Shown in pieces: positions 1-64,000 of a stretch of 64,000 nt of DNA. Made by a program: the position numbers and the translations under genes. A model generated the notes under the pieces. It worked only from the letters and a program-made list of their open reading frames with translations. It did not search any database and had not been told where the DNA came from. Origin of the DNA: Sipunculus nudus (lineage: Eukaryota > Annelida > Sipuncula > Golfingiida > Sipunculidae). The number at the start of each line of letters is the position of its first letter. Within the stretch, counting starts at the first letter, position 1. Location: NCBI GenBank assembly GCA_026874595.1, contig CM049316.1, positions 53,885,676-53,949,675 on the forward strand. The letters run 5' to 3'.

Positions 1-217
1 AGTATTATAGTTGTTGTCCTATAGTTAATGTCTGTTATTGTTGTTGACAGTTGATAAGATATTTATTGTTGTTCATTTCTGTTCTGTCTCACCATACCTC
101 TCCTGACTGTATTCACTTACCTCAACATTGTGGTCTGTTTCTCTGGGATCTCTTCTCTCTTTTTCTTTTCCTCTATCTTTCTCTCTCTCTCACCATCTGT
201 GTCTGGTCCTCCATCAG

Positions 218-275
218 TGCATCAAGGAGTCAGCCTTTCCTAACCACTGGTCCAGATGCTGTGTCTGACAAGGAG
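218..275 (+). CDS. EF-hand gene, first visible exon
   Basis: A long CT-rich tract ends in ccatcag, and the donor is GTGAGA at 276. The exon begins with one base of a split codon and then encodes ASRSQPFLTTGPDAVSDKE, ending in phase 0. Its frame fits the next exon. It is short and has no domain, so confidence rests on the splice sites and phase. Confidence 0.55.
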
Positions 276-3200
276 GTGAGACATTTGTTTATCACTTCAA
301 ATACATATTCACTACAAACACAAAACCAGAACACACTAGACACCTGATTTCTTGCCTGTTGAAAAATTTCTCATAAGTAAATCTGTTTAATTGATTACTG
401 GTAAATTCATTCCAGTGTGGTAGGAGGAATAACATCTTTAGGCTTTATAAATTCATATTTGATCAGTGCATTCAATATGTGGAAACGGCCTGAACATTTC
501 CATCTGCATGATGTATGTATGTACATGGCTCTTTTATTACTCTGTGTTGAAGTTCTCATATAAGTATTAGAATAAATATATTTTGCTCAGGCATTAAGTT
601 TTGACTAAAATACATGCCTGTAGTAAAAATTTTTTTTAATACATGTTTAAGTAAGTTAGTTAGTTCCTGCTTAGGACAGAAAATCAGATTTCAGTACAGA
701 AAAAATCCATGACCTGTGGAAATGTTCTGATTGTAGTTTCCTCGACAACCTCCTCCAAGTTGCAGTATGTCAAATGCAGTAACTGGTGGAGCAGCATCTA
801 GTGCACATCCAGAAGGGAGCGTGAAGCAGGAGGAGGCCCAGGATGAGCATCCCACAGCAGAAGAGGACAACACCAAGCCTCAGGCTGCAGGTAACAGACC
901 TAGTATTATCAGTCTGCCTACAACTGCAAATTCATGGCTGCTGATGAAACTTGTGCATACATAATGATCAAGCCATTTAAACAAACTTTACAGATTCACC
1001 TGTTAGACAGAGTAACTGATCACCAAAAATGGGCCGCTATTCTATTTGGCCATGTTACCTGTTACCTAGTTGCAAGATCTACTGCCATACAGTTGGACTC
1101 TTTGAACCAATCATTGTAAGAATTTCAAGAATCAGAGACATGTACCCCACATTCCTGAAGTGCTAGAGTTAGTTTGGTTGTATGTTACATGGACATGTAC
1201 CCCCACATTCCTGATGTGCTAAAGCTGGTTTGGTTGTATGTTACATAGACATGTACCCCCACATTCCTGATGTACTAAAGCTGGTTTGATTGTATGTTAC
1301 ATAGACATGTACCCTCACATTCCTGAAGAGATACAGCTGGTTTGGTTGTATGTTACATAGACATGTATCCACTCATTCCTGACGTGCTAAAGCTGGTTAG
1401 GTTTTATGTTACATAGACATGTCCCCCCACATTCCTGAAGAGATACAGCTGGTATGGTTGTATGTTACATAGACATGTTCCCTCACATTCCTGAAGTGCT
1501 AGAGCTAGTTTTGTTGTATGTTACATAGACATGTACCCCCACATTCCTGAAGTGCTAGAGCTAGTTTGGTTGTATGTTACATAGACATGTACCCCCACAT
1601 TCCTGAAGTGCTAAAGCTAGTTTGGTTGTATGTTACATAGACATGTACCCCCACATTTCTGAAGTGTTAAAGCTGGTTTATTTGTATGTGACATAGACTT
1701 GTACCCCCACATTCCTGAAGTGCATAAGCTGGTTTGGTTGTATGTGACATAAACATGTATCCCCACATTCCTGAAGTGCTAAAGCTGGTTTGGTTGTATG
1801 TTACATAGACATGTACCCACACATTCCTGAAGTGCTAGAGCTAGTTTGGTTGTATGTTGCATAGACAGGTACCTCCACATTCCTGAAGTGCTAGAGCTAG
1901 TTTAGTTGTATGTTACATAGACATGAACCCCCACATTCCTGATGTGCTAAAGCAGGTTTGGTTGTATGTTGCATAGACATGAACCCCCACATTCCTGAAG
2001 TGCTAGAGTTAGTTTGGTTGTATGGTACATAGACATGTACCCCCACATTCCTGAAGTGCTAAAGCTAGTTTGGTTGTATGTTACATAGACATGTACCCAC
2101 ACATTCCTGAAGTGCTAAAGCTGGTTTATTTGTATGTGACATAGACATGTACCCCCACATTCCTGATGTGCTAAAGCTAGTTTGGTTGTATGTGACATAA
2201 ACATGTATCCCCACATTCCTGAAGTGTTAAAGCTGGTTTATTTGTATGTGACATAGACTTGTACCCCCACATTCCTGATGTGCTAAAGCTAGTTTGGTTG
2301 TATGTTACATAGACATGTACCCACACATTCCTGAAGTGCTAAAGCTGGTTTATTTGTATGTGACATAGACTTGTACCCCCACATTCCTGATGTGCTAAAG
2401 CTAGTTTGGTTGTATGTTACATAGACATGTACCCACACATTCCTGAAGTGCTAAAGCTGGTTTATTTGTATGTGACATAGACTTGTACCCACACATTCCT
2501 GAAGTGCTAAAGCTCGGGAGGGTATAATTCGCTGATCAGCGCGCTGATCAGCGGTCTGCAGTATAAAACGCTGATCAGCGCGCTGATCAGCCACCTTTCA
2601 ATGACAGCATTGATTTGAGGCAAATTATCTCTCATACACCAACCTCCGCCTATTTTGTGATTAAATATGATTAAAAGACACCTTTCCTATCAGTATTACG
2701 TATTTACAAACATATGCATAAATTTTAATTGTGTTCATAATTATACATGAAACGCAAGTTACCAGCAGGTGACTATTTCGCTGATCAGTGGAGCTGATTA
2801 GGAACCTTTCAATCCAAGCATTTATTTTAGACGAATTAGCCCCCATATAACAACCTCCGACTATTATGTGATTAAATATGATTTAAAGATATATATTCTA
2901 TAAGTATTTCATATTAACAAACAACAAAAACACTTTTAATTTGTTACTTATTATGCATGAAACCTTTCTACCACCTATTTCGCTGATCAGCAAACTGCGC
3001 AATGCAATCGCTTGACGAGCTCATCGGCAATGACTTACGTATTTCATGACTATGATACCTGTCATCTGTGATTCTTTATAATGGCAACATAGAAACCTCT
3101 CAGTTGTTTTATTTACTTATTTCCTGTGAAAACCGAATGACTGTCAAAACATCGTACCACATACAATTTACAAAAATCCGTTCCTCACAGGAGATATTAG

Positions 3201-4299
3201 CTGACAGTAGGGGGCGCTGCAGTAATTTGTTGGTAGATTTTCACCGTCCAGGTGATAGAAATATAGCTGAGATGAAAACTAATTTGAATGAATTTAAAAA
3301 TTTTAATTAATTTACAATATATTGCACATATATTTATGTGAAAATGCCACTAATGAACCAACAGCAAAATATTGTGGACTGTGGATTTTTTTTCAATCAC
3401 TAATATTGTTGATTTTTTTAATTGATTTAAAACTGGGTCTATATAGGAACTTGTGAGACAAAGTGTATTTTGATCAGACAAAAGTGAGAGGGGAATCATT
3501 AACTATTTAGAAGAAGGCATTTTCAGCCGTTTTCCTAAAGAAACCGTAAAGGATTTACAATTTAATAGAAGGGTCTTTCTACTGCAACCCACAGAGGGTA
3601 TAATCCAATAAATAGAAGGGAAATTTATAGCAATCTTCCTCGGTCAATAAAAATGTTGGCGATAAAATCATTTTCTAATATATTTCTAAGTCATTTTATT
3701 TATTTCTTGAAATTATGCCTATTTCAACATATAACGGTGCTGAAGAAGGAGAACTGTGTTGAATTTAAATAAATGAAATCATTGGCAAAAATTATTACTT
3801 AAAGCATTTAGACTTCTTTTATAATAAATATTTAAAATGTTTAATATTTTATAATACCTAACACATTGATCCCTATAAAAACGATGAAGTTCTGGATAAC
3901 AATGCCATTGCAGAATTTAGATATTACATCTATCCTGTTACCTTATTGTTTTTTTAACACCGTTCATCGACATTCACTACTGTTAAAAGAAAAAAAAAAA
4001 AAAAAAGGTGATGATTTATTATAGTGTTGTAATTAAGTGTAATTACTCCTTCAACCTTTCTAGAGCTCAGTATATTTATGTTGGTAGTGTATGTTGATAG
4101 TTCCAAAACTATGAAAAGCATTACTATATCCCAATCATTTTAAAAAATAGATAAGTAACGATGTTAAAGCAATAGATATGCGGACATTTTTACACAATTG
4201 TGGAAATGTCCTGTTGTAAAATTAAAAAAAAATAAATACCGATAATGATGTTTTTGTGGAGTTATTCTCTGACATTACTTCAACATATATATATATATA

Positions 4300-4347
<48 letters not shown>

Positions 4348-7300
4348 TGGGATTAAAACAGGAGTAATCTATCAATATCGTGTTAAAATCGATCAAATCA
4401 TCTATATAATGGTGTTGAAAAAAATTCTGACGACCCACAAAAAAAGGGAAATATAGGAGGGATGTAAAGAACCTTGTGAAAGTTTTTAAGGAACGATTAT
4501 ATTATACATGAAGAATGAAAGAATCCCTAGGCTACACGTACTTACAGTTAGTTCTTAATAAAAATAAGAGGATAATCAGTCTTTTATTATGGCTATATTC
4601 ATTTAACATTCTTAATTTTTGATAAATTCAAATTTTATATACATAATTCATACTAAGTGCGTATCTCAGCTATTTATCCACCTGGCCGGTGAACACCTAA
4701 CAACAAATTACTGCAGCGCCCCCAACTGTTAGCTAATATCTCCGAGTGGTCGGTGGGGCACTGATATTTTAAAGTTGTATGAAGTAGCCTGGTATGGGCG
4801 ATGTATTGGCAATCACTCGGTTTCACAGGATATAGGTAAAACAACTGAGGGCCTTCAGTATTATTATTATAGAGAATCACACGTGACAGGTATCTTTGTC
4901 AAGAAGTACGTAAGTCATTGCCGATGAGCGATTGCGCAGTTTGCTGATCAGCGAAATCGTAGGTGGTAGAAAGGTTTCATGCATAATTAGTAACACATTA
5001 AACTGTTTTCTTATGTTTGTAAATATTAAATACTTATAGAATATGTATCTTTAAATCACATTTAATCACATAATAGTCGGAGGTTGTTATATGGGGCTAA
5101 TTTGTCTAAAATAAATGCTTGGATTGAAAGGTTCCTAATCAGCTCCACTGATCAGCGAAATAGTCACCTGCTGGTATCATAGTCATGAAATACGTAAGTC
5201 ATTGCCAATGAGCTCGTCAAGCGATTGCATTGCGCAGTTTGCTGATCAACGAAATAGGTGGTAGAAAGGTTTCATGCATAATAAGTAACAAATTAAAAGT
5301 GTTTTCGTTGTTTGTTAATATGAAATACTTATAGAATATATATCTTTAAATCATATTTAATCACATAATAGTCGGAGGTTGTTATATGGGGCTAATTTGT
5401 CTAAAATAAATGCTTGGATTGAAAGGTTCCTAATCAGCTCCACTGATCAGCGAAATAGTCACCTGCTGGTATCATAGTCATGAAATACGTAAGTCATTGC
5501 CGATGAGCTCGTCAAGCGATTGCATTGCGCAGTTTGCTGATCAGCGAAATAGGTGGTAGAAAGGTTTCATGCATAATAAGTAACAAATTAAAAGTGTTTT
5601 CGTTGTTTGTTAATATGAAATACTTATAGAATATATATCTTTAAATCATATTTAATCACATAATAGATGGAGGTTGTTATATGGGGGCTAATTCGTCTAA
5701 AATAAATGCTTGGATTAAAAGGTTCCTAATCAGCTCCACTGATCAGCGAAATAGTCACCTGCTGGTAACTTGCGTTTCATGTATAATTATGAACACAATT
5801 AAAATTTATGCATATGTTTGTAAATACGTAATACTGATAGGAAAGGTGTCTTTTAATACATATTTAATCACAAAATAGGCGGAGGTTGGTGTATGAGAGA
5901 TAATTTGCCTCAAATCAATGCTGTCATTTAAAGGTGGCTGATCAGCGCGCTGATCAGCGTTTTATACTGCAGACCGCTGATCAGCGCGCTGATTAGCGAA
6001 TTATACCCTCCCCTAAAGCTAGTTTGGTTGTATGTGACATAAACATGTATCCCCACATTCCTGAAGTGCTAAAGCTGGTTTGGTTGTATGTTACATAGAC
6101 ATGTACCCACACATTCCTGAAGTGCTAAAGCTGGTTAGGTTTTATGTTACATGGACATGTACCCCCACATTCCTGATGTGCTAAAGCTAGTTTGGTTGTA
6201 TGTTACATAGACATGTACCCCCACATTCCTGAAGTGTTAAAGCTGGTTTATTTGTATGTGACATAGGCTTGTACCCCCACATTCCTGAAGTGCATAAGCT
6301 AGTTTGGTTCTATGTTACATAGACATGTACCCACACATTCCTGAAGTGCTAAAGCTGGTTTATTTGTATGTGACATAGACTTGTACCCCCACATTCCTGA
6401 TGTGCTAAAGCTAGTTTGGTTGTATGTTACATAGACATGTACCCACACATTCCTGAAGTGCTAAAGCTGGTTTATTTGTATGTGACATAGACTTGTACCC
6501 ACACATTCCTGAAGTGCTAAAGCTAGTTTGGTTGTATGTGACATAAACATGTATCCCCACATTCCTGAAGTGCTAAAGCTGGTTTGGTTGTATGTTACAT
6601 AGACATGTACCCACACATTCCTGAAGTGCTAAAGCTGGTTAGGTTTTTTGTTACATGGACATGTACCCCCACATTCCTGATGTGCTAAAGCTAGTTTGGT
6701 TGTATGTTACATAGACATGTACCCCCACATTCCTGAAGTGTTAAAGCTGGTTTATTTGTATGTGACATAGACTTGTACCCCCACATTCCTGAAGTGCATA
6801 AGCTAGTTTGGTTGTATGTGACATAAACATGTATCCCCACATTCCTGAAGTGCTTAAGCTGGTTTGGTTGTATGTTACATAGACATGTACCCACACATTC
6901 CTGAAGTGCTAAAGCTGGTTAGGTTTTATGTTACATGGACATGTACCCCCACATTCCTGATGTGCTAAAGCTAGTTTGGTTGTATGTTACATAGACATGT
7001 ACCCACACATTCCTGAAGTGCTAAAGCTGGTTAGGTTTTATGTTACATAGACATGTACCCCCACATTCCTTAAGTGGTAAAGCTGGTTTATTTGTATTTT
7101 ACATAAACATGTACCCCCACATTCCTGAAGTGCTAAAGCTGGTTTGGTTGTATGTTACATAGACATGTACCCCCACATTCCTGAAGTGCTAAAGCTAGTT
7201 TGGTTGTATGTTACATAGACATGTACCCCCACATTCCTGAAGTGCATAAGCTAGTTTGGTTGTATGTGACATAAACATGTACCCCCACATTCCTGAAGTG

Positions 7301-10300
7301 CTAAAGCTGGTTTGGTTGTATGTTACATAGACATGTACCCACACATTCCTGAAGTGCTAAAGCTGGTTAGGTTTTATGTTACATGGACATGTACCCCCAC
7401 ATTCCTGATGTGCTAAAGCTAGTTTGGTTGTATGTTACATAGACGTGTACCCACACATTCCTGAAGTGCTAAAGCTGGTTAGGTTTTATGTTACATAGAC
7501 ATGTACCCCCACATTCCTGATGTGCTAAAGCTGGTTTGGTTGTATTTTACATAAACATGTACCCCCACATTCCTGAAGTGCTAAAGTTGGTTTGGTTGTA
7601 TGTTACATAGACATGTACCCCCACATTCCTGAAGTGCTAAAGCTAGTTTGGTTGTATGTTACATAGACATGTACCCCCACATTCCTGAAGAGATACAGCT
7701 GGTATGGTTGTATGTTACATAGACATGTACCCCCACATTCCTGAAGTGCTAAAGCTGGTTAGGTTTTATGTTACATAGACATGTACCCCCACATTCCTGA
7801 TGTGGTAAAGCTACTTTGGTTGTATGTGACATAAACATGTACCCCCACATTCCTGAAGTGTGAAAGCTAGTTTGGTTGTATGTTACATAGACATGTACCC
7901 CAACATTCCTGATGTGCTAAACTAGTTTGGTTGTATGTTACATAGACATGTACCAACACATTCCTGATGTGCTTAAGCTGGTTTGGTTGTATGTTACATA
8001 GACATGTACCCACACATTCCTGATGTGCTAAAGCTGGTTTGGTTGTATGTGACATAAACATGTACCCCCACATTCCTGAAGTGTGAAAGCTGGTTTGGTT
8101 GTATGTTACATAGACATGTACCCCCACATTCCTGAAGTGCTAGAGCTAGTTTGGTTGTATGTGACATAAACATGTATCCCCACATTCCTGAAGTGCTAGA
8201 GCTAGATTGGTTGTATGTTACATAGACATGTACCCCCCACATTCCTGATGTGCTATAGCTAGTTTGGTTGTATGTTACATAGACATGAACCCCCAAATTC
8301 CTGAAGTGCTAGAGCTGGTTTGGTTGTATGTTACATAGACATGTACCTACACATTCCTGAAGAGCTAAAGCTAGTTTGGTTGTATGTTGCACAGACATGA
8401 ACCCCCACATTCCTGAAGTGCTAGAGCTAGTTTGGTTGTATGTTACATAGACATGTACCCCCACATTCCTGAAGTGCTAGAGCTAGTTTGGTTGTATGTT
8501 ACATAGACATGTTCCCCCACATTCCTGAAGTGCTAGAGCTGGTTTATTTGTATGTGACATAGACTTGTACTCCCACATTCCTGATGTGGTAAAGCTACTT
8601 TGGTTGTATGTGACATAAACATGTACCCCCACATTCCTGAAGTGCTAAAGCTAGTTTGGTTGTATGTTACATAGACATGTACCCCCACATTCCTGAAGTG
8701 CTAAAGCTAGTTTGGTTGTATGTTACATGAGGTTCTCTTACTGTCTGTTTATACTGTCCCCAGCAGACTCTGCCAGACCTCATACAGCCAGGAGCATTGA
8801 TTCTGTGGATGAGACATCACTGATGAACCATATGAATACAGCCCCCACAGCACAGTCGGGTGCTGACCATGCTGCTGACAGCATGGACCAAGAACAGCTA
8901 CAACCTGTAAGACATGTATGTTTAAGCAGCATTGCTGTTTCTGGGCATATTAAAGAACTGGACATGGGGGTGGTGATTTAGATAAAAGAAATGATGCCTA
9001 AATTGTATCTCATAATGATTGAACTGAAAAATTACTAAAGATAATCTGACTATCATGATCTGTCTTCACAAATACAGGTCATGGATCATCACTATTTACA
9101 GTTGAACTTGCCAAATTACTGACACTGGTGGAGCCTTATTATTTGCCTATAATAAAGAGATACCTGTGTTTGCTAACTCCACTTTGTTTGGGACCACTTA
9201 AATTCTTGTAAAGGGGAGGTGCCGGTTAGGAGAGGTGTCCTTGTACTCTGATATAATTAAGGTAAAGGCTTTCTGGCCACCTCTGCTTCTCCATAGAACA
9301 AGAATTATACATGAAAGAAATCAATCCTCTTCTTTTAGGCAGGGTAGCTAAAAGTTTAATATATTTTTATTACCATGTATTTATTACCATGTATTGAGAT
9401 ATTTGTCATCAGTGAATGAACTAATATTTGATTTCTTAAAATGATTTTGAATGGTAGGTCACAGACAGTTGTACAGAGAAACCACCAACGCCAGACAAGG
9501 AAGATACATCACATGGGGATGTGTCCGCAGTTCCTAACGCAAGTACTGAAAATCCAACATTATCACCTCATCAGCAGGAAACTGATAAAATGGACAATCC
9601 ATCTCAAGAACCAGCCGCTGACAGCAACCAGGAGACAGCAGATGAAACCCCCAGTGAAAATGCTGACACTTACAGCAGTAACAAGAATACTCATGAAGGC
9701 CCGAGCCAGGAACCTGCAGCTGACCAGTCAAGTCATAATGAGCATAAATCAAACACGGACCATAGTAATCTAGGTTTGAAGGCAAAAGAAATCTCAGATG
9801 AAGCAAATGGAATTATTGAGGCACAGGATGCCCCAGTCACCACACAGCACGATACAGAAGACCAAGCAGACATGGCTACTCAAGCCACAGGTAACGCATC
9901 ATGTGAAGGTGATGGTGACCGGGGAGATAGTGAACACACACACAGATCTGCAGCAAAAATACCTCAGCAGAATGACTCGGCAGAATTACTAAATCTGAAT
10001 TCCCAACAAACTGAAACATTACAGAACACTGCTGAAGCTCCACAAGGCCAGGGTAATGAAGATTCTGGTAATGACACTGTTGAGCCAGCTGAAAGCAAAA
10101 ATAATGAAGACACTTATAATGAAACTGTAGTTGCAAATGAAAAAGAAGGAAATTATAATCATAATAATAATAACCACAATACAGTCCACACTGACCACTG
10201 GCTACATAGAAATACAAGCATAGAATCATTTAAATTAACAGACCCCTTGGTTTTGGATGCTGCAAAAGAGTTTGTTGCTTTTGATCAGGAAAAAGGCAAA

Positions 10301-13300
10301 GAGACTTCACTTGAACAGCTGTCTAGTGGTGATCCAAAAGCTGGAGGAAACAAGTGGCAAAGGAGGGTTTTAGCAAAGCATGCCTGGGCCAGCCTGGAAA
10401 CAGATGTTGCTGAGGCAGAGGAGGAGGAGGAAGGGGAAGATGAACGGATGAATGAAGAGACCACTGCAGATGCCCAAGTAGTGTCACAGGGAGCTGTTTA
10501 TGTAGATGACAGTGTTAATGACAATGGAAATTCTGATGTGTGTGCTGTAGACAATCCTGATGAAGGTTCTGCTGACAAAAAATGTGATGGTGAGATCAGT
10601 GGCGGGACACCAGCTGACTCTAATGCCAGTAATGTTAATGCTTCTGCTAAAACTACCTCTGCTACAGATGAACGATTCGCCAAAGACAGCACCTGTGCAG
10701 ATAAGACACAAAAGGAACTTGTTTCTTCAGCAGCTGATTGTACTGAGGAAACTGCCTTGGCAACTGTTGTTCCTGTGGCAACAGATTCAAGCAGGGAAGA
10801 CCTCTTAAGAGAAAGCAAGACAAAGAAGGCACCTGACAGAGGACCTCAGCTGACCTTACCTAGAGGGCGCTTTGTATTGGATACAGCTGAACGAAAATAT
10901 TGGCGAGAAGAGTAAATATAAAAAAGATCTGCTCATTCTTTTGCAGGCATATACATGTTTAAGAACATGCATTTATTATGTACCAGTTTGTATTCTCTGA
11001 GTCAGTAAAATAGTGGATATTTATAATGTCTGATGTCAGAAATAGAAGGAAATAATCAATGTTAACTTTAATATGACTTCCTTATGCCATTCATACTTTT
11101 ACTATGGAAGGTACAGGGTTTCTGTACGTCATATTGTGTTCAGGGAGCTGAGCCTTAACATTTATGATTGACAGATTTATATGGATGTATAAAGGTGTTG
11201 TATTTGATTTGGAATATGATAAAATGAGAGACTGTGAAGCACAAATCAAGACAATTACCCCACCGAATACTAAATAGATATTATCAAACTTATAGATTTA
11301 TAGATCATATGGTAATAAGAATCCAAAGATTATATGCCATACTGAAATGTGGATTAATAATAGCAATAATGTATAAAATAAATTACTGTTATTATTATTA
11401 TTAATCCTCATTTCAGTATGGAATATAATCTTGGGTTTTAGAAACCTTAAGGTCCTGAAATGTTTAGAGTCAATTCATACTATGCATCAGGTATACATAA
11501 AAAGTGAAGAGCAATGTAAGTTTTGTAGAACAAATGTAACATTTCTGTTGTAGTCCCCTTGAGGCAAGCTTCGGGAGAGAGGAGCATCACATCAAACAGA
11601 GAATAGAGCGGGCTAGAAAGGGTGTGAAAAAAGCCACAGTTAAAGCAAAGAAACCTGTTCATATACCAGAACAACCAGACACTCTGACTGGCTCATTGAA
11701 CATCAGTGGCTGCATGGCAACTGCACGAGCATTTGTTGCCGCCAAATCAAAGAAAGGAAAGAAAAGTCATGGTGAAGGTCAAGCTCAAGGTCAAAGTCAA
11801 GTTCATGCAGAACATGAAGGTCATGGTGAAGGTCATGAAGAAGATAAAGTAGAATCTGAGCCAGATCTTTCCAATGGTACTTACTGTATTGTTTGTGGTG
11901 TTTACTAACTATTAACCCCTTCCTTTCTTTCTGCTAGTCTTCTGTTAAAGTTAAATTTATGTTTTTTTTGTGTTTCCTACATTGGATGTATAAGTTTCTT
12001 TTTTCTCCATATATGAAGACTGCATTTACTTCAAGGTGATGAGCTCACAACGTCTCTTTGTTGTTCTGATAAATACAAAGAATCCAGCCAGGTGGCAGTC
12101 TCAATCAAATTATTTTATTTAGATATGGTTAAACCCACTTATAAACTTGTATACCCAAGTACCGTATTAATTCTAATTTGGCGACCACTTAAAAATAATT
12201 AATTTTCTCAGAGGTCGAGATAATGGAGGATATTTGGAAATTATCTTCCTGTAGAATTTGCGGTGGTCGAGATTTTAGAGGCATGCGGTTTGATAACCTT
12301 CCGTAGAGACGCAGAGCCGCTCTGACACTCGAGCAGTCATATAAATTGAGGGATAATTTAATCGTTTATAAGCTTGTTTTGTTAGCTTAACAGTATTTCC
12401 TACAAACGGGCTTCCAACCGTCTCAATAATACGGAGTCCGCAAATGATTAATCAAACTGAGCTCAATCACTTCACAAAATGATCACTACTTCGCATATAG
12501 GTACGATAACTTGACATAAACGGCAACTCGTGTAACTACCAGCTGTTTCAAGTTAACCCACCAGGCGGCGTATCGGCGGGACAAAAAGGGACAAGCAGCT
12601 GCACGGGAGTTTGAAGAAGACTTTATAAAAAATAACTGCCTATTATCAGATAACTTTTATTTGTATAATACATAATAAATAGAGGAAAGTAAAGGCGCGT
12701 TAAAATATATACGACCGAAAATGGTCCTAATTGTAATAGAAGTGTTTGCTAACTCTGTAATTATGACCACCCAAATCATGATATCCAGTAACCTCATGTA
12801 AAGCCTCATGGCGTTGAAGGTTTAAACACCAAGGTGTTTGTCAGTACTAGACATAATAGTACTTTACAGAAAAAGTGATTTTTTTTTTGCTTAGCTGACT
12901 TTCAATCATGCAAAGCCTCAGCAATATGTCTTCTTTTTGCCTTCTTTTCAACCAGCCACCTGTTAACAAAACACAAATGGTAACCATTTGAAATGAGACA
13001 GGTCCAGGTGAATTCTCCCTGGTAAACCCCAGATCAGGCAATATTCTTTTGATTAGGTGCTTCAGTCAGACATAAATTCTGTAACTCTGCAATGTTTCAA
13101 CAAAATTGGGCCAAGAAATCTAGAAAAAAATGCCACTTATATTTGTGAATGTCACTTCAGTTTATCTGTTATGAGTACAAAAGTCCCAGATATACAATTG
13201 TTAATGTATGGATTACCTTGAAATCTGTTTTACATAATGATCTTGGATAGCTCCATTTATGGTATGAGACATGTAGCTCCACTGATATTAATTTTGAGAT

Positions 13301-16300
13301 TACTTCAAATTCTGAGACAGAGTATAATAGTCATGTGACTGTTCAGCTCAGCAGTTATGTATTTTGCATAAGAATATAAAATTGAAATAGTGTGCTGCCG
13401 TCAGACATATAAACCTGTCAGCCTACAAAGTTTAAAAGTAATTTTTTCATTTGTCACTTTCATTAATAACACTTGTGAAATTTCAATAAATTTTCCATTT
13501 TAAGTCATTAACTAATTGAGAAATATAAGTCATGACACCATTTTATTTAAGTATTGATAAAGTAATGCCTCTTTGTCATAAGTAAATTTCTCATGTTTTT
13601 AAAACCAAACTTGAGAAGTCTTGTGTATATGTCATTTAGTTACAAGAGGACCATTTACAAATATATTTTATATTTGATTTAAACAGGTATGACATTGGAA
13701 GAAGTATTAGCCAATGAGGATATTGAACGAACCTTACTTCAGGAAGCGGCTCAACTTAACCCTGATATTCCGGATGACATACAGGTACAACTGCTGGTGG
13801 TTTACATACATGTGTTATTTTAGTGCTTTGTGCTTTATACTTTGGCTCTAAGTGTGTGTGATAATGCAACTTGTGCTTTATTCTTTTTGTCTTGTAACAT
13901 CCAGCTTGGCATTAACGGAGCTACTAATCAATAGAATAAGAAACGTTTATGTTCAACATTATAGCAGTCAACAATTAATAGTTTTCAATTATGGAAACAG
14001 AGTCTGTTCAGCATCAAAAGCCTGTATATCACATATTGGTAGACAGAAATCTAAGAGAAGAATAAGGCTTGGTTGTTTCTGGTAATTATATACTCATTTT
14101 CTTATCTTAGTCTGCCAATCAATTAGCAAGTCTGTGTATTTTGTGTAAGACAGGTTGTAGCTGTTTGTCCTAATGAGTGTACAGTTGACATTTACTGATT
14201 TATATTACAGATCACCATTAAAGGACCAGGAAATTCTTCACTAATGGTACAGGAAAGTTTGTATTTATAACCAAAATGCATGCATATGTCTTGTGTCTTT
14301 GTGCTCCCATATATCTGTGTTTCAACTCCACCCATTTGGTCATTTGGTCAAAAAAACTTGTGGTGATGGGCTGTGATAACATATCATCATATTTTGATGT
14401 CCAACAAGACACAGTTTCAGATTTTTAGGATGTTTGGTCCAGTAGAACATACACTCAGTTGGCAGTGCCTTTGAGTTCAAATGTCATACTGGAACCTGTT
14501 TGGTGTCATTTATATTTATTTTCTCTAACATATGCATGAATGTTTGGAGCCGAGGTGTATGAGCTCTACTGAGTGATATATTGCAATATTTGCTGTCCAT
14601 TTGCCAGCTACATATCCCCCCAAATCACTATTCAGACTCTTCCAAACTATCAAAATGAATCGACCAGATATAGCAAGGTTTAGTAATAGTATATCATTAT
14701 AGATCCATGGATGTAGTTCCCCGCATGATATGCACCTGTGTGTAATGTTAACCAGTTATATAACAAATGTGATGCAGGAAGTATACTCTGTTACTTTTCA
14801 TTGTTTTTAATTCAGGTTTTCAGCATGAAAACAATGTTCTCACAGTAGATAGGATTGACCACTGCTGGATGGTTGCATGAATTTCTAATCAGCTATCTTG
14901 GAAACTAATCATAATATGATTTGTCAAATTATTGTTAATAAATGAAATATAGTTAAATCATGTCACCTATTTGACCTTGCGCGTATGATGATATTAAATC
15001 ATGCTCAGATATTCTTCTTCCATAATACATCAGTTGTCATCATTATGAACATTTTTATATCTAGCATAATAACATGTAATATATGATGTACGTAATAAAC
15101 ATAACTATAAAATGTTTTTTTATAGTGAATTAGTTTGAAGAAAACATCTAGTTTTTTTTTTCATTTAATGTAAAATGTTTATAATTCTAACATCTTCTCT
15201 AGAGTAACAATCAGTTTCACCTACTGGTAGATAATTTTAAAGTTTTTTATCCAGAATAACCTCAAGTGAAAATTGAGAATATTTTGAAGAAGAGATTGAC
15301 ACACTTTTCTCGTTTCCTTTTTTCATCTAAATTTTCTTTGTAATCTATCTAATATTTTACTGATGCTTGCAGTAATAAATATGTTCAGAAGGAAATTATT
15401 CTTATACCAGCAATTAACTTTCCCCCATTTATCATCCCCGTTTAATCATTTCAGCTTGATGTTTACTCCTTTGTTCAACCTACACAGAGAGAAATATTCA
15501 GCAAAAAGTTCAAGGAACTTGACTACAAGGGTCAAGGTCATGTAACATTGGATGACCTTCACCTTCAAATGTTTAAAGATGCCAGCCCTCAAGATCTGCA
15601 GTATTTCATGAGGGTATGTATTCTGTAGAAGGCAATTTTTAAAAAAATCCTTTTTACATTGATAATGATATACAATAAACGTTATGTCAGTCATGACCCA
15701 GTAATATACCCTTGTTTAGTCATAAACAGTGGATTTTTTTAATTCATTTTGCTTGTTCACATGTAAATTCTGCTGTGTTAAACCTTGGATGTGTCAAAAC
15801 TTTTTGTCAGAGGATTAACCCTGGCATCACAAAAAAATATACCATTATATTGTGTTGCTTTTTGCTTGCCAAAATATATATTTTGTATATTATTTTTAAG
15901 AAAGTAACAAAAACAAGAAATGAGAAGCAGTAATATACCTGCTAGATAAAGTTTTCTGTAAGACCAGTATAAGACTTTCATTTGTCTTCTGATCTGTTTA
16001 TTTAGATTTTGTGAACATTTTTATGAAACTAGATCACAATGTTGACAGACAGTAATCGGATTTGATCCTCTAGCATAACTAATTCTTATAGTGGAGCGTG
16101 ACACAATGATTCATGTACATCAACCCCTTACTAGTAATAGTTGAATCAAGGAGATTCAATAATTATTTAATCACCTTGGTTAAAATGATAACATCTTCTA
16201 AGTTCATGGTTTGTATATTCAGCTTTTGTGACATGTTTTAATCACAAATCATGGTTCTTTTTATCAGGTTTTTGATCTAAATAGAACCGGCTCTGTGAGT

Positions 16301-19300
16301 GAGGAGGAGTTTATAACTGTAGCAGCCCTTAATGACAAACTAACAGGAAAACTGTAAGTCTCAATTAAACTGATGTAGATTTCTTTATTCTGTTAAAATG
16401 GTATTTAAAGGTACTTAAGAAATGTGTTAGATGGCATTGGAAAAAATATGTTCACTACGCCCAGAATAATTATTACATATGTAATTACAGCTCTTTTACA
16501 GCTTTCTTATTTTGTCAGTTAAGATGTGTTCATGTTAGCTTTGGTTTTATTCAATACAATCTCTAATACTGGGCCTACATGTCCGATTGTTTTTAGCTCT
16601 GCATTATTATATTTTGTGTTTTATTGAGTTAAAGAGGGTGACCAGCATTATAGTATCAAATGCTATGTCAGATATTTTGATCCAGCTGGATTGTCATGTC
16701 AAAATGGATTTTATTGGCTAAATTTTTAGGGGTGCTGATTCCAAAAATATCAGGTGCCATTTTTTCAGCCATTGCAATACTTGCTTCAAATTGGATTAAA
16801 CAATGAATTTCAGCATAACTGCAGTTCTTCTTATACTTTGCTCTATATCTGGACTTCTGAGCACTGTAGAAGAATACAAATGGTAGCATTAGCCATGTTT
16901 GAAATACCAGGGATTCCATTAAATGGATTTAATGGAATACCTGGTATCGCAAACATGGGTGTTGCTACCATTTATATAGTACACTTCAGTACTCATAAGT
17001 CCACATACAGTGAAACCTCGTTGTGTCGAACTCGGTATAGTCGAATTCCCGCATGTGTCAAAGTCGAATGTGGGGTCCCTGCAAAACACAGTTAAAACCT
17101 TACCAATTCAACTCCTCTTGTGTCGAACTCGGATGTGTCTAAAAACTTGATGTGTCGAAGTGTTTTGTTGGTCCCCAGATAGTTTTTCTAAAGCTTATCT
17201 CGAAGTAATGTTGCTTGAATGTTTGGATAACAGTTCTTCACAGCCGTCAATCATGATTGGGCCGAAATGACCGGTTATATACGTAATTTTTACCGGCAAG
17301 GCTCATACTCATCAAGCGCGATGGCTTTGTTTCTCTGCTCGAGGTCACCCTGCGCTAATGTTTAGATAACAGTTGTACATGGCACATCAATCATACCGAC
17401 GGCTGTGATGACTAGTTATAAAATTAATACCGACAAGGATCTTACCCATCAGGCGCGATGGTTTTCACAACTGGTCTGTTGTTTACTTGTTTGGCCAATT
17501 AGTCACTCATAATCACCCCTTTCTTCTCTCGCCGACATTAATTCGAAATGAGAAGCAAATGATAAACCAAAACATAGTGAAATCTTTACCTTCGATGTGT
17601 CTAGGATAAACATACAGGACTCCATATATAGGGAGGAAGATGACACCTTGCAGACTGACTGTTATTTACCAGAAGTACGTTATACTGCTTTACTGCTTCA
17701 CTTTTTTATTTACTTAATCCTATTTTTGGTGGTACCTATGTGCTTTTTATCACATGTATTATTAAATAAATATAATATAACATTTATGTTTTTCTTTCCC
17801 GCAAACATTTGTTAGAACTATATAATATAGGCCAACATGTGCAGTATTTATCGATAATAATTAAGGAATATAATGAATAGCGGTTGTCTTGAACTCCTGT
17901 TGTGTCGAAGTAAATTCACCAGTCCCTTCGACACAATGAGGTTTTACTGTATATGGCAAAGAGTGTGGCAGTGGTTTTAATGGAATCCCTGGTATTTATA
18001 TATTTTACCATTTATTTTATGCTACAGTGCTCAGAAGTCCAGATAAAGGCGAAACATAAGAAAAATGCTGGCCATTTTGAAATTCAAAAAGGCGGCTGAA
18101 GAAAAAAATTGATAAAGTTAGCCAATGAAATCAATTATGGCATGAAAATCCAGCTGGAATACATTACAAACTGTACTATTACTTAACACTCCTTTAGCAC
18201 AGTCACCTGTCTCTCAATTTGACACAAATTGTAAATGTCAGAAGTAGAAATTTTTAACTTTACATCCAAACAGGTCCTGATGAAAGCACCTGTCAGATAA
18301 AGATATAGAACACTTTTAAGTCAGATTGTGCCTGATCATTACATGTACCCCAGTCATATTTGAACAAAATTAGCCCAACCAGATGTCTGAAAATTCAGTA
18401 AAAGTTGTTATATTTTAGTAGCAGTTGTCTATCTTAACTAAAAATCAATTCAAAAGATCTGATTTTGCAACATGGATTGACTTGAAATTTGCTATGCATG
18501 ACGATCTCTGTTAGCTTCATAACTTCATAAAATTCTTTTCACATTTCCATGCAAGAAAAAGAATTATTTTGAGACTGTCAAGTATAGCATTTATTAGCTC
18601 TGCAACTTAATTTGTTTAAACATTTCTATTTTGATCTTTGATATTGGTAGATATTGTATAACTTGTGGTTCTGATCCCTGTCTTTTGTGATACAGTTATA
18701 ATTAAATAAGGAGTGACCATGTTTTCATCCTTTTTAATTCAATATACTTTCATTTTGCAGAACCAGGTCTGTGGAAAGCCCTCTGGAGTTAAACTTAGCC
18801 AAATTAGCATACTATGTCACCATATATAAAGTAAGTATTACCTAACTCAGCGTCTGTTTAAATCTCTGTATGATGTCTTAATGTCTCGCTGAATCTTATT
18901 TATGAATTCAAACACAGTGCACATGTACATTTATACTTGAACACAGCATTAAGAAAATAGCACTCAAAACTTGCACATTTCTACAAATTACAGTTTATAT
19001 TGAAGCAAGTCATGCACAGGGTGACTTGAAATAACAGAAACCTACTGCACAACATGCCGGGCCAATTAAAGAGCAAATGTTACCCTTTTTTGTGATCAGT
19101 CACTGGAGATGTTACATAATTCTTGCCCAGTGGAATTCAGCATCTTGCTCCAAGGCATTTTGAAAAACACATAATGTTGTTGCTTGTCAGTCTATCACAT
19201 CTGATGAAATGCTCTTTATGCCTTGGGTATGAGGGGTAGGACAAGCCCTGTGATTAAAACCTGCCATGACATTGGGTCTGAAAGATCCCTGATTTAAAAC

Positions 19301-20203
19301 CCTGCAAAAACCTTAAAGGTATAAAAATGAAATCTGATCTGCTGTGATGTCTCATTTGCATATTATGATTTTCCAACTGTTCATGTCATGTGGTTGAAAA
19401 CCTTGATACCATATGACTTTGTAATGATAATTTATTCTTTTATTGTTTATCTTTACCCCAAAACAGTAGATAGTGCCTCCTACAGGCTGCGCACAATTAA
19501 ACACTAATAAATTTTATATTTCAGGAAATGTTTGACTATGCAGATGAACAGAAGAAGGGTCGGATCACAGTCGGTGAGCTGCTCCTCCTGCTGACGACGG
19601 CCTTGGGTCCGGAGACGGGGCTGGACATTGAGATGGCCGCATGTATCCATAAAGTTGTAGACAGAAATGGAAACGGTCAGTTTAACAGTCTCTAAAGTCA
19701 GTGTTTGGTATATCCTCTAAATAAAGAAAATAAGGCTGAATGTTGAGCCAAAAATGATTATGTCATTCATATTAGGGTGGTTATGATTTGAAATCATAAT
19801 TCCCACAGTTCATGGTAAGATTAGATGAACATATTTTTTTTTTTACTTTCTGCTGCAGAATAACCAAAGTTCATTTTCAAAATTTATTGTCCAGAGGTAC
19901 TTTATGGCCAGTGTTCACCTACTGTCATTGAATTATCAATGGAATAAAAAAACTTTCACTCACTGACTCAGTAACTTCTCTTGCATCACATAGCTGTTTT
20001 ATTGAATATAGACATTGCTTTCTTTCACAGGTTCTATTGAATTTCTTGAGTACCTGAGCTACATCCCCTTTTTCTTAAAAGTACACAGCATGATGCTGTC
20101 CAGGCCTGTCATGGTGGAGGAGATCGAGGTGGCCAGAAAAGCCGTCAGAGAGGCATTACTCAGATCTCAGGCTACCCACTCTAAAGGGCCAGAGTTCTCT
20201 TAG
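218..20203 (+). CDS. EF-hand protein with long acidic N-terminal region (multi-exon gene, 5' end outside window)
   Basis: Eleven exons (218-275, 737-890, 8767-8906, 9458-10911, 11554-11876, 13687-13784, 15488-15613, 16268-16353, 18761-18830, 19525-19675, 20031-20203) join in one open frame of 943 codons, with GT-AG junctions and matching phases throughout. Numbering from the first visible residue, 20-601 is polar, acidic and rich in E, N, T, S and Q, so probably disordered. Residues 602-709 are Lys-rich, then Gly/His/Gln-rich. Residues 711-943 hold four EF-hand loops: 754-765 (degenerate), 787-798 (DLNRTGSVSEEE, canonical), 843-854 (degenerate) and 882-893 (DRNGNGSIEFLE, canonical). Calcium binding at loops 2 and 4 follows from known EF-hand chemistry. 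No signal peptide or membrane segment is visible, so a cytosolic protein is likely. I do not recognise the ortholog and assign no specific role. It is convergent with the minus-strand cysteine-rich gene. Confidence 0.85.
737..890 (+). CDS. EF-hand gene, exon 2 in window
   Basis: Acceptor ttgtag at 731-736 and donor GTAACA at 891. The exon starts in phase 0 and ends in phase 1. It encodes 51 residues: a Pro-rich start, then Glu/Gln/Asp-rich low-complexity sequence. A Met (ATG at 767) lies inside it, so a start within this exon in some transcripts cannot be excluded. Confidence 0.65.
1138..2514. repeat. 56-bp minisatellite, left block
   Basis: About 24 head-to-tail copies of a unit of the form acatgtacccccacattcct followed by gaagtgctaaagctagtttg and gttgtatgttacatag. 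Successive attcctga starts are spaced exactly 56 bases (1149, 1205, 1261 and on). Units differ by scattered substitutions such as gaagtg/gatgtg and ttggttg/ttatttg. The array lies inside an intron of the EF-hand gene. Confidence 0.97.
4283..4345. repeat. AT dinucleotide microsatellite
   Basis: An almost pure (AT)n tract with one gtgt interruption, in the interior of the long-TIR element. Confidence 0.97.
4896..5770. repeat. three tandem copies of a ~296-bp segment inside the right TIR
   Basis: The series tgaaatacgtaagtcattgc, gctgatca(g/a)cgaaat, ggtggtagaaagg and then cctgctggtatcatagtcat repeats with starts near 4905, 5185 and 5481. The left arm (about 2770-3060) has a single copy. This makes the right arm about 600 bases longer than the left. 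Confidence 0.85.
6013..8728. repeat. 56-bp minisatellite, right block
   Basis: About 48 further copies of the same unit as in 1138-2514, separated from it only by the inserted element 2515-6012. Higher-order copies are visible: the unit series starting near 6013 recurs near 6517 (nine units later) and again, in part, near 6800. The last unit stops about 35 bases before the splice acceptor of the exon at 8767. Confidence 0.97.
8767..8906 (+). CDS. EF-hand gene, exon 3 in window
   Basis: The exon lies directly after the 56-bp minisatellite. The acceptor is a tandem ccccagcag, so the exon can start at 8764 or 8767 without changing frame, adding or dropping one residue. The donor is GTAAGA at 8907. 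The product is polar (Asp, Ala, Ser, Gln) and the exon ends in phase 0. Confidence 0.75.
9458..10911 (+). CDS. EF-hand gene, large acidic exon
   Basis: The 1454-nt exon has acceptor atggtag at 9451-9457 and donor GTAAAT at 10912. It encodes residues 118-601, rich in Glu, Asp, Asn, Thr, Ser and Ala. It has a repeated SQEPAAD motif, an Asn/His run (NHNNNNHN) and a poly-Glu stretch. Near the C-terminal end (10846-10911) it becomes ordered-looking, with LTLPRGRFVLDTAERKYWRE, and this continues across the splice into exon 5. Without splicing, a stop follows at 10913-10915. The join to 11554 restores the frame and a coherent charged sequence, so I favour splicing. Confidence 0.8.
11318..11440. mobile_element. 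short hairpin element (MITE-like)
   Basis: The left arm, aaagattatatgccatactg then aaatgtggattaataata, is the inverse of the right arm, tattattattaatcctcatt then tcagtatggaatataatctt. Only about 40 bases lie between them. It lies in the EF-hand intron 10912-11553. No target duplication was identified. Confidence 0.6.
11554..11876 (+). CDS. EF-hand gene, basic/His-rich exon
   Basis: Acceptor ttctgttgtag at 11543-11553 and donor GTACTT at 11877, phase 2 in and phase 1 out. It encodes a charged helix-like stretch (PLEASFGREEHHIKQRIERA), a Lys-rich segment and then Gly/His/Gln/Glu repeats (GEGQAQGQSQ, HEGHGEGHEED). The function of this linker is unknown. Confidence 0.75.
11877..13686 (+). other. 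EF-hand gene intron with no recognised gene
   Basis: AT-rich intron between the basic exon and exon 6. The part at 12150-12780 is richer in GC and CpG (for example gcggtggtcgagattttaga) and looks like an old interspersed element, but I could not define its ends. No convincing exon is seen on either strand. Confidence 0.5.
13687..13784 (+). CDS. EF-hand gene, exon 6
   Basis: Acceptor aaacag at 13681-13686 and donor GTACAA at 13785. After the split Gly codon it encodes 32 residues starting MTLEEVLANEDIERTLL. This is a helical acidic lead-in to the EF-hand region and ends in phase 0. Confidence 0.8.
13785..15487 (+). other. EF-hand gene intron with no recognised feature
   Basis: Plain AT-rich intron. 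The short open frames in it lack splice sites, domains and codon bias, and I found no clear repeat. Confidence 0.5.
15488..15613 (+). CDS. EF-hand gene, exon 7 (EF-hand 1)
   Basis: Acceptor ctacacag and donor GTATGT at 15614; 42 codons, phase 0-0. It contains a helix, a loop DYKGQGHVTLDD and a second helix. The loop lacks acidic residues at positions 3 and 5, so it is a degenerate EF-hand that probably does not bind calcium well. Confidence 0.85.
16268..16353 (+). CDS. EF-hand gene, exon 8 (EF-hand 2)
   Basis: Acceptor tttttatcag and donor GTAAGT at 16354, phase 0-2. It encodes the canonical loop DLNRTGSVSEEE, with Asp 1, Asn 3, Thr 5, Ser 7, Ser 9 and Glu 12, followed by the exiting helix. 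Confidence 0.9.
16679..18160. mobile_element. imperfect long-inverted-repeat (foldback-like) element, interrupted by a second element
   Basis: The left arm begins ccagctggattgtcatg (16682), and its inverse catgaaaatccagctgg ends at 18157. Homology continues inward for some 250 bases: attggcta, ttcagcc, tatctggacttctgagcact and ccagggattccatt on the left all have counterparts on the right. A smaller perfect-looking hairpin (ccagggattccattaaatgg) is centred near 16925. It lies in the EF-hand intron 16354-18760. No coding capacity is seen. Confidence 0.7.
17008..17949. mobile_element. pogo/Tigger-like non-autonomous element
   Basis: The left end CAGTGAAACCTCGTTGTGTC is matched in inverse by gacacaatgaggttttactg at the right end. 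Both ends are flanked by TA (17006-17007 and 17950-17951), as expected for Tc1/mariner-type insertion. The tgtcgaa motif recurs inside both ends. The body of about 940 bases has no transposase frame. It is inserted inside the foldback element 16679-18160. Confidence 0.8.
18761..18830 (+). CDS. EF-hand gene, exon 9
   Basis: Acceptor cattttgcag at 18751-18760 and donor GTAAGT at 18831, phase 2-0. It encodes the linker helix TRSVESPLELNLAKLAYYVT between EF-hands 2 and 3. Confidence 0.85.
19525..19675 (+). CDS. EF-hand gene, exon 10 (EF-hand 3 and start of 4)
   Basis: Acceptor tatttcag and donor GTCAGT at 19676, phase 0-1. It encodes a degenerate loop DEQKKGRITVGE followed by a Leu-rich helix, and it ends inside the fourth loop (DRNGN). 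The codons are clearly more GC-rich than the surrounding introns. Confidence 0.9.
20031..20203 (+). CDS. EF-hand gene, terminal coding exon (EF-hand 4, stop)
   Basis: Acceptor tctttcacag at 20021-20030. It completes the canonical fourth loop DRNGNGSIEFLE and continues through an amphipathic helix with VEEIEVARKAVREALL to a TAG stop at 20201-20203. Possible poly(A) signals AATAAA follow at 20331 and 20498. Confidence 0.9.
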
Positions 20204-20330
20204 TGAAGGTAAAGAGCACAGGTCAAGAGCAGGAACCAAGAACAGAGATTGAGGAAAGATTGGATACAGGAACATACACCACAAAGAACAGCTCAGTGGA
20301 ATTAATCATGAAATTTCACATTGTCTTCAA

Positions 20331-20503
20331 AATAAAAGGATTTAATTTCTTCTTCAGTATTACATTATGGGAGTGTGCACCCAAATCTGGACATGCAGCT
20401 TTACTACCGGTAGCATGGTTTAGGTGCACATGAACTCATTTTCATTTATGTGTCATGTGTATTTTGAGTATTACATTTACAAGTTCCAGCTTGACTGAAT
20501 AAA
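20331..20503 (+). terminator. candidate polyadenylation signals of the EF-hand gene
   Basis: AATAAA hexamers at 20331-20336 and 20498-20503 lie 128 and 295 bases after the stop codon. AATAAA is common by chance in AT-rich DNA. I infer from position only. Confidence 0.35.
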
Positions 20504-23500
20504 AACAAAGGATATTTACATGTTATGACAAAAACAACACATGGGACATGTTAACATTTCATCCATTGGGTAATTATTGGAAAGATCTAATAAGTTCACA
20601 AACCTGGACAAGCAAATGTTGGTCCACATCAAAGATCACAGCACCTGGGTTGGAGATTGCCATTGTGTGAGATCAGGAGGCTTGAGTTCCCACAGGTCTG
20701 ACATCTCCAGATTGTGCACCAGGATACACAAATACAAGGCTTTGTTTTAATACATTTGTTTTAATTGAGAATACAAATGTATTATGTTTAATCTGTATAA
20801 TATTTTAATATAACAACATAATGTTTCAACCAATGTATACATTTTCAGTATTAGTTGTACATTTCTCAAATGGTACTATATTATCATAAACAAAATAAAT
20901 GAGGCCAAATTACTCGACACAATACTGTCATGCACAAGTGTATTATAGTGTGTTATGCAGTTGCAATATTAATTGCCTTACTGAATATTTTATATGAAGT
21001 TTTTAAGTTACAATTGGATATTCACACACCCTTGAATCATACACATTGCTTTGGGTCAAAGGATTCTGTATACTTAATAGGAGTGTCAAATGAAAGCTGA
21101 AACATCTTTATTGTGAGTGAAGGTAGTTTGAAATATTTGGAGATGGAGAGATAGTTGATAATGAAAATTATGATGGTTTTAAATGTCTGCTAAAGTTAAG
21201 GAAAATAGTTTTTTTTGGTAGACATGTTAATGACATTTGAGGTTTCATTGAAATGGGTAAGAGGTTAGCTGTTAAAGGAACCTACATACATTTTATTTAT
21301 GAGCTACTGAAGAAAATATCACTTAATTGATAATTATGTTGATATAACAGTTCTGATAATAAAGGCAAGTGATAAGGAGTATCTTGTGATAAAATGATAA
21401 TTTTTATTTTAACATTTATTCTCTGTAGCCTGTGATAAGCTCATTAATTCATCTTGTCCCTATCACATTGATAATCATTCATAATCATTTTTAATAAAAA
21501 AGGAACACAAGTGGCGTGTAGCATGTGAACAGTATGAAAATTTAGTTAAATTAAGAGAAAGGACAAACCGCATGATCATGTTATTAGGTCAAAGAGGAAA
21601 ATTACCAGCAGGATGACGGTTTAAAAATTGTAAAAGATGTGATGGGAGCGAGATTAGGCAGTGTGTCACAATACATAAAGGTGTCGAAAAAGGGGATTCC
21701 TTTACGGACAGTACCACTCGTTGGTGCACGCAGGCAATGATGATTATTGTACAAAACAAGTGAATGGTGAACATATTATTATTGGAAAACAAAGCAAGCC
21801 GTTTTTATATACGAATTCTCGCATACGAGAAATCCAGTGCCAAACACTACATTCAGTGGAAAAAAAATGCTTAAAGGGCAAGGATCCATATAGGAATAAG
21901 TAATGTGACAACTTACTTTAAATAGAATATAAATAACTGAAGAATAATCAGTGTGTTAACGAGATTGTCACGGTTGAATGATTGAATTGAAGCTATCGAC
22001 CATTTCTTAGGTCATTGTATAACTGGCGCAGCTAGAATACCTCCAGGTCTTTCGGTTGTCAAAAGGGCGGATTATTATTATGAATTTCTATATGAACATG
22101 ATCTCATTGTTGGAAATAATGACAACTTAAGTCATGCCGTGCAGCGTGCCAAATGCATTCCTTTCAATCGTTTCTTACTTCATACGCCTTATATACATGT
22201 GTATATACATGTGATAAATGATATAATATTACGCCATAAAATATGTATCTGTGATAAAATGATCTCAGAACGTGGAAATCATTTTTCCTAGTTGTTTTCA
22301 TTCTAGGGAATGATATATTTGTGTACAGTTTTATTAATAGAACTATGTCAAATTTCTGCATAGTTGAATAAAGAATACAAAAGAAGATCTGTCTTATTCA
22401 CTTTGCCTTCCCTATAAGTAATGAGTATCAGCAATGACCTACCGTTTTTTTCTGTAGGTCTTTGTCGATTTTTCTTTGACATATTCTTTTTCAGTCATGG
22501 TGGCCCCAAAGACTATCATCCTAACGGGGTTTTACTAAGTAACGGCGATTTCTTTGTCACATTTCTTCCGATATAATTTGTGGATATATCACTACTACAA
22601 TGCCGCATTCAGGTCTCGCGGCTTGACGGGACCAGTGCACGCATTTTAATTCGAGAATACATGTATATCCGTATATTACCCTAAACCAATTTGCCATGGT
22701 GCAAGTTTGGAGAATTACACGCCCGAGGATCCGGGCTACGTTCCAGTTTTGAACACATAACAAGGTTTCTCCTTTCCTGTTTTCACCCATTATCGGTGTT
22801 TCGCGAACTTTGATTCAGTTGATTCCAAGTGGCACCAATAACGTTTAGATTCTAATGGTTTTGTTCGAGAAATTACAGTATGCCATAAGGGAAAAATGTC
22901 TGATTTTCCGTCCAGCAAGAGTGGTCTGTCGCCCTTGCGTCGTTTCGAGAAAATCGGGACGTCATTAGGATGTGACGAAAAGCGTACACAGTGCACCATT
23001 AAAAAGTGGTACCCACGCAAAATGTTTGTTGTGGTAATACATACATTAATATTTCATTTAAGCGATTGTGATGAAAATAATGAAATCTATCTAGAATGAA
23101 CGAGATGATTCCATACAAAACTAATAAAGAAAATTCAAATAACGTAGGAATTATATAATATCGACATGTACAGTAGAAACTAAATTAAAGTATACAGAGA
23201 GAGCAATCAAACATGAACTGATATTTTTACTTTCGTTATGGTTTATCAATATTGATTGTTTCATAAAAAATGCATTGAAAAGTAGGCCTACAGGATAGAC
23301 GGACGCATTTTGATCGTCTTATGTTCAAAGTAAAACTCCATGACACTTTCTTAAAAAAAGACCGAAACATTTATCTATTGAAGGATAGGCGTAAAATAAG
23401 AACTGACTTTATTTATATATCATCAGACATATTAATATTCATTTTCTATTTCAAGTTTATACATAATAAACTATTTGTATTTAGAAAATAAAATTCAGCT

Positions 23501-24617
23501 TCATAGGTTTCATCATCCTTATGTAATCTGTACTATATCCATAATTTTTTCTTCATTTCATTATATGTTACTCTACAAACATATGATTCTTTTCCATTTT
23601 TTTTCATACAAAAAAGACTTTTTCAAGTCAGCGATGTGCAATATCTTGTTAAATTGTTGTAACACCATGTTCATTATTATGCTCATCAAAATAAATTTGT
23701 TAATTTCTGATCAATGAATCATTTAAGGCAATTCATCGCTTATCGCAAGAAAAATCTCGATGATTAGATCGAACTTTACCTAAAATGCTGAAAACATTCA
23801 AAACAAGTCTCCAGCGGATTGGAGCTTTTAGTTTAACTATTTCATTTGTACAGGTACGTAGTTAATTTACCACGACGAAGATTATGTAAATCCATCATAA
23901 AATTCAAGAAATTATCTTCATTCAATGTTTCTTATAACTAAGCTCTACGGATCGCCCTTGGAACAGTTGCGAACCGGTATATAATGAATATTACAAACAT
24001 ATGTAAAGATTTAAACTAAGGCAAAGTCAAGTTACGCTGAGTCCCGTTGTTTTAATACAGGACCGTCTGATATCAAATGACTGGCGGGCGCGAAAAGGGC
24101 CGGCCATAATATAATAATTTAAAAATACCAAGTGTTCTAGTGTAGACAAGTGTTACTACTTGTCTGTTGTATAGTGGTGACCTAATTCATCGCACTCTGT
24201 TTACCACTCAAAAGTATACTACACTCCACAGGTGGTTAAATTTTCCAGTTTATAGACTGAATATGTTCATTACGGGTAAGATAAGCATGTTCATTGTCAA
24301 TATAACGCCATCAGCCCCAGATCTCGTCACAATTGGCCGGTCATTGCAGAGTGGTGTTGTGCAGCACTGCAGACAATTCTGAAAAAGAAAAGTACAAGCC
24401 TTTTCACTACTTTTCTAAAGTCATAGAATAATGGGACAAAACGGAATGTTTAAGTTTCCAGAATATTTTAATAATGTAAAAATACTGACAGTATGTGTGT
24501 ATGTGAAACATTCGATTTATCAAAGTTTCGAAAGTAACAACGTAAACTTTAATACATTTTGTGATGGAAGTAAAATACAACAGGATCGCAAATCACACCC
24601 AGGTATTACAGAGGTGA
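20504..24617. other. intergenic DNA between two convergent genes
   Basis: No supported gene. Frames around 21540-22170 include some Cys/His-containing stretches that could be a decayed coding sequence, but they are broken by stops and match nothing I can name. GC-richer patches occur near 22500-22800 and 24060-24110. Confidence 0.45.
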
Positions 24618-24656
24618 TTAGTTTTGAAACTGTTGTGTAAGTGTATCAATGCTTAC

Positions 24657-24782
24657 ATCAGCTTGCTGGTTATTGAAGCAGAACACGGACTGTTCACTTC
24701 TGCCACAGCTCATGAAGGCCGAGTCGTGACAGGCCAGGGTGTGCGTAGTTGTACCTTGTGATATGTCCCTCCTGTACCCTCT
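24657..24782 (-). CDS. candidate exon near the 3' end of the cysteine-rich gene (unresolved)
   Basis: On the minus strand a strong acceptor (T-run then atacag, ending at 24783) precedes a frame containing THTLACHDSAFMSCGRSEQS and further Cys. The frame is followed by a good donor GTAAGC (just below 24657), or runs on to a stop at 24618. Read in the phase-1 frame expected from the preceding module, the same acceptor gives a different short tail ending in a stop. The ACxxSxxxSC pattern faintly recalls SUEL-type lectin domains, which is weak. This could instead belong to another transcript. Confidence 0.3.
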
Positions 24783-25592
24783 CTGTATAAAAAAAAACAA
24801 TCTGTTGTCATATATGATCTGAGAAGGCATTCAGTCCTGGTCTCAGGCCTACAGAAATTCTTGTAATTTCAACTCGTGAACTCTAGAGGAGCTTTAAGCC
24901 AAGTGTCCGCCAACTCCCGGTTCAATTTTTAATGTCTAATTGCAAGTTTCTCAGGAATAATTTAATTTGTCAAGACTTGTTTGCCAAGATACTACGACTG
25001 TTTGTGAGGATGGAAAAACAGAAAACTTGTCAAGTTGACTCTTCATGGAAGGTGGCACACATAATAGATACCTACTCACCACACATGCTCTCATCAGTCT
25101 ACGGTAAAACAAATGGCCATGCACTGATCTCTGCCGATATTTAGGGTGTCACAGTGCATTCACAAAATATAACTTACAAAAGTTGCCAATGTATTGCAAA
25201 TCAAGTTTGTAACACCCATGGACATTTTTGATTGACGGATAAAAAGAGAAATACATGCAGTGAAAAGTATATCTGCATAATATGAGTGGCTGATGACGCA
25301 CCAATTATTTACCTGTACCTACACCTGCCTCAGAGTTATACCCACCCAGCAGAAAGCATTCTGTCCAAGGCCAGGGCATGCTACTATATCAACAGGACTA
25401 GTGCAGTTTTCCTCGGGACCAACGCAATTGTAACAGGCAGCTGTAACGGAAAATTAAAGTTAAAACAAAAACCAATTTTAACAGACCTCTGGCCTTAAAA
25501 GTCAATAGTTCAAAAGTTGACAGTTCTTGATTAACGATAATCACATAGCTCGCATCCGATGAAGGAGAAATGTGATCAGTGAGGACACTAAC

Positions 25593-25694
25593 CTGTACAC
25601 GTTTTACCATCATTTATTGGTAAATATCCAGTCTTGCAGGTTTTACAGAACGCCGGAGGACTGACGTAATCACTACATCCCGGAGTGCTTTCCG
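25593..25694 (-). CDS. cysteine module exon 28 (most 3' confident)
   Basis: Acceptor atttta-tag type (tatag at 25695-25699) and donor GTTAGT, phase 1-1. Four Cys: C-x9-C-x2-C-x12-C, ending CKTGYLPINDGKTC. The next exon downstream is not settled. Confidence 0.78.
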
Positions 25695-28128
25695 CTATAA
25701 AATCAGTGAGAAATAGTGAGAAATGGAATAATCCTGGTATTCAGAGCATGTTAATTATTATATACTTTTTAATACAAATATACATAGTGTCACTCACAAT
25801 CTGCATTAACCAACCAAAACACAAAACCCTACGTAAGATTACTTAATTTTAAAAAGAATTTATTTTTCCAGACAAAATATAATGGAGATTGGGTGACCTT
25901 GATATCGCTTTTGACCTAAAAGATCGCTTCTAGGACATCGCTTCATGTCATTTTGGCTTTGCCTTTAAACTATCAAATGGTATTTATTAATTCAGTTTGT
26001 AATAAAGTTGTGCTTAAAGTGTTAAGAGTTGGTGTAAAATTACAGAGTAAACGAAAACCCAAAACACAATGGCGATTCTGTTTTATTCAATATCACAGTA
26101 TAAACTCTTACCTCTCGTCAACCGCGTGAATTGACCATACGGTCACTACCATTACAAATTTTCATCATACGATGTATTTTCATGAAATTATCAAGTACGT
26201 TTACCACTTATTGGTTCCAGAAGCTTTTGGAGTGGCGGCGAATTATATAGGACTTAATTGCTAGTGTGTTTAGGGAGTAGGAACCACTTTACACCTGTCA
26301 AAACTAGCACGTATTTTACATACCCAGACATTTCTGACTGGCATCTCCCAGTTGATAGCCATCTTGACACCGTATACAACCTGACGGTGAGCAGAGGGCA
26401 CAAAACGGAACAAGATCATGACAGGCTGAAACAAACGGAATAATGTAAAAAATTGAACAGTGATACCGCGGCAAAAGGACGTGTATATTGTTAAGGTTCA
26501 CCTCAGGGGCGGATTCTGGATTTAGAAAAAAAGGAGGGGTCCAAGCTAGGATGACTAATGATAAAAACTAAAAAAGGGTCTCCAGGTCCGGGAGGGGGGG
26601 GGGCAGGCCGCGAATATTGGCCTGAACTCTTCGAAAGGTTGCGGCGACGGGAAGGGCGATATTATAAACGTAAGAATTGTTTTATTTCGTACAAGAAGAA
26701 CTTGAAATTTAATAATTCATTTTAGCTGCAAAACCTGAAGAGAATTTTTATAGGGTATATTTAATAGAACAAATTGCAAATTTGATATAAATGCTATAAA
26801 GCATAAATATCTTGTAACTTTTAAAAAGTTTGCAATTTTGAGATGGCGGTTATGACTTTTGTGTTGAGATTTCACATGTGTGGCCATGACAGTTGAAATG
26901 TTGACAGGGATATATCTGAACTGACTATCCTCAAACGTTGCATGATAACTGAGATATTATTGGGTATGATGAATACCATCACTACAATAATGACATGTAG
27001 GATGCCACAGTCTAAAAGTAGTGTAATTGCTGCTATGAGCTGAAGATGGACAAGATCCCTTGATTAGATCTCTAGATTATCTCAGGATATTTTATTATGT
27101 AATAATATATACATGTATAATTATGTTCGAACCTTATCTGATGAAGATACAGATGATCTCCGGGCATCTCTCTAAACCACTTATAATACAACTATAATGA
27201 CATTTGTTTATGTCTGTGTTTACTTTTAAAATTAAGATTTCACACCATATATATTAAAGTTACCTGGTTATGGTTCACTTTTAAGTTTTCATCATTTAAT
27301 GGCTTTCTAATTCATTTAAACAAAATGTGTTTACAGACTCAGCGTCCAATGAATATCCTAGCAAGATTGAAATATATGAAATATCATAGAATATCTTTAA
27401 AACGTTAGCATAATTGCAAACAAATTTATGTTTTCCTATATTAAAATTATAGAATAACAAAAATACAAATGACCTGATTTTAGCCAGATTTATGCATGTC
27501 CAAAATATAGTGCAAATCAGTACAGCCTTTGCTGAAAAAAGCTGTTATAGGTGTGTCTGGAATTATTGAAATATATAGGCCTTTTATCAATGTGTCTTTG
27601 GCAGTTCTGAAAAAAATGGGCTTAGAGCAGACAAACAGGTGACTTCATCAGCGTAGAATGATTAACTATGAAACCTTAGTTAGTTAGATCTGTTATTTCG
27701 CTCCTCAGACTGGCTCGGTTGGAGGGGACTAAGTCCCCCGCCCCGGCCGTCTCCTAAGCGTGGAGTAGTGCCATAAACCTGTTTGTTGTTTTGGTTCAAA
27801 CATAATGGTAGATCAAAATAACTATGTACCCATCAGATCAAGTCTGTAAGGTCTTGGCTTCGAAATAAGCAATAAGGCCGGTTATTGGGATGTATTTAGG
27901 GGCCACGAGTACCTGTTCTCTGATAAAGGTCCGCTATCCGAACTACATAACTTTATCAATTTTCTTTATTTTCATAATTAAGCTTACTATTTGGAATATA
28001 ATTGATCTCATTTATTATGTGAATTGTTTAATTATAATTCTATATCAGACATTGAACCTGAAATAGACTGAAATAAGGTCACTTTCGTAACAATCAGCAG
28101 AACGGCTGGATATTGTACACGCGTCTTT

Positions 28129-28187
<59 letters not shown>

Positions 28188-31100
28188 GGAATATTTTTAA
28201 CATGGTATATTGCATTATTATATATATATGGAATATTTTTAACATGGTATATTGCATTATTATTATATATATATGGAATATTTTTAACATGATATATTGC
28301 ATTATTATATATATATGGAATATTTTTAACATGGTATATTGCATTATTATATATATATGGAATATTTTTAACATGGTATATTGCATTATTAAATATATAT
28401 GGAATATTTTTAACATGGTATATTGCATTATTATATATATATATATATATGGAATATTTTTAACATGGTATATTGCATTATTATATATATATATGGAATA
28501 TTTTTATCATGGTATATTGCATTATTATATATATATGGAATATTTTTAACATGGTATATTGCATTATTATATATATATGGAATATTTTTAACATGGTATA
28601 TTGCATTATTATATATATATGGAATATTTTTAACATGGTATATTGCATTATTTTCGCGTTATTTACTACTGAAATTTCAGGTGAATAGTTTTACAGTTTG
28701 CTTTTACAAATTCCAACTTATCCATACCGTGAGAAGACACTATCTGGGGGACTTTGTTTGGAAGTTTTGGTCCCACCTTTTGATACACTGATAAATACTT
28801 CTATTTTTTTTTTAAGTTTTAATTTTGGGACACAAAGAATGGACGAATTAGTCCATTATATATTTACTTAAAGAACATTATGACATAAAGAAATAAATAA
28901 ATTTTGGCATTAAAGGGTTCAAAAAGTTTCTATGACAACCTTACCTTTGCATTCGCTCGTCTGAGTATGAAGGTAGTACCCGTCATAGCATGCTGAACAC
29001 GTCGGGTCCCCTCTGGTGTACTGACATCTCTTACACAGTGGGTCACAAGCTGCGGAACACGCAGGAGCAAAGTGTGCACCTCCTCAGTTCATTTGAATTA
29101 ATGACATGATACATTGAACTTTGAAACTTTAACAATTCAACCTTTTAACAGATGACATTCATTGTTCATCACTGCCTCATTTCCAGTCACGATGTATTAA
29201 AAATGTATGAGATATATCAAGAATAAATTATCAGACTTTCCAAAACACAAAAGGTATACATTTACAACGTTGAAATGCCAATATTCCCAAGTCCCCATGT
29301 TTATACACTGATGATGGACATGCATAAGAGACAATATATCTGCAGTCGTAAGAGGACCAATGGTTATACAGAGGGATCTTGTGTTCATTTATTATGGTTA
29401 CAGCTAAACAAAACTTCGATTCGTAAAACACACTCCATTAGTGGTAATAATCAAGACAAACCTAGACAAATTCACTATCCTGCCATATAGATAAAGATAT
29501 TTGAGGGGGTATAAAAATATCACCTTTGGAAAAAGGGAAGAATAAATCATCTTACCGTCACAAACATAAGAGCCATTGACGGGATGCAGGTAACTGCCTT
29601 GGGTACACTCTAGGCACGTCTTCCCGTCAGAGGAACAGTCTATACAACGCTCCGGGCATGCTGTGAATTAAACTGAATAATCACAGGCAATACACGCATT
29701 CACTTCGAACCAAACTAATCGTCAACATTCACTTTCTAAAGCATTATTTTTAAAAAAAATCCTCAGCACATGGGACACCATGGGGAACCATATATCCCAA
29801 ATAACTGTCACACAATTGAGGGGTTTTCACTTTATTTCATACGTTCAATTATATCCAAAGAAAAAAAGTAAAAAAGTAGAGATAAACTAATCACTTATGA
29901 TGGCAACATTTGTCTGTAAGTTTGTCGGTTCTGAACATCATAAGGACTTGCCTGTACACGTGGACATTTCGTTTAGGCTGTATCCAGCGGAACAAACCAC
30001 GCATGTTTCACTACTCCTGCATGAAACACATCCCTGGATACAGACTGGAATAAAATACAAACATACACACCATTACACGTGTACAAGTTATACTTACATA
30101 ACAGGCTGCATATCGTGGGTAAGTTACAACAGACAACCTCAAACAAAAATAACGAGTACTATAATAAGAATGAATTTCAAGGAAAAGTCCTTTTATTATT
30201 ATGCATGTATTGTGCAGGGCTCAAGATTAGAGTTGGAATTTATTTTTTATGGTTAGCGCGCTGGTCGATATACTAGTACAGGATCTGAAATCCAGATCGC
30301 ATTTTCGCGGGAATATGTTTTATTTGCTGCCCAGCGTCACCCGATCCAATATAGACATTACATACTAGCAAATGTGTATACACAGCCGTGTAATTCATAA
30401 ATTTGTTCACAATCTACATTAACACTTGTTTAATTGTCGGATCCCACTGTTTGGTTGAAAAGTTAGCCAATTTCTAGCCATGTTGCAAATTGATAATGAC
30501 AGTTTAACTAGTTTTTTTTCAATTTGATTGACAGCCGTGAGCTGATTAAACGCTTACACGAGCACGTGTAGGTATTGGTGTCCCAGAACATGTTGGTTGC
30601 CGCACATTTCTCACAGGTTGTCGAGGAAACACACTCAGTACACCCATCACCGCAGACTGCAAAGAAGCCACTCGATTTTAAACTGCGTGACCAGATGCTA
30701 TTTCAAAATAACTGTACATATTTCTTTTTCGATTTTGATGATGAACAAGATCGTTCATTGCACTTTCGTGGCCGTATGGAATTGCGATAAGTAAATACTG
30801 GTCTGCAGATGTGTAAGCACCTTGAGTCAGGGTTATATATAATATGTATAATATATCAGTAATTTTAGGTAACTATATTCCACACTTGGTATATATGTAT
30901 AAATAAAGAGGTTCATGCATATTCAAGGCAAAGCAAGATTACAATCAATCTAATTAACATCCTGTACAATTATAATATTGGTTTCGCTGATATACACGCG
31001 ATAACGCTAATAATACAATCGTTTACTGAACTATGTCAATATATTATGTGTTTACTTTAAGTTACATATATACATCATTCTTTTAATTAGAAATTAACGA

Positions 31101-34100
31101 TGTTTAGAATTTCTCGTCAACAGATGTAGATCCACACTTCTCAGTGCAGTATAAACCTACAATCTGAATGGAAGCTCACACTTACCGTGGCAAGCGTTCT
31201 CCACGGGATCATAGTAAGTGCCCTTTCGACATTGGAAACACCAGGTAGCGCTGTTGCATTCCAAGCATCTCTCCCCGCCAGGACAAACTAGATAATACAT
31301 GTCCAGTTTACATGTATATAACAGAGTTATACAGCAGCATTATAAAGCATACAGAAAGGTATCCAGCAAATGTATACAAAAAAAGATAAAGAACTGTATA
31401 CAGTAAAGTACAAAGATACATGACCGTTTAAAGAATACATAACAAAAATGCACAGTAAAATTATACTCTGAATGTATACAACAAAAGGTACAAACATCAG
31501 TGAAAAATAGTAACATAACCATCAGATTATATATGGCGCAAAAACCGTGTAGTCGGCATAGCCACGGTAACTCTCGCATGTATCTGTCTAAGTGTTTCAG
31601 ATAAATGTACCTTGAATTAATCAAAAATAATTTTATGATTACGCACGCAAAACACATGATAAATGATATTCATACTACTCTGTAAATATTTATAAGTTAA
31701 TAATTTTATGGGTAATTCTTCAAGGCGTGTTATATGTAAATTTACAATATCAGTCATTGTAAATTAGAAAAATCTTCCTCATAGTTAAATCAGTGCCACG
31801 TTTTAATGAAACCAGAAGGAGCATTTTATTTTTCAAAATATAAGAGTGTAAATCGTTGGAAATGCGATAAGTGTAAATACTTTAACATGTAACGTAGCAA
31901 CACACAGTGTTTTTTTGTAGAGTAAGGGTTATCTCCAGTGATTCATAATCTGACAGATGTTGAACAAACAATTTAACGTATCAGGGAGTATCTTGTAGAG
32001 GGATACTTGTATAGTGTAGTGTGAAGAGTTATGGGGACGGGTTCAGGACGTACCTTTACACGTGCCGTTTGAATAGTAATACCCAGACTGACAAGCCCGA
32101 CACTTTGACTTCCAGCTCGGACAAGATATGCAGTGTGCATCTTCACAGGCTAACAATAAAATAATAATAATAATAATAATAAGAAGAAGAATAAGAAGAA
32201 AGAGAAAAAAAAAATAACTTTCAACCAATATCTACGGATGTACAAGGAGTGCAGTTTGAAGGGAAAAAAATCAACACAGCAGTTCATTTCTAAAAAGGTC
32301 GTTTATTTACAAATAAATGTACCAAATTATATTTTGACTTCATATTTATAAGTACATTAAAAGCTTACCTTCACAGACCTCCAGTGAGAATCCAGACGTA
32401 CAGGTGTGACATGTCACGTGACCGTTCTCAACGGAACATGTTTTACATTCCTGTCCGTCAGTTTCTGATTACATGATAAACATTGTTAACAATAATTCAT
32501 ACCTTCTTGGAGAACTTTTCGCAAAAAGTTTAAGAGACTCAAGGAGGTTTATTCTGTTAGACAAAACAAATTGACACTGGGTACAAGCGTTCTCGCGTGG
32601 ATTAACTGTATAGTGTTTATTTTAATATATTCGACTTCCGTATCATGATGCATTTCACTTAGCTTTGAGCCAGATCTTCACCTGCATTTTCTATAGAATT
32701 TATGTGATTTCTGGCTTATTCTGCGTACATATTAATGAATTACACAATTAATTCCTGTAACGGAATTTTCCATAATCCCTCTATCAGGGATGTATGATGT
32801 TTATCTACAAGTTATTAGTGGACATGGATCGTGCATCAATGTTGACGAACAGAAAACCATGTAACCTGAGGATGTTGGTTGCTTTGTACGTCCTTTGCAA
32901 AACCTTTTTCCGCCCGACTTGCCGCCAGGTGTCCAATTTGAATGTATTTGTATTATTTTGTTATATACACTGGCTTTATTCTGGCGTGTTTTAAAAACAA
33001 AAAGGTGCCAGGGATTATTTTCAGTTAATTAACATCAGATATCAGTATAAGTCACTTTTAATATGAATGAACTCTTCTAATGTGTGAGATTTTTAACTTA
33101 CTTATACAAGTCCTGGTGTTGACATCTAAGCAGTATCCGTGCGCGCACACAGCACAGCTGTGCGAGTCTGCGCACTCCTCACATCCGGTAATGCATGCTA
33201 GAAAGAACCATTATCAGAGGCATTGATAAAATCATATTAATGGAACATGGTCTGTATGTTTGATATATGTAAATCAGTGTAAAATAAATGTTCCTGACCA
33301 AAAGAAGCACAGGCCGAACAAAGAAAGTGTATTCAGTTTGAATATATATTAATCGGTAGCACAATATATAGGCCCGTGAGTATGATGGAGTGATCTGAGC
33401 TCGCGGTTTATTGTTAAGCACTATGCCACTGATCATGTATTGAAATATGATGGCCAATCGCACTCCTTCCCCGTAATCTCATGAGAATAAGGCCTTATAT
33501 ATTGAGCTTTTGCCGCAAATCTGCATTTATTACTACTTGTTAGCCACATATCCCATATCAATTTCATCGTACCTGCGCACCTGGCTTTATATACGTAATA
33601 TCCGCTGTAACATTGTTTGCAACCTCCTGATGTCTCACAAACCTGGCACTTGCTGTCACAATCTGCAAAATAATGCTTATCCTGAAGATATTACGGCAGG
33701 GTATTGTTTAATATAACACTAGAAGAGAAAAGATCACATGTCACGAGCCAGAAATATGTTACAGTCGTTAAACCATCTTTATTGAAAACACTTGAAAGAC
33801 TTCCTGTTCAATGAAACTGGCGGACCTGCGGCGATAAACTATATCAGAACACGAAACAGTTCCTATAACGGTGCATTATAATTTGTTGAACCTGTTCAGA
33901 TTGAGAAGAGTAACAGATCACGTACCGACACACTGAATCAGCTGTACATCCCAGTATTTGAAGCTCTCACATGAGGAACAGTCGGTCCAGCTGTTACAGG
34001 ACAGGCAGCCGGGTGAACAGTCTACAAATACATCTCATCATCCAAGTAAAAACCAGGCGACTCATTCAGGGAGGAGGGGATTATAGGGGTTTATGAGTTT

Positions 34101-35617
34101 ATTTCTATACCAGTATTTGGGTCAAAATGTTTTGTGGGTAGACTTTCTTGGGTCCCCCATTATGCACAACCATTGTATTCAATTTTGTTTTCTTTTTCTT
34201 CTTTGTTCTGTCTGTGTTTGTGGTAGATTTTAAATATGTCTGATGTTCCAAAACTGATATTTGGGCATAAGTGACCTTCTAACTGTGTTTGACCTTGGCC
34301 TAGGATATTCCCCATTATCGCGCAGCTGCGGGAGGGGGCGAGGGGGTTCCAGTGATCGCTCGGTGATTGCAAACATTTGATTTGTAATTACAATATATAA
34401 CAGAATACTGAAACAAAGGCTTCTGTTACTGTACATTATCGACATTTCTTATGTTTAGATTGATATAGCTACTGAATAAATATGTCATTGGATTTATTTC
34501 TTTTTAAGAATTTCCATCTTGAAACAGGCATGTATATGACGATCGACTGCTATATGACTCTCATAATTGTGCAGTATGCTAGTAAAGTAAGTAATTCAAT
34601 ATACGTGGTTAAATTATAAATATATAGTTTTTATATGAAGCAGTAATTATTCAAATAAACAATTTTGATTAATAAAAATACTATTGTCACGAGACTGTAT
34701 ATTCATAAAATTTCAGCTTAAAATAAAAATATGCTTTCTAATGAATGCAAGCCTCCGCCTTTCACTGATTCGGCCCATATTCACAAATGTATTCGTGCAC
34801 AAAAGACAGTAAATTTGATTGAATTCCTTGATGGTGTTCCTGAATCCGGGTCACGGATCCACACACCATAATCTTTAAGATTCTACATTGACCTGATCCG
34901 GAAATGCCCTGAAATTTTAATGAGATTTTGTTCATGATTGCGTGGGTTATGTTGCGAATAATAGCACAAACACAAACACACAAACATACGGACGTGGATG
35001 AACGCATACCCTCCCGGCGGAGACCATAACCATTAGGTATGACATTTTACAAAAAATGGAGTGTGAAGTGTGTTTTAGGTTTATTTTGTTTCGTTCCGCC
35101 TGGTTTGTGTCAGCTGAGAGTACTTACCTTCACAAGATATCGCTGGCGATCTTGAAAGATATCGCGGTCCTGAGCACTCCTCACAGCTCTGTCCATCTGT
35201 ACATCTTTTGCAGTGCTTCAGACACTCTGCAAACATACATTAAATTATACTCTTTTTACATGATTTTACAAGTCCTCAAAAAGTTTTTAAGGGGCATATG
35301 TTCGCAGTACAGCTAAGACATATTTATTACTTAAATTTAAGACTACCACGGTACACAGAACCGAATGTGATACTACATAGTGTAAGTGTAATTTCCTGGC
35401 ACGATTATGAGATTTAACGAACCCCTGCAGGAGCCGTCATGAAAGTATACTCCCTGAGAGCTGGTAGGTCCGCAGGTTAAACACATGGCTTCCTGATTCA
35501 GTACGGAAACACTGGTCAGGGGACAAACTGCAATAATAATGTTAATAATAATAATAATAATCATAATAATAATAATAATGAACTATTCAATAACGAAACA
35601 CTAGTTTAAACTGAAAT

Positions 35618-35670
<53 letters not shown>

Positions 35671-36040
35671 CCTGCGTTGGTCCCTATAATTTTGTTAGAT
35701 TTTTATTTTACATAAATATACACCAAGGAAAAGCAGCCCCTATACTGTTACACTGTTCACCCTGTGTCCGGCCACCCTATTGCTGCCATGGCCAGTTCAA
35801 GTAATTTACAATTATCACTACAGGTGGCATCTGTGTGCTCAATTACTAGTATAGGATTTAATGAGGATTCTCATGTAGTCCCTACCCCTAAGTGATAGTG
35901 GGGCTCCCTGGAGAAAAAAGTAAACTATTTGCACCCCACAGAAGGAGCCAAATGATCAGTGAAGATTTATAAACATAATAAAAAAATGAGAAAAAATTAT
36001 TCCTCGACCTGTTGCAGGTCTAATATATATATAGTTATAT

Positions 36041-36098
<58 letters not shown>

Positions 36099-39000
36099 CC
36101 CGAAAGTTTTGTTTTTCTTCAGCAGAATTTTTGGAGGTGCATTGTTTGACCTGTAGGACTATTTTTCATTTAAAATAAAAAATCGAAACTCATGACGCAT
36201 AGTTAATTAGGACAAGCAAACTTTAATAAACGTTCAAGCAATTACAACACGATGAAAACAATAATAACAGATAATCGTGCAGGTAACTAGCCACTTATTC
36301 AACTGATCATTTAAATGAATAACTAGTCAATAGTCTACAAGGATATTCTCCATGTCAGAGGATACACGTAATATTAAATCAAAGGTAAAGCACATACAAC
36401 TATATCACAAAGGCTCTGTGACCATGTAATATACAAACGAAGCATGAGACACATTCATCATCGACACGTCCATGTCCAGGTTCGGAAGTTAACAATGATT
36501 CATCTTAACGAACCATGCCTTACCCTGACACTGGTTGTCTTGCAGAAAATATCCAGGTATACACGATGTGCACACGACACCCAGGTTTGTGTTATGAGAA
36601 CACTCTCTACAACCAGGCGGACAAGCTGTAAATCAAAAGGGAAACAGTCAATTGTCCAGTCAGCAGGGGTGACGTGTTACCTACGGCTCTTATTGAAAAC
36701 ACGTGCAGGCTAGTAAAAAAAGTCATTGCAAGTTTTTTTTAGTCTTATTATGTTTAAGATTTAACCCTTAAGAGCAAGATAATATATGATGGCATGCTAA
36801 ATGCCGTTTATTTTATAGCGTTATCGGATTTTTATATGCAGATTTTGACAGATATTTTTTTAGATAAAAATATAAAGATTATACTTTGATTTCAATTTAT
36901 TTACTAAAATATGTTATCAAAAATTTTTGTGAGAACTTACCATTACAGATATCGTTTGAGAAATACCTCCCGGTACAGTTGCTACAGTCAGTCTCGTTCT
37001 TTAACGAACAAACTGGGGAGTAGTAAAGTCAATATTTCATATGAATATAGGTACAAACACCTTAACAATGTTGTATGAAATTGTAAGGCGTGAAGGTCTG
37101 GGATGGTAAACTAAAATTCTTGAAATATATGTCTAAGGATTCTAAAGTTAAAACCAACGGTCCCCTGGCATATATGTTTTGTTAATACCATCGGACCAAC
37201 GGCATTTCTATTTTGTTATACCCCCAGCCAACAGGCATCAAAATATGGTTTTTGCCATCTAATCAGCCGAACGGGAAGCTTCCCAGCCTCAAAATGGCTC
37301 AGTCCAGTCCTGTGTTCAATCTGAAGACATTATGATATAAACTGAGATAAATAAGAATTGAAGTTAAACCTAAAAGTGACAGGATATTGTTTTTAACTAT
37401 TGATAATGCAAAAATGAACGAAAGTTGTCTAGAAGATATTGGATTAAAGTAAAAGAAGGCCTATTGGACTTAGTACCATTCACAATTTATTGTTATCACT
37501 GGAAGTTACTTGTTTAATAAAGCAAGACAATAAATCCTAAGAGTATTTCAGACAAGTTGATTTTAAATGTAATTTGATAGACACTTTGTATCTCCTTTTT
37601 GTCTTTGTCAGTTTTGTGCGTTTGTCATAACTTACTGGTGCAGGTTCGGGACACGTGATCAAATATGGTTTCTGGTGGGCATTTGTCGCATCCATTTACG
37701 CCGCCGTTATGACACTCAAGGCAGTTACCAGGGCATTCTGGGTAAAACAAATACAAATAAGACATCTGACTTGGATATTTTGCTTAGTGGTAGCAACATA
37801 GGCGACCAGTTCAGATGTACCGAAGTCAGTGGAAATGTATGAAATCAAATTAAAACAACAAATTTGTATTAATTTGTTTATAAATTCCTGGGGACTGGAC
37901 ACAGTAAGACCTCCCGAGACTCGGTTTTGAAATCACACCTCGATTGCCAAAATATATTCATGTTCAATGTACAATTTAAAGCCTTATTTCTGATTTATAG
38001 AATGCAACGTTTAATATTTAAAATAACAGTAATTATATAAATTTTTCACACTAAAAGGATATCTCTCTCCGTAAGCCTTTAAAATCTCCCTCCTTCAGGC
38101 TTCAAACTCATATCTTGAATCAAAATTTTAAAAAGGCAGTATTTCATTCCTTGAACAACGATGTCAGTATCATTTTTGTATAATTCCAGGAAAATCGTGA
38201 AATTCAACCGGATGATTTGAGTTATTTATTTATTTTTTTTTTGGGGGGGGGGGGGGAGTAATCATTAACACTCGTATTCATCTGGTATTTGGTGATTTAA
38301 AAAAAAAAAACCGCGGTTTCATCCCTATAATCACGATATACCATAATCTTATATATTCTGTGGATGTGTATGTGACGTCACCTTCACAGTTTCCGTTATG
38401 CCAGGCTTTCTTGCATTGATTACACTTATCCTCGGAGTCCATGGGAACCGACAAACAAGCTAAGAAATGAAAAAGATCATTTTTGTTCTTTATCTACAGA
38501 ACAAATGAATGTTGCACAATATATGTAGGAATTTTAAATATTATACAATATTAACTAATAATGCCTGTATATGAATCATTCATATTCTGTTTGCCTCTAT
38601 ATGCAACAGCGAAATGTGAATAAATAAATTAGCTAGAAATGAAAAAAAAGTATACCTCGCATGAATTTGGTAAGAGAATTAAGTATAATACAATACAATG
38701 TAAGCCATACCTTTTATCTGAACAAAGCATAAATCTATAGATCTGGTCGAGAGACTGTGTGTACGTTTTAGTTAAATAAAATGTGCATTTAAAACAATTT
38801 TTTTATATTAACCGACAGTGACAGAGATGTCTTAAAATGGCAATGTCACACCTTGACAGTCGCCCTCCATGGTGACATATCCGTGTTCACATCGAGTACA
38901 GTATACTCTCGGTGGTCCGTAGATAGGGTTGACGACGTCACAGGCTTCACACCGGTCAGGACAGGCTGTGTGAACAATAAATAATCAGTACTTAAACGGA

Positions 39001-42000
39001 GAGGGTCAAGCCGTAACGCTGAAATGCCACGACACGGTATACTGGAATGTTATATTTTAAAGTACAGGAAATGTGTTGCGTCTCTCTGCTTACTTCTGAT
39101 TTTAATGAAGTTCTAATTGACATCTTTTAGTTGAAACCCAAGAATCAGATAACATTATCGTACTATTTAATATTGAAATATGTATATTCATGCTCTGCTA
39201 CTTGGTGTATTTGGTCTCTGGATATGAAAAACATAAAAGGATAGCTGACATCTAGAATATAATATAATCATCTTAAAATCGGTTGTGGCAGGGAAGAAGC
39301 GCTTAGGAATAAATCAAAGTGATCATCAGGAGACCTGCTTTGTTTTCTGATTCGAAAGACAATGGTAAGCGTCTGCAGGAACGAGTTACTTCTTGTATTT
39401 CCTCTGGTGACTAATGAGTTTCCGTCGTGTGGACAGTCGCGCTACCGCAAACAAATAGAGTGGGGGTCATGATCCTTAAGCAAAATTTTATTATTTTTGT
39501 TTCGTTCCTTTGCGAACTGAGGCCCACACCGAGTAATTTGCCTGAAGGCTAAGCTTTTCCATGTGTCCACGCCCACACAATTTAATTTTAGGTCGCGTAT
39601 GGAGACATCCGTATAGCGGAACGTCAGACGGCCTGAGGACGGAGTTCCATAAGCAAGTCCACCACAGAGAAGCTGCCAAGGAATCCTTTCAGATTGTCCG
39701 AGCCAGCGTTAATGAAATAGTACGTTCACTAGACCCTGATTCGCAACTGTATAAAGGTGTGATGAGGACACAGCCTTTGTAGACTGATACAAAGTTCTAG
39801 AAGTTGAAACGGGTTTTTCCTGCTGAACCAATCGAAAGTCTTGGTGAGATCGGCAAAGGCCATACACAAGGGGTTTCTTGGCTTCCTGTTTTTCTCTTGG
39901 AGCTGGCGGAGAAGAAAGATTGTGTAATTCATCCAAAGAGTATAGTGCCCAGCACAGAAGCCACAGTGCGGATCAGGACGCAGACGTTAGGCGAAGGTCT
40001 GAAGTGTGACCATGGCAGCTACAACAAAGATCCTTTCAACAATGCTTAGGACTGGTACAATGGTAGTTATTACAGTCGATGCCGTCACCTTGGTTATGTA
40101 TAAGGCAATCGTTTTAATATATCTGATTCATGAGCTCAAAAAGTTTGTAGAGCTTAAGTAGGAGCAGTCCCCTCCCATGGATGATCAGGCCGGATTTTGA
40201 TGCTATCGTTGCCAGGATTTAGTCGTTTGCCATGTAGTCGTTTACCTCAGTAGGGCATTATTTAGCTCTGTCAAAATAGAAAAACTTTCTATTGCATCAA
40301 GTGCTGCTTATCTGGCTTGTGTTTGAGTGGAATAGAGTCCGTAGTTGTCCTCCGCCCATCTTTAGAGTTTGAGTCGGCGAGTATTTAAATGTCTTCTTTA
40401 CTGAGGGCCCTGTTACCTATGTTTTTTATTTGTGCATTGCGCAAATGTTGCCATTATCTGAGGAGCACAGGGATTTACACATTGGCGCACTGTTACCTCA
40501 GCTTTATTCCTGGAAAAGCGACGAAATCTGAGATTTCTCTGGCTGTGCTTTTCCTTATATCTGGTTGCTCAACCCTGCTCCATGACAAATCAATGTTCGT
40601 ATTAATATTATAAGTTCGGAAGTGTACTTGGGATTTACACATTAATAATATGAATATAAAAAAGGAACCGGTTCAATAAGGTCAATCGTGCAGTCTTCCA
40701 CAGCAAAGTATGTCCGTGTATAAAGACTGAATTCATAGTGAATCCCACTAAATTATCTTTGAACGTAAATGTCTACATTAGATATCCTGGCAGTTCCCGA
40801 ACTTAGTCCAAATGCTGAAATGTCGTTCTAGTCAACACGTAAATCCAAATAATTTCGATCGCCCTGTTTTCGCCCGGGCAAACACACAATGTTCATTATG
40901 GCTCACTGGACCGTGTCGATGCTGACGTTAACTCAGCTATGTTCGTCCGCTAACTGTGACCTGGTGTGCCCAAACACATGACTGTTATCACGTGTTGTGT
41001 TAAACTCTGCCACGTATCTGTAGGGATCATTGTTTACACAGGTTCATTTAAATGTAGCATCACATCAGCAATTCCACCTTCGATTTGTCTATCTTCTAGT
41101 TTAAATGTAGCATCACATCAGCAAGTCTCCCTTCAATATGTCTATCTTCTAGTTAAACATTCGCTGACGCCGGATTTCAAGCACAATACAGCGACACGCA
41201 CTGATGTCCGTCTCTTCCTCAAAATGACTTCCACGATGGGCAACCTGAATGCGCTTTGACTGTCACTGCTCGGTGTAACCCTTTGTTCTCCACTACACTA
41301 TCACCCTACAGAATTGATACCAAATCAGTCATACGTAAGAATCAGTCCTCCTGTATCCGGGGTTCGTGGAACGTATGCAAGTGCAGACTATCGGCTTTCA
41401 AATTATCGAACTGTAATCTTTGAAATGTACCTTCCTCTTTCCTGTTTATGACAGTTTCCATATTTCAAGGCTCTATCATGTATGACAAGCGACTTTACAA
41501 TTTACAGTTTCCCACAGCTGGCATCAAAGGCTCCAGGTGCAATCTTATCCCGCTAAAAGCATTCCCCACAATTTGTCCACGACTCAAAAGCTTTTTTAAT
41601 GATATATATAAAATAAAATTGCTTTTTAATTCTACATTGTCACTTCTGGCTTCTGACATAGATTGCCTAAAACCAGTCGGGATTTCTGTAAAACTCTTTG
41701 TTCAGAGAAGCGACTGCTCAAGGTTTTTGAGGAAGGCATCCTCCTTATCCGGGAAGGTTAAGTATATGACAGTGATACGTGGTTTTCTGCTTGGAGTGGT
41801 GAAGCTTCTGTGGCTGAAGTTAAACCTTGCAGGAGACCAGAGAATATGCAGTAGAGGAAATACACGAGAGTATGTAAGTGTGATTTTGATGCAGGTAGTT
41901 GCATCTGGGTAAAATGAGGTCCAGTTGGTGCTAACCTCCTGACCAAAAGTCCCTCCATTTATATTTATAGTATTTTGGTGTGGAAGAAAGCATCATTGAT

Positions 42001-44849
42001 GGAGAGCTTGCAAAGCTGGTGGGTACACACCTCCAGTTCTCTTTAATCCCGTTTTCATTCATACTCCCGGAGGGTCCAAGGCATGCTGGCACACTTGCCT
42101 TAAGCGAAGCTAGGTCCCGGGGACATGGCTCTGTTCAGGTCGTCACATAATTTTTCTCTATATCTGAGGATTTGAAAAGAGACAAATAAGGATAGCTAAT
42201 CCAGAGGTAGTGGAGAAGGGTGGGGTGGGTTAAGAGCCTCAAACTAATGGTTCTGCCTTTGCGAGGTGCCAGTTTTGACCGTTAAGCGAAAACCATGCTC
42301 CCTGCTCTCGCTTTTCAAGAAGAATGTGTAATGTTCATCCTCCATCCACCGTCAGAAGGTCGTGGTTTATTGTAAACAGGCCATTTCAATGTCCAGTCTT
42401 TTCCGTTATAGTTCACCCATGGCCGTTTCCGTACTGCATCAATATGACATCCATTTAAACCCCCGGGCGTATGGTCCTCCCGTTCAATTTCTAAATATCA
42501 AGGAGTGTGATCTAACAGAGCTCCTGGTTTCTTTAGATGGAATAGTTTGACTGTCGTATTTTGTGGTGCGACGGTCGCAGTGTATTTCTAAGATAGCATG
42601 TCTTAACAACAAGCAACCATATAGGCAGAAGAACGTTTGCGGGACGGCACTTTTATAGCTTAAGGCTGCGGAGCTTGAAACTGGCAAAACATCCATAAAT
42701 CTGGTGATATGCTGGTGGGGAAGATGCATGTGACCCTGTTCACGTATGAAACACAATAATATTAACAGACAGATATCCTATAATTAAATGCAATTAATTA
42801 TTAAGCATTGGATAAAATGACACTTGATGATTCAACCTAGAGAATAATATAAATGAAAGACTCGCATTGAGGAGCATAGAGTAAAGGAACCCATCCGTAA
42901 TGTAGGGAAAATCTAAAAATGCACTCATAAAAAAATTTGGAAAACTAGAAATCATGAAATTTTTGAAAACATCCGAAGTGCTTCATGTGCCACTGGATTT
43001 ACTTTTGATTAAGTATAGATTTGAAGACATGAACATACATGTAAATTCAATATTCTTATATTATAATATAAACTGTAAATGTTAAGATTGTAGATTTTCT
43101 TGTTAAAATATATTTATATTATATATCCGGCGGGGATATACGGAGGGGACACTGACTTCCCCTGCTGCCCCGACTTGCATATGGTTTTGTATTTACGTAC
43201 CTACACACTGTGCGTTGTCAGTCCAGATTCTCGGGTAGCCGTGCTTCTTAAGGCAACCAGCCTCGCACACGCTCTTAGTCAGCAGCTTATCAATATGGTG
43301 ACAGTCAACGTCGTCAAGAACTGAAACGGATGTCAAAACTGAATGAAACAGACCTGAATTATTAGATATCAGCATGTGATACTCCATCAACCTAGACACC
43401 TTAAACAAATATGACAGGGGTGAAATTTTGGTGGTACTTCACTATAACACAGGTGAAAATTTAGGACAAAATTACATACCAAGTTGTCGTTTTATTTTCC
43501 TGTAAACTAAGACTTTATTTGTACCCGGCTTTAATAAAATGTAGCGTATGTAGAGACAAGAGAATGTTTGCTTGTCCTCATGTCTTGGAGACATAAAGGC
43601 CTTTCTGGAGATCATGTGATTTCCCCGCGGTCTGCTTGTTATTATATTTCATTTCTCATGCTATCCAGCTAATGGTTTTTAATTTTCTTTCTTGGTCCTA
43701 TTTAATTAAATGAATAAAGACGGTTAATATAAAAGCCGATTAAATACACTTGACTAACATGAAGCCAAAATATTCCCGCGATGCATCTGACAATTAGAGA
43801 CAGGGTGATTGATCGCAGTGTGAAGTGAGAAAGATGCCAACGCCAAATTCAAAAGATATATTGGTTTGTGTTAGCGTGTGTGTTTGTGTGCGTGACTCAC
43901 ATATACAGTCGTTACCATCCCAGTGTCGTCCGTCACACGCGTCACACTCCTCAGGGCTCCCAGGCTGCTCACAGGCGGCCTCTATAGATAGGTATACGGC
44001 GATTAATAGGAGAACTGATGCACCGTCTTGGTGAAAATTGTGACCACAAGAAAACTGATATAAGAATATACGCATTAATTAAGTAATAAATTAATATCAA
44101 TGATTATTAATAAATATCAATTAATTATCAAATAATAACAATACCAATAAGGATACTACTGCTACTACTTCTAGCACTATTACTATTACTACTACTACTA
44201 TACTACAACTATTTAAAAATTATCATGAGGAGACGCAAAACAGTGGCACAGGCTGGTATGAATTTATTCTCAAAAGAAACATCATCAATAATCTTAGCTG
44301 AACAGATTGAAAATACAGTGAAAATTAAGCAATTGTCGTGAGTAGCAGTCCCTGGTATCATAAAGACATTTATTAGTAGCAACATCAGCATTGACAGAGT
44401 CGCTGGTAGTTACTGGATACCCCTATGTCGCTTGAAAACCAGTTATTCAACATTTGTGGCATTTGTCGAATTAATGGGTTACTTTTGGTACGTATGAATA
44501 ACTGCAGGTTTTATCTGATACCATAATGTTCCCAAGCCCGCATTGTGACGAGCATCTAAGCTTGTTTATCTGCAGGCTTTGTAAACTTGGCAGACATGAG
44601 TTTTGACAAATTATAAAAAAAATGGGCCGGAGGTGGTCATTCCCACATTGAAAGGTCACATGTCGTTGGTGATATCATGTGAAGCAACACCACGTCTATT
44701 TTATGGAGGTGGTCATTCCCACATTGAAAGTTCACATGTTGGTGATATCATGTGAAGCAACACCACGTCTATTTTATCATATGCAAGTGTGTTCGGATAA
44801 TGATCGGCCGCCAATCTAGCGCCTACCACATACATGTTAACATCACGAT

Positions 44850-44913
<64 letters not shown>

Positions 44914-47900
44914 AAATGGACAATCTGTGCAGGTTGTAGTCGGAGCTTTATTGCTATATTTTTTATAAAAGATTCAACAGAACATCCATATTAAATAAAC
45001 ATCAGAGAAAGGAATGGGACCCTTTAAAATCGTTTCTCTGTTTCTCCCAGAAACATGAATGAACACAGCCACGTCTCACCTGAGCACACTCCATTTAACC
45101 AGAACTTGTTTGGGCATCGACGACAAGCCACCGTGGACCGGATATCAGACGCAGGAAGCGAACAGGTGTCCTCTTGTGACATGTCTGAAAGGTAAAGAAA
45201 GTATAAATTCGGCGTGTTTAGAACATCGGCCACTATTATTTGTGTCTTTCTGTCTTTCTGCTTAAAATGTTACTCTCGTTGTTTTCAGAGAAAACCAAAC
45301 ACCCATTCGACGGCGTAACAGCAACCAGACCAAAGTGTTGATTTTTATGTCGAATAAATTGTTATTAGTTAGTGTCCATATCCACGACTCAGAGCTGGGG
45401 AAATCTCTTCTCGGCCAGACACAAAGTATTTCAAACCCATTTTCTGTCACATTTAAACAATTTACGGCATTACACTATTCCACATCAAGTGAATTTTTGA
45501 TAATTTCTGTTAAAACAACGGATTTTCGAATATTTACCCACATTACTTTACATTATTACACAGTCCAAGACATAATTTAACCTATCAAAGTTCAGAATCC
45601 CCTGGATGTCAGTAAATACATGAATATTTATTTGCCCTGACACAAACAATGAGAACGCTGGCCACCTGACACTGGTAAATGATATCTGAGATGCTTTCCT
45701 TACACTATGGTATTTTACATGACACCCATCAAAATCTGACAGAAAATATTTCGGCATACACAGAAGTAGTATAGGTATTCTCAAATCTCAAGTCACAAGA
45801 GGGGGAGTTATGCGACAAATGATACGTGTACGGGCGGTAGGTTCACACAATTGCCTGGCCGCAGGCAGGAATATGGCTACGGAAAATGGCTTCTTTCTTT
45901 GTCCCTATCATGTTTATGCGCCTTTTTGTGTTGTTTCTTCTTTGTGTCTTTATATTTAGGTAAAACTAATGTCTTTTAATATTTTTTTGATAATGAAGAA
46001 CTCACCAATACAAAGTGTCCCATCCCAGTACTTCCCTGCACATGAGTTACAAGCCTGTTCTGTGGTCACGTTGTTACAGTCCACCGCTGCAAGAATATAT
46101 GAGATATTGGTCGTAATAATAATACATGCATGTATTGTACCTGTATGTAATAATGACCTGTTTTTTGAGATTGCTATGCCCTTTCACAGGAAACTAAAAC
46201 TGTTGAAACTAGGTTTAAGGATAAAATTTAAAGCGTCTTTATTATTATCTGAGAAAATAATCGTTGAACAATAATTAGTTACTATATATGCTCTGTTTAT
46301 TAAGAATTCAACCTGACAAAATTCGATTAATTGCCAATATAAGGGGACAATTTTCATTTCAATTCCATGGTAGTTTTCTTTTAAGATTTTTTTTGGGTGG
46401 AGATAACCGCCTCTGTATTTAAACTCCTTATCTGATTCTTAATAAACATATGTATATCTACAGGGTTCCATTTTGGGTTGAGACTTCGTGACAGCACTCG
46501 CTTCATATATCATGTTATTTTGCTTCATAATGTCTTCCAGGCCCGGTGTCTACCACAGCTGTGGGTCCTGGGTGTGTAATAATTTTCATTAATTGATCAT
46601 AGCACCGAGGAATCCCTAAAGACGCATTCGATGCACGGCTGTGGGGAGTAACCTTCTAATTATATAAAGCCTGTGGAGCGTTCACCTGGAAGGAGGCCCA
46701 CCAGGATAAATCTCACTGCTCCTCGGCTGAACTCCCGGCCACAGAGTAATTCTTACAGTCATTCATACCAGTTCATACCACCAAATTAGAGATTTAAATT
46801 CCACAGGGAAATGCTGTTGGGCATTTTTAAATCATCTAACAGGGTATGTTGAAAAATATCTTAAATTGTAAACATATAATTAAAGCTTGAACGGCATCAT
46901 ATATCCAGATGTTTAAGATTGCTTTCAGCAATCTGACTTGCGTAAATATATACGTCAACTCACCGACACACCGACTCTGGTTGACCTCGGCAGACGGCAC
47001 CCAGTAAACCCCGTATCCAACCACACTGCATATGTCACACTCTGCTTCTGTCAGGTGATCATCCCAACATGTAAATCCTGAAAACAGGGAAGGTCATCCG
47101 TGTAAAATACGCCAGCCAGACAAAACTACTCTCCTGGAGATCTGCCATTACATAAAAAGCTTAGATAATTAAGTCTTACTGACAATGATACTACAAAACT
47201 AGAATATGGGCAGTCAACAAGTGACTACATGTGTACGCCGATTCAAAAAGGCATGGATAAAGTGAGGTATGGAATCCATCCTGACATGACAGTCCTCCAA
47301 ATGTGTGGCACCAGAGATGTCAAAGTATCTCCAGATGCACGGATGGACGAAGGCAAAAAAGAAATGGTTTCATCGTGGCATCACCATGTAGTGAAGTGTA
47401 CAGGGAAGGGCTGTATCAATATACCGATATATCGATACGCCTCGTCGATAGAGCTACCGATACGCCTTGCCTGCTGTATCGTCGTACTGATGAAACAATT
47501 AATGATAACAAATGTAGATACAAACCTAACCTTAAGTATCATATTAAGTTTTTATTCAGCTTAAGCTACTTTTGTTTCTTATCTTGGCTTTATCAGACTT
47601 AAATAAACGCACGGATGGACTCAACGCAAAAACGATTGCAGGTGGCGCTACCATTCTACAATGCGAGACGGAGGTATCCGAGATCTGTCGACATTCACTA
47701 TTTAATTCAGCCCAGTATATAGAACCACTCCTGAGATATGGGCTATCATCAACATAAAGGATTGCAGGAAGCGCCATCAATATTTGCTAGGCACCAGTTC
47801 ACATGTGACCCGATAATTTTGCCGGGTTTCAGGAAGAGGGGTCTCCGAGGAGAAACGAACGCGGCGGCGGAACTCGGCTGAAAACATAGTATGTGCAAAA

Positions 47901-50684
47901 TTTTGGCGGATACAATTAACCATAACTCTGGCCCATGTGTAACAGACAGAGACAAAATGCTGTTAAATTTATTATTGTGAAATTTCAGAAGATAACCTAC
48001 CGTGACACGCGTTCTCGTACCAAATGCTGGGAGAGCAGGTGGTACAGGCAAGAGGTACAGTGGCCCGTTCCTCGTCAGAACACGCTGAATCAAGAAAGTC
48101 AGGTTATATCTTGATATGATTCACATGCATTGGTCTCCTAAGTTGGTGAAAATGCCAGAAATTCAATATGAATATTCGAAATAAATGGGGTTAGTAATCA
48201 ATAAATTTCAAATAAACTAAAATTTACCATTCTGTTCTTAAATGTATTATATTGCCAAATTATATTTATTTTTGCAGGGATCTTCATGATTCATGCATAT
48301 ATGATCATTACAAGTAGTAATATTAAGTTTTCTTATTTTCCCTTCTTAACATTTTACTATAATTTATATAATTATGTGATTACTCGTCTTTACTACGATT
48401 TGCTTTCATTGGATAAGTGGAGATATAAGCCTTAATAATGACTGATTCACTGGGGCAGGACAGAGCGAACTTGGTTGCACAGTATATACATTACAAGAGT
48501 TTTCCCGTACCCTTCACTATAATGTACAGTGAAGTAAGAGACCACTTTTTCATTTAAAGACAAGTTCAGATCGCTTTAAAACTCCAACAACCTAAATTAA
48601 CAAACCATTTAAAAATACCGTAAATGGCGTTGTTCTCTGCATGAGTATTAAGCTCCACTAAAATATGGAGTAACGTAGTTTTGTGACTTACTGCGACATG
48701 AACCTGCGTCGTTGATGTAGTTACCACACTTCTTACACGCATTGTGGCTCTCATGGCGCCAGACCGGTATATCCTTGCACTCTGTAAAATAATTCCGCGG
48801 AATCATCTCTGTAGAGCTTATCTTATAGATAATCCTTATGCTTAATAAAAGAAGTTTGTCCACTTTTGCCCCCAATGATCTCTGAAACCGTGTTGCCAAT
48901 GACACTGCATTACCTCATTTTAAAGGTTATTGTTGCCGCAGTGACTTCGCCGATATTCGAATAGGTACTTTTAGTCAGTGTACATATCATTTTTGGTGTT
49001 TTTGCGTTGTTTTTAAATTGCGCGGAGGTTTCCACCGAAAACAGCTGAAATGCCTCCGTTAAGACTGAATGCCTGCGTCGTCGCTTGATCTGGTTATTCA
49101 CAACAAGGCGTGTGACACAACGTAGGGTTAAATTCTATTGTGCATATGAATGACCCCTGCTGTCAGCATTTTGACCCAGTGACCGTCCCACTTTCATGGT
49201 CGGTAAACGTGAAAAACTTGTGACTCTCAATGCCTTGACACTCATTTCTTATGTAAGCACCAGGTTATCCTTTTGAACAATGTTTAAATGACCATGACAT
49301 GTGACGTTGCACTATCATGCACCTTGCATTTACATCTTCAACAGTTTTGGAATCATTTGTATCGCGTAAACCATTCAATGAAGCAGCTGAATAAGTTTCT
49401 GTTTATATTTACAATAGGCCTACTGCGTAACAGACAATACACCGCAATATAGATCTACAGGTTTTTTTTTAAATATATGAATTATGATTCACTGACAAAT
49501 ACCTTCTGTTGGTTATATTTGGCATGGATGTTTCCGATGCATATTTATATATATGGATATTTGCTCCATTTACTCAATTTTTGTACTTTAAACTTCTCAG
49601 GCGAAATAGCTCAATTTCGGAGAGTCGTTGAGAATGTGACACAATGTCAATAAGGACATAAAAGCGTGGGGTGTGAATGAATGTGGGCTGGAGGTTTATC
49701 CTTGACATTCATAGACTTACAGTCTGTGAGAAGAATGTGACACAATGTCAATAAGGACATTGCCCGGACGATAATCAGGGAGTAACAGGGTTCCACGACG
49801 CAGGCCTTCCATCAAGATTTCATCAGTTGAACTATATATCCTTACTTTGAGTGGTTTCCCATTACAAATATATCATTTAGTCCCTATAAAACACATAATT
49901 GAGAATTTTCAATCTCTTTCTAACTGAAAATAGATGTCAATTGAAGTGTTATTTCAATGCCCACTGTCAGAAGAAAGGGTAGGTCTTCTCAGGGGTGGAT
50001 CCAAATTTAATGGAAAATGAGGGGTCCAACCTAGGAGGACTAATGACAAAACCTTAAAAAAGTCACAGAGTCGGGGAAAGGGAGGCCTAGACCGCAAAAT
50101 CGGCCTGAAACACGTTTAGAGAGGTTGTGTTGGCTGAAAGGGGGGGGGGGGGGATGGCGCTCCGGACCCCTTGCAGCCTCCATGAGATCCGCTTCTGCAC
50201 CGTATGCATATTCCTGTTTCTTTCTGTAGGAACAGGTCCCTTGCTTTAAAACATGCATTCAATCAATCTTTCATACTTTCCTTACACCATTCTATCCTTT
50301 ATATGTCAATCATATATAATATATGTTACCTGTAAGTGATCTTCGAAAATCTGAATCCCAAACCCTTTGTTCTGTTAAGGTTCACAAATGTAAACATCAT
50401 CATTGTCCTGGTCTTCTAGTTAAACGTACCGATGTATGAATTTATTGCAACGAGGACAGCGCCACAAAAAAATGTAAAAATATGTGTACATAACTTAATG
50501 AGACAATGTTCCTCTGAAATTCTACTTCAACTTTTAGAAAAAAAAATAGCCAATATTCATCATCTCATTTAGGTCTAATACATCCCACAACCCCGATAAA
50601 AAGCTAAAGTTATCGGGTTTATCAGCTTGTAAATTATAAATAGAAACAATGAATATAACTCGTCATATAAACGGATACATATAT

Positions 50685-50736
<52 letters not shown>

Positions 50737-53700
50737 ACGGCTAGTGTGCTGTTTATAGCAAAATGATCCATAAAGAATATTTTTTTTATTAATTTTCTTA
50801 TATATATATATATACATAAATATATATAAGTAATAAATTTAAAATCACAATAACTTGCAAATCCCTTAACGTTTACTGGATTTTGGCACTTAATCTTGAG
50901 GGTTCATATCAACAAAGATATTAACAGACTTGGACTTATGCGTATCAATACAATGCAAAAGTACCCTTTTCATTTCTTGCGAATTAATGGAATTACTGAA
51001 TTCGACAGGTTCACTGTGTACAAGGTAATAAATATAAAATAGACCTTCAGAAATTATTGCATAATTAATATCGAACATATTGAAATTTTAGTTGCTACTA
51101 CAATGATTCCTGGTAAGCCAGCACATATGTTTAAAAGTTATAAAAGATGCCCATTAGGACAACCATTAAAACTTCCATATAATAAGTCAGATGAAGCGAG
51201 CATGGCAACAAAGCACGGTATCATCAGCCACCACAGAAACCACTAAACACCACCAGACAGCTATCAACTGATGAGTCAAACATCGAGATCGAACTCGGTC
51301 TATCTATAACCTTAAATATTGGGCCTTTTAAATGTCTGAATCAATAGGAATGATACGAGTTTAAAAACATATGAATAAACGAGCCGAAAAAGGAAAAATA
51401 GAAAGAGAAGAACAGGTAGAGGTATAAATATCGATAAGAATAAACAGACAGTCGAGTAAGTAGAAGAAGAAAAAAATGAATGAGAAAAAGAGCAGGACGA
51501 GTGCAAGCCAAAACGTGTTCAATAGTGTTTTATCTTGAATGTGTGAATAGCTGAACTCTAAACGTTTCATTGTTTTAGAAGGGAGGAGATGTCATGTATT
51601 TTATTTGATAATTTAACAAGATAGTTGTTGTCTTGGTTCCGTACTCGTAACCCGATTTTGTGTTTTCCTTAATCCGAGTTTCTATTTTCCTCACGCTGTT
51701 GCTGTCGCAGTAAGCTGTGCATATACACGTCAGAAAAAGATCAAGTCATTGCCGTTCTGATTGTCATTGTGAAACTTTATTGATGTTGGAATAAAAATGT
51801 TATAGAAAACAATCCATTATCAGTGATTTAAACGAGAGGCTTTGAGAATGGCGACTAGAGGAAGTATTCAGCCGTTTGACGAAGCTTTTGAAGACTCGCC
51901 GACGTATGTGGAACGGCTAGAAGCCTAGAACAGTTCTTTGTCGCTAACAACGTCGACGCTAATAAACAGGACTCCATCTATTACTAACATTATAAAGCCG
52001 GGTGCTCACTACCCGATTTTATCAAGCGACATTGTCGGGCGATTTTTGGGCAGATTTTCTCAAAATCGGCTGAAAATCGGCTTGGTTTAGTTGGCCGATT
52101 TTCGATGTCACATTTACCGACGCACTTGTTCCCACCTCTCGATTTTCGGCGAAGGAGTCTGTCTCATTATAACGATCTGATACAGAGCTTTCTATGAGAA
52201 AAACTAAAAGGAAATATTTGTTCGCTTTGTGGTTTGTCCAAAGAAAAATATACTGTGGCGGAAGAGTGACCTCTCGGTTAAACCTTGGCTTGAAAGAAGA
52301 GATGAACTAGTGGCATGTAAATAATACACTTGTATGCGAACTGAGACAGGAGGGTTGAACCGTCTTTCATCAATTTAATGGTTTTCTCCGCATATCTTAG
52401 GGGCGGGTCCAGGATTTAAGAAAAGAGGAATCCAACCTAGGAGCACTAATAACAAAACCTTAAAAAAGGTCCCCAGGTCCGGATAATGTCCGAAAGGATT
52501 GGTCTTAAACCCTTTAAACGAATCTGCAGCTGATCTGCAGGATTTGGTAAAACCGAACATCCACCATCATGATACTACATTCAGAAGGGCTATTTCACCA
52601 GACACGAACTCTAATTTAGAAAATGACATTCTACTTGCATGTTTGTGTGATTTCTAGGATTTCCTGTTTCTAGAAATTCAAAGAAGTGATATGTTTTCTT
52701 GTCCTGTATAAACCTGAAACACTTTATCATCCTTTTTCATTTGACTGCTACACACAACAAACGCCAACAGCAGCAGATATGTTGCGTGATTAGGTTTTAT
52801 TCTATATTATTAATTCCCGTAGCAAGTGATGATCAGTTATATATCTGGCGACTCTCTGTCATCTGTCAGATAAAATATATTAAAACGTATTAAAGTACAG
52901 CATCGCCACCAATGCCGCCTACTCCGTGAAAAAGATTAAGTGTACCAGAGATCCGTTCACGCTTTTGCCTATTGGGTTACCTGTAAACATCAGGATTGGT
53001 ATGCTGCGTGCACTGGACCGGAAGTTGTATCACTCAAAAGTTTTCGAATATTCATTCATATCTTCTCTCATTTCCTCTTACTTTTGGCTTATTATATTAT
53101 TTATACACTTTCTTCTCTGGCACCTTTGTTTTTGCTTACTTTAAGGAGAACCTGTGATAGGACAAAAAACTGTGATAGGACAAAAAAACTATATTAAGGA
53201 AAGAAATTTATAATGTTGGTTAGAGATTACAAGCAGATATACAGTTGATTATTGCCATCCCTGAGACGTAAATATTGAATTGTGTTATTTTTTCCCAGGA
53301 AACTCTTGCATCAGCTTGAGTTAATTGTTCAGAGTAGCTCGTCACACAATGGGAAGGATTGCTAAGCAACCCAGCAATAAATAGGCGTTTGCAAACAAAT
53401 ACCTTGTTTGTTCAGTCTAATGTTAAGAGAAATGTTCGCACATTGTAATTATATGAATGGATACTCCTTTATAATGATTCATAAATTGCAGGTCGTCTTA
53501 TAGGAATACATGAAATTTGAATCTTTACCAAAATCTGTCTTTATTTCTTTAAAAATACAGAAATATGTCATTATACAATATATACTTATGATGACTAATA
53601 TTGACAACGTACAGAACGTGAACTCTGACACACAAAAATAAACAAAATCGGCCGACTTTGTCGCAAACATCGGCTCACTACACGGTTTCGGTAATCGCCC

Positions 53701-56700
53701 GACAAAATCGGCCGATTTTCTTTAACAGTGCCAGACTCTTGGCGACGGCGATTTTTCACGCCGACGCCGACAAAATCGCGTCGCTTGGGGTGTCACACTA
53801 CACGACAATGTACCCCCGTCCGTACATAGTCGGCCGATCCTATGAATCGGCCGATAAAATCGGTAAGTGAGCCGCCGGCTTAAGGGGCCAAAGACTTCTC
53901 AAATCGTGCACAGCCCAGGACAAACTGTACACTTAAACATGTTCCGTATTGGTGGACACCTTGGCGCTCCAAAAGGTTACGTGGTCCTATTTGTTTAAAT
54001 GACCTGGGGTCACCAAGCCCTGAACCTGAAGGAGAGTAGTGAATGGTCTGGCTTTCTCTAGTTGGCTCTAGCCATCATGTGGTGGGCATCAAAAACACCC
54101 CATTGTTTGATTTTTAAGTATGTTAAGCATAATTTCCAATAACATTGACAGTATTGGTCAATTTTTAAAATATCTATGGCCAATCAAAGAGGTGTTGTCC
54201 AAATGCTTGTTTGGGACTGCTTGGTGGGGTATTTTGGTCTTCACTGCATTCGGGCCAGGATGGTTAAAAAATGAGATACACAAGCCCCCTTTTTCTTGGT
54301 CTAGTTTGACTGAAGAAACAAATTCTCAGGTAAAAAAAAGTTTAATATCAGAATTTATTTGAAAAATATTTAAAAGAAGCCCAAACCTCAGGCGAATTAT
54401 AGATGTTATATAGGGAAAATAAATACAGCCACGTGTCCAAAACCTCTGATAACAGCTGCACGCTTTAATTACAACAGGAAGGACCAAAGCGGGGATCACG
54501 GAGAATCAGTGGCTCAATACCTGGAAGTGTTGAAATAGCTAGCAAGTACTTGTGACTTTCAGTACACGTTAGATGACCTGCTCAGAGACGGGATAGTTTG
54601 TTGGATTAGCTCTTAGGTTATATGGAAACGTTTGTTGTCAGAACCAAAACTTACTCTGAAGAAGGCCTTTGAACTGGCAACATCACGAGAATCTGCAACG
54701 GCTGCAAATACAGCATTTTCTGGCTCTAATACTTCACACTGTCCATGCGGTTAGTGCCAGGAAATCGAAACCACGGTCACGTGGTCACTACAGTTCGTCA
54801 GAGAAGCCCAAAGCCGATGTAGCATGCATGTTAAGTGTACGTAGTCAAGCATCAGAGGTATAAGCTAACAGGTATAAGCCTCCTAAGCCATTACAGACGT
54901 AGCAGGGTGATTCGTGTTATCGCTGTCTGAGCCAACATAACCCACGTTCTTGCCCATATAGAGAAGAAACTTGTCATTTTTGTTCCAATAAAGGACAGAG
55001 TGGACCTGTAGGAATAAACGGCACCAAAGAGGCCAGAAAACTTGTCATGTAAACGAGTGGGACTATCGTGAACCTTCAGATTTAGACTGGCATAAGATGA
55101 ATTATGTGAACTGTAGGAATTCAAACTCAGTTCAAATGAGAATTGATGTCCTTTGAAGAAGAGCAAGACTGTGTTTGAAGAAGGATTAGGGCACCGTAAA
55201 GGCATCACAGCAAAGCTCCACATTGACACTGCGGCACAACCAAAGTTCTTTTGTTCGCGTCCTGAACCTTACTGACCTAGTCCAAAGATACGCCAACTAG
55301 AATGGAGGCAGAAAGTATACTCAGTCGTGTTAAACATTCTGATTAGGTGACGCCAATAGTCCCCGTAAAATAGGGCGATGGAACTTTAAGAATTTGCGGT
55401 GACTTCAACACATAAAACCCATGCCTAAAGAAGATCGTTACCCACTCCCGAAAATTGAGGATATTTTTGCTTCCGCTTCCCTGGATGGTGGACAAAGCTC
55501 CTCAAAATTTGACTTGGGTCGAGCATACTTGCAGATGGATGTAAATGAGGATTCTTAGAAATATCTCACGATATGTACCAGCCAAGGTTACCTGCTCTGT
55601 TATCCTGCCATCGACCAAGTGCCACAGCGTCTGTCTTGAGTACACGTATACTTTGACGATATACTGATAACAGAAGCCATAGATGAGGAACATTCGAATA
55701 ACCTTGACCGCTTGCTCACAAGGCTCAAGGAATATGGGTTGAAAGTATAACAAAGTAAATGTGAATGGTTTTAGCCTGAAGTCTCATATTTGGGACATCA
55801 TATCGATGCCATTGGCTTACAAACCTCAGAAGATAAGGTCAAGGCAATTCTGGAAGCCCAGCACAAAAAGATAGCGCACAGCTGCAGAGTATCTTCGGGT
55901 TCTTTAACTTTTATGGAACGTTTTTGATTAAGTTGAGTACCGTTTTTTTGCAACATTGAATCGCCTGCGAGCCAAGAATGCTAAATACAACTTGACCAGT
56001 GAGTGCGAGTCAGCTTTTCCAGAAAGCTAAGCAACCCGTGGTGTCAAACCGTGTACTGACTCACTACGACCCACAGAAACCAATAATGCTAGATAGTAAC
56101 ACATGCGCCAATAGGTGAAGTTATATCATGTGTTCCCCGGCGGAAATGAGCAACCTGTGGCATTCGCGTCTCATTCGTTAATTTCGACTGAAAAGAAATA
56201 TACACAAATTAATCCCGTGGTCCAGGCTCTGGTTTATGGTGTAAAACAAGTGTAATAAGCATCTGCATGTCAGAAAATTTGTATTAGAGACTGACCATAA
56301 ACATTTAACAGCATTGTTCAACCCAACTGCAAATACTCCATCGTTGGCCGCTGCAAGTATGCAGCGCTGGGCAATCGCACTATCTGCCTTCGATTATACC
56401 ATTCAGTATCGCAAAAAAAAAGGAATAATGCACTGAAGACACTTTATCGAGATTGCCGTGCAAAAGTGCAAACAAGCCTAAAAATCAGTATCTAGTACAT
56501 TCCACATGGTCGAAATGGATGCTTCTCCCGTGACGATTAATATGTTACAAACTGAATCCGGGAGAGACAGTCTTACCCTGAGTATGGCTGGCAAGGAATG
56601 GCCCAGATAAAAAGCCATTTTCAATTCAAAGTTTAATTACCATTGACCAAGGAATATTGCTTTGCGGATTACGTACCATCGTTTCCCCCAAACTGAGCTC

Positions 56701-59700
56701 TCAAGTGCTCACACAACTACATCTTGGTCATGTGGGTATAGTAAAGATGAGACGCAAGCAAGGAGCTTTGGTGGCCAATCTGGATAAGGAAATCACAGCA
56801 ATGGTAAAGCAGTGCCAAGGATGCCAACAGTGCAGAACGCGCCTTTGCCGGTTGTTTTGCACAGATGGAATTTCCAGAATTTCCATGTAGACGAATACAT
56901 TTGGATTACGCGGAACCTTTCATGAGACATATTTCTGGTTGTTGTCGACGCATACAGTAAATTGCTTGAAATTATGATTGCGAGATCGACATCTGCTGAT
57001 GTAACCATCACTACGCTGAGTTCACTGTTTGCTTCCCATGGTCTTCCTGGACAGTTAATCTGAGACAATGGGACCCAGTTCACCTCAACTGTTTTCAAGG
57101 ATTTCCTTAAGAAAAAAATGGAGTAAAACACTTCACAAGCTCTCCATACGAACCTTTTACAAATGGACTGGCTGAACGTCCAGTCGTTTAAGTAATCGCT
57201 TCGTGCTTCCAATCGTGACTCTGGTACTCTGCAAAAGAAGTTATAGTCTTACCTGCTGACATAATGTAATGCTCCACACTCGATCACAGGGATCGCTCCA
57301 GCAGTTCTCTTGAGAGGGAACCGGTTACGCACTCGGCTGGATCTGCTTGAACCAAGTGTGCGCAACACATTTGCTTACAAACAGGCGGACATGATTATTG
57401 GCAGGGGAGGAAGTAAAGTGCGCGATTTTGATATTGGAATATCTTTGTTAGTGCGTGAATATCGAAATTGTGACAAATGGAAATCTACAGTGGTGACTGA
57501 AGCAAACTGGACCAGTAAGCTACAAAGTGGATGTTGGCCATGGATTAATACGGCGACATCATCAAGATCAGATCAGATCAGAAATTTAGTGCCTTATACT
57601 GAATGTGAAAATCCATAGAGTGTTGTGTTAGATGGCGATCCGGGGCCTTGTGATAAAAGTGCTCCTACTGATATTATTGTTATCTCGAGTACTATTGTCA
57701 GTGAGAAGTCTGTGCCCAAGACTGCTGCGGGGACACCTAGACCAAAACCAAATGAGCGTGGTATATCAGTCGATTTACCAATTATAAGTGATACCAGTGG
57801 TTCGGAGGAGTGAAAAACCCCCAGGAAACCAGTAAACCAGAAACCAGAAACCAGAAACTGAACTTGTAAACATTAAAGGGCCGAATCACCTATAAACCAT
57901 GTTGAATTAACACTAAAAATAGCCCCTTCCCTTTAAAATTAATATGTTCCTGTCATAATATTGCCTTAAAACCGTTTGCTTACTCCTGTAATCGAGAGTA
58001 TTTTTTCACATTTTTTTTAACGGTTTGAACATGCCCTTTCACGGTTTAATTTTTTTAAACATTATTTTTATAATTAAAAATTACATATTTGACTCATTTG
58101 ACGTCTTAGGATTATTTTCACGATTTGTCCAAATTCACATGTAGCCGCCTAACAACCCACCATCTACAGAGATCAAAAAAAGTAAACAATAAATACCTCC
58201 TACCTCAACAGGGATAAAAATAAAGTATATTATAAATACCCCCTGCCGCTACAGGGATAAAGAGAAAGAAAATAAATACCCCCTACCTCTACAGAGAACA
58301 AGAGAAAGTAGAGATTAAATACCCCCTACCTCTACAGAGAACAAGAGAAAGTAAACAATGAATGCCCCTACCTCTACAGAGAACAAGAGAAAGTAAACAA
58401 TGAATGCCCCTACCTCTACAGAGAACAAGAGAAAGTAGAGATTAAATACCCCCTACCTCTACAGAGAACAAGAGAAAGTAGAGATTAAATACCCCCTACC
58501 TCTACAGAGAACAAGAGAAAGTAAACAATGAATGCCCCTACCTATACAGAGAACAAGAGAAAGAAAACAATGAATGCCCCTACCTCTACAGAGAACAAGA
58601 GAAAGTAAACAATGAATGCCCCTACCTCTACAGAGAACAAGAGAAAGTAGAGATTAAATACCCCCTACCTCTACAGAGAACAAGAGAAAGTAGAGATTAA
58701 ATACCCCCTACCTCTACAGAGAACAAGAGAAAGTATAGATTAAATACCCCCTACCTCTACAGAGAACAAGAGAAAGTAAACAATGAATGCCCCTACCTCT
58801 ACAGAGAACAAGAGAAAGTAGAGATTAAATACCCCCTACCTCTACAGAGAACAAGAGAAAGTATAGATTAAATACCCCCTACCTCTACAGAGAACAAGAG
58901 AAAGTAAACAATGAATGCCCCTACCTCTACAGAGAACAAAAGAAAGTAGAGATTAAATACCCCCTACCTCTACAGAGAACAAGAGAAAGTAGAGATTAAA
59001 TACCCCCTACCTCTACAGAGAACAAGAGAAAGTTAACAATGAATGCCCCTACCTCTACAGAGAACAAGAGAAAGAAAACAATGAATGCCCCTACCTCTAC
59101 AGAGAACAAGAGAAAGTAAACAATGAATGCCCCTACCTCTACAGAGAACAAGAGAAAGTAAACAATGAATGCCCCTACCTCTACAGAGAACAAGAGAAAG
59201 TAAACAATGAATGCCCCTACCTCTACAGAGATCAAGAGAAAGAAAATAAATATCCCCTACCTCTACAGGCGCCGCTGTACCATCCCTTGTTAGGGCCGCA
59301 GTCCAGGCAGCTGTCGGGTTCAACGCAGTGTACACAATTTTCAGGACATTCTGGTGATGAAATAATGAAAGGAAACCGTTTCATGGGTTATTTCTCAGTA
59401 TTATATATCAGAAACAATTTCATACATTATTTGTTTACTGAGAGTACAGTGCCTTCAATGTGAATTTGTGATGTTTTTTTTTTTAAGATTTTCAAGATTT
59501 TGGTGGACAGTATAGCGGATGTGTATGCTTTGCCTCAAAACATGAAGTTTATATCTTGACATCTTGAATATCTTGAATACTGTAGAACCGGAAATTTTCT
59601 CGAGCATGTAATTTTAGCAAATTTCACTAGTTTACCTTGCGAGTTAAATTCGCAAAAACTAAATCAGAAGCGGATCCAGTTGGGGGGGGGGGGGTGCCCC

Positions 59701-62378
59701 CCTTTTTTTCCCTCTGAAGCAACCTTTTTTAAGGGTTTCAGACAAATTTTTTGCGGCCTTGACCCCCCCCCCTTTTCTGAACCGGGGACTTTTTTCACGG
59801 TTTTCATTAGTCCTCCTGGGTTGGACCCCCCTTTCCTAAATCCTGGATCCGCCCCTGTTAATGCTCGCAAAAACTATATGCCATACATGCATGTCCAGTG
59901 CAAGAATATGAGGTTTAATTTATCTAGACCTTTTTAAATTAATTCTATGTATCTATTAAATCAGTGAAAGACACGCCTTGGAATATATTTTTATTGTCGT
60001 AAAAAACGGGGCATTGCGAGGGCATTGTTAGAACACTAATTATACGGGGATACCCCACACACAGCCTGCCTGATTGTGTAAGCACAATTAAATACATAAA
60101 TGATCAGGGCAGTCATCCATAACCAGGCTTGGTTTTTTTTAACGTATATGTTCCATCGAAGATTTCTGCAAGCATGTTGGCAGTTGCGTATGTCTGTTTG
60201 TGGATGTCTGTGTTTTTCCGCACTCTACTGGCCACAATCGATCTGAAACTTACATAGTTGATTGATAATCAAAAATCCTGGAAGACTATTGTTTCTGGTC
60301 AATATAAATCAACGGTCAAGGTCATCGAAACGTGGATATTTTATTTTCGTCTTTACTTCGTCAAAAGCCTATATACATAAATTATAGCTCATCCTGTTCC
60401 TCTATGCTTTCTCCATGAGATGGTCTAGTCAATTGTCATCTGCGATATGTGTCATTGTGTCAATATGTCCGTCTATTTGTCACTTTCAAATTTGTCTCCC
60501 TGCTTGTTTTTTCGTCTGCCATATGGCATTCGACAGGCCAGACTTTCTTTAGCAATCCCTCTGAATGTTATACTGTGATAGAAAACCCTAAAGTCCTAGA
60601 AGTCTGATGTCTTTTAGAGTAAATAGATCAAATGTCAAGGTCATTAAAAACCACAAATTTTCTTCATATCTTCTTCAACACTAATCGTAGCCGCATGAAC
60701 TGTTACTTATTTTATTCGCCATTCCAGGGCCTTCCTTCTTTTTTTCTGATGTGTAGCTGCATCAATCTACTGTTACCATGGTAACGCATTTTATTGGGGA
60801 AAATTCATGATATTCTAAAATATGGGGTCTTAATTTTCTAACTTTGTCACTGTTAAAGCTAGAGAGATCTATTTTTTTTTTGCTTCAGGCAGCATTGGAT
60901 CAGTTTAACTCGAATACCAAATCTCGCGAAATCTCGCACCGTTTCTCGTAAAAGGAGATATTATAAGGTTTCATTTTTTTGCTCTACAGACCACAATTCT
61001 CAAGCAATCGCTTTGAAAAATTTTACAGTTGATAGACAAACAAAACTGCTATATACTTTTTGTGTTAATTGAGATAGGTCGAAGGTCAAGGTAACCGAAA
61101 ATTCCAAAAATATTATTTTGCTCATTACTTCGTCAAATATTTTCCTATCTACACAAACTATTGCTCATTTAATGCGTCTATGCATTCCCCATTTTGCGGT
61201 TTGGTCACCTGTCATCCAGTAAGTCATCGGCTTCTGTGGCTAGGGGTTGAGCACAGGACTCATAGCCGGGAGATCGTGAATTCTAATTTCAGCCGAGGCG
61301 GTGAGATTTTTCACGGTCGACCCCCATGCACCCAGGGTGAGCGCTCTGCAGGCTAAATGGGAAGGCCGTGTCCAACGGCCATGTTTCACTCACAAATGAG
61401 TGCGCCTTTTGGGGGTTCCTTGGTGGTATGACTCAGCAATTAGGACGATTACGCACCAAGGGCCCGCAGGTGCAGTAGTCACCGGGCCTGGTTGACAGCC
61501 AGGATATAAACTGAGAGGAAGTGTGAATACTGCCCTGTCACGAAGTCCGAAACCGGAAAGGAATTCTGCAGATGTGCATATATATAGTTTAGTTTAAAAA
61601 AAAATGGAGGTGGTTAACTCATAAAAAAAAATATTTAAAAAATGTTGTGTCAGTCTGTCAGTATGTCTGTCTGATCGTCTGTGGTTGTCAACTTTTGCTG
61701 CCTGCTTGTTCCTTGGTGCGACATAAGTCATTCTTGAGTCCACATTGTTTTAACAATGTTTGTAAAAGGCATACATTTAAAATAAAATTTAGGAAATATG
61801 TTCTGTCTGTCTGTCCGTTCGTCCACGACTTTTCAGTATTAGCAAAAGTACATAAACGTGTCAGTGTTTCTGCTTTCCCAAAACATTCCTCATAAAAATG
61901 ACTGTTTTCACATGTACCCCTGTCTTCCTGTCTCTCTGTCTGTCTGTTATATTTCAATTTTCGGCAAGCGCTTCGACCTATGGTCGTCTAGTTTATTTGT
62001 TTTTTGGTGTGAAAAATGTAACCACTAGCAATTCGCGACAATTACATGCTCGCGAAAGGTCGGACCTTGCCAATTCGCGAAATTTGAGTTTAGCATAAAA
62101 AATATGTTCTTCAGTATTAAAATCCGTCTTATACAAATGAGAATTCGATTATCAATGTATACAAATTTAAGAAAAACACACAGATGCGTTTTACGTTTGA
62201 CCAAAGAGGTCAAATAGTTAAATCTGCATTGATAATTATTCTGCATGCGTGTGTGGCCGCATGTGTGCGATATCAGCTGACAAGCTCATCTTACCATTAC
62301 ACGTCATTTGCCACCAGTACTGCCCTCTGCCGGCACGGCTGCACATCCCACATGTCTGACTGTTTACCTCCGGGCATC
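25593..62378 (-). CDS. cysteine-rich modular protein, one module per exon (28 exons seen; both ends unresolved)
   Basis: Twenty-eight minus-strand exons of 72-120 nt are listed separately. Each starts with two bases of a split codon and ends with one, so every intron is phase 1. Each exon encodes one module: either six Cys (C-x3-C-x2-C-x5-C-x2-C-x10-14-C, often CxxCxxGYxL before the last Cys) or four Cys (C-x7-13-C-x2-C-x8-19-C). Together they give about 900 residues. The spacing resembles furin-like/growth-factor-receptor cysteine-rich repeats, as in PCSK5-like and receptor extracellular regions, and not EGF repeats. Disulfide-bonded extracellular or secreted location is inferred. Signal peptide, membrane segment and any catalytic domain must lie beyond 64000 or in the unresolved 3' end. 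Function and ortholog are unknown. Confidence 0.85.
26324..26425 (-). CDS. cysteine module exon 27
   Basis: Acceptor tttgtttcag and donor GTATGT, phase 1-1. Six Cys: C-x6-C-x2-C-x4-C-x2-C-x12-C, with CQDGYQLGDASQKC. Confidence 0.84.
26504..26660 (+). mobile_element. short TIR element copy, CAGGGGCGGAT end (truncated)
   Basis: It begins CAGGGGCGGATTCTGGATTT and shares ggggtccaagctaggatgac, ggtctccaggtccggg and a G-run with the copies at 49990 and 52398. The right terminus is not found. Confidence 0.65.
26661..28130. other. AT-rich intron of the cysteine-rich gene
   Basis: No exon with the module pattern and no clear repeat were found here. Confidence 0.45.
28131..28655. repeat. AT microsatellite followed by a 42-bp tandem array
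   Basis: An (AT)n tract at 28131-28182 leads into about eleven copies of a 42-bp unit, tatatggaatatttttaaca then tggtatattgcattattata. Differences are mainly in the length of the internal AT run. It lies in the intron between module exons 26 and 27. The array seems to have grown from the AT tract, since each unit contains a short version of it. Confidence 0.95.
28945..29049 (-). CDS. cysteine module exon 26
   Basis: Acceptor gttccgcag and donor GTAAGG, phase 1-1. Six Cys: C-x3-C-x2-C-x8-C-x2-C-x12-C, with CYDGYYLHTQTSEC. Confidence 0.86.
29556..29660 (-). CDS. cysteine module exon 25
   Basis: Acceptor aattcacag and donor GTAAGA, phase 1-1. Six Cys: C-x3-C-x2-C-x6-C-x2-C-x14-C, with CTQGSYLHPVNG. 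Confidence 0.85.
29952..30044 (-). CDS. cysteine module exon 24 (GC donor)
   Basis: Acceptor ttattccag. The donor reads AG then GCAAGT, a GC-AG intron. Phase 1-1, six Cys: C-x3-C-x2-C-x5-C-x2-C-x11-C, with CSAGYSLNEMSTC. Confidence 0.83.
30558..30656 (-). CDS. cysteine module exon 23
   Basis: Acceptor tctttgcag and donor GTAAGC, phase 1-1. Six Cys: C-x3-C-x2-C-x5-C-x2-C-x13-C, with a Trp in the last loop (NMFWDTN). Confidence 0.84.
31186..31287 (-). CDS. cysteine module exon 22
   Basis: Acceptor tattatctag and donor GTAAGT, phase 1-1. Six Cys: C-x5-C-x2-C-x5-C-x2-C-x12-C, with CRKGTYYDPVENAC. Confidence 0.84.
32054..32149 (-). CDS. cysteine module exon 21
   Basis: Acceptor ttattgttag and donor GTACGT, phase 1-1. 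Six Cys: C-x4-C-x2-C-x6-C-x2-C-x10-C, with CQSGYYYSNGTC. Confidence 0.84.
32158..32204. repeat. AAT/AAG trinucleotide microsatellite
   Basis: ataataataataataataat passes into agaagaagaataagaagaaa just upstream of module exon 21 on the minus strand. Read on that strand it supplies a long pyrimidine tract near the acceptor. Confidence 0.85.
32369..32464 (-). CDS. cysteine module exon 20
   Basis: Acceptor gtaatcag and donor GTAAGC, phase 1-1. Five Cys: the expected first Cys is absent, then C-x2-C-x8-C-x2-C-x8-C with CTSGFSLEVC. Exon 19 carries one extra Cys, so the two could pair across modules; this is inference. Confidence 0.8.
33102..33197 (-). CDS. cysteine module exon 19
   Basis: Acceptor ctttctag and donor GTAAGT, phase 1-1. 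Six-Cys pattern C-x3-C-x2-C-x5-C-x2-C-x12-C plus a seventh, unpaired-looking Cys in the last loop (HGYCLD). Confidence 0.84.
33573..33662 (-). CDS. cysteine module exon 18
   Basis: Acceptor attttgcag and donor GTACGA, phase 1-1. Six Cys: C-x3-C-x2-C-x5-C-x2-C-x10-C, with CYSGYYVYKARC. Confidence 0.84.
33926..34021 (-). CDS. cysteine module exon 17
   Basis: Acceptor atttgtag and donor GTACGT, phase 1-1. Six Cys: C-x3-C-x2-C-x5-C-x2-C-x12-C, with Trp in the last loop (FKYWDVQ). Confidence 0.84.
35128..35226 (-). CDS. cysteine module exon 16
   Basis: Acceptor atgtttgcag and donor GTAAGT, phase 1-1. Six Cys: C-x3-C-x2-C-x5-C-x2-C-x13-C. The 196-bp intron before it (to exon 15) is the shortest in the gene. 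Confidence 0.84.
35423..35527 (-). CDS. cysteine module exon 15
   Basis: Acceptor attattgcag is good. The donor is the poor GTTCGT at 35422, chosen because it preserves phase 1. Four Cys: C-x13-C-x2-C-x14-C. The exon may be inefficiently spliced. Confidence 0.7.
35622..35667. repeat. AT microsatellite
   Basis: Pure (AT)n in an intron of the cysteine-rich gene. An (AAT)n-like tract lies just upstream at 35530-35580. Confidence 0.95.
36041..36096. repeat. AT microsatellite
   Basis: Pure (AT)n between module exons 14 and 15. Confidence 0.95.
36524..36625 (-). CDS. cysteine module exon 14
   Basis: Acceptor gatttacag and donor GTAAGG, phase 1-1. Six Cys: C-x3-C-x2-C-x9-C-x2-C-x10-C, with CIPGYFLQDNQC. 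Confidence 0.85.
36941..37012 (-). CDS. cysteine module exon 13 (shortest)
   Basis: Acceptor actccccag and donor GTAAGT, phase 1-1. Four Cys: C-x7-C-x2-C-x9-C in only 72 nt, with TGRYFSNDIC. Confidence 0.82.
37636..37737 (-). CDS. cysteine module exon 12
   Basis: Acceptor tttacccag and donor GTAAGT, phase 1-1. Six Cys: C-x3-C-x2-C-x7-C-x2-C-x12-C. Confidence 0.84.
38382..38459 (-). CDS. cysteine module exon 11
   Basis: Acceptor atttcttag and donor GTGACG, phase 1-1. Four Cys: C-x10-C-x2-C-x8-C, ending KKAWHNGNC. Confidence 0.78.
38852..38965 (-). CDS. cysteine module exon 10
   Basis: Acceptor gttcacacag and donor GTGTGA, phase 1-1. Six Cys: C-x3-C-x2-C-x13-C-x2-C-x10-C, with an extended third loop and CEHGYVT. 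Confidence 0.82.
39541..40095 (-). pseudogene. deleted non-LTR retrotransposon (RT fragments plus C-terminal fragment)
   Basis: Minus-strand fragments in shifting frames: GDGIDCNNYH (about 40060-40090), LSIVERIFVVAAMVTLQTFA (about 39990-40050), RPDPHCGFCAGH (about 39950), then LRQLQEKNRKP and LCMAFADLTKTFD (about 39840-39910). These follow the order of the fingers/palm start of a LINE-type reverse transcriptase. At 39541-39630 the frame RYTDVSIRDLKLN then VDTWKSLA resembles the C-terminal end of the same LINE class. The middle of the RT, with the catalytic YADD, is absent, so it is an internally deleted, inactive copy. Confidence 0.72.
40096..42780 (-). other. probable further decayed repeat DNA next to the LINE remnant
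   Basis: This stretch is more GC/CpG-rich than neighbouring introns and has several broken frames on both strands. Upstream LINE sequence (endonuclease region) would be expected here, but I could not recognise any motif. Segment tttaaatgtagcatcacatc with following bases is directly repeated at about 41047 and 41100. Confidence 0.4.
43201..43320 (-). CDS. cysteine module exon 9
   Basis: Acceptor ccgtttcag and donor GTACGT, phase 1-1. Four Cys: C-x11-C-x3-C-x15-C. It is the only module with three residues between the middle cysteines (CEAGC), and the longest exon (120 nt). Confidence 0.8.
43901..43981 (-). CDS. cysteine module exon 8
   Basis: Acceptor atctatag and donor GTGAGT, phase 1-1. Four Cys: C-x8-C-x2-C-x9-C, ending DGRHWDGNDC. 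The shared YWDG/HWDG loop with exon 6 suggests recent duplication. Confidence 0.84.
44629..44779. repeat. tandem duplication of ~75 bp
   Basis: ggaggtggtcattcccacat through caacaccacgtctattttat occurs twice in a row. The first copy has a 4-base difference (acatgtcgttggtg against acatgttggtg). Confidence 0.95.
44852..44911. repeat. AT microsatellite
   Basis: Pure (AT)n about 60 bases long, between module exons 7 and 8. Confidence 0.95.
45080..45184 (-). CDS. cysteine module exon 7
   Basis: Acceptor cctttcag and donor GTGAGA, phase 1-1. Four Cys: C-x12-C-x2-C-x9-C, ending PNKFWLNGVC. Confidence 0.84.
46006..46086 (-). CDS. cysteine module exon 6
   Basis: Acceptor attcttgcag and donor GTGAGT, phase 1-1. 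Four Cys: C-x8-C-x2-C-x9-C, ending AGKYWDGTLC. It is very similar to exon 8. Confidence 0.85.
46964..47077 (-). CDS. cysteine module exon 5
   Basis: Acceptor tgttttcag and donor GTGAGT, phase 1-1. Four Cys: C-x9-C-x2-C-x19-C. This is the longest last loop in the series and carries GYGVYWVPS. Confidence 0.82.
48001..48084 (-). CDS. cysteine module exon 4
   Basis: Acceptor ttgattcag and donor GTAGGT, phase 1-1. Four Cys: C-x11-C-x2-C-x9-C, with Trp in the last loop (SIWYENAC). Confidence 0.82.
48692..48781 (-). CDS. cysteine module exon 3
   Basis: Acceptor attttacag and donor GTAAGT, phase 1-1. Four Cys: C-x13-C-x2-C-x9-C. A 10.5-kb gap filled with mobile DNA separates it from exon 2, so a module could have been lost or missed there. 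Confidence 0.82.
49632..49762. repeat. dispersed direct repeat of ~28 bp
   Basis: gaatgtgacacaatgtcaat followed by aaggacat occurs at about 49632 and 49734, separated by about 75 unique bases. No gene is seen here. Confidence 0.85.
49990..50197 (+). mobile_element. short TIR element copy (CAGGGGTGGATCC end)
   Basis: The left end is CAGGGGTGGATCCAAATTTA and the degraded right end is agatccgcttctg. The body shares ggggtccaacctaggaggac, a long G-run and ctccggacccc with its relatives. No matching target duplication is seen. Confidence 0.7.
50679..50736. repeat. AT microsatellite
   Basis: (AT)n with one aat interruption. A second short (AT) tract lies at 50800-50830. Confidence 0.95.
51590..51840 (+). 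repeat. candidate LTR of the Ty3-type element
   Basis: The segment between the polypurine-like tract and the gag-like start begins TGTCATG and contains an AATAAA at about 51791. A second copy after 57813 was not found, so the LTR call rests on position and the terminal TG only. Confidence 0.4.
51996..53880. mobile_element. non-autonomous TIR element inserted in gag (PIF/Harbinger-like)
   Basis: The left end AGCCGGGTGCTCACTACCCG pairs with the inverse of the right end, cggtaagtgagccgccggct. Subterminal cggccgattt motifs recur near both ends. TAA flanks both sides (51993-51995 and 53881-53883), matching the 3-bp TWA duplication of PIF/Harbinger elements. Joining the flanks brings the gag-like LLLTLI and GAKDFSN sequence together, which supports a true insertion. 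No transposase frame is seen. Confidence 0.78.
52398..52480 (+). mobile_element. fragment of the CAGGGGCGGATCC element
   Basis: taggggcgggtccaggattt, then aggaatccaacctaggagca and ggtccccaggtccgg, matches the left half of the copies at 26504 and 49990. It is truncated at its 3' side and nested inside the element 51996-53880. Confidence 0.6.
58171..59260. repeat. 42/43-bp tandem array carrying a copied 5' splice site
   Basis: About 25 units of ctctacagagaacaagagaa plus either agtagagattaaataccccc or agtaaacaatgaatgcccc. The two unit types are interspersed. On the minus strand each unit contains TGTAGAGGTAGGGG, identical to the end of module exon 2 plus its donor (59261/59260). The array forms the first 1.1 kb of the following intron. 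Confidence 0.97.
59261..59350 (-). CDS. cysteine module exon 2
   Basis: Acceptor catcaccag and donor GTAGGG, phase 1-1. Six Cys: C-x3-C-x2-C-x5-C-x2-C-x10-C, ending GWYSGAC. The donor site abuts the 42/43-bp array whose units repeat the same exon-intron junction sequence. Confidence 0.85.
59665..59857 (-). mobile_element. short TIR element copy
   Basis: It starts CAGAAGCGGATCCAG and ends tcctggatccgcccctg. Reverse orientation of the family is shown by gtcctcctgggttggacccc near the right end. It is about 193 bp with long G and C runs internally. Confidence 0.75.
60180..61140. repeat. three diverged copies of a ~100-base module
   Basis: Near 60225, 60535 and 60985 the order recurs: ccacaatcgatctgaaactt-like, gttgatagacaaacaaa-like, tctggtc/ttaatt, then a strongly kept caaggtcaaggtcat-like end. 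Copies are heavily diverged, so this is an old duplicated intronic repeat. Confidence 0.5.
61216..61580 (+). mobile_element. tRNA-derived SINE candidate
   Basis: The head tgtggctaggggttgagcac, ctcatagccgggagatcgtg and aattctaatttcagccgagg follows a tRNA with a CAT anticodon loop. A box-like sequence, anticodon arm and a B-box-like gatcgtgaattctaattt appear in the right order and spacing. It continues into a non-tRNA body and an A-rich end near 61590. Confidence 0.65.
62295..62378 (-). CDS. cysteine module exon 1 (most 5' seen)
   Basis: Acceptor ttgaacag and donor GTAAGA, phase 1-1. Four Cys: C-x7-C-x2-C-x13-C, with Trp-Trp before the last Cys (GQYWWQMTC). Confidence 0.8.
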
Positions 62379-63530
62379 CTGTTCAAAAGCAAATTAATTA
62401 ATCCGTGATTACATTAAAACACGGCTGTGTGGAATGATTACTGATTCAAACCTATAAATTACTCTTCAGATCTACTTGGGTGAGAATTGTTAATTATTAA
62501 ATGGAGTGCTTCATTTTTCAAGATTTTAATGATAGGGCACGAAGGCATATCTTAATTCCTGTCTTAACTGCCTTACCCTGTTTGGGAATGAAGTCAGATT
62601 TCCATGTCTTTACTGTTGCATGTACAAATTCAGAAACCTCTATTAAAATGGAAATAACACTATCAATTACGCTGTTGCATTGTTTTGGCTTGACACATTG
62701 TGATGAAGAAGCTTGATAATGTAGTATTCATCACATAGAGATGCTACAAAAATATCTGTAAACAAAATGTCCAAACTTAAAAGATTTAAAGTCAAGCATT
62801 TTGATGTCTGGCAAACATTTCAATATAAATCAGGATGAAATAAATGCAACTTTTACTCTGTAGAAGGTTTCACATTGCATAACAGTGTCAACTGTGAGAT
62901 GCCAATATGGTTCCATGAATGTTTATAATATGTGTTGGTTTGGCCCGATACGAGGACACTTTTGAACGAATTTGTTGTATTCTTAAAATAGACCATAATC
63001 CAATCAATATTAATATAAAGACAGCACAGAAGCAGAAGGTCAAAATGAGGATTACTTGCAATAGCATTTATGATTAAAAAAATGTACAGTGGAATAATTA
63101 ATCCGACTGATCAAAGAATTAGCGAAACTTAGGCTTATAGCTATTTATTCAATTGTTTTAGACAAAAGAACTCGATTTTCACAACCCTATTTTCATCGTG
63201 GGTTATTACATATATGCAGAATGGCTAACTTTAAAAATAAAATTGGGCGTTACAGGAAAAAATTAACTCCGTGACTGTTTGTAAAGATAAACTTATGAAA
63301 CTGTATTACAGAGTGCTCAATTTATCTAGCTTTAGTTATAAGATTAGAAAAATACATCAGCCAACCTTAATGTTCCATTAACTGAAGTCTGCAGCAAAAA
63401 AACTTAGTTATGGACACAAACCAAACAATAGGAACTTGCCACATTGCCATTTTACAAATACTGGTAGGATTGAAAATGTAAAATACATTTGGAACACATT
63501 ATTTACAAAAGTGAACCTTTACAGACTGGA
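62379..63530. other. AT-rich intronic/upstream DNA of the cysteine-rich gene
   Basis: No module-type exon, no repeat family and no promoter signature is recognisable. The next 5' exon must lie beyond 64000 or is not of the module type. Confidence 0.45.
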
Positions 63531-64000
63531 AGGGGCATTGGTAGGGTTGGAAGTGAATAAGGGTAGGGATGAGTACCTTTATGGGTAGGGTGGCAGTATG
63601 TGAGGGTAGGAAGGGTTACCTTTATACCCTAACAATGAGTAGGGTGGCGGTATGCAGGGGCGGATCAAGAATTTTGGAAAGGGGAGGGTCACGCCCAGTA
63701 AGGTTTAAAGAAAAACTAAAAGAAAGTCTTCTTGGATGGAGGGGGTCAGGGTCGCAAAAATTTATTTGAAACCCTAATAAAAGGTTGTTTCGGCTCCAAG
63801 GGGGGGGGGGGTGATGGTCAGGACCCCCTTGACCCCTCCCCCCCCCCCCCTGGATCCGCCACTGGTATGTAAGGGTAGAAGGGGTACCTTTACGCCCTAA
63901 CAATGGGTAGGGTTGGCAGTGTGTTAGGGTAGGAATGGGTACCTTCATGTCGCAATGATGGGTAGGGTTGGCATGTGTTAGGGTAGGAAAGGACATTGTT
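63530..64000. repeat. 54-55-bp tandem repeat at the window edge
   Basis: Units of the form gggtagggttggcagtgtgt, tagggtaggaatgggtacct and ttatgccctaacaat start at about 63583, 63637, 63905 and 63960. The spacing is 54-55 bases where not interrupted by the element 63655-63864. The array continues past the window. Confidence 0.85.
63655..63864 (+). mobile_element. short TIR element copy inserted in the edge tandem repeat
   Basis: Left end CAGGGGCGGATCAAGAATTT, right end cctggatccgccactg, 210 bp. gtatg occurs on both sides (63650-63654 and 63865-63869), within what would be one repeat unit. It is the most complete copy of the family in the window. Confidence 0.82.

Follow-up and report, generated by a model that had tools for sequence, protein, structure and literature searches.

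The exon series and the extent of the gene

The minus strand of a 64,000-nucleotide stretch of Sipunculus nudus DNA (the window, C11:53885676-53949675) carries a succession of short cysteine-rich open frames, which raises the question of whether these frames are the exons of a single gene and, if so, what kind of protein that gene encodes. The reading preferred here, to which a probability of about three in four is assigned, is a single metazoan gene for a GPI-anchored cell-surface protein that would consist of a signal peptide, 34 disulfide modules and a membrane-proximal LU-like domain, with the GPI signal in the last exon.

The series was first located by a scan for open frames with cysteine-rich peptides flanked by an acceptor and a donor, and the splice sites around each module were listed in any phase. 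All 28 exons of the preliminary description are present on the minus strand between window positions 62378 and 25593, with lengths of 72-120 nt that are divisible by 3. Each is phase 1-1, and the donor is GT in 27 and GC in one (exon 29952-30044). As had been proposed, they stop exactly one codon plus one base past the last Cys (28 of 28); the proposed start, two bases before a Cys codon, holds for 21, the other seven beginning a few codons earlier. A strict filter, requiring phase 1-1, splice scores, at least four Cys, a CxxC and Cys near both ends, returns 23 clusters on the minus strand of the window, every one a module exon, and misses five of the 28 (exons 7, 9, 20, 24 and 28 in the preliminary numbering). 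The same filter returns no cluster on the plus strand, nor any on either strand when phase 0 or phase 2 is required; 60 dinucleotide shuffles give a mean of 0.12 clusters with a maximum of 1. Chance ORFs are ruled out by the difference from the other strand and from the shuffle mean. In leave-one-out profile tests, 17 of the 28 modules exceed the best background match by sequence profile alone; the remaining 11, not recovered in this way, are supported by the shape of their exons and by the paralogues.

These 28 exons form the middle of a larger gene of ~45.8 kb, of which six modules, the signal exon and three LU-like exons had been missed, bringing the modules to 34. The upstream sequence of C11, beyond the right edge of the window, holds the six further 6-Cys modules and a 55-nt signal-peptide exon; a signal exon was also sought at window positions 62379-64000, where there is none. 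The joined model has 38 coding exons and 37 introns and encodes 1239 amino acids, 192 of them Cys, in a frame that is open from ATG to TAA. Introns 1-35 are in phase 1 and the last two in phase 0. The layout is a signal exon, 34 module exons and three LU-like exons (all on the minus strand; in the first two lines the window numbering is continued rightward):

70041-70095, minus: signal-peptide exon, 55 nt, phase-1 donor; called from hydropathy and donor phase
64531-64623, 64858-64953, 65499-65591, 66163-66255, 66752-66853, 69398-69532, minus: six upstream 6-Cys modules
62295-62378, minus: module exon 8 (first exon of the preliminary description), 4 Cys, phase 1-1; collinear with exon 8 of paralogues A and B
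59261-59350, minus: module exon 9, 6 Cys, phase 1-1; the minisatellite opens with its donor junction
48692-48781, 48001-48084, 46964-47077, 46006-46086, 45080-45184, 43901-43981, 43201-43320, minus: module exons 10-16, seven 4-Cys modules; the matching run in A and B is 14
38852-38965, 38382-38459, 37636-37737, 36941-37012, 36524-36625, 35423-35527, 35128-35226, minus: module exons 17-23, 6-Cys and 4-Cys in alternation, kept in A and B
33926-34021, 33573-33662, 33102-33197, minus: module exons 24-26, exon 26 being odd with 7 Cys
32369-32464, minus: module exon 27, odd with 5 Cys; its C3 partner is fused to the next module
32054-32149, 31186-31287, 30558-30656, 29952-30044 (GC donor), 29556-29660, 28945-29049, 26324-26425, minus: module exons 28-34, 6-Cys
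25593-25694, minus: module exon 35, the last module, 4 Cys
25346-25440, minus: LU-like exon 1 (exon 36), entered in phase 1 and left in phase 0, starting AACYNC; structure common to A and B
24657-24782, minus: LU-like exon 2 (exon 37), phase 0-0
24250-24378, minus: LU-like exon 3 (exon 38), with CCTTPLCND, the GPI-type hydrophobic tail and TAA

Rfam and tRNA scans gave no matches, and an NCBIfam search returned nothing relevant. Elsewhere in the window, one 56-bp minisatellite occurs in two arrays (1136-2514, ~25 copies; 6013-8728, ~48 copies), and a plus-strand open frame at 9458-10915 encodes 485 acidic, Cys-poor residues that match nothing in Pfam; this frame is perhaps an exon of a neighbouring gene.

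Two classes of cysteine module

The modules had been described as a single type, and two classes can be distinguished among the 28. Sixteen have 5-7 Cys (14 of these have 6), with a typical spacing of C-x3-C-x2-C-x5-C-x2-C-x10-12-C, and in the 12 with 4 Cys the typical spacing is C-x8-13-C-x2-C-x9-C, the last Cys being preceded by an aromatic residue. The alignments A2 (17 rows) and A4 (12 rows) include exon 35, which was later classed as 4-Cys, and A1 (11 rows) is without it. The 7-Cys module (33102-33197) directly precedes the 5-Cys module (32369-32464), and the pair is kept in A and B; since every other module has an even number of Cys, these two neighbours may share a disulfide.

The six-Cys spacing of the furin-like or R-spondin Fu repeat is present in the modules. 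The Pfam search of the joined translation, which the preliminary description had suggested as a check, found no Pfam domain in the 1239-residue model; at the level of single modules, Furin-like_2 appears in one of the 17 members of A2 with an E-value of 0.24, short of the curated cut-off. The modules are therefore called Fu-like and are not filed as members of the GF_recep superfamily. The 4-Cys profile gave no sensible match in the PDB, and the predicted fold of a 4-Cys module has a pLDDT of 70. When the profiles of the two classes are compared with each other, the probability is 32.8% over 16 columns.

Recent tandem exon duplication within the gene was considered and rejected: self-BLASTN of the window joins no module exon to another, revealing only minisatellites, short local duplications and dispersed repeats, which indicates that the modules are old.

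The C-terminal domain

The preliminary description had seen no recognizable domain other than the modules. One does begin 152 nt below the span that it covered: this domain is LU-like, carries a GPI-type tail and is encoded by three exons (24250-25440). The domain starts with AACYNC and ends with CCTTPLCND, after which come the hydrophobic tail and the stop. When 15-residue stretches of the protein are ranked, the 20 most hydrophobic all lie in this tail and in the signal peptide, predicted as MIRVRSTLLVLVMLGPVT in the window gene. The signal exons of the window gene, A and B were all called from hydropathy and a phase-1 donor.

The best match of the domain among PDB sequences is LYPD1 (E 0.2), aligned along the domain. 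The local alignment score against LYPD1 is 85, and 1000 shuffles with fixed Cys have a mean of 43.7 (s.d. 10), one of them reaching 85. The gene marks given for LU domains in PMC6600238 are phase-1 flanks, ten framework Cys, an Asn after the last Cys and a GPI signal in the last exon. The window gene has a phase-1 intron before the domain and a GPI-type signal in its last exon; its domain has 12 Cys with a CC...CN end, and the pattern of an Asn after the last Cys recurs in all three complete genes. Since these marks are present but no family match is significant, the domain is named LU-like.

That the domain is instead another Cys-rich domain with a GPI-type tail seems improbable. It would fit with the search of Pfam, in which no LU family is matched, with the weakness of the PDB matches and with the three coding exons, where two are typical of LU domains (PMC6600238). 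The CYxC start, the CC-x4-CN end, the entry in phase 1 and the tail in the last exon speak for an LU relationship, as do the results of a profile built from the three genes: eight of its nine weak PDB rows are LU-fold proteins (BMPR1A, a related receptor kinase, LYPD1 and LYPD6B), all with E-values of 1.1 or worse and thus none significant. On the LU-like reading, a three-finger fold would be expected for the domain.

Paralogues

The genome that holds the window, searched as 1.43 Gb in 153 contigs, contains at least three relatives of the window gene. A search with the 6-Cys part gave matches on contig C9 and weaker ones elsewhere, from which the following loci were delineated:

C9:76324519-76369228, plus: paralogue A, complete, 41 modules, 1437 aa
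C9:76405921-76374897, minus: paralogue B, complete, 41 modules, 1449 aa
C3:12770340-12770528: fused exon, phase 1-1, matching exons 34 and 35 of A and exons 27 and 28 of the window gene
C3:12780224-12780322: further module, fitting exon 36 of A and B best

Paralogues A and B, which lie inverted and tail-to-tail on C9, each start with a signal exon of 55 nt, followed by 41 modules and then three LU-like exons; their frames are open throughout and their series of phases is that of the window gene. The number of Cys per module forms identical strings in the two. Compared with the window gene, the Cys classes of the first 8 and the last 19 modules match, and between them the window gene has seven 4-Cys modules where A and B have 14, so that seven modules have been gained or lost without damage to the frame. 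The preliminary description had held that modules could be removed or added without a frame shift, and this is what has happened between the genes. One-to-one pairing with A is modest: the collinear partner is the best match for 23 of the 33 paired modules, and the identity at non-Cys positions is 24.6% in register versus 19.8% off register. The module alignment also left exon 5 of the window gene and exon 3 of A unpaired, a gap that the Cys classes do not require. GC-AG introns occur once in the window gene (exon 31, 29952-30044) and once in B (exon 39, C9:76378614-76378715), at differing positions.

The two complete paralogues bear on the possibility that the series is divided among at least two neighbouring genes: the first 15 modules might, for instance, be a gene that has lost its terminator, and the later modules with the LU-like domain a second one. 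Introns of 10,479 nt (the longest) and 4,235 nt do divide the blocks of modules, and three weak signal-like candidates lie within them. However, A and B both run from the signal exon through to the LU-like exons in the same succession and have no long gap where these introns would correspond, neither a stop nor an LU-like exon is seen between the blocks, and each block starts and ends in phase 1; a division into separate genes is thus very unlikely. The single gene of symmetric one-module exons that had been proposed stands, on the open frame from ATG to TAA, the complete collinear paralogues and the purifying selection described below.

The relative on C3 is a partial locus. Its fused exon comprises two modules joined exactly at the module boundary. 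Against the window gene, the further module at 12780224 scores higher with exon 5 than with exon 29. The modules are widely spaced, and weak matches lie further upstream (12453535, E 0.04; 12743718, E 0.055). Because all three complete genes have an intron at the fused junction, loss in C3 is the simpler reading, and such a loss would imply that the partners of exons 27 and 28 were once joined in an mRNA.

All module exons of the three complete genes are symmetric, phase 1-1 (34 of 34 in the window gene, 41 of 41 in each of A and B). This symmetry, together with the seven modules gained or lost without frame damage, could suit a gene in which single modules are routinely skipped during splicing, so that many isoforms would appear on cells. 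Symmetry alone is ordinary for extracellular modules, as PMC6600238 indicates, and the conserved order of Cys classes in three genes argues against free shuffling of modules over evolution; moreover, skipping only one of the 7-Cys/5-Cys pair would be expected to leave an unpaired Cys. A splicing-diversity gene is an improbable reading of the array, and the large isoform repertoire that the preliminary description had thought possible is putative.

When LU-like exons 1 and 2 were used as genome queries they matched only themselves, although paralogues exist, and single-exon queries therefore miss relatives. The last modules and LU-like exon 1 have weak matches (E 0.05-0.4) on C7, C8, C16, C4, C9, C13, C2, C12, C14 and C1, in frames of 71-205 aa that each contain a TAG; these possibly represent an unrelated repeated Cys-rich family. 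A match at C11:38055321-38056130, with CPPGxY-type Cys-rich repeats in long frames, was also judged unrelated.

Selective constraint

Purifying selection acts on the exons. Comparison of A with B gives a pN smaller than pS in all 45 exons and a dN/dS of 0.15; for exons 28-41, pN/pS is 0.14, compared with 0.61-0.73 in alignable intron blocks read as codons. Between the window gene and A and B, where synonymous sites are saturated, pN is smaller than pS in 31 of 33 aligned modules for A and in all 33 for B. A degenerate, non-expressed relic array in which exon shapes were kept by chance would account for the low identity of the modules to those of the paralogues, but it is hardly tenable given these ratios and a full ORF with no stop in 34 modules.

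Divergence between A and B is uneven along the genes: dS is 0.39 for exons 28-42 and 2.76 for exons 2-27, and some of the introns of exons 28-41 are alignable too. The higher likeness of exons 28-41 is as after gene conversion near the inversion axis, to judge from the pattern of divergence.

The minisatellite at the exon-9 donor

The longest intron begins with a minisatellite (58163-59268, minus strand) whose 42-43-nt unit consists of a pyrimidine tract followed by TGTAGAG|GTAGGG, a copy of the exon-9 donor junction. The 13-mer TGTAGAGGTAGGG occurs in 23 exact copies, all within the array, exon 9 counted. The unit scores 1.18 as an acceptor in all but the first two copies, compared with a mean of 0.97 for the real acceptors of the gene, and 4 as a donor, compared with a mean of 4.95 for the real donors. 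Read-through of exon 9 into the array was rejected, the frame closing 9 residues in. No such array occurs in the 130 kb surrounding A and B.

Proposed architecture and its significance

The architecture is well supported; the shape and function of the protein can be suggested from the module families. In the proposed GPI-anchored protein, translated from an mRNA joined as modelled, the modules would be stacked as a long rod with a ladder of disulfides, keeping a putative binding surface at a distance from the cell, with the LU-like domain at the membrane end, and a receptor or adhesion role would be plausible. Because every module is one phase 1-1 exon, gain or loss of a module costs no frame, and the length of the rod may have been tuned in evolution by gain and loss of 4-Cys modules. 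The window gene and its relatives form a small gene family that is best read as GPI-anchored rods of furin/R-spondin-like modules.

A wider claim, towards which the balance tips slightly, is that they represent a family of animal proteins not described before, giant receptors or adhesion rods anchored by GPI, in which an LU-like membrane cap bears 34-41 modules of the Fu-like and 4-Cys kinds. In such a family, the order of modules would have been fixed since before the family diverged, and the length would depend on the 4-Cys run, which has changed two-fold; in the window gene, ~22 intronic copies of a donor junction could in addition act as dual-specific or recursive splice sites. Among the literature matches listed, no description of such a layout of module array and LU-like domain was found, and in one set, of which 10 of 14 were listed, none of the 10 paired 'furin-like repeat' with an LU term.

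The rule of one module to one phase 1-1 exon is already known, and these genes put it clearly to a natural test: a single genome contains complete genes that share one order but have 34 or 41 modules, together with a relative lacking the intron that separates two modules, and each exon of the A/B pair is under selection. If expressed, the protein would be a surface molecule of great length, rich in disulfides, and its ligand would be directly testable.

Comparison with known systems

The closest likeness of the 6-Cys modules is to the Fu or furin-like repeats of R-spondins and the Cys-rich modules of growth-factor receptors, with which they share the six-Cys spacing and which provide the best PDB profile matches and the best VIA superpositions. 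R-spondins have two such modules, whereas here 34-41 stand in a row, with 4-Cys modules mixed in and scores below the Pfam cut-offs. The window gene is also without the thrombospondin or heparin-binding tail that R-spondins carry.

Variant-specific surface proteins (VSPs) of Giardia resemble the window gene in their CxxC-rich repeats, and are the best Pfam match of its 6-Cys part. Giardia VSPs have a transmembrane tail and nearly no introns. A protein of this type was rejected on the score of 29.2 bits (curated cut-off 31.4), the 37 introns and the LU-like end.

The Cys-rich domains of the proprotein convertases PC5B and PACE4 also contain tandem furin-like repeats (PMC9296861). Unlike these enzymes, the window gene encodes no protease, P domain or prodomain between its signal exon and stop, the Pfam search from ATG to stop finding no subtilisin-like protease domain, and it ends in a GPI-type tail rather than a transmembrane segment.

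The minisatellite has a parallel in the polyubiquitin gene UBC, described as carrying an array of dual-specific splice sites (PMC10809524). Both are tandem repeats with an AG|GT in each unit that is usable in principle as a 5' or 3' splice site; the array at 58163-59268 differs in that it lies within an intron and is not open in the frame of exon 9, and its use in splicing is putative.

The C-terminal domain is most similar to Ly6/uPAR (LU) proteins such as LYPD1, sharing the Cys framework with an Asn after the last Cys, a phase-1 intron before the domain and a GPI-type tail in the last exon. It differs from them in being encoded by three exons rather than two, in showing no significant sequence match, and in being fused to a long, unrelated module array. 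LU domains in a non-homologous protein setting are rare, with few cases given in a 2019 review (PMC6600238), and the LU-like domain at the end of this long array of foreign modules belongs to that setting.
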